Positions 1 to 64,000 of a stretch of 64,000 bases of DNA are shown here, piece by piece; the stretch's first letter is position 1, and each line of letters begins with the position of its first letter. The position numbers and the translations under genes are program-made. Under the pieces are notes generated by a model that worked only from the letters and a program-made list of their open reading frames with translations, had not been told where the DNA came from and did no database searches. The stretch lies in contig JAKTTT010000008.1 of the NCBI GenBank assembly GCA_030581615.1, positions 186,001 to 250,000 of the forward strand, written 5' to 3'. Source of the stretch: Alloascoidea africana. Its lineage: Eukaryota; Ascomycota; Alloascoideomycetes; Alloascoideales; Alloascoideaceae.

Positions 1-1103
1 TCCAATAGCCAAGTCCGCAGCCTCTTGGTTCTCAAACTTGACCACACCGGAACCGGCAGAGCGGCCGCTGGCCTCATATTTGATTTCAGCTTTTTCGACT
101 TTGCCAACTGTACCAAAGAGGTCCAACAGATCTTGATTGGTGGTGGACCAAGGGAGATTTCCAACGAAAATGGTGTCACTTGGAGGTCCATTTCCCTTAG
201 TACCATCGGTAAAAGGGTTAGCAGGACGAGAGCTCTCAGTAGTTGACTTGAAGCTATTGTCAACAAACTTGTCCTCATGGACATCAAGTCTTCTTCCGTT
301 TATCTCGTAGCCATTGAATTTTTCAATAGCGGCTTGAGCTTCAGCAGCGGTCTCTAAAACAACAATTCCGTTACCCTTGGATCGGCCATCATGCAAAGTA
401 TTCACATCAGCTCGAACAACATTACCAGCCTCTCTGAAGAGATCCTTCAAATCTCTCCAGCCAATACGATAAGGCAGGTTTCCTACAAACAATTGAGTTC
501 CCTGTTCTTTTGGTTTTTCTCCTCTAAAAGAAGAATTGCCTCCTCTGCCTGGGTTGGCTGAGGTGGAAAAACGAGCAACGCGATCTTCTCTCACAAAGAT
601 CAATCGTCCGTGAAGCTCTGTGTTTGACAAAGTCTCCACGGCCTGTTTCGCTTCCTCAGCAGTAGCATACTCAACAACACTAACAACAATTAGCACGTCC
701 AGTTCTTATAGTAATGAAAAATCAATTTTTTGGTTCATACCCGCAACCCTAGATAACTGTTAGTGCTTGTGAACTAGAAAAATGAACAAACAAGTTGCGA
801 CTTACCTTTGATCGCCCATTGTATGTTTTCAAAACATCGGCAAAAACGACCTCTCCGGCTGGAGATAATTTAAAGTGTCAGATTTTTTGACTCCACTTCC
901 TACTCCAGGGCCACGTATCATGAAAATCATGAGTTATATGAAATCCCCATACCTTGTCTCATATAGTCCTTCAAGTCGGACCATCTCACATCGTAAGCCA
1001 GGTTTCCCACATAAACCCTCTTCTCTTGATCGCTTCCAGCAGGAGCAGCGCCAGCTCCTTCGTTCGCTCCACTTTCACCAGAATAAAAATCAGCTAATGC
1101 CAT
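1..1103 (-). CDS. GBP2: Gbp2/Hrb1-like three-RRM RNA-binding protein (3' end outside window)
   Basis: Three RNA-recognition motifs are visible. RRM1 has RNP2 VYVGNL and, after splicing, SKGCGVVEY. RRM2 has LFVGNLPY and SKGNGIVVLE. RRM3 has IFVGNLPW and SAGSGVVKF. The order, spacing and RRM3 motif match yeast Gbp2/Hrb1, the SR-like shuttling proteins that bind nascent transcripts with TREX and survey spliced mRNA before export. The chosen start (MALADFYSGE) opens directly before RRM1, so the usual N-terminal RGG/SR stretch is short or absent. Exons are 1103-953, 858-806, 748-741 and 679 to the window edge. Introns are 94, 57 and 61 nt. The 8-nt exon 748-741 keeps the frame exactly. Family assignment is good; Gbp2 versus Hrb1 cannot be separated. 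Confidence 0.8.
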
Positions 1104-1636
1104 TTATTTAGTCAAAGCAATGGGAAAATGGTATCAATCATCTCCACTTACACATTCTTCAGCAACCTGATTCCAACTTAATTAACAAATCCCCGCAATC
1201 TTCTAGATTTGTTATATTAGCACTGGTTCCCTTTTGGTGTGGCTCCAGAAAAGGTTGGGCACGCTAAGCGCACCATAACAAGGGACCTCCCTACAAGGGA
1301 CGAGTCGAATGTTTTTAGCACGATGGGACGATCGCCAGACTTGCAAAGCACAAGCGCTAGACCCACTGTCTGGCGGTCTGTAATTGAGTTGCTAAGACAT
1401 ACATACCCTAGACGTGATCAAATGCTATTGGCAATGTTGGGGAGAAATTGCCAAGTGAGGCCTTCTGCCTAGGAAGGAGAGCACCGAGACGGAGAGAATG
1501 GCACAGCTGCGGCAACGGCGTGCCACTTGTGCAGTGCTATAAGAGAGGGTAACTTGCTCTCCTTAGCACGTGACAATTCTTCTTTAAGCAACATGGGAGG
1601 CTTTCGAGAAGCACTTTGGAAGCTGAAAACGCCAAA
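1104..1636. other. Divergent intergenic region, GBP2-like / SGF29
   Basis: This 533-bp spacer separates two genes that diverge, so it should hold both promoters. Two short open frames overlap it, but neither has family resemblance or a splice pattern. I see no repeat or RNA gene. No clear TATA box was found. Confidence 0.6.
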
Positions 1637-2647
1637 ATGTCTAAAACGCCAGAGTCCGAGACGGACCTGTGGACCAGTGTAATAGGCTCGGTCCATGGCC
1701 TGTGTGGCATCGACTTGATCTCAAGCTATAAGCTGCACATCGATGATCGGAAGGATCCTCGGCGAGGCATCGAGGAGGATAAGGTCCACCTGATAAGGCA
1801 GGTCAAACAAGCGCAGGAAGCCAAAAAGTATGCGTTTGCAAAGGTTGATATCGTTGTCTTGACTAACAAGCAGCGGAAGATTGTTGACGTCAGCCCTCGA
1901 TAGCGTAAACGCTCTTGTTCTCGCTAGACAGACACACAAGCCACAGACGAATCATCAGACCCTGACAGAGTACACGCGGAACCGGAAGCGAAAAGCAGTC
2001 GATACAGACTTGAAAAGCAAGAAAGGCAGAAGGTATGACAACAAGCTGTATTGTAATGTGAATCTTGTTCGCGACGGGGACACTAATCACGAATCGGTTT
2101 GGGCAGTCCACATAATAGTACTCAAGAGCTCATTCAGCAAGGATCCCAAGTAGCATACCGGTTGAAAGGGAAGGGAGGCATGGAAGATGAATGGATTCAA
2201 TGCGAGGTGACAAAGGTGATTGGCGACGGTTTAAGGTATGATTTCTAGTTCTTTTCAATCTCCAGGTCTTGATTTCTGACATAACGGCGCAGATTCGAGG
2301 TACGCGATCCTGAACCTGACGAAAACAACAATCCAGGCCAGTCTTACAGAGCCTCTATCGCTGATGTAATTTTGATTCCTTCACGCTCGGTAAGTCTGCC
2401 GAACTATCCCTATGGAACAAAGGTCCTGGCGAGATATCCAGAGACGACCACATTCTATCCTGCCGAGGTTACAGGGACAAAAGTAAGTGCAGTTTTTTTT
2501 TACCAATTCACATATGCGGTACAAAGTTCTCACAAGTCATTGTTTCAGAGAGATGGCCGATGCCGTCTTCGGTTTGAAGGAGAAGAAGAAGAGGGAAAGG
2601 AAACAGAGGTGGATAGAAGACACGTTCTGCCTTTTCCAGGTCGATAA
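1637..2647 (+). CDS. SGF29: SAGA-associated factor 29 (tandem Tudor histone reader)
   Basis: Five exons (1637-1827, 1874-2032, 2107-2235, 2293-2482, 2549-2647) join in frame to about 255 aa, close to yeast Sgf29. The N-terminal half is helical and charged and would contact the SAGA HAT module. The C-terminal half is the SGF29 tandem Tudor domain: VAYRLKGKGGMEDEWIQCEV, then FEVRDPEP, then SLPNYPYGTKVLARYPETTT with FYPAEV, and a closing RLRFEGEEEE. The aromatic residues in YPETTTFYPAEV form the H3K4me2/3 pocket in this family. The ATG at 1637 is the first in-frame one. Intron 1 is only 46 nt, with branch CTAAC nine bases from the acceptor. PGS1 starts 111 bp downstream on the same strand. Confidence 0.88.
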
Positions 2648-2758
2648 GAAGGATTGTGTAGAAGTTGTATAGTAACTAGTAACTGGTAGAAGTTGGTGGT
2701 GACCAATCAACCTCCCAAATATTTCTGCCTCGCTTTTCTCGATCTGTACACTGTAGTC

Positions 2759-4538
2759 ATGGGATCCATCAGCACCATTGCCAACAGTCTAAGTAGAGCG
2801 ATGGTATGGCCCGGAATATTTTCGACGGCTTCGACTTCAACAGTCTCTCCCAGCTCCATCCAAACCCGCCGTCTTTCGACTATTCATCCTCGTATTCAAA
2901 CCGCCATAAAACAGCTCGACAGAATAGCACCCAAGTTCGTACTAGGAGAGAATGACATCCGTGTTATTCAAGAACCAGCAGAGTTTTATTCCAATATAAA
3001 GGTTAGATATTCATTTTGATTTCCTCTAAATTTCCTCGCTGGCTAACAGTGAAGTAGGAACGGATAAGTCAAGCAGAGCAGAGGATTTTTCTATCGTCTT
3101 TATACATTGGGAAAGGGCAAGATGAATTGGTAAGCAGGTTTCTGTTGTTGACTGGCCCATTAATTTGAAACCTGACCTGGAGTTAGATAAACTGTCTCAA
3201 AGATGCAATGAGAAACAAGCCGGATCTGAAACTGTTTATTCTCACCGATGCCCTTAGAGGAACCAGAGAAGCGCCGGACAAGTGCTCGGCGACTCTATTA
3301 GCTTCTCTTGTAAAAGATTTTGGTTCACGCGTGGATATTAGAATGTACCATACTCCAAATCTCTATGGTATAGAGAAGCATTTTGTGCCGAAACGATTGA
3401 ACGAAGGTTGGGGATTGCAACACATGAAGCTCTATGGATTTGACAATAAAATTGTTTTGTCTGGGTAAGATTCATAAAGAGGTTTCAGTATTCTTTTCAT
3501 GATTTAACATGTATGTGACAAAGGGCAAATCTTTCTACAGACTACTTTACAAATCGACAGGATCGATACTACGAGTTTGATTCTCAAGAGTTGACCGATT
3601 ACTACTTCAATCTTCACAAAGCGATCTCTTCCATAAGTTACAAAGTTCAAGCTTCTTCTAAAGGTAGCCAATTTAAGCTTCAATGGCCCTATACCAACAA
3701 AGCGTCTGAACCTCATCTAAATCAAGAGAGGTTTATCTTGGATAGTAGTCGTGTATTAGAACCGCTCATTCGACCAAAAAACACCACGCTGAAAGAAGAG
3801 GAGGCAGTTCAAGATGCTTCCACAATTGTGTATCCTATTTCTCAGTTTACTCCACTTTTGAAACCAGATACATCTACAGAAAGACCGGCAATCGCTAGAA
3901 TACTTTCACTCTTGGACGCAAAGGACACAAAATGGTATTTCACTGCGGGTTATTTCAATTTGTATCCTGATTACAAAGAAAGATTGTTAAAATCTAGGTC
4001 TCAGGGACATGTTATTACTGCTGCTCCTGAGGTATGTTTGCATTCATCTTGTGTTTACGTGTGAACCGTTCTAACTAATAATCTCATCAAGGCAAATGGT
4101 TTCTATAAATCTCATGGAATCTCCAAGTATCTCCCACCAGCCTATACCTATCTCGCGCGAAAATTTCTACTCGACGTTAAAGATTTTCAAAGATTAGAAA
4201 ATATCGGCTTATATGAATGGCAAAAAGGCATTGTAAATACACCAGGTGGGTGGTCCTACCATGCAAAGGGAATATGGATCTGTAATCCCAACGAAGATCT
4301 TCCCTGTCTCACCGTCATTGGCTCTTCGAACTATACACGAAGAGCATATTCTTTGGATCTGGAGTCCAATGCTTTGATAGTAACCAGAGATGAAAAATTG
4401 AAGCAAGAGATGGGTCTAGAGGTTGAAAATATCATGAAGCATACTCGAAGAATGACGCTTGAGGATTACGAAAAAGAAGAAAGGAAAGTTCCGTTTGGGG
4501 TTCAAATTGCAACAAAAGTTTTAGGTCTTAAACTGTAG
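2759..4538 (+). CDS. PGS1: Phosphatidylglycerophosphate synthase (mitochondrial)
   Basis: Pgs1 makes phosphatidylglycerol phosphate from CDP-diacylglycerol and glycerol-3-phosphate, the committed step of cardiolipin synthesis in the mitochondrial inner membrane. Exons 2759-3001, 3058-3129, 3187-3464, 3524-4031 and 4092-4538 give 515 aa, the usual length. Both phospholipase-D-type HKD motifs are seen: HMKLYGFDNKIVLSGANLS (split by intron 3) and HAKGIWICNP followed by GSSNYTRRAYSLDLE. NRQDRYYEF after the first motif is typical of the family. The N-terminus (MGSISTIANSLSRAM and the RRLSTIHPR region) is basic and Ser/Thr-rich like a mitochondrial presequence. Introns are 56-60 nt. The third acceptor is AAG, fixed by frame and by the family sequence. 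Confidence 0.93.
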
Positions 4539-5095
4539 TACTTAATGGAATAAGATTGTAAATAAAAGTAGTCACACAAAACTGATTCTCCTATTGTTAA
4601 CATTGTCCTAGACTACTTTTATGCCTCATTAGCACATAATGTGTGAAACGTTTCTCATAGAGGAACCCTGAACTTGTTAAAGATGCTGTAACAATGAACA
4701 ATATTTATGTGGAAGATTACAACTTTTACTTGGTTCTAGGTCATTCCCCAATTTCGTGTATAAATGTGAAGTTCTTCAAATTAATCGACATTATAGAAAT
4801 CAGAAACTAAACAACTCAAAGAAAAAAATAAAAATGCGAAACTATTCCACAAACCATAAAAAAGTAAAGAATGGGTTGAAAGCTCATAGCTACACCGGAA
4901 AGATGAATAGTGTACCATCCCTTTCAGCCCAAAACAGGAATCAAAACAAAGTAATATTAAGAATCTCGGTACTGCAATTAATGGCTACATGTCCCAACAT
5001 GCCTTGTCACCATGTGCATTATCAAACGGTTCCGAGATTAGAGAGCATAACTGGAGGGGAGTAATGAGCAGAATCCGTTCAAAACCAGAATACCA
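4539..5095. other. Convergent intergenic region, PGS1 / DUF2015 gene
   Basis: This AT-rich 557-bp spacer lies between two convergent genes. An open frame at 4756-5064 has only Lys/Asn-rich composition and no family resemblance, so I do not call it. Nothing else is seen. Confidence 0.6.
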
Positions 5096-5651
5096 CTAGC
5101 TAAAGAAAACAGCTCTTGGGTCTAGAGGTCTCCCATCAGGACCTGTACATAGAGATAGTGTTAGTAATTTATCTCGGTTGATACCGGAAAGTCATTTCAG
5201 TTACGCTCTGTACTCACCGATTCCATTTTCCTTCATCTTTCCCTTAAGATATAATAAACGTGCTTTGTCAAAGGACATTTCGGGGTTCTGTTCCATTATA
5301 TTGAGAATTTCGGTTCGTGCTACTTCATCCAATCCTGCTCTTGAGTCGTTCAGGTTGTTCGCAACAAGATCGAAATTGTCCGAGGTAAGACCGCTTTCGA
5401 TATCATCCGCAAAACTACCAAGGGCTATATTATTCGATTGATGTCTAGCATGGAAATTATGTTGAAGCAAGCTTTTAACTATATTTGACAAAATGTGTTA
5501 GGGCAATCAAATGTGGGGGAAACAGGCTTAGCGGTTGCTACTTACTGTTCCGGTAGTTGAATAGAACAACCACTAGGGCCAAGACCAGGAATATCAAAAC
5601 ATAGAAGGGACCTCCAGTGAAAGTGCTTTCAGTATCAATCGACTCAGGCAT
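5096..5651 (-). CDS. Small single-pass membrane protein, DUF2015 family
   Basis: Three exons (5651-5546, 5478-5218, 5142-5096) encode 137 aa. A membrane segment, FYVLIFLVLALVVVLF, sits near residues 14-30. It is followed by a soluble helical domain with DIESGLTSDNFDL, SRAGLDEVARTEIL and MSFDKARLLYLKGKMKENGI. The C-terminus, GPDGRPLDPRAVFFS, is supplied by the third exon and matches the ending typical of the fungal DUF2015 family. The last intron has a textbook TACTAAC branch. Without splicing the frame would stop eight bases after the donor, so family fit decides the model. The function of DUF2015 proteins is not known to me; an ER or other internal membrane location is plausible from the topology. 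BUD3 lies upstream on the same strand. Confidence 0.8.
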
Positions 5652-5795
5652 TTCTGGACAGAAGGATGGATATACAAAGAGGAAACCTAATGTGCAAACT
5701 GGTGAACTAAAAATGATGGCACTGCCTGTTGGACATCGCCGACACACCCATACATACATTAAATACATAATATTACAAATATTAATTAGTTCAGC

Positions 5796-8700
5796 CTAAC
5801 GCTGTTTTTCATCTTGAAAAGACAAGGCCCCAATCGCATCGGCCAGGTATTCGTAGGATCGGAGCCCAGGGGACGTCAGAGCTGTGCCCGAAGATCCTAT
5901 AGAGCCTATTACAAACGGGCCCTTACCCGTGTGTCGTAGCTTTCCACCCAGGCCTTTCCCTCTTCCATACGGTGTCAGAATATTGTCATTAAGCCCGATG
6001 CTTTCAGAGTACTCTGTGACCCAGTCAGAACTTGTGGATGGAGTCATAGCGATAGAAGCCATCAAATCTCTTGTTCGGGCTGAATATGCCCCAGTTCCAC
6101 TTTCTTCTTCGTCATAGTGGTCGATTTGGACTGGTGCGTTCAGACTGCCCCTTCTGTCTCTCAACTCTGCTGCTAGTGGAATGTTTCTCGGAGTAGAATG
6201 TGTATCTTCCTCATCGTATTCCTCTTCAAAGTGCCCATAATAGTCTTCGCCATCGTAGCTAACAGAAAGAGAAGAGAGCGAACTGGATATAGAGGGTAAG
6301 CTTGGTCTCTTGGGTGTAACAACGTTATTGGAAGGCTCTTTTCTATCCTCGTCATCGCTAAAATCCAAAATCTCAACATTTTGTCCGCGAGCTTCAGTAA
6401 TTTTACTTGCTCTCAAAGAGTCATGAAACCTTTCATCTTTTGACATTCTGACGGTATCCGGAACCGCGGGCTCCTCACTGGCATGCCAGTAATCATCTTT
6501 GTCTTTTTCATCATCCTCATTCTCTTCAACCACTCTTCCAACCATTCCATCGTTCGCCGAGTTTGATTGGTTAGTCAGTGGATCGAAAGCCTTTCCCAGA
6601 GTACGAGAGGAAACAGTACCAGCTGTCGATGGTTGAGGTTTCAGATCAATGCTAGGACGATAGGAAAATCGGCTGTTAATGGAGAATCGGGTATTCAAAT
6701 TCGAATTGCGCCTACCGCGTGGCTCTTGATATTGGTCAGCAGAAGACATTAAAGTGGTATATTCCTCCTCTGAAGAGATTGCGTGTGGGCCAGTAATGGC
6801 ATTACCGGGCTGGAAATGTGATGAGCAGATGAAATGTCTGAGTACAGAGCTGTTTCGATGTTTTAAAATTGCTTCTAGTCCACTGCCGGCGCCTATAGTT
6901 TCTGGTCTAGGCTTGTGATCCATAGATGGCATAGACGTTGCCGTTAGCGTTCTTATCTTTTTTTTTGGTTTCAGTCTCAAGGAACTCGAAGACGATATTA
7001 GAAGCCTGCGCTTAGAAGAATCATCGGTAGAGAGATCAACGCTGTTCCTTTTTGACAAAGATAGAGAACGTGAGAGAAAAGACTTCATACGGCCAAAAAT
7101 AGGCACAGACTTGCGGTTCTCTGACTTATTGTCAAGTTCCGCTCTCGAAGATGATGCTGTCTCTTCCATAACAGGACAGCTCACCACGGATACTTGTAAA
7201 CTTGATCTATGATTAAAGTCTTTGCGCGTACTTCCATTAGAAGTGAATCGAGATGGGATGTACCTCTTGGAACTGGAAGCAAAGCGAACACTGCTTTTTG
7301 TGCCCATACTACTCCGTTTGATATCCACAGGTTTATCCATTAAAAGGCAAGACTGTTTGGCCATCTTAGTCACCGAAACTGTTTGAATCAATCGATCCAA
7401 TAAATCTCTATTTGCAGCGACAAAGCATTCAGCCATGTCGCCATTCTCCAAAGATAGATAAAGAGAGTACGTATCGGAGACCACCTGAGATAAAGTTTGG
7501 GGAAATTCAGTAGTTGAAACAACGGTACGTGTAATGTTCCCAATTCTCGTCACGCCCATGATCTTGACATGACTCGAATCTGTAAAATTAAGGCTATAAC
7601 AAGCAAAAAGGTCGTGGTTCTCGAGAAAATCCATGTCTATGTCCATGTTTAATAGAAGAGCAATCGAACTTTTCTTCTCCTCTTTCTCATACGCCGTCGC
7701 TTCGTGTGCTGTAGAATATATCTTTAGTCCGGGTTGGGCCAGTTGAAATAGATGTAAAGGTTCAGTCTTGTTCAAAACTTTTGCCTTTGTAACAAGCTCT
7801 ACAAACCGTATAGAGTTGTTATACTTGTTTGGATTGCTGAATTGGTACAATCGGAGATATTCTGTATCGGTGTTGCCCTTTGAATGAATACCATTTCCTT
7901 TCACAAAAAGATGAAGACATGTTCCATCATTGTAGGCCGAGGGATACACATCTTCAATTTCCGCCCATCCGTCAACTTTCAAACGAGGAACATTTTTCAA
8001 AGGTTTTTCATTCACGAGTGAATGCATTAGAATATCGGCTATTGAAGGTGTATGAACAGCATCTTTGAAAAAGCTTTTTGATGTTGAATCGCTTTCAGTG
8101 TAACTGGGGTCGTCAACCGTGAGAATTAATAAATGGTCATTAAACAGAATCAAAATATCGAGTTGACGGTCTTGAAAAGAGTTCTCATTTGTAGAAAGTT
8201 TACAGGCATCGACAATGGCAACAACCCTTCTTGATACCCACCCGTACTGTAGCTCTATGGGCCAGCCCGTAGCCAGTTCAGTGAGTATTTTGCCCGTTGG
8301 TGTGAAAACCCGTCTATGGTAGGGCTCAAGCACGTCTTGGGTTGCAAAATCGTCAATTGTCCCAACGGCGGAATGATAATACTTGTCTGCCAGTTCTATT
8401 TCTTCAGACAGCCAATTTTTCTCTTTCATCAGTCTGTCTATTATCAGCTTGATCCGGGCTAGATTCAGGCTACAATGAATTATTGATTCTATTTTCCCGG
8501 GGCTATAGTAAGCCTGCATTCTTTCAGGGGCAAGATACGGCAGTATTAGATCGTAAATCTCCCGCAGACTAGCTGAAAAGTTTCTTGTTGCAGCCTCGTG
8601 TCTCATGTAGGCTTTATAGAAATACGGTAGAGTAGAACCGCAAGCCTTGATGGTCTCAAAGGCGTCAAATGCAAAGGCAGATTTGAGAGACTCTAGGAAG

Positions 8701-9683
8701 ATGCAGTTGATTCGTGTGACTTCATCTATTGAAGGGGGGAACACGGAATTTAACCTTGAGAGGGTTATGAATGGTATCTCGTTGTTCATTGCACGTATTC
8801 TTAAAGGGACGACAAAGTCTTGCAGCAGAGCCACAAGATTATGGGTAAAGTTGGATTGGACTTGTAAGAGTTCTTTACAAATGGCTCTCACAACGGGGCT
8901 CTCCTCTGTCTTTTCTTTCACAGAAGCAGGCGAAGAAGGGGATGAAGGACACGGAGGGGAATATAGCTTTTCAGTCGGTTCTGGAGAATACTCTGTGAGA
9001 GGATCAAATAACTGTTCCAATTGTTCGCCAAAGAGATAGACCAAAGCGTTATTCTCGTTTATAACATCAGAGTCGTTTTTGTATACAGCGTCCACAAAAC
9101 ATGAATTTATAGCCTTCTCTTGAAAGCAGCCTAGCTTTTCTAGCATGAGCAAAATATCGCAAATGTCAAGATCTATGAGCATGAGTGTGGAAGCCAGGTC
9201 GCCAGCAGAGGTCTCATCAAACATGATTGGGTATTCAGTCTTTTTCTTTGCATTTTCGTTCAGGATAGTCTTCACGGTGCGAGGAAGAGTAGCATATGCG
9301 CGGAGAATAGTAATTGCAAGCGCCATTCTCCAGAAATCATGTTCCATTTCCACAGCCAGATTTTCGCATGCCGAGTAGTATCGAGATCTGGGATCTATCG
9401 TGATGTTCTTGTAGTGGGAAACACCATGGGAGGAGAAGAAGACGGAAGAGGGTTTAGGCGAAGTACAAGTTTTGTAGACCAGCACCAGGACAGGGCCAAA
9501 GGTGGGATCTGTGCCATAGTATGCCTGTAGTTTTGTGATGCGCTCTGTGGATAACATCGTTGTTAAGTGGTTCACTTTTATAGCAAGGGAATGCGAGCCA
9601 AGTCCAGCATCCACCTCGCCCTTGGGGTCTTCCTTTCGGGCAGAGGCGTCTCCCGTCGCAGAGGGAGCCTTGGGAAGATGCAT
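5796..9683 (-). CDS. BUD3: Bud3-like Rho-family GEF (bud-site selection / septum landmark)
   Basis: A single 1,295-aa frame. The N-terminal region (AYYGTDPTFGPVLVLVYK, then MALAITILRAYATLP) is followed by a divergent DH-type GEF region around residues 320-450. Next comes the Bud3 signature FTPTGKILTELATGWP and LQYGWVSRRVVAIVD, then a PH-like segment (DILILFNDHLLILTV). The C-terminal 500 residues are Ser-rich, acidic and disordered, with GEDYYGHFEEEYDEED. In budding yeast Bud3 marks the neck and activates Cdc42 early in G1. This protein is somewhat shorter than the S. cerevisiae one. The start at 9683 is the first ATG; residues 1-40 are low complexity and a downstream start is possible. No intron is needed. 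Confidence is good for the family and moderate for exact orthology. Confidence 0.78.
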   Translation of the reverse strand: MHLPKAPSATGDASARKEDPKGEVDAGLGSHSLAIKVNHLTTMLSTERITKLQAYYGTDPTFGPVLVLVYKTCTSPKPSSVFFSSHGVSHYKNITIDPRSRYYSACENLAVEMEHDFWRMALAITILRAYATLPRTVKTILNENAKKKTEYPIMFDETSAGDLASTLMLIDLDICDILLMLEKLGCFQEKAINSCFVDAVYKNDSDVINENNALVYLFGEQLEQLFDPLTEYSPEPTEKLYSPPCPSSPSSPASVKEKTEESPVVRAICKELLQVQSNFTHNLVALLQDFVVPLRIRAMNNEIPFITLSRLNSVFPPSIDEVTRINCIFLESLKSAFAFDAFETIKACGSTLPYFYKAYMRHEAATRNFSASLREIYDLILPYLAPERMQAYYSPGKIESIIHCSLNLARIKLIIDRLMKEKNWLSEEIELADKYYHSAVGTIDDFATQDVLEPYHRRVFTPTGKILTELATGWPIELQYGWVSRRVVAIVDACKLSTNENSFQDRQLDILILFNDHLLILTVDDPSYTESDSTSKSFFKDAVHTPSIADILMHSLVNEKPLKNVPRLKVDGWAEIEDVYPSAYNDGTCLHLFVKGNGIHSKGNTDTEYLRLYQFSNPNKYNNSIRFVELVTKAKVLNKTEPLHLFQLAQPGLKIYSTAHEATAYEKEEKKSSIALLLNMDIDMDFLENHDLFACYSLNFTDSSHVKIMGVTRIGNITRTVVSTTEFPQTLSQVVSDTYSLYLSLENGDMAECFVAANRDLLDRLIQTVSVTKMAKQSCLLMDKPVDIKRSSMGTKSSVRFASSSKRYIPSRFTSNGSTRKDFNHRSSLQVSVVSCPVMEETASSSRAELDNKSENRKSVPIFGRMKSFLSRSLSLSKRNSVDLSTDDSSKRRLLISSSSSLRLKPKKKIRTLTATSMPSMDHKPRPETIGAGSGLEAILKHRNSSVLRHFICSSHFQPGNAITGPHAISSEEEYTTLMSSADQYQEPRGRRNSNLNTRFSINSRFSYRPSIDLKPQPSTAGTVSSRTLGKAFDPLTNQSNSANDGMVGRVVEENEDDEKDKDDYWHASEEPAVPDTVRMSKDERFHDSLRASKITEARGQNVEILDFSDDEDRKEPSNNVVTPKRPSLPSISSSLSSLSVSYDGEDYYGHFEEEYDEEDTHSTPRNIPLAAELRDRRGSLNAPVQIDHYDEEESGTGAYSARTRDLMASIAMTPSTSSDWVTEYSESIGLNDNILTPYGRGKGLGGKLRHTGKGPFVIGSIGSSGTALTSPGLRSYEYLADAIGALSFQDEKQR

Positions 9684-10695
9684 AGAGAGCAGGCTGGGTG
9701 GTATTGGGTCGATGGCTTGGGCAGCGGGAGCACGAGAGAATGAAGGAGAAGGCAGAAAGAATGAACCGGTGGAATTGGTGGAGTCAGGTGCAGAGAAGCA
9801 CTACGCTGGGCGTTTTGGAGGTGTTTTTCTATTCTCGGACACGATGGTGAGAGAAGCGAGCAGAGGAGAGAATGGAAGCAGAGAAGCCAGCGGACGGTCT
9901 TATCTTAGCTGACCGCGGCCTGGGTCCGGGACAGAGCCCCAGCGAGCGAACGGTGCTCGTATCCTGGAGTAGCCACGCGTGCCGGGCTCTCTCCAGTTCA
10001 CAGTTCACAGCTCACAGTTCACGGGCAGGGTTGGTGCCGAAACCGTGCTTGGGGAATCTCACAGCGGCAGGCAATTGCCTTGGCTGGATGCCAGTGAGGC
10101 CGCGAGGACACTGTTCAGCGTGATCTATGGGCAGAGCCGCGAACCGAGTGGCTTTGGCGTTTTATCTTTGTGGTCTTTACAAGTCGGGTTCATGATGCTG
10201 AGACACGATATAGCGGTGCACATCTTGTTTCAACGTTGACCTTCGTGCTCTTTTTTCAATTACAGCGGGACTTGGAGATGCAAAGATGCAATGTTCTATG
10301 AAAGCCGCGAACGTTCTAAGCAACTTAAAAAGTATATAGCATAGAAATCTTCATTTATTTACTCTTTTCTCTCTTGGTGTTCTGATTCCAGCCTAGATAT
10401 CCCTATAAACCCACCAGAAATATCACTAGTGCATGCCCATTGTACGCTTTCCATATTGGAATTGAGCAATAAGCAAACAACTCTCTAAGCAGGTACCACA
10501 TGTTTTTTCTCTGCTTCTTTTGTTAATCCAGGAGACACAGGGCTTTCTTCTCTCACAATTCTGAGAATCGCAATGTGTATATCGCATACCACCAGCGTAA
10601 CAACCAGCACATGTCCTCCTGCAAAATATCGCTCACTTGGAAGACACAGAAAGAAGGAAGAAGAACAGAGAGAACGAAACAGATTTTATCACAAA
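9684..10695. promoter_or_regulatory. Divergent promoter region, BUD3 / TOM7
   Basis: A 1,012-bp spacer. The BUD3-proximal half (about 9,900-10,140) is clearly richer in G+C than the rest and contains a short run of imperfect CACAGTT-type repeats at about 9,988-10,020. The TOM7-proximal half is AT-rich. Short frames here show no family resemblance. No gene is supported. Confidence 0.5.
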
Positions 10696-11094
10696 ATGGC
10701 AACTATAACAGACCTATCTCTTTCTGAAGAATCAAAGGTATGTGGCTTTTCTAAACCGCTGTGGAAGAAAGAAAAGAAAAGAAATGAATTCAAGGCTAAC
10801 AGGAAGGCGTCGGGTTAAATCAGGAGCGAATTGGAAAGCTTTTGGATACAACCAAGGTAGTGGTTCATTACGGATGGATTCCTTTCATCCTGTATTTGGG
10901 TAAGTCTAATCTTTGAGATAAAGCCTTGACGACTTTTATTAACGCTTTCTGTCTTCACTAAGGATGGTCCCAAACTTCTCCTAGGCCTTCTCTCATCAGG
11001 TAATTATCATCTCTTGTTGATACTGAATTTGCTGGAATTGGTGTACTAATACTCTGTCTCGATTAGTTTACTGTCTCCTCTGGCGACCGCCTAA
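10696..11094 (+). CDS. TOM7: Mitochondrial import receptor subunit Tom7
   Basis: Four small exons (10696-10737, 10824-10899, 10963-10999, 11067-11094) splice to a 60-aa protein. The hallmark of Tom7 is visible: RIGKLLDTTKVVVHYGWIPF, then ILYLGWSQTSPRPSLIS and the ending LLSPLATA. Tom7 is a tail-anchored small subunit of the outer-membrane TOM complex that tunes complex assembly and dynamics. The single membrane helix is around residues 22-40. Three introns in 183 coding bases is high density. Each junction is canonical (GTATG, GTAAG, GTAAT; CAG, AAG, TAG). The gene is easily missed because no exon exceeds 76 bp. Confidence 0.93.
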
Positions 11095-11411
11095 ATGTTT
11101 TTGTGATTCCCTGGCCATGTCTTTATATATCCTACTGTATGGAGTTGGGTGTATCACCCTCTTCCCTTTTGTATCTAGAATCCATCAGAGAAATGTAAAA
11201 CACAGCACATTGTCCTAAAGCTAGTTAACGAACGTATTTGCCTTGTAAGAAGTAGCTCACTGTGTAGACATTGTAGTGGGAAAGCGCTGGCCTTGAGATT
11301 TGCTTCTCTTTAGTCCCAGTCCCATTTGAAAATTTGGACCAGTGATCTTTTCCTACTTTCCCCATACACACGCTCTAAATGAAGCAGTTAGCAAAGCATG
11401 ATTCGCCAACG
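11095..11411. other. Tandem intergenic region, TOM7 / FLX1
   Basis: A 317-bp spacer holding the TOM7 3' end and the FLX1 promoter. No RNA gene or repeat is seen. Confidence 0.5.
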
Positions 11412-12399
11412 ATGACAGATCCCATATCTTCTACTACTATCGGGCCCAGATCTAGGGAGTTCATAGCAGGAATGAGTGCTGGATGCGCTGCGACCATAGT
11501 GGTTCATCCGCTGGATCTGATGAAGACTAGACTTCAACGTGAGTAGTGATGAGCCCTGGCCCCAAATGGCTTATTGCTTACAATTTATTCATTTAGTCGA
11601 TACAACCTCCACAACTGTTACTGGCTCGCTGAAGCGAGTGGTAGGAGACATTCACACATCATCATTCAAGACCAGGTCGCCATACACAACTCTGTTGAAA
11701 GAGTTTTACCGAGGAGTCTCTCCCAACGTTCTCGGGAATACAACGGCCTGGGGCTGTTACTTCATGCTATATGATGAATTCAAAAAGCTCAGTACCGGCT
11801 CGGCAAGTGTGAAGGATTTGGATACGGGGTATATACTGCTTAGTGCAACAGCAGCTGGGTCAATAACAACGGTAATTACGAATCCTATATGGGTACTAAA
11901 GACAAGAATAGTTTCAACTTCACACCGGTTACCTGGTGCTTACAGCTCCATGTTTGATGGAATTAGGAGAATTGCAAAAGAAGAGGGAATTCTAGGGTTT
12001 TGGAAAGGTCTAACTCCATCTTTGGTGGGAGTGGGACATGGCACAATACAAATGACAATCTACGAAAGAATCAAAATGTATAGGCTCAGTCGGAAACCGC
12101 CAGAGCAGCAGGGAGACACAAGACTTTCCACAGCAGAGTATGTTGCTGCTTCAGCCATTTCCAAAGTATCAGCTACGCTCATAATGTATCCCTTCCAAGT
12201 GGTGAGATCCAGAATGCAGAGCTATTCCACTGTACAAAACAGCCAGTCATTCTGGACGACAGTTTTTGAGATTGCGAAGCGGGAAAAGGTTCTGGGATTC
12301 TACAAGGGCATGGTCCCCAATCTGCTCCGGATGGTTCCTAATACCTGTGTAACGTTTGTGGTGTACGAGAAGGTGAAAGAGGCTCTTTCGTTATACTAG
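11412..12399 (+). CDS. FLX1: Mitochondrial carrier, FAD/folate type (Flx1 / SLC25A32)
   Basis: Exons 11412-11538 and 11597-12399 give 309 aa, the size of a mitochondrial carrier. The three signature repeats are HPLDLMKTRLQ (split just after Gln by the 58-nt intron), NPIWVLKTRIV and YPFQVVRSRMQ. The odd NPxWVxKTR form in repeat 2 and GNTTAWGCYFMLYDEFK are specific to the Flx1/SLC25A32 branch, which moves FAD or folate across the inner membrane. YKGMVPNLLRMVPNTCVTFVVYE closes repeat 3. An ATG 13 bp upstream of the chosen start runs into a stop after five codons and could act as a small upstream ORF. Confidence 0.86.
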
Positions 12400-12518
12400 T
12401 CTTTAGATTTTTATAGAGTCCGTGGAGGGTTGGACTACTTCTTTCCACCTCCACGCTGCAATAGAATAAGTGCCACATCACATCCTCGATTTAGAAGTAG
12501 TGTCTGATCTCAAATCCC

Positions 12519-15171
12519 ATGGATTTTCTCTCTAAAACCTTTGGAGCCTTGTCACAAAAGGTTTCTGGAATACCGTATAACATCGGAGAACCTGTTATCG
12601 ACCCATACAGCAGCAATCAACTGTGGACGATATACCAGGGGTCTGTCAAAGTATGTTTTGTGTTTATTTTTGACCCAACCCAAGCAAAGACTCTAACTTG
12701 CAACGATTCAATAGAACGATAATGCAAAATGCACGGTCTTTGAGTTTGATATAAGAGCCGCCAAATCTCCAAATCATGTTCCTCTCGTTAGAAATGCTCT
12801 GAAGAGGTTGAAAACGATCCGGTTCCCAGGCGTGATCCAGGTTCTTGATACTTTCGAGGTATGTCTCGTTTAAACACTGAAATAAAGTGAATAAAAACTA
12901 ACATTGTTTCAGAATGAGAATTATATTTACATTGCAACGGAGCCTGTTACTCCTCTATCGTCTTACTGTCGTGACGCAAAGCCAAATCAAGGGGTGCTTT
13001 TGTTTGGCCTGTATATGATATCTGTAAGCTCTTGTCATTGCTTTTTGGTCCCAAAGCCTTTTGCTAACAGTTTTCCAGAGTGCTATATCATTCATCAATA
13101 AAGAGGCGTCTTCTTTTCACGGAAATATCTGCCAGGATAGTGTGTTTGTTAACGACAGCGGAGAGTGGAAAATATCCGGTTTTGAACTTCTGACGAATCC
13201 AACTACAAAGGATGTCGATTACACTGTATTGGTGAGTTCTAAGGACTAGTCTTCAAATTTTGCCTTTGATTTGTATTAACTATTTGGGTCGATGTTTGTT
13301 AGAAATCCGCAAATGGCCTGCCCTCATATTCAAGACTTGCATCTCCAGAAGTCCAAAAAGAAGGACTAGGTGCCCTAAGACCGTTAGTATAAACTTGTTA
13401 TGCAAAAACTCTCAAAGCAATTGAAACTAAACAACCTGTTCTTTAGTCCCCATTTTTACTCTTTAGATTCATGGCAGTTGGGAATATTCATCTATGAGAT
13501 TTTCTCAAGCTCAAGCTTTAATTCCTCAGCAGATTTCAACAAGTCCAGCAAGATTCCGAAAAATCTTCAGCCGGCTTTAAAGCGGCTCACACATCCAACT
13601 CCTCGTGGGAGAATAAGCCCTGCCCAATTTCTTGCGCAGGGTGAAAAAGCAGGTGGCTATTTCGACACGGACTTTATCAACAGTCATAAATCTATAAACG
13701 AACTACGCATAAAAGGGGAAGAGGAACGGAGCATAATTCTGGACACGCTTTACCAATGCAGAGCTGATATTCCTGCGGGCTATATTTCACACAAAGTGAT
13801 TCCCGAATTGATACAGCTGTTTGAAGTAGGCGACGGCGGGCTCACCACACTTCAATACATTTTGGGATTTGTAGAAACTCTATCAAATGAAACACTAACA
13901 AAAGTTGTGGTCCCCACACTGGTGAAAGCATTTGCTAAGCCAGACCGTGCAATAAGAGTGGAATTGCTTGTATCTCTGTCAAAGTTTGCAGAGCATCTGT
14001 CAAAGTCCGATGTTAATGATAAGATATACCCTGCTATAGTCACAGGTTTTACAGACACCGTCCCCCGGGTCAGAGAAGAAACAGTAAAGTCGGTTCTCTA
14101 CTTGGCCCCGCTTCTTTCCGATAGAACCATCAATAACGATCTACTGAGATATCTTGCGAGGACACAGAGCGATGTACAACCAGAAATTAGGACGAATACC
14201 ACTATATGTTTGGGGAAAATAGCACAGCATTTGGACAAGAATGTAAGTTTCCACCCTTAATGTTACAATTGTATGACGTCTATTAACTCTTATTTCTATT
14301 TGCTTGTCAGAGTCGCGTTGGCGTTCTTATTACAGCTTTCTCCAAAGCTCTAAAGGATAGCTTTACGCCTGCTAGGATAGCAGCAATTATGGCTTTTGTT
14401 TCCTGTATCGAATATTTTCCTCCTGAAGCATGCTGTTCCCGTGCCTTGGCTGCTATTGCTCCGGGCTTGTTGGACAAGGACAAGACTGTCAGGGAGTATG
14501 CTTCCAAAGCAGTCGATGCGGTGATGGAGAAGATTAGAGAAGCGGCTTCCGAGATTCCCGATTACACCGATGTTCCTGAAGGAAACGATCTAAAAACTGG
14601 CAATGGACTGTTTGGTCTTGGAGGCTCGGATCCTGCTGGTTGGATGGATAAGACTATAAGCACCTTGTCAAAGTCTATTACAGGGACTTTGGACCCAGTT
14701 ACTTCAAATACTCCTTCTGCTGGGTCTTCTAGGTCTGCAACGCCCAATATTATGGAAGCTGCTTCTAAGCCAAGATCATCTATTAATACCATCCGCTCTA
14801 ATGGAAGTGGCTCGACAACAACTACTGCAGCTAAGAAACAACAACCAGTACGCTCGTTTTCAGCTGCTTCAAATAGGTCAACCACAGGTGCCTCGTCAAT
14901 GAAGCTTACGAAACAGAATAAGGCAGCGTCTTCATTCTTTGATGAAATTGATGATGGCGATGACGGCGATATGGATGGATGGGGAGATTTCAACGACTTT
15001 GATGAAAGCACAAAGCAGAAAACTACATCGTTAACTACACGCAGCGTTAAAACGGAAAAGAAGCGTGTCTCTACAGTCACTTCAACATCTAGGAAGCCAA
15101 CGCCTAAATTACCCAAGAAATTGGTTGAGAGCTCTGATGAAGAAGACAATTGGGGAGATGATAATTGGTGA
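12519..15171 (+). CDS. CEX1: Cex1/SCYL1-type pseudokinase with HEAT repeats
   Basis: Seven exons (12519-12650, 12715-12858, 12913-13023, 13079-13231, 13303-13382, 13447-14242, 14311-15171) encode 758 aa, almost the length of yeast Cex1. Residues 1-250 form a degenerate kinase fold: FHGNICQDSVFVNDSGEWKI replaces the catalytic HRD loop, and YSLDSWQLGIFIYEIF is the APE/F-helix region. HEAT repeats follow (about 290-500), then a Ser-rich tail. Cex1 carries aminoacyl-tRNA from the nuclear pore to eEF1A, and SCYL1-class proteins also act in COPI traffic. The tail has WGDFNDF and ends EDNWGDDNW, an acidic tryptophan motif of the kind that binds the delta-COP mu-homology domain in other COPI partners. 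The intron 13383-13446 was set by the PHFYSLDSW frame. Confidence 0.88.
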
Positions 15172-15945
15172 TGCTGCTATCTAAAGCATCAGCTCAGGAA
15201 TTAAATGAATAAGGATAGCAAAGAGATGGAGGTTCTCAAGATTTATGTTCCCCAGAAAACAACTGTTATTATACTTGGTTAATTATGTATGGGTTTAATA
15301 GAGAATGTTAGCCAATTGCTTTGGTTGACCGTTCCTTCTTTTCCTCAACTTTTTGTTAGGATACATTACTAATACTTCAGCGACCAATTTGACGTCTTCT
15401 GTCTTCCTCGTATAGATTGCAACCTTCGGGTATAATCATCAACTACTCCTATCTTTCCATCTACAGGCATCTCCAATGCTGATAGTATAGATAGTCTCAA
15501 TTAGGATTTCTTCAATAATCATTCGTTATGTCGATACATGTTATTTGAAGTTCCATCTCTTCATTGCCGTCCTTGCGCTGTATGAAGACTTGAGCAACAG
15601 CACTTTCTGGTGGTAATCGCCACTCACATTTATTCTCTTAAATCACACATCCTTCCAAGCTTATACGCTACTCAGAATTTGAATACGACATTCATTTAAC
15701 AAAACTTCTCGGGTCTATCAAACGAATATCATAATCAAGTTCCGAATGCTCGGGCAGTATAAAATTCTCCGCGTACAATTATGCAAGGAAAAAAAATTTG
15801 ATCAGATGAGGAGGTCGACCCATTATCATCATAAAGCGCAGCTCAATTCTCTGCAAATTTCATGAAGGTTGGCTCTAGTGATCGAATATATTCATGACCA
15901 TTATGATGGCTATGGGGATTAAAGGTTCGTATCATGTCTGTAATA
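15172..15945. other. CEX1 3' flank, no gene seen
   Basis: 774 bp of AT-rich DNA between CEX1 and the first LTR-like end of the Gypsy island. No open frame of note, tRNA or repeat was recognised. Confidence 0.5.
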
Positions 15946-17663
15946 TGTGACCATGTCGGTCACTAATTAATTATATTCACCTAAAATTACTCTTTTTTCG
16001 GCGGCTTGTTCTGCTCTTTTTGAATATTCGCTTAATTCGTCAGCTGTTTCCCCCCTCTTCGGTTGTAAAATACAGTAGATCTGTGATGCCATTTGGGTTA
16101 TATTGTAACGGCCTATACTAAGCCGCTCATGCATATGTACGTATCCATAGATCGGGGACTATATAGCTAGGCCCTTTCGCTGATCTTGGCGGTTAAGGCA
16201 ATCTTAGACTCAAGGAGTGACTCTAATACTATAACTATCTTCTCCTCCATCAAGCATTACGTGGAGGTCGTACCCGAGAGAGAATTTGGAACTGTACTTT
16301 CACTACTAACAGGTAATTTTTGTCACCGCTTCCTTGACCTACCCGGTTATTAATATTTGGCCTAAACCATCTCCTACTACCATAGTAGTGGACCTGAACG
16401 CGTTGACTCCATATCCCAAATCTTCTTCGAAGGATGATTGGACTCCAAGGCCAATTTTTGGTGTTTTGTGATGTGACCATGTCGGTCACATATTACACCT
16501 CCCGGTTTAAGATGATTAAACATTTATTTCGGGATGCTTTTTAGCATATTTTTGCAACATATCCGAGGCTGTTTTGCGGAGTTCGCTAAGCCGTATCCAT
16601 CGGAATGAGTTGTCAGTAAATTCCACTTTGATTGAGTATCCTCTTGCCTTTTTTTGGTGGTCTAAGATTTGTTTCAGTTCCATTTCTGTCGAGTTGTCTT
16701 TGTATCGTTTGTATCTCGGAGCTTCAGGTTCTGGGGCTTTAAAGCTGTTGTTTGGTACTCGATGTTGTCTGGATAATTGCGATATGTGAAAAACAGGGTC
16801 CATTTTGTAAGACGGTGGCAATTCTAATTCGTAGTTTACCGGTGACAAGGCCAATTTTTGGTGTTTTGTTGAGTACGAACTCTGCCGTTGGTATCAAGGT
16901 TGTCCAGTCTTTGTCGTTTTCAATATAAAGGCGGAGATACTCTTGTATTGTTCGTATTGTGCGCTCAACTTTTCCATTACTCACCACCAAAAATTGGCCT
17001 TGTCACCGGTAAACTACGAATTAGAATTGCCACCGTCTTACAAAATGGACCCTGTTTTTCACATATCGCAATTATCCAGACAACATCGAGTACCAAACAA
17101 CAGCTTTAAAGCCCCAGAACCTGAAGCTCCGAGATACAAACGATACAAAGACAACTCGACAGAAATGGAACTGAAACAAATCTTAGACCACCAAAAAAAG
17201 GCAAGAGGATACTCAATCAAAGTGGAATTTACTGACAACTCATTCCGATGGATACGGCTTAGCGAACTCCGCAAAACAGCCTCGGATATGTTGCAAAAAT
17301 ATTCGAAAAAGCACCCCGAAATAAAGGTTTAATCATCTTAAACCGGGAGGTGTAATATGTGACAGACATGGTCACATCCTATTTACTTTTCTTCACCTAA
17401 AAGCACCCTATTTCCTATTATTATGCTCTTAAACCTCATAGAGCATAATCTATCGTTAACACAAGTAGAATTACTTAAATAGTGTATTCATTCCTTAGAT
17501 AGAAAAACAAGAAATCATATCCATACTTTCTTACGATTAAACCTTTTACTGATTTGTTGTTCGCGTTCAACCACTTTAAACAACTGGCAACACGCTGCAA
17601 TGTCACGAAGCCATAGATACTTGGTGAGTTGATATCCTCAGACTCCGGCTAACCATTACTACA
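15946..17663. mobile_element. Fossil Ty3/Gypsy-type LTR element island (rearranged)
   Basis: A broken, rearranged Ty3/Gypsy relic. An LTR-like end beginning TGTGACCATG starts at 15946 (probable right end near 16311, TG...CA). A second LTR-like end beginning TGTGAC starts at 17358, just after the purine-rich tract AAACCGGGAGG, and may run to about 17663. Between them are two copies of the integrase C-terminal region (recognised by LPPSYKMDPVFHISQL), one on each strand, forming a large palindrome described separately. Only the last part of pol remains, and no gag, protease or RT is seen. The element is clearly dead, with many breaks. The fragment is old, but the palindrome is recent because its arms are almost identical. 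Confidence 0.75.
16470..17378. repeat. Snap-back inverted duplication 1 (Gypsy 3' end): 394-bp arms, 121-bp loop
   Basis: Arm 16470-16863 is the reverse complement of arm 16985-17378. Both are 394 bp, with no net indel and roughly 98% identity by eye. The loop 16864-16984 continues the integrase reading of the left (minus) copy. Each arm runs from the integrase C-terminus through the polypurine tract into the first bases of the LTR. The 24-bp sequence beginning CAAGGCCAATTTTTGG occurs at 16446-16469 and again at 16846-16869, exactly 400 bp apart, bracketing the left arm. Confidence 0.9.
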
Positions 17664-17968
17664 ACTGGAACGAGTTAATCTATTCACTTTCGCTAGATTT
17701 TAGGAAAAGATAATCGATTCAATGATCAAAGCAATTAATTTTAAATTCTTTGACAAGACTAAATTTGTTTTTACATGGAAGAATCTGTTAAGCGCTGAAG
17801 GGCTTTTTGTGCTTTAATCCATGTTTACATACTTGTCCGGGTAACATCATCTTTAATATGTATGTCACATGATTTTGAGTTTGCAGGTTTGGGAATTTTT
17901 TTTTCTTTAGGCTCATCTTGGGTTTTGGCATTGAAAAATTGAATCCCCACTCATAATTCTCTCATAAG
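17664..17968. promoter_or_regulatory. NOP15 upstream region
   Basis: AT-rich DNA between the Gypsy relic and NOP15. A T-rich tract lies at about 17,895-17,905. No further feature was recognised. Confidence 0.4.
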
Positions 17969-18813
17969 ATGGCAGGAGCAGTACGAAGCAAAAAGGTAAA
18001 ATTTGCCTCTACAGGTAAAGAGTCTGCGACAACGAAGAGTGCGGACTCAAAAAAGAAGGTAGTTCAAGAACAAGACGCTGGATTCTCCAGCAGTTCAGAG
18101 GATGACTTTGAAGGTTTTTCATCCACTGATGATGAGAGTGAAAGCGACAGCGAAGACGAAGTAGAGGAGGAACAGGAAGAAGCTGCCCCTGTACCTGATA
18201 AAAAGGACAAAGACAATACTGCTAAAAAGAATCAACGGCCTGACAAGGATTTGAAAGTGAGCACAGAGAAAGGAACGACAAAAAAGGAGAAAAAATCTGA
18301 TAAACGGGGTGTGATATATGTTGGGCGTATTCCACATGGGTTTTATGAAGAACAGGTATGCTTTAGTTGGTTTGTTTTAATTTGATTAAGGGCGAGGTGC
18401 TAACACATTTACTTCAGATGAAATCTTACTTCAACCAGTTTGGAGAAATAACGCGCCTGAGGCTATCTAGGAATAGAAAGACGGGAAAATCAAAGCATTA
18501 TGCATTTATCGAATTTGAAAGCAGAGAGGTTGCCCAAATAGCAGCGGAGACAATGAATAACTATCTCTTGTTTGGACACATTCTTAAAGTACGAGAGATT
18601 GAGCCAGAAAATGTCCACGAGGAGATGTTTGCGGGCTCTAACAAGTCTTTCAGGAAGGTTCCTTGGAATAGCATTTCAAAGTATAGGAATGACAAGCCTA
18701 AACTGGCCACGCGTTGGAAGATACTCAAGACGAAAGATACACAAACCCGAAAAGAAAGACAGAGCAGGCTAAAGGCTGCTGGAATTGCCTTCGATATATC
18801 ATCCTTTAAATAG
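17969..18813 (+). CDS. NOP15: Nop15-like ribosome biogenesis RRM protein (NIFK family)
   Basis: Exons 17969-18355 and 18418-18813 give 260 aa. An acidic, Lys-rich N-terminal tail (FSSSSEDDFEGFSSTDDESE) precedes one RRM: RGVIYVGRIPHGFYEEQ (RNP2) joined over the 62-nt intron to MKSYFNQFGEITRLRLSRN, then SKHYAFIEFES (RNP1). The region after the RRM (NNYLLFGHILKVREI, then GSNKSFRKVPWNSISK) is diagnostic for Nop15/NIFK. In yeast Nop15 binds ITS2 at the foot of the pre-60S particle and is needed for 27S pre-rRNA processing. The length is slightly above yeast Nop15, owing to the longer acidic tail. Confidence 0.9.
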
Positions 18814-19248
18814 CGGATTGTACGTAATTATAGTTCAACAAAGAGCTGTCCCTGGTATTGTAAAGATCTTTATTGTAGGTAGTAGAGCATCCTGTGTTAG
18901 AGTATTAACCACCTTCAAGGGTCTATATGATTCTGTATGAGCTTTGAGTGTTCACGGTAAGGTTTAAAACGTCTATCACAAGTGATTTGAGTGTTACCTT
19001 CGTTATCAAGTGATTGGGGAAAAAGTGACCCGGTTCTCCCCATCTGGGCCGGGCGGAGAGGCCGTTGTCAGCGCTTAAAGGAAGACCACTTTTTATCCCG
19101 ATTAGGACAAGGTTACCGGAAAAGACCCGATTGCAGCCACCGCTCGGTACCTTTTAACTGATATCAGATCAGACTAATGAAAGATGGGGTATAAATACAA
19201 AAGCCTGCCTTATCTCTTCTGATCCTTTTCTCTTCTTCATATCCAGCC
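18814..19248 (+). promoter_or_regulatory. CYB5 promoter region with TATA box
   Basis: A 435-bp spacer. TATAAATA at 19190-19197 lies 59 bp before the CYB5 start and is followed by a pyrimidine-rich leader (TCTTCTGATCC). A short GC-rich patch is at about 19,045-19,075. Confidence 0.55.
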
Positions 19249-19868
19249 ATGTCCGAAACGATCACCGTCTACACCGAGGAGGAAATAGCGAAGCACAACA
19301 CAAGAGATGATCTGTGGATGGTAATTCATGGGAAAGTCTACAACTGCACACCATTTCTTGACGAGCATCCGTATGTGTTAGCATAGATTCATGGGTGATC
19401 GCGCTTCTTGTCTAACAAAGCTGGTACAGAGGCGGAGAGGAAATGCTAGTCGAGTGTGGCGGCATGGATGCAACAGAAGCATTCGATGTAAGTTGAAGAG
19501 ACAGTTCAGACTAAAGTCTGCAGCGACTAAACCAAAACAATGTAGGAAATTGGACATTCAGAAGATGCCGTTGAGATGCTGGAACCGCTACTTGTTGGAA
19601 TAGTAGAGAAGAACGTAAGTGACAGGCACAAATACCTTCATTTTCGTAAGCCCGAAACTAACGCCGTGGTTGACATCCAAAGGCAATAAAACCAGGAAAG
19701 ACAATAGAAGAGCCAGTTTCTGGCATACCTTCGTAAGTTTTTTACAAGTTTTCTACCAGTTATTTGGGGTCGTTTGAATGATTACTCACCGACCATCTTA
19801 GATACGCAATTTACCTCGCACTCTCAACCATAGGTGTGGTTGCAGCATATCTATACAGCCACAGATAA
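19249..19868 (+). CDS. CYB5: Cytochrome b5 (ER, tail-anchored)
   Basis: Five exons (19249-19370, 19430-19487, 19546-19614, 19683-19732, 19802-19868) give 121 aa. The heme-binding core is complete: [20 protein letters not shown] supplies the first axial His and [12 protein letters not shown] the second. The last exon encodes the tail anchor [18 protein letters not shown], followed by SHR at the lumenal end. The protein donates electrons to ER desaturases and sterol enzymes. The first intron splits the conserved HPGG codons, and all junctions are canonical. The gene converges on the Maf gene with a 96-bp gap. Confidence 0.93.
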
Positions 19869-19964
19869 AGCCCTCCTTGGTCAATATACCATTTGATCTG
19901 CCTTTCCTATCTTTACTATTATTTGTTAAGTAATGAATACATTTGATGTTTGAACGTAGTGTGG

Positions 19965-20739
19965 CTAATGTTCAAGTAGAGCTTTCTCCAGTAGCAAATA
20001 TGTTCCTCTCAATGGAAGTCCTACCACATTACAGAAATCTCCAATGATTTTCTTCACCATTATTCCACCCAATTGTTGAATCATAAAGCCCCCGGCAACG
20101 TTTAGGCCTTCGCCGCACTCTACATAATCTTTGAGAAAACCGTCCGATATGGTGGGATCAATGTGAACTTCCGTTTCTTCTGATTTTAGATATGTAGTGT
20201 AGGACTCCCCGTTGGAAACCAGCACTGCGGTTCCAGTGATGACTCTGTGGATACCTTCACCATCGTCTCGAAGACTCTGGAGCATCCGCAAGTGGTTCTC
20301 GGGAGTTTTGGGCTTCTCGTAGATTCTCCCTTCACTTACCACCACTGTATCTGCAGAAAGAATAACATCGGTTTTTTCTCCCTTTGCTCTCTTCGCATGC
20401 TTCATGTGAGTTCAGTAGCCTTAAATGAGGTACACATTTAGTAACTTACCAAAGTTTCAAATACATCAATTGCCTTTTCCAGTGCTGTTTTTTCCACATA
20501 CTATAAAACCACGTTAGTCTGTGATTCCAGTAAAGCCATATCAGGCTAGATAAGTGCAAACGAACCTGGTTGGGAGTTATATTGGATTTATCAATATTTT
20601 CTTCAAACGTTGAAGGTATGACCTCAAAATTGTGAATGCCCATCTGTCTTAATATGTCGCCCCTCCTTGGAGAGGATGAAGCAAGAACGAATCTTTTGCT
20701 TCTTAAAAGTGATAGCAATGGTGTATCTAACGGTGGCAT
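19965..20739 (-). CDS. Maf/Ham1-like nucleotide pyrophosphatase (Maf family)
   Basis: Exons 20739-20566, 20500-20450 and 20399-19965 give 219 aa, the normal Maf size. The N-terminal motif FVLASSSPRRGDILRQMG is the nucleotide-binding loop. EKTALEKAIDVFETL joins over a 50-nt intron to the catalytic strand DVILSADTVVV. Then come HRVITGTAVLV, EGLNVAGGFMIQQLGG and NVVGLPL, all standard for the family. Maf proteins hydrolyse non-canonical or modified NTPs to monophosphates (house-cleaning), releasing pyrophosphate. The second exon is only 51 nt. An ATG embedded after the last intron could mislead gene callers into a 146-aa product. REC8 ends 133 bp upstream on the same strand. Confidence 0.88.
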
Positions 20740-20872
20740 CACGATGGATAGATCAGGTAGCGAGGCTGACGGTTGAATAATCGTTTTCTCGGTTTTACAA
20801 ATCAGGTCCCAAACACCAAAAGACCCAACTACTATGAATCATTTCTGACGCTACGTGTTTTCTATAAACTAC

Positions 20873-23016
20873 TCATTTTATCAAGTACACCCCAAAATCC
20901 ATTCCACTGAGTAAGCCGGTCTTATTCTTGTTTCGGGAATCGATACCGATGACGCCCTTGGACGTGAGGAACAATATTGAACTGAATGCGGATGCTGCAT
21001 CTTTCCGGGTTGATGCCTCCCCATTTTTTTTCGTAATGGTGGAAGGTACCATCCCTTCGAAGCGCAAGCACTTGGTTTTACCGCTTTGAACAGGCCCCTG
21101 AGCTTCAATTTTGGTTCTTAAAAAGTTGAGGAACTGAGCTGCATGTTTTCCGTAGTAGTTTGCCATCAATTGTTTTTCAGTTTTTGTCTGAGAATCAAGA
21201 TCAAGCTCTAATATTTTGGTTAGAATTCCGACTGATTTGCCATGGAACACAACACCTTACCGTCGTTCTCCTCCACCATGAGATCTCTTATATTAGTCAT
21301 TCCTGAGCCTCTTCTGTCTCCAAAGCCAATGCTAGGACTTTTACTCCCAAAATTTTTGAGAAATGAGTGACTTCCATATCCCCCGGAGCCAAGCACTGAA
21401 ACATCATTTGAAGTTGAAAGCTCGAAATTGAAATCAGCATCGTAGGATTCCCCCGAGTCTTGTAGTTCCATGACGTTGTCTAAATCCTGGTCCAAACCAG
21501 GCAAGTGCGGCATGATACTACTTCTGGAGAGATGGCTCAATCGACTGTTCCGCCAAGCTTCTACATCAGTGCTTTCTCCACGAATAGCTTCGATGCTTTC
21601 TCTTCTTTGAAGCGTAGCAGCGAGAGAAGCTGCCTGCTCGTTTTCAACGTTTGTTTTTCCGTTTAACAACGAAAAGTTTCCAGGTGGTAATGTAGACTCA
21701 GTCTGCCAATGTTCTGAAATCTTTTGGAGATAATTCTTTGATTTTCTACGCTTTTCAGATAGAGATTTCATATTGTGCAAATAGTTATCACGGAATGATC
21801 TTAGGGAATCTGTAGTGAGAATTGTACTCTTATCCCATTGTGGGTTTAGCTTAGCTTTTTTTGAAGGTTTTGCCGCCCCATGTTCATTCTCTTCTGCCCT
21901 CTGTTTCCTTTGCATTTCAAACAAAATACTGTCCTTCTGGGTATTGTTCATCTCCAGAGAATCAAGATCGGGTATAAGATCTGGTAGCTCGATATGCTCA
22001 AGGTCATCGCTCTCATCAAATGGTCGTTTCATATTGCTGGTGGAATCCACAGACTGATCTTTTTTTGAGGTAGAGATATCAACGATTTGGCCGTCATTGC
22101 CAAACTCGAAAAGTACTTCACCGCTAAAGGTATCGTCGGGGTCTAGAGTATCTGTCATTTTATATAAACCAGAGTCTAGAAAACGAGAGTCGGCGTAATT
22201 AGAGGTATCATCATCAAACGAATCCAATGAAGGCAAAGAAATATTGTGATTCAAGGATATATTGTTTAGTTTCAACGAATTGGCATCGAGAATTTGGATA
22301 TCTTCGTGTTTATTAGATTCGAGAGAAAAACCAGGAAATAGGTCAATCTCAACTTGGAATAAGGGATCATCTTGGAGTAATGTCAAAGAGGATCTATTAT
22401 TGTGATTTAAAAAAGGCGTTAGTCAATCATAAGCTGCTTGGCAAAAAGGCAATTAACTGGTTTACATCTTCGAGTTAACAGGTACTCTTGGATTGGTAAC
22501 TTTAGGTTTTCCCATCTCAGTTTTGGAATGGATCGATTTGCTCAGCTTGGATCTTGCGTTCGCCGCATCAACTGCCCACATTTTCTTGTCAGTTTTCAGA
22601 TATTCCAGGTGTTAATTGGTATTCAAAATTGCTCAATACTTACCATAAAAATACTTTAATTGCTGACAATAAGCAAGAGTTATTCCATAAAGCAGATTAG
22701 AGCTCAATCTTAATGCTAATGGAACGGGAGGGTTGGTGACGCTGTTGCATGCTTTTGTAACGGAGACAGCCAGGATATCCTAAATAAAGAAGTATTAAAA
22801 GAGCTAAACAACAAAAAATTGAATCATAGACCATCTGTTTCATTATTTTACCTTTTTTGCGACTTTCTTATATGAAGATTTGTAACCAAGAGTTGAAAGT
22901 AACCTATTGTCAATGAATTAGACACAACACTACCCTTGTCATGTTGAAAAGGGTCATTACCAGACTGTAGCAAACTCTCCTTTGCCCGTCATCAGCAATT
23001 CCTCGGTGAAAAACAT
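20873..23016 (-). CDS. REC8: Meiotic cohesin kleisin Rec8
   Basis: Six exons (23016-22961, 22903-22852, 22779-22644, 22571-22466, 22393-21261, 21207-20873) give 605 aa. The N-terminal kleisin domain contains FATVWLLSTLGYKSS, VAKKDILAVSV and PLALRLSSNLLYGI. The pattern TLG...KKDI...LALRLSSNL is closer to fission-yeast Rec8 than to Scc1. The long middle exon is acidic and disordered. The C-terminal winged helix has YYGKHAAQFLNFL and ASAFSSILFLTSKGVI and would bind Smc1. Rec8 closes the cohesin ring in meiosis and is cut by separase. The final intron sits just before the winged helix, and reading through it yields a premature end. The copper-fist gene diverges 333 bp upstream. Confidence 0.88.
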
Positions 23017-23349
23017 GGTTATATATGTCTAAAATAATAAAACAACTGCGACGATTTCTGATCCAGATGAATATTGAAGAAGAGGAAGAAGAAAGTAAAA
23101 GATACAATACACTGATCTTATATGCAAGAATCCTAAACGGGTTGAGGTACTACATTTACACACAGTGCGTATATCTCAGTACCAACCGATCTCTACTCAT
23201 CACTCTTCGTCCCAGAAAATGCGTCTCTTGTGCTTCACCATCTCACAATTTGGACCTATAGCAAAAAGTTAACGGCACACCACCACGCTAATTGGCAAAC
23301 AAAAGGCCTGTATTTGTTCCATTATATTACTCTGTACCAAGCTGTAACC
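23017..23349. promoter_or_regulatory. Divergent promoter region, REC8 / copper-fist gene
   Basis: A 333-bp spacer between divergent starts. GAAGAAGAGGAAGAAGAAAG lies near the REC8 end. I could not recognise a specific meiotic or metal-response site with confidence. Confidence 0.4.
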
Positions 23350-24790
23350 ATGGTTGTAATCGAAGGTGTCAAATATGCTTGCGAGGTATGTATGAGCGCA
23401 ATTTTGTCTGCTTCAACTATCACCACTTTCGTTTTCTATTTTTGTATTTCTTCTTGTTGAGTTTTGTTTCTTGTATATTGCAAGATTATCTAACCATACT
23501 GGAATGTTTTAGCGATGTATAAGAGGTCACCGAGTTACTACATGTAATCATATGGACCAACCACTATTTGTGATCAAACCAAAAGGAAGGCCCGCTTCCC
23601 AATGCCAGCACTGCAGAGAAGGCAGAAAAAGCCGGTCATTGCATTCTAATTGTGCCTGTGGTAAGAAATCCCCAGGTGCAGGCCACTCGTGTGCTTGCCG
23701 GACTGGAGCGAAATGCACTTGTGGACCACGGAGAAAGCCTCGCTCATCTAGTGCTAGAAGAAACAATACCCCTATGTCTCAACCTGATACCACTCCTTTA
23801 AGTGAAATCATAGAACCAATACATAAATCTAATTCGCTGAAGGACGTTGGAGAGCTTGGCCGAAGTGAAATGCCGCCCCCAGGAAACCCGAGCCTGAATC
23901 CGAGCACGGAAATCAAGAAGCACAATGCACTCAGATCGCTTCTCCAAGAAGATCAGCAACTGCAAAGAGGAAGCTTATTTGGAAGTGCCAGTATATCAAA
24001 CGTTTCATCTCCATCTTCAAGTTCTTCTACTCCAAAATCAAAGTACTCCTGTCACTCTGCCACTACAAGTTGGACCGCGCCTAGTGAGTCATGGTTCTCT
24101 TCGCCTGGGTCAGATTACCCCAAGAGACAGTTATACAAAAATTCGACATGGCTAGATGATCAAGCCCGGATGCAACAGGTAGGAATGGAGACCTTGTCTA
24201 CTGCGAAACCACTTACTCCAAACACACAACCACGAGCTGGTGAGATTACTGTTAACCTGGATGAATATCCCTTAGGAGATGGAGAGCTGAACTTCGATGC
24301 AGGCTTCCCTTCAGACTCCAATATCAACCTGGAGCAGGGCGGCCTATTAGACATCCTCTCTGAGGACAGTAATACCAATACGGATTATTCCAATACAAAC
24401 AGTTCATCGGGATCGTCTGCTCTAGCAGCAGAAGGAATGTTTCCACTTTTGCCTTTATTTGGAAATGGATTCTCTTCGGACTCTAATACGAAAAACATTC
24501 AAACAAATGGTAAAGGGAAAGAACGCGCCTCGTTTCAAGAATCTACAGGTCAGAGTAATGACAATGGAAAAATCAAGATGGATAATCAACAAAAGCCTCT
24601 TGAGTTTTATCCAAGTAGTCATCCGATTAACGAAGAAATGTTTCTACAAGACTTTAATCCTTTAGATTTTGGTTCTTCTGCCTTTGAGAACGCTTCGTAC
24701 CAGACAAATGTACCGGATGGGAGTAATCAATATTCAACAGAAATATTGCCCATGACACCATCATTTCTGGATCTCCAAAATTTCAAATAA
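23350..24790 (+). CDS. Copper-fist transcription factor (Ace1/Haa1/Cuf1 family)
   Basis: Exons 23350-23385 and 23513-24790 give 437 aa. The copper-fist domain is complete only after splicing: MVVIEGVKYACE joins RCIRGHRVTTCNH. It supplies Cys11, Cys14, Cys23 and His25 for zinc, and KPKGRP at 34-39 for minor-groove contact. It is followed by CQHCREGRKSRSLHSNCAC and then CACRTGAKCTCG, giving paired Cys-x-Cys motifs like the Cu(I) cluster of Ace1 and partly kept in Haa1. The rest is Ser/Asn-rich with acidic patches, consistent with an activation domain. No C-terminal Cys-rich repeats of the Mac1/Cuf1 type are present. This favours a copper-induced activator or a Haa1-type acid-stress factor over a copper-starvation sensor. 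The 127-nt intron is the longest in the window. Confidence 0.85.
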
Positions 24791-25352
24791 AACACTACCC
24801 ATTTTTTTTCTGGTTTACAACTTTAAGAGACACGTTTGGAATGATTTCAGTTTTTTTTTTTCTATTGGTTTTTCTTTTGATAACGCGCATTTAAAACAAA
24901 AGCTTACGAATGAGGCTTGTATACTAAGGCACAGTATATGTATGAGGTACCAGTTAGACATGATATTGATGGTTAAGATATGGTATTCTTATAAAATATG
25001 ATCCGCATCTATTTTAGAAATAATGAAATTAAAACATTCTGTAAAAATGATTAGTCAATCTCGGGGCTAAAGGTTTATATGCTGAGGCAAAACGCTAAAA
25101 AACGTGATATGGAGAGCTAGTATTGAGGTGTCCGTATCGCGGAAAGGGGCTTCATAACCTGTTGAAGGGTGAGTGTGGCGATGTGCAGTGTGGACCCGTG
25201 GAACTAGGAAAGGCTATCACGAATGTGGTCAGACTAATGAACACGAAAGGAATAGGGAGTCGAAAGCAGCTACAGAGAGAGATCTAAAGACTATGTCGTA
25301 GATCTGAGCACGAAGTAGAACTGGGACCAAAGAGCATGAACTCTTCTAACAT
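24791..25352. other. AT-rich flank, no gene seen
   Basis: 562 bp downstream of the copper-fist gene with T-rich tracts (24803-24811 and 24851-24861). Beyond about 25,040 the sequence grows less AT-rich toward the helicase relic. No reading frame is supported. Confidence 0.5.
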
Positions 25353-26306
25353 AAACTCAACGTAAGGGATATTTCTCCTATGTCTCGGAGCTCTCTCACA
25401 ACGGCCTCCATTAAACTAGCAAAGGGTATAACGGCGCTTGTAATCATTTCCGGGATTCTGTCAGAACTGGAAGCTGCCAAATCACAGTTTTTCCAGATCC
25501 CGTGGGCATTACAGCAAGGACAGAGGAGTGCTGGGCCAAATAACACTCCATTGTCGCGCCCATTTGTTCCATACACCCGAACTTGAACCCGGGTCCAAAT
25601 ATCGCCTTTCCCGACTCTTTCAGGTCATTTCCTGAAATGATTTGACTTGTGGGTTCGGGTGTCGTATATGTCGGTACCCGGTCCTCGGTCCCAACGTGTT
25701 GTTCGTTTTCGTCATACCTCCCCAACCCAATCCTTTGCGCCCAACGATTCACGACAACATTCAAAAGGTCGGATATTTGGATCAGGTCCCCGTCTGTCCC
25801 ATCAACTTGGAGGCCATACACCAAGAGAGTGTGACCTGCACTTTTCCGGACAAATTCTAGAGCCATATCTCAGACCTGTTGAATATTGTTGTGGATCGTT
25901 GGGCGCAAAGGATTGGGTTGGGCGGTATGACGAGAACAAACAACACATTAGGAGCGAGGACCCGGTACCGACATATACCATACCCGAAGCCACAAATGAA
26001 GTTATTTCAGGAAATGACCTGAAAGAATCAGGAAAGGTGATGTTTGAACCCGGGTTCAAGTTCCAAAGCATGGAGCAGATGGGTGCGACAATGGAGAGTT
26101 ATTTGGCCTGGCACTCTATCCTTGCTGTAATGCCCACGGGATCTGGGAAATCTGTCGTTTGGCAACTGCCAATTATTACAGAAAGCCGGAAATGATTACA
26201 CGCGCCTACGGTGCTTGTAACTATTCTGGTTATACCCTTCGTTAGTTTAATGGAGGACGTTATGAGAGAGTTCCGAGACATAGGAGAAATCCCCTACGTT
26301 GAGTTT
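25353..26306. pseudogene. RecQ-like helicase fragments in inverted arrangement
   Basis: Two copies of the same helicase N-part lie head to head. The minus copy (about 25866 to 25353) and the plus copy (25867 to 26306) both read GRYDENxQH, ISGNDLKESGK, MEQMGATME and then the Walker A box AVMPTGSGKT/S, followed by WQLP. After a frame break each shows a motif-Ia-like FxSLMExVxRExRDIGEI. Motif I plus QLP and SLM resemble RecQ-family helicases, including the multicopy RecQ-like genes of fungal subtelomeres. Nothing beyond motif Ia is present, so neither copy can be functional. The parent family is uncertain: it could also be cargo of a DNA transposon. Confidence 0.65.
25353..26306. repeat. Snap-back inverted duplication 2 (helicase): arms about 424 and 440 bp, loop about 90 bp
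   Basis: Arm 25353-25776 pairs with arm 25867-26306. By eye the arms are about 84% identical with a few indels, making this the oldest of the five palindromes. The loop 25777-25866 extends the minus-strand copy only. Both copies read outward. Confidence 0.8.
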
Positions 26307-26565
26307 AGATCCGGGCACGACCTCCATATTATATGTTTGTTGCTTTGTATTAATAAGATACAAATAACAGTCTAAACTGAGCTTTTCCTCTTCACTAGAA
26401 GGGGAAAAGTCTTCCTTGTACATTCGTAACTTTCAACTAAACCTTTCCTTTGTGTTCTAGTTTGTATGAACTAAGATACTTTGTAGCCTTTGTATGGCTC
26501 ATAGTATCTTGCACATAGCAACCTTAAAACATAGACGCTAAAAGGAGCATATAGGCCTTGGAAGG

Positions 26566-26605
26566 TGTTAGGTTACGTGAACGTATAGCTCCCCGAACCC
26601 TTACA
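26566..26605. mobile_element. 40-bp LTR-like relic with 5-bp target duplication
   Basis: The segment begins TGTTAGG and ends CGAACCCTTACA, so it has TG...CA ends, and it is flanked on both sides by GAAGG (26561-26565 and 26606-26610). The last 12 bases equal those of the 146-bp solo LTR at 38261-38406, which also begins TGTTAG. It is read here as an internally shortened solo LTR of the same family. Confidence 0.65.
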
Positions 26606-26610
26606 GAAGG

Positions 26611-27082
26611 TTGAAGATTCGATGCGTCTTTATTTTGCTATGGATTATATTCAGTTTTGCATAGTTTCTCCTTGTTTCACCTTTCCGAGTTCTTACGTCC
26701 TTTCTGTTCTTTTATACCTCCTCATTCTTCCAATGATGATCTTAGACTGTCCATCCACTAATCAACAGCCATCCCTTTCTGCTTACAGAGCAGATATCAT
26801 TTCCTAAACCACTTCAAAAGTCCAATTCAAAATAAGAATGTGATTTTTCTTTGGGGAGAAAATGTAGAGTACTGTAGAGAGAAGGTTCTCAATACTTTTC
26901 ATAATAAAGATTGAAAAAGTCTTGTTAGAAATATGTATCATACTTGAAAAATATGATGATTCAAACGATATAGATTAATGCTGTCAAAAAATGGTCTTGA
27001 AAATTAGTCGCGTCTTCATCTAAATTTGTCATAAAAGAAATACAAACTACGATTTTTTTAATAATTTTCATTAACTACATCT
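26611..27082. other. YRB30 3' flank
   Basis: AT-rich DNA with no supported gene. An open frame at 26622-26807 is hydrophobic and Pro/Ser-rich but matches nothing I know. Confidence 0.4.
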
Positions 27083-29044
27083 TCATTGCTTATTTTCATG
27101 ATCTGATGAATGCCCAACTTTTGGTTTTGCATCAGTTGTAGCCTGTGAAGAAGCCAAAAGCCGTTCTCTTACATCCAGAGACTTGGCAACAAGTTGAGAT
27201 CTCATTCCGGACTGATGATGGAGATTCTTGGCATTGTGATTCACATGTCTTGAACTAACAGGAGTTGAAAATTGTGACCTTATTAAATCTCTGTGTTTTT
27301 TGCGATCTTGCTCCCATGGTGTTAGAGAAACGCTTAGTTGAGGATCACCTGGGATTGGGCTTTTCGCTGGAGTTTTTGGCGTACTGTTGTAATCTCTATC
27401 ATCGTTATGGGAATCTTTCGTATCTGAGTCTTGCAGATTGAGTTTTGTAAGCATTGAATTGATCGGCGAAGTTCTATCTTTGGACATTCTTCCACTGAGG
27501 TTTACTCTATTGTTGCTGTATCTGGAAACAGAACCTGGAGTTGATCCGCCGCTATATCGCCGTCCCATGTAGCTGGTAATATTTGTTGAACCTTCTACTG
27601 GAGCTCCGGTGTTGTTTTCATCATGTAAATAAAGCGAAAGTCGTTCGTCATGGACTTGTAAAACCGATCTCTGGTCGTTCGATTGTAATGCAGCCAACCT
27701 GAGGAGGTACTCCAGTAGTGATAATGATTCAGGTGATTGCTGCAGTTGTGACGATAGAGCGTTCAAACTCGAGGTGTCATTGAGCATTGAATCATCATCA
27801 TCATCATCATCTTGTACTGATGTATCATACTGCTCGAATGCGATCCACTCAACTGAAGAAGATCTCTGTTCATACTCTTCCAAGTCTGCATCTGCATGCT
27901 CATCATCATTTCCCTCTTCATAAGGTGGTGGTGTAGTGGCCCCCTCTAGGAAATTATCGTTGATTTGATATGCCTCTTCATTTGCAACAAAGTCATGGTT
28001 TATTTTTAAAACCAAAACTGGGGATTTTGATTCTTCAATCCGTAAAAGTTTCCCAGCTGCACTGAAAAAAAGCCGAGTTATTGAGGCCACATCGACCTGT
28101 TTACGAACAGGAACGTCATTCTCATCGTGATATCTCTGATCATCAAAATCCTCTTCAATGCTTAGTTCATAGGAATATTTTCTAGGTATTGTTCTTTGTG
28201 ATTCGTTATTATTCTTTATAGATCCACTTTTATCAGCTTCTGTATTCTTAGCATTAGCCGTTTCATTAAACCCAATTGTTGGTAATCGCCATACTTTTAC
28301 AGTACACTTTGCCAATTCTTCTCTCCATGTGATATCTGTAGCGGGCTTTGTTGGGTTATGGAAAATGCTGTAGAGGACCAATGTGAATTTGGGACCCACT
28401 TGCACACGGTCTAGTTGATCTTTTTCTTTTTCTTTTAGTCTTGAACCCAAAGATTGATATGAATTAAGCAATTGCAATTGTCGCTTTTCAAACTCTCGAT
28501 CAGCCTCTATCAAATAATTTGATGCTTGGAGTAACCTCCCTGGAGATACGAATGCGGGTAGAGCAGCACTGAGATTTGCACCTGAGGTTGTCAATGAAAG
28601 TGTGATCAAGGGGATGGCCTCCTCGATGCGTTCCAGTAGATCCTTGATATAACTCTCCACTTTTATTGTTGCTTCTTTTATAATCAGACTTCGATTTCTC
28701 GTTCCCGCATGTCCTGGTGGAATACTTTCCGTCAACTCATCGACATGTTGATCAAAATTATCAATTTCTTCTTTTAGAGATTTTGTAAGTTTAACTGTGC
28801 TATCCAAACTTGTGTTGCCTCTTGCAGAAACCAAATGGATTAGATCAATTGCAGGAGTGACTATTTGGATCTTTGTTTGTAACTTCGCTTTACTTCTTTC
28901 CAATGAAGTCTTGTATTCATCTTCAGGTAATCGATCTAAAAAGTTTGTTACTGCTTTGATGGCAAAACCTGAGGCGATGGATATCCCCGATCGGATTGCA
29001 AATGTGACTGCTTGACTTCCTGCTTTTGCAAGAAGATCATCCAT
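27083..29044 (-). CDS. YRB30: RanGTP-binding protein Yrb30-like
   Basis: A single 653-aa exon. The N-terminus MDDLLAKAGSQAVTFAIRSG followed by ISIASGFAIKAVTNFL, and the block TPAIDLIHLVSARGNTSLDS, match the fungal RanGTP-binding (Yrb30) family very closely. SLKEEIDNFDQHVDEL follows, then a second conserved part, FTLVLYSIFHNPTKPATDIT. Yeast Yrb30 binds Gsp1-GTP and blocks RanGAP-stimulated hydrolysis at the nuclear periphery. This copy has a longer C-terminal tail (about residues 390-653) that is acidic, Ser/Asn-rich and disordered, including a DDDDDD run, making it about 210 residues longer than the yeast protein. Confidence 0.82.
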   Translation of the reverse strand: MDDLLAKAGSQAVTFAIRSGISIASGFAIKAVTNFLDRLPEDEYKTSLERSKAKLQTKIQIVTPAIDLIHLVSARGNTSLDSTVKLTKSLKEEIDNFDQHVDELTESIPPGHAGTRNRSLIIKEATIKVESYIKDLLERIEEAIPLITLSLTTSGANLSAALPAFVSPGRLLQASNYLIEADREFEKRQLQLLNSYQSLGSRLKEKEKDQLDRVQVGPKFTLVLYSIFHNPTKPATDITWREELAKCTVKVWRLPTIGFNETANAKNTEADKSGSIKNNNESQRTIPRKYSYELSIEEDFDDQRYHDENDVPVRKQVDVASITRLFFSAAGKLLRIEESKSPVLVLKINHDFVANEEAYQINDNFLEGATTPPPYEEGNDDEHADADLEEYEQRSSSVEWIAFEQYDTSVQDDDDDDDSMLNDTSSLNALSSQLQQSPESLSLLEYLLRLAALQSNDQRSVLQVHDERLSLYLHDENNTGAPVEGSTNITSYMGRRYSGGSTPGSVSRYSNNRVNLSGRMSKDRTSPINSMLTKLNLQDSDTKDSHNDDRDYNSTPKTPAKSPIPGDPQLSVSLTPWEQDRKKHRDLIRSQFSTPVSSRHVNHNAKNLHHQSGMRSQLVAKSLDVRERLLASSQATTDAKPKVGHSSDHENKQ

Positions 29045-29599
29045 TACACCAAATTAGAATGAATTAATAAATAAATGAATGAATGAAAAATAGGGATTAA
29101 AAATGCCAAAAAAAAAAAACACCACAAAATCAGAAAAGATGCCAAGTCTCTCTTTCTTCTTCTGTTTCGACATGTTTGTCGCACATCTATGGCATGAAGC
29201 GGGGTAACACCCCAAACACAAAAACATGCATCTGATTTGGAAAATCACATTCTGGAGAAAAAAAAAAAAAGATAAGATCTTGAGAAATTAAATGACAATT
29301 GAAACACGAGAGTTTTTATACAAGGTGGATTGGATATTATAGGATTAATAATAGAGCATGGTGTAATAGGTGGGGAAATATTTAGAATAACCTGTAGGTG
29401 CAAATTGCTGCAAAAACTGGCCGAAATCAGTTACTTTGATATGTGATCTGAGATCCCCCACTTTAACAAAAGCCTAGGTTTAATTTAGCACCTACTAACA
29501 TTTTCTGGGTAATAGTAGACTAATACTAAAAAATCTATTTTGAGCCTAATCTGACTATGCAAGCTAAAAACAAGAATACCCCACCTATATAAATCTAAT
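29045..29599. other. Spacer between RAD54 3' end and YRB30 promoter
   Basis: A 555-bp AT-rich region with A-tracts at about 29110-29119 and 29258-29270. It should contain the YRB30 promoter on the minus strand. No gene seen. Confidence 0.5.
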
Positions 29600-32189
29600 C
29601 TAATGTGACACATATTGAAGAACAAAACTGACTTGATCATTCCCACTTTCATTTCTCAGAAGAAAATCTTCAGTAGTTGCCAATTCCGAATTATTAACAT
29701 GATTCCAAGTTGTTGAATCACCATACAACATTGCAGGAGCCTTGATAAATTGTTTACCGTTTTTGCAACGTTTACATTTGAATGTATCATGGGTATCACA
29801 AGTGGTGTGTGGATTGAATTGGAAAAGTTGTCTCAGGTTGTCAGCAGAGAAAAGTCTTTCAACGTCTTGTGCTTCATCCACAACACAAGATGATAGGGAT
29901 AGTTTCATTGATTGTCTTTGAAAGATTTTTTCCTCTATCGTTCCTGTAGAAATGAACCGATATACAAAACCTAAACAGGAGTTAGTAAATAGCACAAAAT
30001 GCTCTGAATTTTGGCAGATACATACAGTCTTTCTTTTGGCCATCTCTCCAAACTCTGGCAAGCGCTTGTTGATCAGAGGCAGGGTTCCAATCAGGGTCGA
30101 TTAGAATAAGTCTGTTTGCGCCTATCAGGTTTAACCCGCATCCACCGGCTTTGCTACTTAACAAAAACACAAATTCATCACCTTCAGGGTCATTAAATCT
30201 ATCAACGAGTTTTTGGCGCTTGTTGATGGTCATGGTACCGTCCAATCGTAGGCTTCCGTAATGGCGACTTCGGCATAGTTTTTCAATCAGATCCAAAGTC
30301 TGGGTATAGTTTGAAATCAGTACAATTTTGTCGTTTGTTTCCCTTTTGATTTTATACAGCATTCGTTCCAGAATTGTAAACTTACCAGAAAACCAAGTCT
30401 GTATTTCTCTGTTGCGGCCATGTTGTTTACTGGGTTCAACATAGTCATCAGGTATCAAATTCTCACAACCTTCAATGTCTTCGGGTAAAGACAGTAGAGC
30501 TGGATGATTACAAAGTTTTTTCAGCAGTCCAATTGCTTTTAAAGGTTGGGAACCAACTCCTTTCAACAACTTTTTAATCTCTGGGGAGGTTATAAAATGG
30601 TTATAAAGAGCGTGTTGGAATGGAGACAAGGTACAAAACACGACATGTTCGTATTTGATAGGGAGGTATTTCGAAAGGATGTCATTTGTCCTTCTGATGA
30701 TGAACTTTGATACCAGTTCAGTAAGTTCAGTCAGTTTTTGAGCGCCTTTTTCAACTTCGGAATCGGAGGCGTCAGCGTCACGACCGTGTAAGATGGGCAA
30801 CTCGTAGTTTTTGCGAAATTCGTTTCGTGTTCCCAAAAGGTTTGGATTTGCAAAGTTTAGGAGAGAAAAATATTCCGAGAGGTCATTTTGGATCGGAGTT
30901 CCCGACAGAATAACTCGCCTTTTCACGTTCAAGGAGTCGAGGGCGGTGAAGGTGAGGGAATCACCGTTTTTGAGCCGATGACCCTCATCACAAAGCAACA
31001 AGCCTATTTCAGTATTTCCAAGTTCTTCAACATTCCGCCTCAAGGTTTCATAAGATATTATTAACACTGGCCGCACAACTGACCTTCCTGTGGCATCAGC
31101 CCATTGGCGTATAGCAGTTGCTACATCAGTGTTTTTGGTACTTTTGCCGTCGACGGCAAAGGGGGTGAGGACACCTTCACCTAGCCATTTTACAATTTCA
31201 TTAGCCCAGTTTCGAACCAAACTGGAAGGGCAGACTATGATGCATTTTTGGATTGTGGGTTTACCAGTTGGGGATTGTTTTAGTAGGGTCCACATGAGAG
31301 TTAGACATTGCAGAGTTTTCCCCAGACCCATTTCATCAGCCATGATACAGCCAAAGGCACGTTTATCGATTAAACCTGTGACGCATCTGTATAGAAACTT
31401 GACGCCCTCTATCTGGTGAGGCCGCAGGATTTTTGCTAGTTTAGGGTCGATTACAACGGGGACGTTTGGGTACTTTCTTTTGCCATCATCGTTTACGGAG
31501 ATTCCGAGGATTTCCGCCAGACTCTTGTGGTATTTGGAAGGCTTCGGGTCCTTTTTCTTGTCCTGGGAAACTGGTGGTGTAGTTTCTTGTCCTGAGACGG
31601 AATCCTGGTCCTGATCTGTGTCCTGATCTTCTTCCAGTTTTGCGTCATCGACAGTGGGATCATACAGGACTATGGCGAATTCACCACAGGGATCGTATAG
31701 GGGACGAGGAACAATGTTTGGTTTTCTACGCGTTCCCAAGGGTGGGGGTCTAGCAGGGAGGCCAAAAATGTTGAGATCTTTTTTGGTAGATTTTGTCATT
31801 GGGACGATAAAGTGTTTGGTCAAGGTGGTATGGAGATCAGCTCCGAGATTTTTCCTGTAGGAGAGGCTTCCTCGATGTCGGGGGACGTTGATATCATAGG
31901 GAGAGAGGATCTGGCGATCTGAGAAGACAGAGTCGTTGTCTTCATTTGTAGTTAGCGCGGGTTCCGCGTAGTTTATTTTTTTATTTCGCGTCGAGCGCTC
32001 TGGATGTCTATCATTTCGGGGACGGGTCGCTATAGGGATCTTGAACGGACGCGTCAGGGTTGATAGGGGATCTGTTTTGGTACGCTTGGAGGGTCTCTGG
32101 GAAGGGAAGCGGTGGTTCGTGGTGGTGGTGGTGGTGATGGCGATGGTGCTGGGTCTGGGTCTGCTCAAGGGCGTGTCTGTATCCGGCAT
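29600..32189 (-). CDS. RAD54: Rad54 Swi2/Snf2-type recombination translocase
   Basis: Exons 32189-30026 and 29970-29600 give 844 aa. Helicase motifs are complete: DEMGLGKT (I), IIVCPSSLVRNWANE (Ia), CDEGHRLKN (II), LSGTPIQNDLSEYF (III), KIVLISNYTQTLD (IV), LLSSKAGGCGLNLIGA (V) and ALARVWRDGQKKDC (VI). Motif VI is joined by the 55-nt intron to FVYRFISTGTIEEKIFQRQ. The C-terminal zinc-binding Cys pattern (CDTHDTFKCKRCKNGKQ) and the ending YVSH are those of Rad54 and not Rdh54. Rad54 drives Rad51-dependent homology search and strand exchange. The open frame continues upstream to 32837 through GC-rich DNA, but MPDTDTPLSRPR at 32189 fits the family start. The fumarate reductase gene diverges 815 bp away. 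Confidence 0.94.
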
Positions 32190-33004
32190 GTCGGTTGGAG
32201 TTGGCTTGTGTGAGAGAGCAGAGCGCTGGAGCAGGGTATTATACACCAGAGAGAAGTTGAGGTTGAGGCTGATTGACTGATATCGATAGCGAGGGTTTGT
32301 TTGAGTGAATGAGTGAGTGTGATGAATCTGCCAGATCGAGTCGATCTGAGGGCACGTGATGTGCATGAGTAAGCGGTTGCCTAAGCAGTGCGTTTCTGCT
32401 TTTTTGGTTTTTGTTTTTGTTTCTGCTTCTGTTGCGGGAGGTCCGGCCACCCGAGCCGAGCCGAGACGGCCTGGCCGCAGCAGCTCGGGCTCAGCTCGGG
32501 CCAGAGACAGCTCGGGCCAGAGAGAGCAGGGCTTCGGGGCTGCCGGGCATGGCCGGGTGACAGGGCATCGGGGAGGTTGCGGCTCCACGCCTGGCTGCCG
32601 GCTGGAGACGAGCAGAGCAGAGCAGAGAAGAGCAGACAAGAGGGATGGCCCATGGCCCATGGCCCATGAGCCGTGCTCCCGCCCTCGCTCGCGCCTTCGC
32701 TCGCGCTCGCGCTCGTCCTCGTCCTCGTCCTCGGCAGGCCCCGTCGCAGCGGCTCTTCCTCGGTCCAGGGCACGCGGCAGCGGGAGCCACCTGAGCAAGA
32801 CCGGGGCGGCCAATGGGAAAGGGCGGGAGCTAAGCACTGACCCCAGCGAGAAGATCAGTCCATTTCAGCCCATTTTTCATATGAAGCGCCCGCACCCCGG
32901 ATCGAACCCCTCCCTGGTCTCTTATAAAACCCTTCTGCTCTCACCTCTCTCCCAGCTCTTCTTCATCTTCTCGCCACCCCTTCCACCCCGAACTCTCCTG
33001 ATCC
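32190..33004. promoter_or_regulatory. GC-rich divergent promoter region, RAD54 / OSM1-b5, with TATA box
   Basis: Three simple-sequence blocks lie here: GCAGA-type repeats at about 32614-32640, a CATGGCC triplication at about 32645-32668, and CGCTCG/TCCTCG repeats at about 32685-32735. Stretches of 400-650 bp are open on both strands, which I attribute to composition. TATAAAA at 32923-32929 lies 76 bp before the reductase start and is followed by a pyrimidine-rich leader. Confidence 0.6.
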
Positions 33005-35148
33005 ATGGCTCTCCCCAATAACTTTGTCATTGTCGTAGGCGGCGGTCTCGCCGGCCTCTCTGCTGCTCACCAGGTCCTCCTGAACGGCGGCAATGTCGTC
33101 GTGGTCGACAAGCAAGGTACGCAACATACCCCCACGAGCCTCTGCTCTGCTCTGCTCTGCTCTGCTCCACCCAATTCACGACATCACTAACGTTGTGGAC
33201 AACTTAGGCTTCTTTGGCGGCAACTCTACAAAGGCCACCTCCGGCATCAATGGTGCTCTCACAAGAACCCAAGTCGGTACGTATCTGCAAACTCAATTAA
33301 CTGTCTCTTGGTTCTCCTCTAATGTCCAATCTCTTAGACTTGGAAATTAGAGACTCTGTACAACAGTTCTACGAAGACACCGTCAAGTCCGCAAAGACAC
33401 AGGCAAGACCAGATCTCATTAGAGTCCTGACCTACAATTCCGCCGCAGTAAGTTAACTTTTGTGTTTATGTTTCAAAAATCGCCATCCCTGCTGACATTT
33501 TTTTTCTTTTCTTTGTTTTGACTTGTCTCAGGCTGTGGAATGGCTACAAGACATTTTTGACCTGGATCTCACTCTCGTCTCCCGCCTGGGTGGACATTCC
33601 CAGCCACGTACTCACAGAGGACACGATGCAAAGTTCCCAGGAATGGCAATTACCTATGCACTCATGGAAAAAATTGAAAACCTGTCAGAGTCGAATCCCG
33701 AAAGAGTTGCAGTTTTGAAGAAAAGCCGCGTCACCTCCTTGATCAAGGACGGCGCCAATAAAGTTACTGGTGTGGAGTATGAACACGAAGGTAAAACCTA
33801 CACTCTAAATGGACCTGTGGTTTTGGCAACAGGAGGTTACGCCGCAGACTTTACAAACGACTCCCTTTTGAAAAAATACAGACCCGATGTCTATGACCTG
33901 CCTTCCACAAATGGTGTCCACGCAACTGGTGATGGCCAGAAAATGGTTATTGCTGCAGGCGGCGGTGCAGTCGATCTGGATAAAGTTCAAGTCCATCCAA
34001 CAGGCCTCGTGGACCCTAGAGACCCCGAAAACAAGTGGAAATTCTTGGCTGCTGAGGCCTTGAGAGGTGAAGGCGGCCTCATGCTTAACTCCAAGGGTAA
34101 CCGATTCTGTGACGAACTTGGAACAAGAGACTACGTTTCCGGAGAAATGTTCAAGACCACTTTCCCCATTCGGCTTGCCTTGAACAAAAAGGCTTCCACA
34201 GCTTTGGACTTCCACACAAAGCACTATGCAGGGCGAGGCTTAATGAAGAAAATTACAGGACAGGAACTTGCAGATGAGATTGGCTGCGGCGCAGACCATC
34301 TCAGAAAGGTCTTCAAAGAGTATAACGAAATTGCTGCTGGCAAAAAGAAGGACCCTTACGGCAAAAAGTTCTTCCATAACGGTCCTGTTGAGGTTGATGA
34401 TGACTTTTACGTTGCTCTAATCACCCCAGTGCTCCATTTCACAATGGGTGGTGTTTCAATTAACGACAAGGCGGAGGTTTTGGACAATGATGGCAAGGTC
34501 ATTGAAGGTCTATTTGCAGCTGGTGAGTTGGCAGGAGGCGTCCACGGAGCAAACCGACTTGGTGGTTCTTCTCTGCTTGGATGCGTGGTCTACGGCCGTG
34601 TTTCCGCTGACACTGCTTCCAGTTACTTGTTACAGACCTTGTCCAACAAAAAGACTGGTGAGTCTGCTGCAAACAGCCGTCTTGGTCAGCTATCCCTGCA
34701 CATTGACCCATCTGCTCCACAACGGGTTGTCATTGACTGGTCTTCCTCGGCTTCTTCTTCTGCCGCCGGCAATGGCGGCGTTTCCGCCGGTGCCAATGTG
34801 GTAGGTGGTGTAGAGCCATCCCAGGCCACCGCTGTCGAACCCGTTTCAGAAGCACCTGTTGCCTCCAAACCCAAAGAATTTTCCATTCCAGATAAGGAGT
34901 TTACAGTTGAAGAAGTTGCCAAGCACAACAAAAAGGACGACTGTTGGGTGATCCTCAAGGGCACCGTGCTTGACCTGACCTCGTTTCTCGAGAACCACCC
35001 TGGAGGCGTCAACTCGATTGTCAATTTTGCAGGAAAAGAGGCCACAGAAGAATTTGAAATGTTGCACGAGGACCGTGTGATTCCCAAATATGCTGCAGAG
35101 TGTGTTATTGGGCGGGTCAAGGGTCAGACACCCTCGTTTGAGTTTTAG
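33005..35148 (+). CDS. OSM1: Soluble fumarate reductase with C-terminal cytochrome b5 domain
   Basis: Exons 33005-33116, 33208-33276, 33338-33447 and 33532-35148 give 635 aa. Residues 7-30 hold the FAD dinucleotide motif VIVVGGGLAGLSAAHQ. The flavoprotein core continues with GGNSTKATSGINGA, GGHSQPRTHRG, VQVHPTGLVDP, VLHFTMGGVSI and HGANRLGGSSLLG, all typical of Osm1/Frd1. These enzymes reduce fumarate to succinate with FADH2 and keep redox balance and oxidative protein folding when oxygen is low. After a Ser/Ala/Gly linker, the last 80 residues form a cytochrome b5 fold with DLTSFLENHPGGVNSIVNFAG (first heme His) and EMLHEDRV (second). Yeast Osm1/Frd1 lack this domain. FAD binding starts at residue 7, so there is no long presequence. 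Confidence 0.92.
33148..33168 (+). repeat. CTCTG short tandem repeat in OSM1 intron 1
   Basis: About four copies of a TCTGC unit lie inside the first intron of the reductase gene. Confidence 0.6.
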
Positions 35149-35465
35149 TCTAGCCCTTTTTACATGTTTCTTTGTAGACGTTTTGTTTAGTTTAGAACCC
35201 TTAAGAAAGAATAGTAATGTATGAGATAAGGTATAATTTATTTGCTCTGTTGAACTGCCATACACAGTAATAATTTGTTATTACTGATTGGTCTTGATGT
35301 GACTGAAATGCTGAGGATGGAGAAGAAGCCAGGCACATGAAAAATTATGAAAAAGCTTGTGTACATCACCACCAGTATGCGAGCAAAAACCACCATGTGA
35401 GAAATCCAAAGATAAAAAAAATTGTTCATGAAAAACAGAACAAATCTATTGATAAAATTAAAATT

Positions 35466-35526
35466 AAAAGAAAAAGAAAAAGAAAAAGAAAAAGAAAAAG
35501 AAAAAGAAAAAGAAAAAGAAAAAGAA
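35466..35526 (+). repeat. (AAAAAG)n microsatellite
   Basis: About ten tandem copies of a 6-bp AAAAAG unit, nearly perfect. It gives a spurious Lys/Arg frame. Confidence 0.9.
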
Positions 35527-35555
35527 ACAGTGTTTAGAGCTCTTTTCTTTTATAG

Positions 35556-35801
35556 ATGTCTCAGCCATTTTCTGGCTTGATATGGAATTATATGGACCAA
35601 GTCATCACAGTATTCGATTCATGGTCATTAGTTTCTCATCGCTTTTTGCCACAATTCACCCATCTCATCAATTACGTGCCTTCTAAAGTCTACCACAGTT
35701 ATTTCTCTGTTTCTGTAGTCTGGTTAATTTTTTTGCTCTTGGATGCGGGCTACAGCACTTCAGTTGGCATGTTGAAAAAACTTGAATCTTTTAATCTGTA
35801 A
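35556..35801 (+). CDS. Possible small membrane protein, unrecognised (81 aa)
   Basis: An ATG-started 81-codon frame beginning MSQPFSGLIWNYMDQ follows the microsatellite by 29 bp. Its second half, YHSYFSVSVVWLIFLLLDAG, could span a membrane once. I do not recognise it. It lies at the edge of a mobile-element graveyard, has no clear promoter and no introns, and may be a chance frame or a relic. Low confidence. Confidence 0.2.
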   Translation: MSQPFSGLIWNYMDQVITVFDSWSLVSHRFLPQFTHLINYVPSKVYHSYFSVSVVWLIFLLLDAGYSTSVGMLKKLESFNL

Positions 35802-38123
35802 TATGGAAGCTTTTGTGCATATTTCCCAAAACAGGTTTCAAGAGATTTTATAGCATCTATAATTGGAACTGGACAGCTGCTGTGATGCCTTCTGGTTTAT
35901 CTTTTAGGACAATTCAGAGATATATATCTGACCTGCTCAAACTTTGGCGACTTTGAGATCTGACAAGAGGAGTAACCTCTTTTTGAAGTTGGAGTAATGC
36001 ATCATCATCATCACCTCCAACCTTCAGACTTCAAAACCACTTTTTTTGCATCAAATATGAACAACTTCTTTAAAAGCCGATTTTGATATTATTTTCCGCC
36101 AGAGTAAATACAATAGAGGTTTAAAAGACCGAGGGAAAATTTCAATACTGCGCTGATGTCGAACGCAACCTTTCGCACTGGAGAACTGTCACAAGTTTTT
36201 CGATTTCCAAGACTCCATTGATCTCCTTTCAGATTTGAGTCCTTCCTATCAAAAGGAAAATGACCAAGTTATAGATATTATTTGACCAGCTGGTATACTT
36301 TGTAATTGTGATCTGCCACACCCATACCAACTGTGAATAACGATTGAATCTTTGTATTTTGAGTCACAGGTGATTACGTTTCGTGGTGTCTTAAGCTCCA
36401 GTCTCTTTATTTGGACAATTGATATTCTGGATATTTTGAGGAATAGTTGATGAAAATCGTAACAACAAAGGATGTAGGATTGTTTGTTGATGTGTTCAAA
36501 CAAGTCTGTATTGATATTGTAATCAGATATAAAGATAGTCCATCTTGAGCATTAAAAGGGAAATTAAGTCCTTTCAGATTTGTAAAACAACACTTGACAC
36601 TTTCTTTTGTACTAGAGTCAGCGTAATTTTAAGAGAATAACTGAGTTGAAGCTGGGGCGATTTGCTAGTAACTTACAGGTTTCTTAACAAATTACAAGAT
36701 CGTGCTAGTCATATAGCAGAGGCTAGCACAGATGGTGAACCAGTGATACACATTAATTCGATAATAAAATGGATCTACAGTTCAATTGATCACAGACCTG
36801 TCCATAAGAAGGGATTGTTTTTTTGGTTAACCGTCTCTAGTACAGCTGTTGATTGTCTGACTCATCCGTATTCTAACAATCTTTCTTCTATAGCAATAGA
36901 TATTTGTCCCTCGCTGACCTCAGGTGAAACCAAAGATTTGTTTCCCAACAATCACTATGGCCCATAATTAAGCTCCCGCGCTATAGTGTTTCCCCACTGT
37001 GGAACCATCCCTGTAATTATCAGAAACCATATATTGGTGTAGTATCTGACTGATAACGTATTAGCGTCTCAATTCTAAACTACGTAAACCCCCAGAACAA
37101 CCACTACACTCTTTCTTTAGTGGTTTTACTCAATCTTGCATACGCGACCTCGTATTACCCCGAAACATAACTTCACTTAAATAGAGCATGTATTTGCTAG
37201 ATAGCAGATCAACAAGTTTGAATTCTCCTCGATCACTTAACATGACCTTTCCCACACTTCCTTTCCTCGCTCGCACATGCTACAGTTGGGGAGCAGAAGT
37301 AGTTAAGCTGACTTTAGTAACAGTATTGCTCCAACCCCCTCCTATTCCAAGACTAAAATGAGCAAGAAAAAAGGAATGGAAAAGAGATGGCATATAGTGT
37401 GTCATTGGAAACCTAGAGCAATCTATCCCAGATATGGCCAGACTAACAATCACAAAAGGATCCGGAGAGGAAAACTATGGGATCGCTAGCAGTCTAGCTA
37501 AGGAACGATCCTGAACATCTGAGAACAGAAGAAAAACAGGCGCAGAAAGATGTATTTCTTCTTGCCTTGTGGAGACTTCCGCTTTGTTGATTGTGTAAGG
37601 TGCTGATGATTTTTGCTGGATTAAGCGAGCATGGTCCGGTTGTAAACGCCCAGTAATTCCTATCATTCGAACGAACACCTAGGTAGGCTTACCAGGGTTG
37701 TCATATGTAAACGGGCGCTTATTTCGTTGGTGTGATATTCCACAATGTAAACAAAAGGTGTTGTTGGTCCTCATTACTAGACCTTACTGTGTTAGATGTT
37801 ATAGTGGGAGTGTCAAGATAGAATCTAGTTTGTATTCCTAAGTAAATACAGTGCCCCGCAAAATGCTCAAATACTTTTTCAATTATCTTTTGAAGCACCA
37901 CCACATCATTTCTATAGTAAGGAATTAATTTGTTTTTAGTCGGATAGTATAGCCTATGGATCTAAGATTATATTTCGGTAAGAAGTTGTAAGATAGTTGG
38001 CAAGAAGGAGTACATTTGTAAATAGGAGATGTGATTCTAGTATGTCTAAAGTTTGACCTATCCAATCTAGAAGAAGGGCATGTTATGTATATGATGTCGG
38101 GAATCTTCACCAGGCTGGTGTGT
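35802..38123. other. Gene-poor AT-rich region, unrecognised debris
   Basis: 2.3 kb without a supported gene. Short frames at 36249-36503 (minus), 36662-36967 (plus), 37475-37678 (minus) and 37719-37904 (minus) have protein-like composition but no motif I can name. Given the neighbours, decayed mobile elements are the likeliest source. A short A/T-rich hairpin-like region near 36,000 has repeated CATCATCATCA. Confidence 0.4.
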
Positions 38124-38260
38124 GTTTATATTATACAAATTACATTATTATCACTCGCGATGTCGTGACTTCTATTCAGGGCTTTACCCTTTAACTGGCC
38201 CAAATAGCTTTTGCCAGTCTTACATAGTTCTTTCTTAGAATATATAAAAGATCTAAACTC

Positions 38261-38406
38261 TGTTAGCCTTGGATGGGTGATCTCCTCTCTCTCTAGTAGT
38301 GAGGCTTAGATAGGTCTATATAAGTAGCCCATCTGGTCCCCCTTATGGGGGCCTGATCAACGATTCTAGTGTTGTTTGTAGCCTCACACCTTCTCGAACC
38401 CTTACA
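38261..38406. mobile_element. 146-bp solo LTR with 5-bp target duplication
   Basis: TG...CA ends (TGTTAGCC ... GAACCCTTACA) are flanked by AACTC at 38256-38260 and 38407-38411. A TATATAAG box lies at about 38317-38326 and a CCCCCTTATGGGGG palindrome at 38338-38351. The matching position in the right arm of palindrome 3 has a single AACTC with no insertion, so the empty site is preserved in the window. No internal region remains. Confidence 0.82.
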
Positions 38407-38464
38407 AACTCGTACTTCTGAGTTTAGATCTTTAGTGCTTACACTTACAATAAAGATTACTGCT

Positions 38465-38760
38465 TTCTTGTTTAACAGCTACAACTATTATGGCCGCGAG
38501 AAGAACTTTCCCGACAATTATAAAGGAATTCTTCTTGGTTATCAAAATTCTAACAAAATTGTCTATGCATTGCTGAGCTCTGGGAAAATTGTGAAAAGCT
38601 CATCATTACCTTCAGAAGAGCCAGGGAATTTCTTGGGCTGAGCAATGCATAGACAATTTTGTTAGAATTTTGATAACCAAGAAGAATTCCTTTATAATTG
38701 TCGGGAAAGTTCTTCTCGCGGCCATAATAGTTGTAGCTGTTAAACAAGAAAGCAGTAATC
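38465..38760. mobile_element. Fossil Ty1/Copia pol fragment, both strands
   Basis: A short piece of Copia-type pol from the region between integrase and reverse transcriptase. It is recognised by YKGILLGYQNSNKIVYALL and a following SSGKIVKSS and is present once on each strand in the arms of palindrome 3. It is a truncated, non-functional fossil. Confidence 0.5.
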
Positions 38761-38868
38761 TAATTGTAAGTGTAAGCACTAAAGATCTAAACTCAGAAGT
38801 ACGAGTTTAGATCTTTTATATATTCTAAGAAAGAACTATATAAGACTGGCAAAAGCTATTCGGGCCAG

Positions 38869-39255
38869 TTAAAGGGTAAAGCCCTGAATAGAAGTCACGA
38901 CATCGTGATTGATAATAATGTAATTTGTATAGTATAAACAGATATGCACTGTGTCGCGTTGGGAGTTTCTAAAGAGGAAGTCGCTGAGATTGCTGGTACT
39001 TCCTTTGATATATTTGAGTTGTAGGTTGTAGGGCAAAATCTCTGCCAGCCAGCGTAGTTGTTTGGCGCTGGGGGACTGGTGGTTGAAGATATCGACTATT
39101 GGTTTATGGTCAGTCTCTAACAAGACTGAAGGTTGATCTTGGATGAAATACTTGAACTTGCGGAGGGCGTATAGGACAGCGAAGAGTTCCTGGTCGATCG
39201 TAGACCATTTGATTTGGAGGTCTGTTAATTTGTGGGATCGGAATTCGATAGGCTT
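38869..39255 (-). mobile_element. Fossil Ty3/Gypsy RNase H fragment
   Basis: The minus strand shows the RNase H region of a Gypsy pol: IEFRSHKLTDLQIKWSTIDQ, then LETDHKPIVDIFNH and LQLKYIKGSTSNLSDFL. Only this part of the element survives; it is broken and old. It runs into the right arm of palindrome 3 at its 3' end and forms the left arm of palindrome 4 at its 5' end. Confidence 0.75.
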
Positions 39256-39514
39256 TCAGGTATTGTTGTACCATTCTTGGGCCTGTCGTCTGCAACATCC
39301 AGCGCCACGCCTTTGAATCCACCAGACCTTGCAAAATAACTACCGATGCCTCAGGATTCGCGGTAGGAGCTGCTCTTTGGCAACTCTACGGCAATACCTG
39401 GAAACCTATCGAATTCCGATCCCACAAATTAACAGACCTCCAAATCAAATGGTCTACGATCGACAAGGAACTCTTCGCAGTTCTCTACGCCCTCCGCAAG
39501 TTCAAGCATTTCAT
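39143..39514. repeat. Snap-back inverted duplication 4 (Gypsy RNase H): 123-bp arms, 126-bp loop
   Basis: Arm 39143-39265 and arm 39392-39514 are reverse complements of equal length, about 93% identical by eye. The loop 39266-39391 extends the plus copy upstream (TTDASGFAVGAALWQLYG, the start of RNase H). Both copies read outward. Confidence 0.85.
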
Positions 39515-39530
39515 TGACGAAGCTGGAATC
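39340..39530 (+). mobile_element. Fossil Ty3/Gypsy RNase H fragment, plus-strand copy
   Basis: The plus strand reads TTDASGFAVGAALWQLYG, then KPIEFRSHKLTDLQIKWST and KELFAVLYALRKFKHF. This is the first half of a Gypsy RNase H domain and the partner of the minus-strand copy at 38869-39255. It is truncated at both ends. Confidence 0.75.
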
Positions 39531-39975
39531 TGTTGGAGAACTAGAACTAGAGACAATCAAACGCACCATTTATGCTTAACAGCCCTCACTATTACCCTAC
39601 CATCACGTGCCACTCAGAGGTCACGGGATTAGCTGATCTGGACTACCATCCAACACAAAAGTCACGTCACGGGGTTTTTGCACACATTGTCAAAAACAGG
39701 GAAAATGGGGGGTTTAAAGCTGGTGTAGCGGGTTCAATTTTGGGTGGTTGCTGATGAAAAGAGAGATTTAGAGACTGCACTAAACTGCCTATCTAATGAT
39801 ACCAATATCTAAGATATATCTGTTCTGTGGAGCCCTCAATGCACCACTCACCCATACACCCGGTGCTTTGCATGGACGAACAGGTGTGTCTCAGCAGTCG
39901 CGAAGCTATCTTCAGAAGTTGGAAGTGTCTCTTAACGCGTGTCCTTCTCGACTTTTTCACCTTCACGCGTTCCTC

Positions 39976-40284
39976 CAGTTCAGGGTCCTCCTCTTGGTCT
40001 GGCAGTTCGGCTGAGATGATCTTGTCGATCTGGGTGCCTACTTTTAGACTGTCATGAGCAATTTTTGAGAGGAAAACCAGTAGATGAACATGAGGCAAGC
40101 CTCGTTTTTGGTACTCTAATGTCCTAATGTGTCCAATACATTGGAGTACCAAAAACGAGGCTTGCCTCATGTTCATCTACTGGTTTTCCTCTCAAAAATT
40201 GCTCATGACAGTCTAAAAGTAGGCACCCAGATCGACAAGATTATCTCAGCGGAACTGCCAGACCCAGAGGAGGACACTGAACTG
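39976..40284. repeat. Snap-back inverted duplication 5 (Helitron Rep): 147-bp arms, 15-bp loop
   Basis: Arm 39976-40122 and arm 40138-40284 are reverse complements of equal length, about 96% identical by eye, with a loop of only 15 bp (40123-40137). Both arms carry the Helitron Rep block RGLPHVHLLVFLSK and read outward. Confidence 0.9.
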
Positions 40285-41060
40285 TACAACATCGTCAGCA
40301 AGCACCAAATCCACGGCGGTCCGTGCCGCGAAAACTTTAACAAGAATTGCCCCTTTATGAAAACTGTTAATGGGTCTCTGGCATGCTCGAAAGAATACCC
40401 AATGGAGCTCAGGGAGAAAACAAACGTCATTAAAAGCGTACAGGCGCCGCTGGACTGATTCTCCCAAAGCAGAAGTCCGCATCGATGGCAGAACAGTTAG
40501 CGTTGGATTGGAATGGGTGGTTCCTTACAGTCCTTCTCTTCTAAAAAGTATGATTGCCATTTAAATGTCGAGTGCTGTAATACAATACAAGCTATTTACT
40601 ATTTGTTTAAGCACATTTGTAAAGGAACGGATGCTGTTACCGCTGTTGCTTGTTCATCTGGAAGGCCAGTACATGGTGATGTTTGACCCAGGCGAAGCCC
40701 CAGACCGGGATCGAGCGCGATTCCAACGAAGAAAACCGTTCATGTTGGAGGCTTGGCTTACTTACAATTTTGAGAATGAGGATGGCCGCGACTTGACATA
40801 TCCAAAGTTCCCAATACGCTTCGCCTTCAACAAGAATACTGCAAAGTGGTCCCGCCGTTTGACTAACACCGTCGTTATTAGCTGGTTGAGCTTCTGCAGT
40901 TTGCAGAACAGGGAACGTTTCTACTTGCGCGTGCTTCTGAACATATTCACAGGCGCTACTTCCTATGAGGACCTGAGAACGTGGGATGGAATTGTGTATA
41001 TCCAACTTCCAAAGGGGTCGTTATCGCGCGCGGTCTGTTGAAGGATTGCCAGGAGTGGGT
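39976..41060 (+). mobile_element. Decayed Helitron fragment (Rep/helicase-like domain)
   Basis: The plus strand shows successive blocks of the Helitron Rep domain. EYQKRGLPHVHLLVFLSK is the HUH-type replicator motif. It is followed by IDKIISAELPDPEED, HQIHGGPCRENFNKNCPFMK and, in a new frame, YRRRWTDSPKAEVRIDGRTV with VVPYSPSLL. Further on come FAFNKNTAKWSRR and NRERFYLRVLLNIFTGATSY with EDLRTWDGIVY, in a frame ending at 41041. Stops and at least two frame changes separate the blocks, and the SF1 helicase part is missing. So this is a 5'-truncated, dead rolling-circle transposon. An inverted copy of its first 147 bp lies just upstream (palindrome 5). Confidence 0.78.
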
Positions 41061-41281
41061 GTTGTAAAATAAGTACTTACCTGTAAACAAAATTTATATA
41101 AAGAAATACAGATAACTTATGGCTTTCATTTATAGCTATATAGATATAGACAGAATATACTTTTCTTTTTGACAAAAGAATAATCTTACACATTACTCCG
41201 AGAACCCATATAAAAGCTGGGAGGATACTTCTGCTCCCGACTAGAAGTAAGTGAGGATAGTAACCTGAATCAAATTTGAAA
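41061..41281. other. AT-rich gap between Helitron and Copia relics
   Basis: A TATA-like ATATAAAAG at about 41210 lies 70 bp before a small frame at 41282-41497 that begins MSNRREISTYRANLAPSLSN. This could be an LTR-promoter and gag-start remnant, but the family cannot be named. Confidence 0.3.
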
Positions 41282-41489
41282 ATGTCTAATCGCCGCGAAA
41301 TAAGCACATACCGCGCCAACCTCGCCCCAAGTCTGTCGAACGCCGTTAACCAGATAACCAATGACTTGGAGGATCTTGAGGTTGGCAGAGACCTCCCCTC
41401 TGACCCGAACAGTGATGACGACGACGATGATAGCACAAATGCTCTGGTACAGCCTACTACTGATCCGAACCCCCAAAGCAACGTGGAAT

Positions 41490-41800
41490 TGTTGTAAGTG
41501 TCTTTCCGAAGAACCATTCTGGCTTGGGCTGTAGGAGACGGAATATTGGATGTGAATACCAAGGGAAGCAGCCCAATCCATAAACTGGGAACTTGTCATT
41601 TCCGAATCATTATCTAGACGTATGAACCCTCATGGAAAGTCAATTACTCGTTCTATATGATGAATGGCCGCGCCCACTGTACTTGGAAATTAATGGGCGT
41701 GTACAAAGTAAAATATCTTGTTAAACGATCGGCTAGAAAAACCAACCCAAAAGAAAAGCTGGAAATCCATGTTCAGAACCAAAAAAGTATTCTAATGGCA
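41490..41800 (-). mobile_element. Fossil Ty1/Copia integrase fragment
   Basis: The minus strand carries the integrase core of a Copia element, recognised by SSQFMDWAASLGIHIQYSVS and SPSQNGSSERH. It is a short broken fossil with no LTR attached that I can define. The small frame at 41282-41497 on the other strand ends where this fragment begins. Confidence 0.7.
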
Positions 41801-42609
41801 GTTTCAATTCCTGTGCCAAAGTATAGACGTCCTTGGAGCTTCAACACTATACAACATTCACATTTGGTTGAGGGTTGAGGCAAAAAAAAATGTGTGTATG
41901 GTATGGAACCAGGCCCTTGGACCAGTAGCGTAGGACATGTGGTATTCAGAAACAGAGACACGCTTTCTAGTTTAGTCTCCTTCCTTGGCTCTGTTCAACA
42001 GAAATAGGGATTTTTTTGTTGGATGAGTTCTGATAGAACCCCAGATCCGTTTCCTAGTAGTCATTGTGGCCAATAAATATGCGCATATCTGGTGTTTCTC
42101 TACCAAAAAAAAAACCTCCCAAAAAAGCCTGTTATAGATTCTGTTCCCGTAGGCAAGCTAACAATAGCTGAGTGCTACATTTGGGATTCAAGAGAGAAAC
42201 TTTAGAAATGCTTGATTGAGAAGGAAAGCCTTTGGGATTCCTGATGTAGAGGTGGAGTACCCCCTAATCTCCAGCATACAGAAACCTCCTCGGAAAAAAA
42301 AAATGACTTGAGGTATGATCCTTCTTTTTTGTGCATAGTAGTATTTGAAAAGCATCACAGAAAAGTTGTATGTATTTCCATATGAATATTGAACCTTTTC
42401 ATCCCCATTTTCCAAATATACCACTACTTCTGAAATCATGAATCATAAAAACTACAAGATATGATGTACTACAATACCAGTGATCAATAAAAAGTAACAT
42501 CATTTTTGTTTTATTTGTTATAACCAGTTACACAAATATTCCATGCCTCCAACTTTGTGAATTCCATTCACAAATAGGTATATAGGCTAATACCTGAATG
42601 CAATAGGAA
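41801..42609. other. AT-rich spacer with A-tracts, no gene seen
   Basis: A-runs at about 41881-41889, 42103-42112 and 42294-42303. A frame at 42188-42439 (minus) has no family resemblance. This is the right edge of the mobile-element graveyard. Confidence 0.45.
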
Positions 42610-43149
42610 TCAAGCCTCTACCAAGTCGATTTTCCAATTCTGTTCCTGGATCCAAGAATCAATAGCACGTAGTTCATTTCTATAAGCCGCACTTTTGTTA
42701 TGGGCTTGCGTAACGGGGATACGACTTGTATAACGGATTTGATCAGTGGTTTTGGAATCTTGATGGAAGGTACCCCAACATGCGGCATCTTTGTACAGCT
42801 TTTGGAGTGGTCTTGTGTGTTCATTACGCCAGGTGAGGGCCTGTTGCAAGGAGATTGAGTCTGAGGCTTCGAGACCCATGATTTTGGCGATACGGGAGTT
42901 GGCACTGGAGCTGGAGCTGGAGTTTGAGTCCTGGAGGGATATGCGAACTGTGCAGTTTGTGGCTACGATTTGGGTGATTATTGCACGAGATTCCTCGAGA
43001 AGCGATTCGTACTGGTCCATGAGCTCAAGTGGGTCTTCAAAGAGGCTGTCAGTTTCTTGAAGCTTGACGTTTTCGGCGATACGGTCTTTGATGTTTGCGA
43101 GTTGGGCCTCCATGTCCTTACGCAGACGGAGAGCTTCACCAATCTTCAT
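42610..43149 (-). CDS. DIP1984-family (DUF6847) protein, bacterial-type
   Basis: An intronless 179-aa protein. MKIGEALRLRKDMEAQLANI, DRIAENVKLQETDSLFEDPL, ITQIVATNCTVRI and the ending ELRAIDSWIQEQNWKIDL follow the DIP1984 family, which is best known from bacteria. There the ending is typically L-D-x-R-I-Q-E-x-N-W. The fold is predicted to be helical, and no function is established to my knowledge. A Ser-rich insertion (DSNSSSSSSANSRIAKIMG) lengthens the middle loop relative to bacterial members. The frame is open upstream to 43242, but the family start is the ATG at 43149. The gene sits between the mobile-element graveyard and YPT1, which is compatible with gene transfer. Family call is fairly strong; origin is inference. 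Confidence 0.72.
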   Translation of the reverse strand: MKIGEALRLRKDMEAQLANIKDRIAENVKLQETDSLFEDPLELMDQYESLLEESRAIITQIVATNCTVRISLQDSNSSSSSSANSRIAKIMGLEASDSISLQQALTWRNEHTRPLQKLYKDAACWGTFHQDSKTTDQIRYTSRIPVTQAHNKSAAYRNELRAIDSWIQEQNWKIDLVEA

Positions 43150-43707
43150 TGTTGGAGCTGAGAAGAAAAAAAAAATTGCAAAGAACTGAGAAGAATCTAG
43201 GGTATTGGACCGTATAAATAGAGTGAGATGAGCAAGGGACACTTTCCCAGAATGAGTCGTTTAGTTATGAGTCTTTGGATATCTACAAACCCTCTACACT
43301 TGTTTTCAAACAACACCAACAAAAAAAGATTAATCTTTGGGACCCACTAACAACATCGCAAAACAGATAACTAAAAAGTAATAATAATAAAATGTATATT
43401 TAGATAGAGTTAGAAAGAAAAACAGAGAGAACAGCACTTCTTGATTCTTATCTAGAGCAGGAGAAATGGGTGGACGGAGGGAACCAAAAATATCGAAAAA
43501 GGATATAAAGAGATGGATGGAGAAGGAGGCATTAGGAACTAGAACTAGAGCTAGAACTAGAAGGTGCACAGCTCGAGGGTCCAGAGGGTCCAGAGGGTCG
43601 TGGAGGATCCAACGGTGGAAAACTGGAAAGAGACTCATATGGCTTCTTTTTCTTCCTTTTTTTCATTTCTTTCATTTCTTTCATTTATATAAAACTCTCA
43701 CTCATGT
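43150..43707. promoter_or_regulatory. Spacer: DIP1984-gene promoter and YPT1 3' region
   Basis: 558 bp between two minus-strand genes. It contains short repeats: an AACTAGAACTAGAGCTAGAA block at about 43533-43560, a tripled GGTCCAGAG-type block at about 43578-43602, and a tripled TTTCATTTC block at about 43660-43685. No reading frame is supported. Confidence 0.5.
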
Positions 43708-44325
43708 TTAGCAGCAAGAGCTGGAACCCGCATTCGTCACGCTTTGGCCTCTAAGATTGACATTTGCCTTTTGGGCGCCAGTTCCCGAAGAAGCGGAATT
43801 GGAAGCGACCTGGGCCTTGATCTGTCTTGCCATTGTGAAAAAGGCCTGTTCAACGTTTGTGGAGTTTAGAGCAGAGGTTTCGAGAATGGGGATTTCAAGA
43901 GCATCTGCAAACTCTTTAGCAACGGAGAATTCTACCACTTTTTTGCTCGTAAGGTCCGATTTGTTGCCCACCAACAGCTTCATGACGCCGCCCGTGGCGT
44001 ACCTGTCAATTTCCTGAAGCCACTGCTTCACATTGTTGAAGGACTCCTGGTCCGTCACGTCGTAGACGATGATGATTCCATGGGCACCGCGGTAGTAAGA
44101 AGAAGTGATGGTGCGGAAGCGCTCCTGACCGGCGGTATCCCAGATCTGGAGCTTCACGGTCTTGCCGTCGAGCTCAATGGTGCGGATCTTAAAGTCGACG
44201 CCAATGGTGGAGATGTAGTCCGGGGTGTAGGTGTCGTCGGCGAACCGCAGCAGCAAGCAGGACTTGCCCACGCCGGAGTCGCCGATGAGCAGGAGCTTGA
44301 ACAAGTAGTCGTATTCGCTGTTCAT
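43708..44325 (-). CDS. YPT1: Rab1-type small GTPase Ypt1
   Basis: A 205-aa single-exon Rab. All G boxes are present: GDSGVGKS (P loop), the effector loop [31 protein letters not shown] and ETSA. The sequence [20 protein letters not shown] is that of Rab1/Ypt1. The C-terminus SSSCC ends in two cysteines for double geranylgeranylation. Ypt1 recruits tethers for ER-to-Golgi transport and starts autophagy. The coding sequence starts 105 bp after the ALG2 stop on the same strand, so its promoter must be very short or lie within the ALG2 3' end. Confidence 0.96.
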
Positions 44326-44430
44326 GGAGGTGAAGTGGCAATTAGCAGCGGGTTTTCTTTTCTGTTTCTGTTCTAGATAGGGACGTCTACAAGCAAAGCA
44401 AAGTGGCGATATCCAGCGGGCGGGTAACCC

Positions 44431-45861
44431 TCACGCGAACACGAGCAGCACCACCGCCATCAGCAAAACCGCAAACAGCCCGAACGCGAACACCGTGCCC
44501 AGCGCCATCTCGAACCCGTGCTGGACCGCCCGCTGGGCCTTCATCGCGTGCACGGCCTGCTCCAGGCCCGCCGCCAGCTGCCGCTTCGTGAAGCGCTGCT
44601 CCACGGCGTGCCGGCCCCTGGCGCCCATCGCGCGCACCTCGTCCGCCGTGGCCGGGTCCAAAACGTGCTCCATCACCGTGGTCCACTCGGCTGCGATCGC
44701 AGGCCGGGTCCAGCCCGTGGTGCCCTCGGCCACGGTCTCCAGGGGCCCGCCGTTGTTGACGGCGAGCACGGGCGTCTCGAACATCATGGCCTCCAGCGGC
44801 ACGATGCCAAAGTGCTCGAACGACGGCGTGTAGAGTAGCAGAGACGCCTTGCGCAGCAGTGCGGTTTTCACCGTGTTGGAGATGGACGGCAAGAAGAGCA
44901 CGTTTGCCTTGCTGGCATCAGCATTAGCCCCAGCACCAGCTGATGCATCAGTGCTCGCGATTGTGGCCGTCCGTAGATCCAGAGACTCTGCGATTTTGGT
45001 CAGCTCCGTGAGGTACTCTACATTTTCAGAGACACGGGGGTCGTAGCCTCCCGCGATGGCCAGTATACTGGCTTTATGTCGCACGTTGGCGAATGCCTGA
45101 ATCGCCAGCTCTATGTTTTTCTTCCTCTCGAAGCGGTTGATCGAGAGCAGTAGACTTTTCCCCTGTAGCAGCTGGTCCGTGATGTGGCCATTGTCCGAGC
45201 TCTCTGGACCAGCAGCTAGAATCTTGTCTGGGTCCACACAGGGATACACGACCTCTGGATCGCGGTTTGCACAATGACGAGTGAACGTGGCCTTGAACAC
45301 GGATTTTGTAAAGTTGCTATTCACGACGATGCAATCTGCAATCGAGGTGGACCATTCTTCAAAATAGTCGAATGGAACTCGATACAGCTTCTTTAACAGG
45401 CCGGTTCTCTTGGCGAGTTTCTGGTCCGGGAAGTGACAGTAGAACAGAATCCGCGGCGTGTCGGGGCCACACAGCGGCGACACGAGCTTTGCGTGAAGCA
45501 GCGGGATACACGCCGAGAGCTGATCCACGATGAACACGGTATGCCTGTTGCCATTACTCTGTATCTGGGTCTGATCTCGTAGAATGTGTAATGTCAGGTA
45601 TATCTGTCGTAGAATCGCACACAGAATCGCAAACCGGCCCCCCAAATTCGGTGGGATTCCATCTCCTCGAACAACAACCTTGAGCGTTCCATCCTTGACC
45701 TCATCAAAACAATGCGATTTATCACAGTGCGAAGTGTAGATTGTGACTTCGTGTCCCCTTTCTTGAAGACCAACAGCGGCATCCACAATGAGTCGTTCTG
45801 CACCGCCAATCCCCAAATCCGGATGCAAAAACGCAATGTTTTCTCGCTTTTCTGGTTTCAT
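44431..45861 (-). CDS. ALG2: Alpha-1,3/1,6-mannosyltransferase Alg2
   Basis: A 476-aa GT4 glycosyltransferase. The N-terminus AFLHPDLGIGGAERLIVDAA is the conserved GT-B glycine loop. Also visible are FYCHFPDQKLAKRTG, SINRFERKKNIELAI (donor site) and the E-x7-E motif in PSFEHFGIVPLEAMMFETPV. The last 25 residues form a hydrophobic membrane segment (LGTVFAFGLFAVLLMAVVLL). Alg2 adds the second and third mannoses to the dolichol-linked oligosaccharide on the cytosolic ER face. The 3' third of the gene is strikingly G+C-rich compared with its 5' end. Confidence 0.95.
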   Translation of the reverse strand: MKPEKRENIAFLHPDLGIGGAERLIVDAAVGLQERGHEVTIYTSHCDKSHCFDEVKDGTLKVVVRGDGIPPNLGGRFAILCAILRQIYLTLHILRDQTQIQSNGNRHTVFIVDQLSACIPLLHAKLVSPLCGPDTPRILFYCHFPDQKLAKRTGLLKKLYRVPFDYFEEWSTSIADCIVVNSNFTKSVFKATFTRHCANRDPEVVYPCVDPDKILAAGPESSDNGHITDQLLQGKSLLLSINRFERKKNIELAIQAFANVRHKASILAIAGGYDPRVSENVEYLTELTKIAESLDLRTATIASTDASAGAGANADASKANVLFLPSISNTVKTALLRKASLLLYTPSFEHFGIVPLEAMMFETPVLAVNNGGPLETVAEGTTGWTRPAIAAEWTTVMEHVLDPATADEVRAMGARGRHAVEQRFTKRQLAAGLEQAVHAMKAQRAVQHGFEMALGTVFAFGLFAVLLMAVVLLVFA

Positions 45862-46109
45862 GTAGATAGTATTCAGATTAACAATGAGATAGCACTAGAA
45901 TTTGGGCATGGATTTTTCAGAATACACACTCACACTAATGTTGGAATTGGAATGCACAATAGGGTGTATGGGTGTTATGAGATGGCTAGATTGAAATTGA
46001 GAATTTGAGAGAGCATAGAAGTAAGTCAGATGGTTACCCGGCACGAGTTATCATACCTTCACATGCAAGGGCAACAACGATTGATTGTGAATAATAAATT
46101 ACTTCAACA

Positions 46110-46937
46110 ATGTCTCTACCACAGGTGAAACAAGAGTTTTTGGCGAGGACCGGTGCCAGAGCACCATTTCCCCGAGTTGAGGAAAGTTATGAGGATATGT
46201 TGGAGGTGAGTCGGGAAATCAAGGAGATTGCGCTGGAAACGTTACACAAAGTTGAAGATGTTCATCGGGCACTCAAAGGTCTTCAAGAATCTGTAAATGA
46301 ATTACAACGGGGTATTAATTTTGAGAAATTGGATGAGGAGAATGCTGCAAGTTTCCAAAAATTTGGACAATTGATGGGGTATTCATTACGTCAGATCCAG
46401 TCTATTGAGATGGCAGTTGATGAGAATTTAAGACTTGGTAGAAAAGAAGTACAATTGGATATACGACCAGAAAGGCGAATACCTAGATTAATGTCAAGGC
46501 ATCAGAAGATTAACCAGCAACAAGATGAGAACAATGAGGCACAACCACCGCAAACAAGGCCACAAGCTGAGATTCGAGAAGAAAATCGAGAAGAAAATCG
46601 AGAAGAGAATCGAGAAGAGAATCAAGATGGTATAAATTACACACCATGTAAATCAACAAGAGACTTTCTGATGCAATTTCGATCATCTCAAACGCGAATG
46701 GAAAAATTGGTGGCTAAACATGGCAAGATCAAAAAAGCTCCACATTATCGATCTTTTGAAAGAAGACGAAAGATGAATTCTATAGTTCAGAACCTTGTTC
46801 AAAGACATCCAACATTGACTGAAAATTCATGCTGTACTCGAATTGATGATTATTGTAAACGGAATAAAATCTCGTTATCTGCATTTGCAGATAGGTCTTT
46901 TGTATGGGTTGAAAAAGAATTGTTACAAGGACAGTAA
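46110..46937 (+). CDS. Unrecognised coiled-coil protein (275 aa)
   Basis: I do not recognise this protein. Residues 20-125 are strongly helical with heptad-like spacing (SREIKEIALETLHKVEDVHR and onwards) and probably form a coiled coil. Residues 155-170 are four EENR repeats. The C-terminal 90 residues are basic and helical, with KSTRDFLMQFRSSQTR, SFERRRKMNSIVQNLVQRH and CTRIDDYCKRNKISLSAFAD. The last part resembles a helix-turn-helix-like DNA-binding layout, but this is only an impression. It is intronless and AT-rich, unlike its GC-rich neighbours ALG2 and the DUF1992 gene. The short spacers on both sides and the absence of stop codons argue for a real gene. Confidence 0.6.
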   Translation: MSLPQVKQEFLARTGARAPFPRVEESYEDMLEVSREIKEIALETLHKVEDVHRALKGLQESVNELQRGINFEKLDEENAASFQKFGQLMGYSLRQIQSIEMAVDENLRLGRKEVQLDIRPERRIPRLMSRHQKINQQQDENNEAQPPQTRPQAEIREENREENREENREENQDGINYTPCKSTRDFLMQFRSSQTRMEKLVAKHGKIKKAPHYRSFERRRKMNSIVQNLVQRHPTLTENSCCTRIDDYCKRNKISLSAFADRSFVWVEKELLQGQ

Positions 46938-47016
46938 TTCTTTATATTTGTTTAGTACATGATGTTTTATTAGTTAATAACTATGATAATGGTAATTTTG
47001 GTTCTATCGATTTGTC

Positions 47017-48514
47017 TCAACGACGGAAAACAGATTTGAAAAAATCCGTAAGCGAATACATCTTGTCCTTGCTTTCCTGAACGGGAGCGCTTTGGTGCCA
47101 ATGTGGTCGACTACTGGTGGTGGCGGCGGTATGCCATGTCTCCACAGCTTGTGGAATACCAGGCCCAGCGTCTTTAAAGCACCGCTCCAGTTCCTGATCC
47201 ACTTTCAAGTAGGGTTTCGCCGAAGGTGAAGGAGCCTGCAAATTGTAACCGCGGATCGAGTCGTTGAGAATCCGCAACGATGTCTCAACCGACTGTTTTT
47301 GAGACACAGCCCATTGCTGATAATGGCTTTTATCGGCAAAATAACTGGAAGCAGCTGCAGCGGTTTTGAGCTCATTTAGGGATTTCCCTCTGTGACGTTC
47401 ATTCAGAATCAAAACCGCTTTCCTAGTCCATGATATACGCAGATTGTCTCTAAAAGAGCGGATTTGTGCATCCACAGAGGCCTGTTTCTCGATCCAGGGC
47501 GGGGCCACTTCCTGACTCTGCGGAGCTGATTAGTACCGTATTGTACCAAGGGTGATGTATTAAGAGCAATTGGACATAACATACCTTGAGAATCTTGTTG
47601 AGATAGAACTCTACATCGCAGACGTAATTAGAATACAAACCCTCGCAAAAAAAGGGGCGTGATTGGTACAGAAACATACCTGTAGTCTCGATATACGGAG
47701 AAGAAGCGTTTTTGTCGAGAGGGATCGGCTTCCCACGGGGCAAATTGTCAAAGGCGCCTCGTTCACGGGCTTCCATGATCTTTTGGTCCGCAGCAGCTTT
47801 GATTGCGTTGACGGTCGCGGAGAACGAGGTCGGACCTAGCAGCGAGGGACCTAGCAGCCGCTCTCTGTACATTTCCGCCCAGCCGTCATCATCGCCATCG
47901 TCATCGCCTTTATCATTCGATATATTATGGTTCGATTTGTCCTGGTGCCTGTTGAGAGAGTAGTCGAGCGACTTTTCGCGTGCGTTTGACAGCCGCTGGG
48001 AGACAGACACAGGTGCGCTGGGGCCTGGGCTGGGAGCAATAGGAGCCGAAGCGGAAGAGCCTATTTTGACAGGTCTGTGTCTGCTCTTGTCCATTGCAAA
48101 CCGCAGGGCCCTGTCCTGGAGAGTCTCGTCGCCGTCCCAGGGTCTCGCGGCCACGGCGTCCTCTGCGAGCCCGGGAACAGGCACGTATTGCCCAGCCTGT
48201 TTGCAATCGTGTTGGATCCCACGCCCAGCCTCAGCCTCAGCCTCAGACTCAGACTCAGGCCCGAGAGCACGTTGGAGGTCACGGCCAAAGTGAGGATCGC
48301 TGAGCTGGGCGTCCTCTGCGAGCTGTTTCAGCCGCCGTTTCAAGTATCCGGCGTCGTCAGAGTCGTCGTCAGAGGGGTCCTCGTGGTTCAGGCTCTGGCT
48401 CTGGCGAGCACGACCGCGAGGGAGATCATGAGTGAAGCGATAAGGCTGCGAGACGGGATTGTGTCCGCACCGCCAGAGAGCTGATGGGGCTGCCAGGGCC
48501 TTTCGGGGACGCAT
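47017..48514 (-). CDS. DnaJ-homologue-like DUF1992 protein (DNAJC28 family), probably mitochondrial
   Basis: Exons 48514-47680, 47610-47585 and 47517-47017 give 453 aa. The DUF1992 core is built across all three exons: IMEARERGAFDNLPRGKPIP, then EFYLNKILK from the 26-nt middle exon, then SQEVAPPWIEKQASVDAQI. FDNLPGxGKP and PPWIE(K/R)Q are the family hallmarks. The first 40 residues (MRPRKALAAPSALWRCGHNP) are basic with no acidic residues, as in mitochondrial presequences. The stretch between is acidic and low complexity. No J-domain is present, as is common outside animals. The function is poorly known. NCE102 diverges from it with a 197-bp gap. Confidence 0.82.
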
Positions 48515-48621
48515 CAGGGCGAGGCAAGAAGCTAGGAAAGTCACCCCTGGCTTGCGGTGACAGCCCACATTCAGCTTCTGGGCACCGTCAACTGGCCCAA
48601 ACCGCCATCGCGGGCAAAAAG

Positions 48622-48628
48622 TATAAAA
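48622..48628 (+). promoter_or_regulatory. TATA box of NCE102
   Basis: TATAAAA lies 84 bp before the ATG and is followed by a CT-rich leader, in line with the highly expressed gene it precedes. Confidence 0.6.
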
Positions 48629-48711
48629 CCAGGCCTCGCCGCCGTGCCTGGGCGGTCTCGGTCTCGCCTTGGACTTCTTCATTAGTACTCGTCTCCAATC
48701 TTCAGTTTGAC

Positions 48712-49332
48712 ATGGCCGCTTTTCTCTCCGGGCTCAGAACCCGCACGGTCTCCGTGTTCGGCTTCCCGATCGTGCTCGCAGACCTCGTGCTGCGTAGCGT
48801 CCAGTTCGTGTTTGCTCTGATCGCGCTGGGGCTCACGGGCAACGTGACCGACGACATCTGGGGCACCAACTCGCGGATCAACTTTGGCGTGTTTGCGTCC
48901 GTCTTCGCGTGGCTGTTCGGGGCCTCGCTGGGGCTCGCGCTGTACTTCTTCCCGCGGTTCCTGGCCTCGCTGGCGGCCGCCATCGCGCTCGTGGCTCTCG
49001 ACGGGCTGAACCTGATCTTCACCTTCGCGGCCGGCGTGGCCATCGCAGACCTGTTCAGCGACTACAGTTGCACCAGACGCGGCTACGGCTACACCTACGT
49101 CAGCGACGTGTGCAACAAGAGCAAGGCCGCCGCCGCGTTCCTGTTGCTGCTCTTCTTCACCTTCATCGCGTCGCTGCTACTGTCCGTGCCCCGGCTGCTC
49201 GCCGTGCTCAAGGGCCCCAGGGCTAGGGCCGACCCCGAGGCGGCAGAGGCCTCACGCGACCAACAGCCCCAGCCCCAGCCCCAGGCTTCGCCCACGTCCC
49301 AGGATATCGACCTGGAGAAGATTCACTCCTAG
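48712..49332 (+). CDS. NCE102: Nce102/Fhn1 MARVEL-domain eisosome protein
   Basis: A 206-aa protein with four membrane helices in MARVEL arrangement: LVLRSVQFVFALIALGL, FASVFAWLFGASLGLALYF, AAAIALVALDGLNLIFTFAA and FLLLLFFTFIASLLLSV. NSRINFGVFASVFAW and the Cys-bearing loop DYSCTRRGYGYTYVSDVC with NKSK fit the Nce102 family. In yeast Nce102 organises plasma-membrane MCC/eisosome domains and senses sphingolipids. The codons strongly prefer C or G at third positions, a sign of high expression. The cytosolic tail is Pro/Gln-rich and ends QDIDLEKIHS. Confidence 0.88.
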   Translation: MAAFLSGLRTRTVSVFGFPIVLADLVLRSVQFVFALIALGLTGNVTDDIWGTNSRINFGVFASVFAWLFGASLGLALYFFPRFLASLAAAIALVALDGLNLIFTFAAGVAIADLFSDYSCTRRGYGYTYVSDVCNKSKAAAAFLLLLFFTFIASLLLSVPRLLAVLKGPRARADPEAAEASRDQQPQPQPQASPTSQDIDLEKIHS

Positions 49333-49439
49333 TGGTGGAATTGCGCCTGCGCCTGCGTCGTCCTCCGTCTGTTATGTTTTTTTGAGATCTTTGTATTTTT
49401 ATAGTGTTAGCCCAAAATCAGTATTCGTATAATTAATGC

Positions 49440-49467
49440 CAGAATCAGAATCAGAATCAGAATCAGT
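49440..49467. repeat. (AATCAG)n short tandem repeat
   Basis: About four and a half copies of a 6-bp AATCAG unit lie 108 bp after the NCE102 stop, in the spacer before DSF2. Confidence 0.8.
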
Positions 49468-49619
49468 TTGAAAATGAAAATCATCTCCAAATTCACTCTT
49501 CCGGGGTATCCATCCCTTGTGCTGTTCTGTTTATAGTTCTGGTGGAACCACGCTTGTTTATTCCTCTTTTTGTCCGCCAACTGCGTCTCCATCTCTTCTT
49601 CCTCCATCCTTTGTGCCAA

Positions 49620-51176
49620 ATGGACCAGCATCAACATCAGCACCAACATCAACATCAGCACAGACCACCGCCGCCGCTGCTGACTCTCGATCCAAGCCAT
49701 AGCTCGGGCCCCGTTAACGAGACAGACTCCAGCAGCGTCCCACGGTCAAACCCGCTGCTCTCCAGCGCGCTCCCGCCCCAGTCGCCCGTGCTTCTGTTCG
49801 TGTCAGACCCATCCCCCAATTCCGATCCCACTCTCATCGAGCACGATCAAGACAAAGACAAACCCCAGAACCAGCCAGCTAACCCTGATGCCCAGGGAAA
49901 CTCCTGGAGAGCGAAACTGGGCCGGTCTCTCTCGCGCTCGCGCTCGCGATCTCGATCGCGGTCCCGTTCGCATTCCCTCTCTGCGCTGAAAACTTCCTTC
50001 CAGAACCTCACAGTCTCAAAGCAGCCTCCACCGCCTCTGCCCCAAATAGACATTCTCCAGACCCATCACCACGAGCTGCTGAGTCCCATCACAGACCGTT
50101 CTGCGGGCCCTGTCTCGCCAACGTCCTCCGTAACTGCCTCGCCAGCTGCCTTGGCCTTAGAACAAGGCTCAGCCCCAGCCCCAGATTCAGCCTCTGTGTC
50201 TGCTTCAGCATCATACTCGGACTCTCCTCCGGCAAAACAACCAGTAAAAGACTCTGCGAATTTCGCCAATGTGCCCTTTTACGACCCCCCGTTCGAGTGC
50301 TATATCGATGAGCTCGATAACTTTGATCCCGTGTTTTGGCAACGCCAGATCTGGCGCCTGCTGTTTGCAGACAATGGCGATGAGCTTCAGCAGGAGCAGG
50401 ACCTAGGCGATGACAATGACAGCTTCCACGTAGCCATGCTCGCTCTCCACAGACAATCCCCCCATCTGGGCCCGACACAGGCCCAAGAGGACGACTTGCA
50501 ACTTGCAATTGACTCCCATGAGGCCGGAGACCTGGCCACGGCTGCCTCGAAACTCGCACAGCTCGCCACGAACAACCATCAGGACCAGTCCCCACGCCAA
50601 CAGCAACAACCTAGACTCGTGAACCCGCTCACGCTCATCATGTACGGGCTCTCGTTGCGCCATGGCTGGGGCATCGACGCGGACCAGCCGAGCGCCGTGC
50701 TCGAGTTCCGCAGAGCCATCCAGATCGCCCTCGTGTCGCAGTTCCGCGAACGACTCCAGCTCCATCCAGACCCACAACAACAACAACAACAACAACAACG
50801 TTCCAAGGGGAACGAGCTTTCCCTTGCGGTCTACGAACTCGGCAACTGTTACAGCCAGGGCTGGGGGGTTTCGAAAGACCTCACACGCGGTCTTCTTCTG
50901 TTCGAGGTTGCTGCTCATCTGGGGGATCCGGATGCGATGCGCGAGGCCGGGAATCGCTATCTGGACCAGGCGAACCGGTCCATGGGCATGAGCATGTCTC
51001 GCAAGCGCACCGTCAGAAACGCGAGCACAAGCAGCAAGTCCAGGTCCAAACCGAAACCGAAACTGTCGCACGCGGTGAGGAAACGCGCTGCTGCTCAACT
51101 GTTGCGAATGGCCGAGAAGAAGGATAAGAGTAGTGAGGTTGGGAGTAGTTGGATCTGGAAGGAAAAGTACGACTAG
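49620..51176 (+). CDS. DSF2: Sel1-repeat protein, Dsf2/Nif1-like
   Basis: A 518-aa single-exon protein. The N-terminal half is low complexity: a His-Gln run at the start, an Arg-Ser tract (about residue 105), and Ser/Pro-rich spacers. A conserved core begins at PFYDPPFECYIDELDNFDPV with FWQRQIWRLLF. It is followed by Sel1-type repeats: LTLIMYGLSLRHGWGIDADQ, then LAVYELGNCYSQGWGVSKDL and LLLFEVAAHLGDPDAM. This architecture matches S. cerevisiae Dsf2 and S. pombe Nif1, which bind cell-cycle kinases of the Nim1/Cdr1 type. A pure CAA run at about 50776-50800 interrupts one repeat. The ATG at 49620 is the first in frame. Confidence is moderate on orthology. Confidence 0.72.
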   Translation: MDQHQHQHQHQHQHRPPPPLLTLDPSHSSGPVNETDSSSVPRSNPLLSSALPPQSPVLLFVSDPSPNSDPTLIEHDQDKDKPQNQPANPDAQGNSWRAKLGRSLSRSRSRSRSRSRSHSLSALKTSFQNLTVSKQPPPPLPQIDILQTHHHELLSPITDRSAGPVSPTSSVTASPAALALEQGSAPAPDSASVSASASYSDSPPAKQPVKDSANFANVPFYDPPFECYIDELDNFDPVFWQRQIWRLLFADNGDELQQEQDLGDDNDSFHVAMLALHRQSPHLGPTQAQEDDLQLAIDSHEAGDLATAASKLAQLATNNHQDQSPRQQQQPRLVNPLTLIMYGLSLRHGWGIDADQPSAVLEFRRAIQIALVSQFRERLQLHPDPQQQQQQQQRSKGNELSLAVYELGNCYSQGWGVSKDLTRGLLLFEVAAHLGDPDAMREAGNRYLDQANRSMGMSMSRKRTVRNASTSSKSRSKPKPKLSHAVRKRAAAQLLRMAEKKDKSSEVGSSWIWKEKYD

Positions 51177-51465
51177 TACTTTATTCATTCATCATGTTAA
51201 TCAGCTCGTTTTTGTTTTGTTTTTTGGTAGAAGAGGCATCTTATATTTGGGGAGATTTTAGACAGTAATTTTCACATTATTTTTGTTCTTATGGATAACT
51301 AGATTTCTAAATATCTGGTTAACTAGACTATTTTTCATTTCTGATCGTATCCACTCCTTATTGCTTACCCGGTCATCACCATCTCCCTTGGGTTCAAACC
51401 TCCAGGAAACGCGTGTTGACTTTTTCACCACGAGCCGCGAATTAACTGTTAACAAGAAAAAAACA

Positions 51466-52851
51466 ATGCGACGTCGTGGTCCGCGAATCTCAAGTGCACA
51501 GGCACAGAGACGATCACGGCTTTCGAAACAGATTAATGATGATGATGATGATGAGAGCGAGGACGAAAACGTACGTGATGGCGATACACCAGAGGTGTCA
51601 GACCAGGAGCCCCAATCGCGATCCCAGCCCAACTCCAGTTCAGAACACTCTGAGTCAGATTCAAATTCAAATGCAAATGCAAATGCTAATTCAAATTCAG
51701 ACTCAGGCTCAGGCGCAAGCTCAGAATCGGATTCTGGCTCGGACTCAGAGTCAGATTCAGATTCAGACTCAGACTCAGAGGGAGACGATGAGGCCGAGAC
51801 GAGTGCATACCAAGACCAAAAAGTCGTTCGACGGGGCTACGAGATGGCTCTGCAAACTCTACAAGACGACCGTGCCCAAACGATCAAAACAGGCGATCCT
51901 AAAGCGATGGCGAAAAACATCACCAAAGTGCGCACGCTATTTTCAGAGATGGATCCAAGTAACACGACAAACATGCTTTTGGACTCGCGAGCCATTTCGG
52001 AAATAACAGACCAATATGGACGCCAGGTAAGGACGATCGAAATGGGGATGAGCACTGCAAAGGCCCTGGATATGGACCAGTTCGCAGATAGGCTAGTGCG
52101 GTTTCTCGCGCCGCGCGAGGACCTGGCAAACCGCTTTGCCAGTGTTTCCCGCAATGAACCGGCACAGGATGAGGATGAAGGGGAACGCGAGCGGCTTTCC
52201 CGAATGGTAGATTGGCAAAAGCTGGGGCTGCTTGCGTTTCGGCATGGGAGACGACCTCCAACAAGTGACTTTATGATAGGTCCCCTGGCAGTGGAGAAGA
52301 AAATTGCAAAGCCCAGGGCCCCACGGGCCGTGTTGAAGGCAATTGTCCAGGCTCAAGAGGTGGACGTCAAGGACATTGGATCCAGCACGGAAAAGACAGA
52401 TACGCCATTTGTCGTTCAAAACATTTACAGCCGTTTTTCAGGCCAAGCAAGTCAAGGTCGTATACCGCGGATGACATTATTTGAGTTTTTTGTAAACCCT
52501 GAGAGTTTCTCGCAATCTGTGGAAAATCTTTTTTACACGAGTTTCCTAATACGAGATGGCCGACTTGAACTTTCAGAAGATCCAACATCGGGATATCCAA
52601 TTGTGTCATTGCCACCCGCACTTCCTGATCAACGACTTGATCCCGAAGCATTTATGGATGAACTGGAAGCCCGTAAAAACAAGCCCGCAAACCACGTCAT
52701 TTTCCAACTTGATTACAACACATGGACAAAACTCATTCGAAAGTTTAATATACGCAAAAGCTTTCTACCTTCTAGGCCTTCTACACAAACCGTTAATGGC
52801 AGTAATGGTACTCGACCCGTCAATGGACTGGCGTCGACCTCGTGGTACTGA
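51466..52851 (+). CDS. NSE4: Smc5/6 complex kleisin Nse4
   Basis: A 461-aa single-exon protein. After a basic start and a long Ser/Asp/Asn-rich acidic linker (residues 25-112), the Nse4 domain begins with VVRRGYEMALQTLQDD, SNTTNMLLDSRAISEITDQY and MDQFADRLVRFLAP. The C-terminal kleisin part has DWQKLGLLAFRHGRRPPTSD with FMIGPL, and then the hallmark FFVNPESFSQSVENLFYTSF with LIRDG. Nse4 bridges the Smc5 and Smc6 heads and, with Nse1/Nse3, binds DNA during repair and replication stress. The gene converges on QRI7 with only a 62-bp gap. Confidence 0.92.
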   Translation: MRRRGPRISSAQAQRRSRLSKQINDDDDDESEDENVRDGDTPEVSDQEPQSRSQPNSSSEHSESDSNSNANANANSNSDSGSGASSESDSGSDSESDSDSDSDSEGDDEAETSAYQDQKVVRRGYEMALQTLQDDRAQTIKTGDPKAMAKNITKVRTLFSEMDPSNTTNMLLDSRAISEITDQYGRQVRTIEMGMSTAKALDMDQFADRLVRFLAPREDLANRFASVSRNEPAQDEDEGERERLSRMVDWQKLGLLAFRHGRRPPTSDFMIGPLAVEKKIAKPRAPRAVLKAIVQAQEVDVKDIGSSTEKTDTPFVVQNIYSRFSGQASQGRIPRMTLFEFFVNPESFSQSVENLFYTSFLIRDGRLELSEDPTSGYPIVSLPPALPDQRLDPEAFMDELEARKNKPANHVIFQLDYNTWTKLIRKFNIRKSFLPSRPSTQTVNGSNGTRPVNGLASTSWY

Positions 52852-52913
52852 GTACGTATTAGAAGTAATAGTTATTATTGATGAATCATGATGATATTTA
52901 CAAATTGTTCAGT

Positions 52914-54134
52914 TCAGATCATCTCATGCCCCGCGTTTTTCCAACCATATACCTTGGTTATATCAGTTAGATCCCATTTGCGAATCGGTGCAACTGCGAG
53001 ATCAGATTCCAAATTTGCTTTTTCCCATAACTCGATCCCGGCCCATCCAATCATGACTGCATTATCTGTACAAAGTTCCACAGATGGGAAATGCAAATTG
53101 CCAATTTGATCCCGGGGTAAATTTGTTTCCAACATTGTTCGCAATCGTTTGTTTGAAGCAACCCCACCTGCACATACAAAGTCCAAAACCTGTGTCTTGT
53201 CAAAATGGGAGCTTCGCTGCATCGAAAGCTTCACTTTGGAAATAACGTGGTCGAAAATGGCATCCTGAACAAGCATAGCGGCCTGTTTCCGCTTTGCAGT
53301 TGACAAAGGTTCTGTTTCCTTGTCGAGCAGGTTTCGAACAGCAGTTTGGAAACTTGTGAAAGAAAACTCGGTAAGCTTTGCATTTGAGCCATATTTTAAC
53401 GGCTTGGGGAGTGCCCAGTCCAAGTTTGTTGTATCCTCAGAATTTGTATCTGGCGTACTTTGAATAAAAGCCTCCATCTCTTTCCCCAGCATTATGCCCT
53501 TGAACCCCAACTCTCGCGCACATTTATCAAGAGCATCACCTAGTGCAATGTCCTGGGTGTTTGCGAGGATCTCATGTTCCAACACGCTCTTGGAGTATAC
53601 GAGCATTGTGTGGCCTCCTGATACCAACAGAGTAAGGAACGGGAACGCTGGAGCTGTGCTGTTTGTCTCTAGCCGCGGCACAAGCAGATGACCCAACATA
53701 TGGTGTACACCGATAAATGGCCTATTCCAGGCAATTGCGAGGCCCTTCCCCAATTCCAATCCCACAGAGAGAGAACCATGAAACCCAGGCCCCCGTGTTG
53801 CACAGATGAGATCCGGCACGAACGATGGGGCCTGGGCGGCAAGCACCTCTTGGACCACATTTGCGAGGCTTTTCTCATGATGTTGAAACGCACTGGTTGG
53901 GATAATTCCTCCAACATCTGCTGAGTCTAGTGTTTGTTTGACGTGGGCCAATACTTTTGCTGGTTCGTGTGGTGATGGCCTATTGATCAGAGCCACACAC
54001 GAGTCATCGCACGAGGTTTCTATCGCCAGTACAGTGTAGTTTCTTGCTCCACCATGCTGCAGTGAGGGCACAAACCTACTCAGAAAATGAGTTTGTATTT
54101 TGGGGAACGTGGGAATGGTTAATCGAGATAGCAT
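52914..54134 (-). CDS. QRI7: Mitochondrial tRNA t6A transferase Qri7 (TsaD/Kae1 family)
   Basis: 406 aa, single exon. The start (MLSRLTIPTFPKIQTHF) is basic and hydroxylated, like a mitochondrial presequence. The ASKHA core is complete: VLAIETSCDDSCVALI, ATRGPGFHGSLSVGLELGKG, the metal-binding GVHHMLGHLLV, FLTLLVSGGHTMLV and FVCAGGVASNKRLR. Qri7 alone with Sua5 makes t6A37 on mitochondrial ANN-decoding tRNAs. The Asp in CTDNAVMIGWAG, which completes the metal site, is present. MME1 diverges from it 492 bp upstream. Confidence 0.94.
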   Translation of the reverse strand: MLSRLTIPTFPKIQTHFLSRFVPSLQHGGARNYTVLAIETSCDDSCVALINRPSPHEPAKVLAHVKQTLDSADVGGIIPTSAFQHHEKSLANVVQEVLAAQAPSFVPDLICATRGPGFHGSLSVGLELGKGLAIAWNRPFIGVHHMLGHLLVPRLETNSTAPAFPFLTLLVSGGHTMLVYSKSVLEHEILANTQDIALGDALDKCARELGFKGIMLGKEMEAFIQSTPDTNSEDTTNLDWALPKPLKYGSNAKLTEFSFTSFQTAVRNLLDKETEPLSTAKRKQAAMLVQDAIFDHVISKVKLSMQRSSHFDKTQVLDFVCAGGVASNKRLRTMLETNLPRDQIGNLHFPSVELCTDNAVMIGWAGIELWEKANLESDLAVAPIRKWDLTDITKVYGWKNAGHEMI

Positions 54135-54626
54135 AGAGCATAGTACCGTGGTAGAAATTATTCAATCAGATTCATCTCATGAGGAGAGTGCACCCGTGAT
54201 GGGATGTGCGTCCTGTGGTAAAACATGGTATGGATATTCTCCCCCACACAGTGCTTGTGGTAGCAACAGCGTCCTGCTTCCTGGAAATTCCGGCGCGTGC
54301 CTGCTTTTTTGTGTCTGCCCTCGAGCGAGTCTCCAGCGGTGAAATTCTCGTTTCTCTCTCAGTGTTTGCAAAAGTGCTAGTTCCAGTGCCAGTGCTTTTG
54401 ACATTTTGGTATTTGGGCTTCTCTCCGAGTTGTGCGACCGCGCCGTTTTGCCATTTCCCAGAGTTCTGATTCGCCATATCCGTATCCGTATCCTCTCCTC
54501 CAGCACCAAAGTCAAACACCGTTACGTTCCGACCAGGACTTTACTGGCTCTAGTTATCGTTCTCGTTCTAGTTCCTGTTCTGCTCCAGTTCTGAGTAATT
54601 TTACTTGTGCCCGGACCCACACTATA
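54135..54626. promoter_or_regulatory. Divergent promoter region, QRI7 / MME1
   Basis: A 492-bp spacer. A run of GTTCT/CTAGTTC-type repeats lies at about 54550-54592 and CGTATCC repeats at about 54480-54492. Several frames are open on both strands, but none carries a recognisable domain. Confidence 0.5.
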
Positions 54627-55961
54627 ATGCCTGTGTCTGACGAGCAAAGGCCCGCCAACTCCAACTCGTCAGGCAGTGTGTTCCAGCATCCCACCTCTGC
54701 TCCACATTCATCAGAACCAGAACAAGTCTCAGACACTTCAGATGCAAACCGACAACGGCTGCGGCAATGGCGGCATCAGCCACATGTCCTTGATCCTCAG
54801 AGTCCCACGCCCACCTTTGCGGCCGAGATAATCAGCGAGAGTCTGCTGAACGCCAGCGAGGAGGTGGAAAACAAGAGCCCTTTGCTCCATGTCATGTTGG
54901 CGGGTGGTCTTGGAGGAGCGATTGGCGATTCAGTGATGCACTCCCTCGACACTGTTAAAACCCGACAACAGGGCTCCGGCAACATTGCGAAATACCGTGC
55001 AACTTTTCCCGCCTATGCCACACTGATTAGAGAAGAAGGCATTAGGAGGGGACTTTATGGCGGTTACGAGGCTGCCATGTTGGGGAGTTTCCCCGGGACA
55101 GTGCTTTTCTTTGGCACTTACGAAACGGTAAAGAGGTTTTTGATCCATACCCTCGATCTAAACGAAACCGTTTCGTACCTCACGGCCGGATTCCTCGGAG
55201 AGTTTGCCTCGAGCGTGGTGTATGTGCCCAGCGAAGTGTTGAAAACTCGACTTCAATTACAAGGCCGATACCAGAATCCGTTTTTCATCTCCGGTTACAA
55301 TTACAAAAACACAACGGACGCTATACAAACCATTTTGAAAAAAGAAGGATGGCGCACCTTGTTTAATGGATATAAAGCGACTCTCGTTCGCGATCTGCCG
55401 TTTTCCGCACTCCAGTTTGCATTCTACGAGCGGTTTCGGCAATTTGCCTATATAATAAACGAGGACCATCACCCCCATCATAATAACCTGGAAATAGAGC
55501 ATCCTGCCAGTGTTGTTCTGCCCACACATCTCGAACTCATTGCGGGTTCCGCAGCTGGTGGACTCGCTGGATTTCTGACCACACCCCTAGACGTTATCAA
55601 AACGCGTCTTCAAACCCAGCGCAAAGCATCTCCATCTCCACGATCTTCATCTTTGTCACCGCAGAAGAACTCCGGAATCGTGCCATCACGAGACACTCCA
55701 AAGGGGAAAAGTCCCAGAGGTCAGCAGATAAAGTCCTACGTGATCCCGTCAACCGCGTCTCCAGCATACATCAACACCACATCCACGCTCAAGGGTCTCT
55801 CGCTAATCTACCGTACCGAGGGCTTCAAGGGCCTGTTCTCGGGCATCGGGCCTCGCTTCGTGTGGACGAGTGTCCAGAGCAGCATCATGCTGCTGCTCTA
55901 CCAGCGGGCCCTGGAGCTGTTAGATAGATACTTAGCACGGCCCCCAGAAGCCCGTTTCTGA
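54627..55961 (+). CDS. MME1: Mitochondrial magnesium exporter Mme1-like carrier
   Basis: A 444-aa mitochondrial carrier. The three signature repeats are [12 protein letters not shown] (Ser in place of the usual Pro), [14 protein letters not shown] and [14 protein letters not shown]. The blocks [40 protein letters not shown] and [17 protein letters not shown] match S. cerevisiae Mme1 (YMR166C) almost word for word. It exports Mg2+ from the matrix there. The Ser-for-Pro change in repeat 1 is shared with Mme1, so it is a family trait. A long Ser/Lys-rich loop (about residues 335-375) interrupts repeat 3 relative to most carriers. The N-terminal 80 residues are disordered. Confidence 0.9.
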
Positions 55962-56175
55962 AAAATGAAAAACGCAGATCCCGTGAGCGACACGTGATTA
56001 GCACACTCCCCACATATGTATATACACCCAGACGCCCAGCTGGTGGTCTCCTCCATCTCGTTTCGACCTCTCTCACCTTCTCCAGGTCTCGAAGAGCGAG
56101 CAGCAGACCACACACACATAGACAAAGCCGTTTTACATACACACTAGACCCCCTGATACTCTTCTCGTTTTGGAA

Positions 56176-57765
56176 ATGGATCTATTTGAGAAAGAAGGGA
56201 TCCGTTTCCCGACTTACACACTGTTCCCCAACGAAGCCTCATCGTCCTCATTGTCGCAGAGCTTTGATGACTATGAAAGTGGCTACAGCTTTGGCGATGA
56301 CGACTACGACTATGACCCGGGCGATAGCGACGGCCAGATAAACGTGCCTGTCATTGCTGGCATTGCGTCTGGGCTCGGGACCCTCGCCCTGACTCTGATC
56401 ATCGCAGTCATTTATGTTGTCTTTTGTTCGCGCGGCAGAATCACTCTGACCAACCGGATACCGGGCCAACTGGACGATGAAGCTATGATCCAAGAAGAAG
56501 AGGAAGAGGCGTTACAGCACATGGACGATTTTTCGCGTGAAATGTATCTCCAAGCTAAAAGTTTCCAAGAATCTAATCCGCCCCTAAGCGTGGACACGGA
56601 CATTAGTCTTTCGCAGTTTCTGGCAATTCAAGAAAAAGGTGTCTCAGCATGGGAATTTGTCGTTGATTTCCCCCATGCAAACTGCTTTGTCCAGGCCAGA
56701 ACCGAAATCGAGTTTTTTGATACAACCTGTAGTGTCCAGACAAATCTGCCCATCCCGAACCAAAACGATGTTTACTACTTTGAGGCGAAGCTATTTGAAA
56801 AACCTAGCGATACAATAGTGGCTATTGGACTCACAACAAAGCCCTATCCTACATTCCGACTCCCCGGTCATCACCGATACTCCACCGCATATGATTCTAT
56901 GGGCCTGAAACGAGTGAATCAACCGTTTAACGCCCCCTGTACATTTCCCGCTCTTGAACAAGGAGACGTTATCGGAGTAGGCTACAAGCCCCGTTCCGGA
57001 GATGTATTTTACACAAGAAATGGTAAAAAGTTTTCTGGAGCTGTTCGAGGCATGAAATTGAACCTGTTCCCGACAGTGGGAGCGAACGGACCTTGCAAAG
57101 TGCACGTTAACTTTGGCCAAGCAGGATTCGTCTACATTGAAGCAAACATCAAGAAATGGGGGTTGGCTCCAGCTACAGGTTCTCTCGCACCGCCGCCTCC
57201 TTACGGCTCCGAGGATGAATCTGTCTTGCTAGAGTCTGGTACCCCATCCAGCGCCTCCACAAGCGACTTGACTGATAGACAAGGCGATTTTTACAACTAC
57301 AATTCCCAAGATTTTTCGGGCAACGGCGAGTATTCGCCACCACCACCTTCTTTTAGAAGAGTCATATCTTCAGATTATAGCATTGTGGATGATATTACGC
57401 TGAACAGCTTGGCGAGGCAGAGTCAGGAGAGCATCCACAGTAGCAGTAGTAATAATAATGGCCCCGATGAGACCGTAACTACTACTCTGCAACAGACCCC
57501 AATCATCCGAACAGAATCACCATCGCCACCTCCCAGCTACACTTCGGATTTTGAAGATGAGAATGAGAACGAAGAGCAAGAACAGTGCATCGAAGATGAT
57601 GAAAACGCAGAATCGCGAGCATTTTCCGATTCTACCCATGAAGACGTTTCACCAGCAGCATCCACCTTAGAATCACCAGAGCAGAGAACAATGACACCAC
57701 CTGCAACAGTCAGCAGTGAACTCACGCAACTGGATGAGAATAGCGACTCGGACACCTCGAGTTAG
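56176..57765 (+). CDS. SSH4: Ssh4/Ear1-type SPRY-domain Rsp5 adaptor
   Basis: 529 aa. A short acidic lumenal N-terminus (no cleavable signal) precedes one membrane helix, VPVIAGIASGLGTLALTLII with AVIYVVF (about residues 58-84). The SPRY domain (about 165-330) has YYFEAKLFEKPSDTIVAIGL, TFRLPGHHRYSTAYDSMGLK and GDVFYTRNGKKFSGAVRGM. The tail contains PPPPYG and PPPSY motifs that would recruit the WW domains of the Rsp5 ubiquitin ligase. It also has acidic Ser clusters. Ssh4/Ear1 sort endosomal and vacuolar membrane cargo into the multivesicular-body pathway. The ATG at 56176 is the first in frame. Confidence 0.9.
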   Translation: MDLFEKEGIRFPTYTLFPNEASSSSLSQSFDDYESGYSFGDDDYDYDPGDSDGQINVPVIAGIASGLGTLALTLIIAVIYVVFCSRGRITLTNRIPGQLDDEAMIQEEEEEALQHMDDFSREMYLQAKSFQESNPPLSVDTDISLSQFLAIQEKGVSAWEFVVDFPHANCFVQARTEIEFFDTTCSVQTNLPIPNQNDVYYFEAKLFEKPSDTIVAIGLTTKPYPTFRLPGHHRYSTAYDSMGLKRVNQPFNAPCTFPALEQGDVIGVGYKPRSGDVFYTRNGKKFSGAVRGMKLNLFPTVGANGPCKVHVNFGQAGFVYIEANIKKWGLAPATGSLAPPPPYGSEDESVLLESGTPSSASTSDLTDRQGDFYNYNSQDFSGNGEYSPPPPSFRRVISSDYSIVDDITLNSLARQSQESIHSSSSNNNGPDETVTTTLQQTPIIRTESPSPPPSYTSDFEDENENEEQEQCIEDDENAESRAFSDSTHEDVSPAASTLESPEQRTMTPPATVSSELTQLDENSDSDTSS

Positions 57766-58726
57766 CACCCATCATTATCATCAAAACGGACTTTATCATC
57801 TTCACATTTCTGCTTTACTATGAAAGCTTTTTTGAAATACATTCCCACATTATTATTGGAATTCAATTAAACCATTTGCAAGGTTTCATGGCTTATAGAA
57901 AGAAAGTGAGATCAAAAATTTCATACCTATTCTCCTCCTTCATCCCTTTTTTTTTTATCGTATATACATATCCCGTCTTTGTTTGATTATCTTTGGCTTT
58001 TTGGTTTCTCTATGGTACGATCTTGTTCTCCTTTTCATCAACTCTCAATCACAACCACGCACACTCTTTTTTAATCATTCGCTTTATGTTAGATCTTTGC
58101 AATTTCCTAGTACCCTGACCCACTAATTCTACACTGCTGGCACTTTTTTTTTTGTTTTCCTTTCAAATTTATCATGCCTACTTTACATAGCTATTGGTTA
58201 TGTTTATTTTATGTACTCTTGGTTTGATTTGTTCTCTATGGATTAGAAATTGATGATTCTGGTTTCTCGTTAGTGCTAAAAGTAACGTAATCAAATGGTA
58301 ATGGTAATTCGAAACTTCCTCATCAACATCATTCCCCTAAAATGTAAAACAGTTTTTGTACTTCAAAAGCTTTGGTTATGTTATGTAAGTATAGCAACAT
58401 GAAATGGTGGCATATATATATGAAACACTGGATTCCAATACAAGTATTTTTGAAAAAAAAAAATGAAACGAAATGAAGGAGTGTGAATGTTGAATCAAAA
58501 AAGATGAACACAAAAACAAACAGGAAAAAAGTCAAGAAAAAATAACAAAAAATTCCAAATTTGATAAGGACAGTAAAAACTTATAAATCCAAAAATTTGA
58601 CAAAACAAAGAAATCCAGAAAAATAGACAAGCAAAATCAAGACAAAATCAAGACAAAACAAAAACTGTTAGATGTGTGGAAAACCCACTAAAAATGTGCT
58701 CTATACAGTAAACCCTCCACAACTAT
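57766..58726. other. Convergent intergenic region, SSH4 / DNF3
   Basis: 961 bp of AT-rich DNA with T-tracts at about 57947-57956 and 58147-58154, an A-tract at 58453-58462, and tandem CAAGACAAAAT-like units at about 58637-58660. It should hold both 3' untranslated regions and polyadenylation sites. No gene seen. Confidence 0.6.
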
Positions 58727-61700
58727 CTATTTTTCTCTTTTTTCTTTTTGTTTATGACCATCGCCTAGATCATATGGAGTTGGTAGTTGCTGCTGTTGCT
58801 GTTGAAGTTCTTCTCTTTTCTTCTTCTTTCGCTCTTCATCGCGCTCTTTTTCCCAAACCTCGCTAATCCTCATTTGCTCTTCCCGCTGTTGTAAAATCTC
58901 CTCAATTTCTCGCTCTTCTTCTACAGTAGGCTCACCACCGCTATCCCTAAAACGCAACTTCTTCTTGAGCTTTTCTCTAGTTGTAGGTCTGTCCTGTTTC
59001 CGTCTCTTCACAACCTTGCCACTCGGTAAAGTCTCAATCTCGTAGTCCTCTTCCTTTGACAGTGGATTCAAGGTTTGGAGACTAAAACTCTCAAAGGACC
59101 CAGTACCCGATCGTGGTCTACGCGAGGTACCAGAAGGAGACTTTCCACTAGGGCTGGACGGTACATGGAGAGCAGGAGGCGCAACAAGGCTATCGGTACG
59201 AGGTCTTCCTGTTAGAGAGCCGGGACGCGATGAAAGATTGTGATCAAGATGTGCGGCAGAACTTGTGGTATCTGATACATTTGACTCAATACTGATTGAC
59301 GGGATATCCGAAGTTGCACGTTTTCGACCCAAACCTCTAGGAAGTAAGCCTGATAGCTTTTCAGCGACACTACCAGAGGCGTGATGGGGTGGTTGAGGAG
59401 AAGGTTCGTGCTCACTCATATCAGTAAAAGATAGAACAGGCGAATTTGCAGAATCTGATCCTCCAGTGTACTTTTCCTCGTCATCCTCATGAGAATCTTC
59501 TTCGAGTCTAGGCCAGGTCCATCCTTGCTTCATCTCTTCAAAAGCTTCCAGCTCTAATCTCTTTCGAACACCAATGTCTTGCTCCAATTCCTCAAAAATA
59601 TCTGCATCGGTTGGCAAAATCCACTTCCTAAAACAAATAATGATAATGTCCAAGAAAAGCGGCAAAACGGTGACTATGAGTAAAGAACTCCACCAGCTGA
59701 GATCGGAGCCAAACGCTTTCAACAACCCGTTATGCACGTCATAAATCTTTGATTCTCGGTTGGCATAGAGGAAAGAAATCAAAATGTTCCAAAGTAACCA
59801 ACCACCAACAGAAATAATCATAGCAAGCCACGAAAATATCGACCTGTATTGCATCTCCAAGAGATTACATTTGATGTTGATCACAGTCACAATCGCTGTA
59901 AAGCAAAGAACACCAAGCGGGAAAAGACTATTGTCCACAACAGCATACAGCCCATACAAATGCCAACTTGTAAAAGACACCAATACAGATTGTGCTGTTC
60001 CAAGAAGAACCCAAGCAACAAATAGCTTGAGATTAAATGCTTCATTGTTTCTTCCCTTTTTATACAATTCAGGAACTGCCACAAGTGTAGCTGGCTTTAA
60101 ATCTTTCTCAAAGATTCCAAGACACCACACGGGTAACGTTGTGAATAGGGTATTAAACATTGATAGAGACCAGGGTTCATAAAGAGAAGTTCCAGTAAAT
60201 AGGGTATTCCTTTGGAAGATTGCCTGTGAAAGATAGAAAAAAATCTCCTTGTAAAAAGTACATAGAATGTACTTTGCAGTTCTAATATAGTTGTATCTTC
60301 CATGGACAAACAAAAGCTTCATCAAATACCTGAACTGAGCAATAGCGTAGTCAGCGGACCGTGCCGCTTGTAAACCCTCTTTACCTGTGATTCCAATACC
60401 AATATCAGCACTTTGAATCATTGCAATATCATTGGCACCATCGCCAATCGCCAACGTTACAATATCCTTTAATTTTTCGCGAATGGCAGAAACCATGTCG
60501 GCTTTTTGACTTGGTGAAGCTCGGCAGACAATAACCGAGTCACATCTGATGCTCAATTCGATAAATTGGGACATCATCGTCATGTCGTTCTCAATGCTGC
60601 TTAGTGTACCACCATCAATGACTGCAACACAATGTGCAATTCTACCTGCATCAAGTTCAAGTATCGCGGCTGACATTTTAGTTGCAAGATCGTCTTGCTC
60701 GCTGTCAGAACCGTATTCAGGATCAGCGCCGTCGTGGCCATCGGCCCTAAGAACCACAACTGTTGAATAATCCTTAATCAGCCGGCAAGAGTATCCAATG
60801 TTAATGGCAGTTTCTCTCTTGTCTCCAGTCAACATCCACATTTTAATGCCCGCTCTGCGGAGCTTGTCAATGGCCTCGGCAACACCTTCTTGCAATTTAT
60901 CTTCGATAGCAGTTGCACCGCTCAAAGTGAAACCATGTTCAATTTGTTCACCAACTTGGTTGATTTTTTTCTTACGGTCAACCAAAGTCTTTTTGGCTTC
61001 TTTATATTGTTGAATCCAGTCTTCATATTCTGTTTCATCCAGCCATCGGTAAGCATACATGAGCGTTCGAAGACCCTCTGCAGAAAACTCCTCGATATGT
61101 TCCAAAGTTCTCTCCATTACGTACTCATCATTAACAACCAACTTGTCATCGATAACATTATCCAAGTCGACACCTGCTGTAGTATCGGCATTTACCGAAA
61201 CAGTCCTCGGCTTTTCAAAAGAAACTCTATGATGGTCGTTTGTGCTGGCACCATCGACGCTATACTTCTTGGCCCGTCGAATCTGTACTGATCTCCGAGA
61301 TGTGGATGCAATATCCTGAATCTGGTATTCATCGTTTTTAACATCTGCTAGATATTCATCGATGCTGGCGTATCTTTCAGTGTTATCAGCGGAAAGACTC
61401 GATCTCAAAGCAATAGAGTGTCGAGCTCCCGCATTGGAACCATCAATCCCAGACTTTCGACCTTGCGAAATAACAAAATCAGCTTCTGCATTTTTACGCT
61501 CGTTGGACTGATGGATCAGCTCGTTTGCCTTATCTCTAGCCATTTTTGCATTCGCAAGCCTCTCCAGAATAACGTTATCAGCACCTTTACAAATCACACA
61601 AATGCGGCCATCTGGTTGAGGGAAACGAACCACCACTGACATTCTCTTCCTGGAAGATGTAAACTCAATTGTTTCCAATATTTCATAGACCTCATCGACA

Positions 61701-63877
61701 TGCTGCCCTTCAAGCCCATTTGGATAGCTTCGTATAGTGAGGGTACTATGTTGCCTGTCAAGAACGATGTAACCCAAATCTCTAGCAGCTGAAACAAGAG
61801 CAAGTTCATCGGGAGAAGCGGATTGATATTCAATGGTCGAGTCAGCTGCTTCCTCAACATCTACCGAGGCCCTATCACTAAGTTCAAGCTGAACCTTCTT
61901 TGGAAGGCACGATTGGCATAGGGCTATTGAGAGGATGAAAAATTTGGCACGTTTGGCATACAAAGTATTGGGAAATAGCTGCAGATACAGAATTAAATCG
62001 AGAGTTGAGCGAATTGACTGTGGCTTTATTGGAGCAGCTGAAGATCTCCAAGACGAAACATGGGTGATGCTGGCAACGCTCTGCCTTTGAGACGCCGCCA
62101 TACCGGATGTTGTTGCAGCATCTGGAGAAGTACTGTGAACAAGACTTGCTAAGCTTGGTCTTCCGGTGAAAACTGTTGAACTTTGGCCTTTTCTTGCCAC
62201 AAAAGAAGCATCCATACTCCTACGACTATGCGCAGTGCTATGAACTGAGGATACGGACTTTCTTTTGCCAGAATAGCTTTGCAACTCGATACTTTTCCCT
62301 TTGATGCTCGCCATTAACGCGTTTGCTTGTGTATTTGCAGCAGTTATTGATTCTCTATCATCTCCAGGCCCAGCATTACGGTCAAGTAGGATGTCAACAT
62401 CGTGTAACCAAGCGTGCCCGGCTACACTAAGCTTTCTAAACACCATCAAATTATCCGTTAAGGTTCCAGTCTTATCTGAAAACACAAAACTGACTTGTCC
62501 CAACTCTTCCAAAATAGTGGCTGTGTGAGACTCGCAGCGCTTATTCGATTCAGGATGGTACATGTCAATATCCCTTTCCATGAGTACTACTTGCCCAACT
62601 TTGATAATTTCCATTGACACATAAAGCGAAAGAGGAATTAATGTGTTGTACATGATGACAAAACCCATAAAGTTTTGAGCAATAGTGACCTCCAGACCCG
62701 TTAAATACCACATTTTGCTCCCCTTGCTTCGATACAAAGCTTGGGCAACAACAGTGCAAATGACAGCCAAAAGCAAAACGACAAAAACCATGAATATGAC
62801 AATATTGTTAATCTTGGACTGTAGTTTTGGAGCTTTTGTCCTCGGGTTCTTAATAGCATTCATTCTAATTTTTGTCTCTTCACCAGTGAAAATTACAAGA
62901 CCGACAACCGATTTCGTGTTCCTGATGATGCTCCCTCGGTAGATAACATGATCTGAGTTTAAAGGATAGGTGACTTCCTGCTTCCTAGCTCTAGACAAAG
63001 AAGAGCTAGAGGAAGAGTCTGTGGAATTCTCGTTTGGGTGTAAAGTAACCATTCCTTCAAAGTTGTAGAGATCAAGATTGGGATCCTCGGTTGTAATTGT
63101 GCCGTTAATGTCCCTGAGCTTCTCATAGGTCTTGCATCTCTTGCCAAGCTCACGATGAGGTTCTTTTGCTTTCAAATTGGTTTCACCGTCGAGAGCCATT
63201 GTCTCTATGTAAGCAATGTCTCCAGAAGACTCTGCATGGAGTAGAACAATGTCTGCAGGCACTAACTCATCCTGTTTGAGTTCAATGATATCTCCAACCT
63301 TCAAATCTTTCCACATGACTTTTGTTTTTTGTAAACTTTCAGGTGTTGCGTTGTTCTCAAAATCATTCTCACCAGAAAGTTGCGAACTCGAATTCATGGC
63401 TCGAATGTCAAAGTATGAACCGTTTAATTTGTCCTCACTCGGATGTAAAACTGCAACAAGACGATTGTTTTCTTCCTTGTCATTTCGATGCCGCCGAGTA
63501 TCATCAATAGCCTCTCTTCCCATCGAGATCCCAATGAAAATACATAGAGGTATGATTGTGGTATAAGTACCTGTTGTGGACCAACTGGGAATCATCTGCA
63601 ATATTGATACAAAGAAAAAGTACAAATTCGCAAGCTTGGAGAGCTGAGCATATATCTGTCTAGGGAAAAAGGTGTAGCGTGTGTATATAGAAGAAACAAC
63701 CAAGTTTGAAATGTACTTCGTATCTCTTCTTTCATCAATAAGGTGCTCATTTCTAGTTTGATCAGCGTTGCTGTTGTGTGCTCCAAAGCACAAGGGAATA
63801 ATTCGACCATTTTTGGTTGGTGGTATTATCTTCTCGTTCAGAACGAACCTCTGTAGTTTCTGTAGCACTGAGGTCAT
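58727..63877 (-). CDS. DNF3: P4-ATPase phospholipid flippase, Dnf3 type
   Basis: A 1,716-aa single exon with full P4-ATPase architecture. The N-terminus has FFPRQIYAQLSKLANLYFFF and MIPSWSTTGTYTTIIPL, which are Dnf3-like, as opposed to Drs2 or Dnf1. The actuator motif is DGETNLK. The phosphorylation site is FVFSDKTGTLTDN. Other visible motifs are KGADNVILERL (nucleotide binding), MLTGDKRETAINIGYSC and GDGANDIAMIQSADIGIGI. Ten membrane segments are expected; the C-terminal six lie around residues 1190-1420. The cytosolic tail is about 280 residues, Ser-rich, and ends with a Lys/Glu/Gln-rich coil containing a poly-Gln run. Dnf3 works with Crf1 in the trans-Golgi. A Ser-rich insert follows the P-site. 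Confidence 0.9.
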   Translation of the reverse strand: MTSVLQKLQRFVLNEKIIPPTKNGRIIPLCFGAHNSNADQTRNEHLIDERRDTKYISNLVVSSIYTRYTFFPRQIYAQLSKLANLYFFFVSILQMIPSWSTTGTYTTIIPLCIFIGISMGREAIDDTRRHRNDKEENNRLVAVLHPSEDKLNGSYFDIRAMNSSSQLSGENDFENNATPESLQKTKVMWKDLKVGDIIELKQDELVPADIVLLHAESSGDIAYIETMALDGETNLKAKEPHRELGKRCKTYEKLRDINGTITTEDPNLDLYNFEGMVTLHPNENSTDSSSSSSLSRARKQEVTYPLNSDHVIYRGSIIRNTKSVVGLVIFTGEETKIRMNAIKNPRTKAPKLQSKINNIVIFMVFVVLLLAVICTVVAQALYRSKGSKMWYLTGLEVTIAQNFMGFVIMYNTLIPLSLYVSMEIIKVGQVVLMERDIDMYHPESNKRCESHTATILEELGQVSFVFSDKTGTLTDNLMVFRKLSVAGHAWLHDVDILLDRNAGPGDDRESITAANTQANALMASIKGKSIELQSYSGKRKSVSSVHSTAHSRRSMDASFVARKGQSSTVFTGRPSLASLVHSTSPDAATTSGMAASQRQSVASITHVSSWRSSAAPIKPQSIRSTLDLILYLQLFPNTLYAKRAKFFILSIALCQSCLPKKVQLELSDRASVDVEEAADSTIEYQSASPDELALVSAARDLGYIVLDRQHSTLTIRSYPNGLEGQHVDEVYEILETIEFTSSRKRMSVVVRFPQPDGRICVICKGADNVILERLANAKMARDKANELIHQSNERKNAEADFVISQGRKSGIDGSNAGARHSIALRSSLSADNTERYASIDEYLADVKNDEYQIQDIASTSRRSVQIRRAKKYSVDGASTNDHHRVSFEKPRTVSVNADTTAGVDLDNVIDDKLVVNDEYVMERTLEHIEEFSAEGLRTLMYAYRWLDETEYEDWIQQYKEAKKTLVDRKKKINQVGEQIEHGFTLSGATAIEDKLQEGVAEAIDKLRRAGIKMWMLTGDKRETAINIGYSCRLIKDYSTVVVLRADGHDGADPEYGSDSEQDDLATKMSAAILELDAGRIAHCVAVIDGGTLSSIENDMTMMSQFIELSIRCDSVIVCRASPSQKADMVSAIREKLKDIVTLAIGDGANDIAMIQSADIGIGITGKEGLQAARSADYAIAQFRYLMKLLFVHGRYNYIRTAKYILCTFYKEIFFYLSQAIFQRNTLFTGTSLYEPWSLSMFNTLFTTLPVWCLGIFEKDLKPATLVAVPELYKKGRNNEAFNLKLFVAWVLLGTAQSVLVSFTSWHLYGLYAVVDNSLFPLGVLCFTAIVTVINIKCNLLEMQYRSIFSWLAMIISVGGWLLWNILISFLYANRESKIYDVHNGLLKAFGSDLSWWSSLLIVTVLPLFLDIIIICFRKWILPTDADIFEELEQDIGVRKRLELEAFEEMKQGWTWPRLEEDSHEDDEEKYTGGSDSANSPVLSFTDMSEHEPSPQPPHHASGSVAEKLSGLLPRGLGRKRATSDIPSISIESNVSDTTSSAAHLDHNLSSRPGSLTGRPRTDSLVAPPALHVPSSPSGKSPSGTSRRPRSGTGSFESFSLQTLNPLSKEEDYEIETLPSGKVVKRRKQDRPTTREKLKKKLRFRDSGGEPTVEEEREIEEILQQREEQMRISEVWEKERDEERKKKKREELQQQQQQLPTPYDLGDGHKQKEKREK

Positions 63878-64000
63878 TCTTGTTCTAATTGAACCACGAA
63901 TGCCAGCATCAGCAAATCGTGCTTTAAGGTTAGGGTGAGGGACCGTTGTGCCGTGCCCTGGCTGTGTACCAGTGATCGCTGATGGCAGTGGCGGGGAGGC
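63878..64000 (-). promoter_or_regulatory. Start of DNF3 upstream region
   Basis: 123 bp upstream of the DNF3 start reach the window edge. The sequence becomes G+C-rich toward the edge. No feature recognised. Confidence 0.4.

Follow-up and report, generated by a model that had tools for sequence, protein, structure and literature searches.

In Naumovozyma castellii, palindromic loci yield 74.1% of the siRNA reads that map to loci, and many of the loci that produce the most siRNA are palindromes (PMC7528652). Two further systems are Mu killer of maize, in which part of a transposon gene is duplicated in inverted orientation and a read-through hairpin RNA has been proposed (PMC3440606), and the seven large inverted repeats of Trypanosoma brucei (422 to 10,011 bp, with nearly identical arms), which are siRNA sources (PMC3447711). 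The palindromes analyzed here, five of which lie in the window (a 64-kb stretch of Alloascoidea africana DNA), resemble the N. castellii loci in their long inverted repeats, their potential hairpin transcripts and a genome that encodes Argonaute and a two-dsRBD RNase III. Most of them are recognisable mobile-element fragments, and their siRNA output is putative. Like Mu killer, several are partial inverted duplications of element coding sequence, but Mu killer, as its source presents it, is one locus against one element, whereas here there are many loci, several element classes and a predicted silencing. Compared with the T. brucei repeats as reported, these candidate siRNA sources are shorter and more numerous, and they differ widely in age. 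The analysis documents their anatomy and the RNAi genes of the genome. A description of genome-wide element-derived palindromes in a fungus was not recognised in the literature searched, a coverage that excludes most subscription papers.

Twin priming of LINEs produces 5′ inversions, in which an inverted 5′ part is joined to a sense 3′ part in divergent orientation. The palindromes described here share the joining of an inverted to a sense portion and the divergent orientation, but they involve LTR, Helitron-like and helicase fragments rather than LINEs only, 7 of 24 are convergent, and no target-site duplication was seen around them.

Anatomy of the window palindromes

All five palindromes proposed in the original prediction were recovered, within a few bases of the positions given there, and the window has no other inverted repeat at E < 1e-3. 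Direct repeats at E < 1e-6 were absent from the window, and its self-comparison revealed no sequence common to two or more palindromes. Pal1 (16470–17378), derived from a Gypsy-type 3′ end, has arms of 394 and 394 nt that are 99% complementary, with 121 nt between them; it is divergent, its right arm being sense, and its Pfam match (SH3_Tf2-1, 8.7e-7) lies slightly below the cut-off. Its left flank (15992–16469, (−) strand) is a further segment from this Gypsy internal region, interrupted by ~308 bp of inserted sequence, and ends in a 24-bp sequence that is repeated at 16846–16869, beside the loop. On the right (17379–17599, (+) strand), the sense arm runs on into the LTR, collinear with a relative at C68 that lacks the palindrome, and comparison of the two makes serial template switches readable.

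Pal2 (25352–26307) is a divergent palindrome of a helicase-like fragment, with 426 aligned positions (86.6%) interrupted by indels. It had been called RecQ-like, and even the helicase label rests on a Pfam score below the curated cut-off (DEAD, 4e-5); in the genome search, the DNA of Pal2 matched only itself. The convergent Pal3 (38123–38940) had been read as a Gypsy/Copia junction and consists, folded, of a complete LTR (~203 bp, TG...CA) joined to a fragment that resembles integrase. This fragment has a match on contig C107, where Copia-type RT matches also lie; as the LTR could not be placed in a family, the Gypsy/Copia reading may or may not hold. Both outer ends of Pal3 are LTR starts, and its arms pair over an outer 138 nt (96%) and an inner 46 nt (100%) plus 125 nt (99%). 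A weak Pfam hit of its frame (Syntaxin-5_N) looks like chance, and no credible match was found for that frame. Within the left arm lies a solo LTR of 146 bp (TG...CA; 38261–38406, (+) strand), flanked by a 5-bp target-site duplication, AACTC, at 38256–38260 and 38407–38411; judged from these signatures, it is a later insertion that split the arm. Elsewhere, this LTR occurs in at least 17 near-full-length copies (84–95%) and at least 3 partial ones.

The remaining two palindromes are both divergent. Pal4 (39143–39514) consists of Gypsy-type RNase H sequence (RT_RNaseH_2, 6.8e-19) in arms of 128 and 128 nt (93%), the left of which runs on outward in the same element to about 38941. Pal5 (39976–40284) has arms of 147 and 147 nt (97%) separated by 15 nt, and the reading frame of its right arm continues outward to about 40455. 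Its assignment to a Helitron Rep, as first proposed, depends on a Pfam score below the curated cut-off (Helitron_like_N, 1.7e-4), and the genome search found this family nowhere but in the two arms. Exactly equal arms, claimed for four palindromes, were found in Pal1, Pal4 and Pal5. The arms of Pal2, at 432 and 448 nt, are unequal. As the equality stems partly from ungapped alignment, it carries little weight.

Recurrence of palindromes across the genome

When 24 stretches of 10 kb, chosen arbitrarily from this genome, were searched, we found 4 further palindromes, located in 3 stretches, and no direct repeats by the same criterion. Extrapolation from these stretches gives about 390 palindromes genome-wide (95% confidence interval [CI]: 105 to 989), a count that omits L026 and L003, which were found because they resemble Pal1, three rows that duplicate Pal1 or L026 (L001, L002 and L005), and an L011 hit of 100 nt that is weak (69%). 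Three rounds of Markov shuffles of the 24 stretches yielded 0 palindromes by the same criterion, which excludes a chance origin. At the DNA level, inverted loci outnumbered direct ones 9 to 0. Three retroelement domains gave 117 matches, of which 32 stood in opposite-strand pairs over the same domain part and 7 in direct pairs; among the kinase matches listed, checked by eye, 0 of 132 were in inverted pairs. The original reading of recurrence, which hinged on an excess of such palindromes elsewhere, holds, since they occur both in the 24 stretches and among the domain-match pairs.

Element identity is weak for three of the four sampled palindromes (L023 1731–2734, L023 3207–3812 and L013, all lacking a credible Pfam match), and the fourth scores below the Pfam cut-off. 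By eye and recall, we take L023 1731–2734 to be Copia RNase H and L023 3207–3812 to be SWIM-like; the L013 hits (DUF4931_C and LYRM_2) are weak and look like chance. Over 11 palindromes, including the five of the window, arm identity ranged from 74% (the decayed L013) to 99%, and the loops in the palindrome rows measured spanned 15 to 152 nt, the alternative L003 row excepted. In Pal1, Pal4, Pal5, L026 and L023 3207–3812, the element sequence of one arm extends beyond the palindrome, and two palindromes, Pal3 among them, are bounded by LTR starts at both ends. Partial inverted duplication of element coding sequence was found above the Pfam cut-off in Pal4 and L003 and below it in Pal1, Pal5, L026 and L015. 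The predicted RNA was near-completely hairpinned in 10 of the 11 palindromes. These data support the view that the process is recurrent and affects several element classes.

Proposed template switching and rival explanations

We consider it about an even bet that the palindromes are template-switched element fragments that form natural hairpin loci usable as siRNA precursors in an RNAi-competent fungus, probably one of budding-yeast-like type. A polymerase copying an element or its cDNA would switch template and fold back, so that an element fragment would gain a partial inverted copy at one end; the anatomy supports this, and supports its repeated occurrence throughout the genome and in different classes of element. 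The initial notion of a recurrent DNA-level process is upheld in its recurrence by the 74–99% arm identities; the fold-back itself may have taken place on chromosomal DNA or on reverse-transcription intermediates. Its companion claim, independence from any one transposition mechanism, is plausible given the several element classes hit, but the same pattern would result if a reverse transcriptase copied element mRNAs of whatever kind. Strictly divergent polarity, as from snap-back cDNA, fitted the first 8 readable cases and failed on later convergent domain pairs, Pal3 and L003. The overall ratio of 17 divergent to 7 convergent is not significant (p = 0.064), and polarity was dropped as proof; this total includes C70 (profile overlap of 8 positions, below the cut of 10), treats C21, a complex locus, as a single convergent case, and omits L013, whose sense is unreadable. 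The divergent excess and the LTR-start ends of two palindromes are a hint that points to cDNA.

A somewhat less probable but serious competitor is that error-prone reverse transcription or repair makes inverted fragments that persist between genes as neutral debris, with any siRNA incidental and unselected. It accommodates the lack of wobble bias in arm mismatches, palindromes without relatives (Pal2 and Pal5), the decay of L013 and the element termini at two palindrome ends. However, it leaves the inverted excess (9:0 loci; 32:7 protein-level matches) unexplained, unless the copying error itself consists in folding back, or loss is quicker for direct repeats. Side-by-side insertion of two related elements in opposite orientation would suit loosely spaced pairs such as C10 (442 bases apart) and C21 (55–705 bases), but it is very unlikely, also for the five window palindromes: apart from the alternative L003 row, arms abut across short loops, both arms derive from the same part of the element, and matching direct pairs are absent at the DNA level. 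Fold-back chimeric reads, an assembly or library artefact, could have produced Pal1 and the inner Pal3 arms, which are 98.5–100% alike, whereas the remaining arms differ by 3–26% and a solo LTR with its target-site duplication sits in one Pal3 arm only; the span of arm identities and this later split make assembly chimeras most improbable. We assign an equally slight chance to a foldback or MITE-like transposon moving as a palindromic unit, which would share the long inverted repeats and short loop, but the window palindromes have no common sequence, Pal2 matches only itself, and no target-site duplications were seen by eye in 11 flank pairs. Nor was any whole palindrome seen as several scattered copies flanked by target-site duplications.

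Possible role in RNA silencing

The genome encodes a single Argonaute as far as found, closest to yeast KpAGO (2e-101), and three RNase III proteins, each with two dsRNA-binding domains. The presence of these genes, which the original prediction had left to be checked, lends support to its RNA-silencing idea. The architecture of one RNase III domain and two dsRBDs is of the Dcr1 type, and Dicer activity is predicted from it; the three proteins score higher against Ribonuclease 3 chains than against K. polysporus Dcr1 and may thus be processing enzymes. The genome search gave no RdRP match, but the control genomes gave none either, so this result does not show absence. RNAi without RdRP needs another source of dsRNA. 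In the template-switch reading, we infer that transcription through a palindrome would give a long hairpin RNA, that a Dicer-like RNase III would cut it into siRNAs, expected at 22–23 nt as in budding-yeast palindromic loci, and that these would load on Argonaute and cleave the mRNA of related elements. In the least secure step, palindromic loci would be kept because they restrain elements.

Related elements are present elsewhere in the genome for Pal1 and Pal3; candidate targets are, for Pal1, a match with an exact run of 54 nt and, for Pal3, copies of the LTR, up to 96% identical among the matches listed. None was found for Pal2 or for the Helitron domain of Pal5, and these two may have no target left, given their lack of other matches. 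Selection for arm pairing is not visible, as A:C-type mismatches are as frequent as G:U-type ones (94 versus 89; p = 0.77; Pal3 included only in part). In C. albicans, an inverted-repeat construct did not silence (PMC7175516).

A bolder and rather doubtful proposal is that the hundreds of dispersed hairpin loci form a heritable RNAi memory of past and present elements of any class in an RdRP-lacking fungus. The loci would then parallel the piRNA clusters of animals, with Dicer as their basis, and the Helitron-like and helicase hairpins would be the last trace of vanished elements. More modestly, element scraps held as mirror copies may feed the silencing of mobile elements. With about a quarter of its retroelement-domain matches in inverted pairs, this genome could show where hairpin precursors come from, and it would make testable whether selection favours palindromes as a defence against mobile elements or whether they are side products of copying errors.

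Inverted duplications in the window and across the genome

When the two strands of the 64-kb window were aligned against each other, six rows passed E < 1e-3. Every one of them came from five inverted duplications (pal1 to pal5), and the palindromes claimed in the original prediction are present where it had placed them. Specifically, pal1 (16470-17378; Gypsy-type 3′ end) has arms of 394 nt with 99% identity, pal2 (25352-26307; helicase-like) has 426 aligned positions, with indels, at 86.6% identity, and pal3 (38123-38940; LTR and integrase-like) consists of three arm pairs (138 nt, 96%; 46 nt, 100%; 125 nt, 99%). The arms of pal4 (39143-39514; Gypsy-type RNase H) and pal5 (39976-40284; Helitron-like Rep) measure 128 nt (93% identity) and 147 nt (97% identity), respectively. 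Same-strand self-comparison of the window revealed no direct repeats at E < 1e-6. The left arm of pal3 alone is interrupted by a 146-bp insert that starts with TG, ends with CA, and is bordered on either side by AACTC (38256-38260 and 38407-38411), with at least 17 near-full-length copies (84-95% identity) and at least three partial ones elsewhere in the genome. This insert is a solo LTR that arrived in a palindrome already formed, and it makes an assembly artefact less likely for the pal3 locus.

We then sampled 24 arbitrary 10-kb stretches of the assembly (23.2 Mb, 138 contigs), excluding L026, a stretch chosen for its relative of pal1. Under a fixed criterion (arm ≥60, span <4 kb, E ≤1e-8), four palindromes were found, two of them in stretch L023 and the others in L013 and L015 (one each), with 21 of the 24 stretches containing none. 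Neither direct repeats sought in these stretches by the same criterion nor palindromes sought in three rounds of their Markov shuffles were detected, and the window itself yielded six rows, i.e., five palindromes, and no direct repeats. Four palindromes per 240 kb correspond to ~390 genome-wide (95% confidence interval: 105 to 989); the window is enriched relative to this rate (P = 0.005 for ≥5), although it was selected for its palindromes. Palindromes are also present in arbitrary stretches and are not confined to the window, which extends the observation from 25 kb to the genome.

A strand-aware search uncovered 117 retroelement-domain matches (38 RVT_2, 46 RVT_1, and 33 RT_RNaseH_2), which are not independent, as certain elements match more than one family. 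Inverted pairs, defined as matches on opposite strands, within 1 kb, and with at least 10 profile positions in common, accounted for 32 of the 117 (8, 14, and 10, respectively) at 14 places including pal4, and direct pairs for 5, 2, and 0. None of 20 rve matches belonged to either kind of pair. Among kinases, a host family, none of the 132 matches listed lay in inverted pairs (by eye; 119 of 222 candidates scored), and the difference from the retroelement domains gave a Fisher P of 2e-12 for matches that are not independent. Many retroelement-domain matches were only a few kb away from the start of a contig (C1, C9, C14, C22, C35, C60, C92, C95, and others), a pattern that might reflect assembly breaks at repeated elements.

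Among the 11 palindromes with sequence, pal4 and that of L003 (a stretch reached via its likeness to pal1) passed the Pfam cut-off for an element domain, and pal1, pal5, L026, and L015 had element-domain matches below it. At the DNA level, pal3 is linked to LTR copies; pal2 is helicase-like; and L023 1731-2734 looks by eye like a Copia RNase H. The Pfam domain search gave no element assignment for L023 3207-3812 or L013. Evidence for an element origin is good for most palindromes, with those from the 24 arbitrary stretches having the weakest.

Anatomy and origin of the palindromes

In pal1, pal4, pal5, L026, and L023 3207-3812, a single arm extends outward as the same element or frame, a layout that is an element fragment plus a partial inverted copy at one end. 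Compared with a non-palindromic relative on contig C68, the left arm of pal1 has a 333-bp deletion (between 16846 and 16848), which should precede the inversion because the arms pair across the deletion point. The left flank of pal1 is a further piece of the same Gypsy internal region; its junction with the left arm is marked by a 24-bp sequence (16446-16469) repeated at 16846-16869. The structure requires several template switches inside one element. LTR-start sequence lies on both outer ends of pal3 and of the L003 palindrome, and inspection of 11 flank pairs by eye revealed no target-site duplications. Sequenced palindromes with readable sense were divergent in 8 cases and convergent in 2 (p = 0.11); for the full set of 24 places, the figures were 17 divergent and 7 convergent (p = 0.064).

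Template switching is supported as the origin, on a template of either cDNA or chromosomal DNA. Arm identity spans 98.5% to 74.4%, indicating repeated events over time unless the arms were homogenised. The original prediction of a recurrent fold-back or template-switching process stands as to template switching and recurrence, and its interpretation as a whole is partly supported.

Breakpoints in and around pal1 (15939-15999, 16470-16497, and 17351-17449) and L003 (1646 and 2371) cluster at a Gypsy LTR start, which contains a short palindrome of its own and is a possible fold-back hotspot. A dispersed repeat (25180-25352) stops exactly at the start of pal2, and its 85% similar copy at L015 6672-6846 is also close to a palindrome. 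Another (37034-37284) is shared with L023 793-1060, again near palindromes, and with L027 6086-6279.

RNA-silencing genes and hairpin potential

The original prediction had suggested looking for Dicer and Argonaute genes, and one Argonaute and three RNase III proteins with two dsRBDs were found. A single Piwi-domain match was found, within a long open frame that also encodes PAZ and ArgoL1 domains; among solved structures, the product of this frame is closest to KpAGO (2e-101). RNase III gave five matches, including three paralogues (L007 on C2, L008 on C35, and L009 on C6) that each combine RNase_3_N with a single RNase III domain and a pair of dsRBD stretches. Two dsRBDs are the layout of Dcr1. 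This layout suggests Dicer activity, which is putative because chains named Ribonuclease 3 were the best matches, with K. polysporus Dcr1 lower. By eye, the RNase III signature is kept in two paralogues and lost in the third (L009). The remaining two RNase III-like proteins (L010 on C79 and L011 on C2) are alike, two copies that by eye resemble mitochondrial ribosomal proteins. A genome search for RdRP had no match; as control genomes gave none either, this result does not show absence. The Argonaute and RNase III proteins suggest that the fungus is probably a budding yeast or a near relative of one. The paralogue lacking the signature is paralleled by the Dicer-like protein of C. albicans, apparently inactive according to a report in which an inverted-repeat construct also failed to silence in that species (PMC7175516).

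Predicted RNA folds are near-complete hairpins on either strand for 10 of the 11 palindromes (−0.60 to −0.90 kcal/mol per nt), including a 318-bp perfect helix in pal1; the exception, L013, is decayed. Candidate siRNA targets are a relative with an exact run of 54 nt for pal1 and, for pal3, LTR copies with identity up to 96% among the matches listed. Arm mismatches were about equally often of the A:C type (94) and the G:U type (89), pal2 matched itself alone in a genome DNA search passing over common words, and Helitron_like_N matched only the two arms of pal5, both below the cut-off. This mismatch balance, pal2 without a relative, and the solitary pal5 arms count against function as silencing loci. 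Hairpins without a partner are expected from immune memory but also from neutral debris, an explanation under which any siRNA output would be incidental and which we regard as a serious, if somewhat doubtful, possibility.

These inverted repeats have known counterparts: in N. castellii, inverted repeats are many of the top siRNA producers, with 74.1% of locus-mapped siRNA reads (PMC7528652); in T. brucei, all seven large inverted repeats give small RNAs (PMC3447711); and in maize, Mu killer derives from a transposase gene by inverted duplication and forms a hairpin (PMC3440606). Compared with these, the present palindromes seem new in number and in their spread over element classes, and the literature covered, with most subscription papers outside its scope, held no report of the like in a fungus. 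As putative siRNA sources, they would act like those three systems. In the favoured explanation, fold-back template switching turns mobile-element fragments into hairpin loci in an RNAi-competent fungus, where such loci are probably usable as siRNA precursors; we give this reading as a whole about an even chance, ahead of neutral debris.
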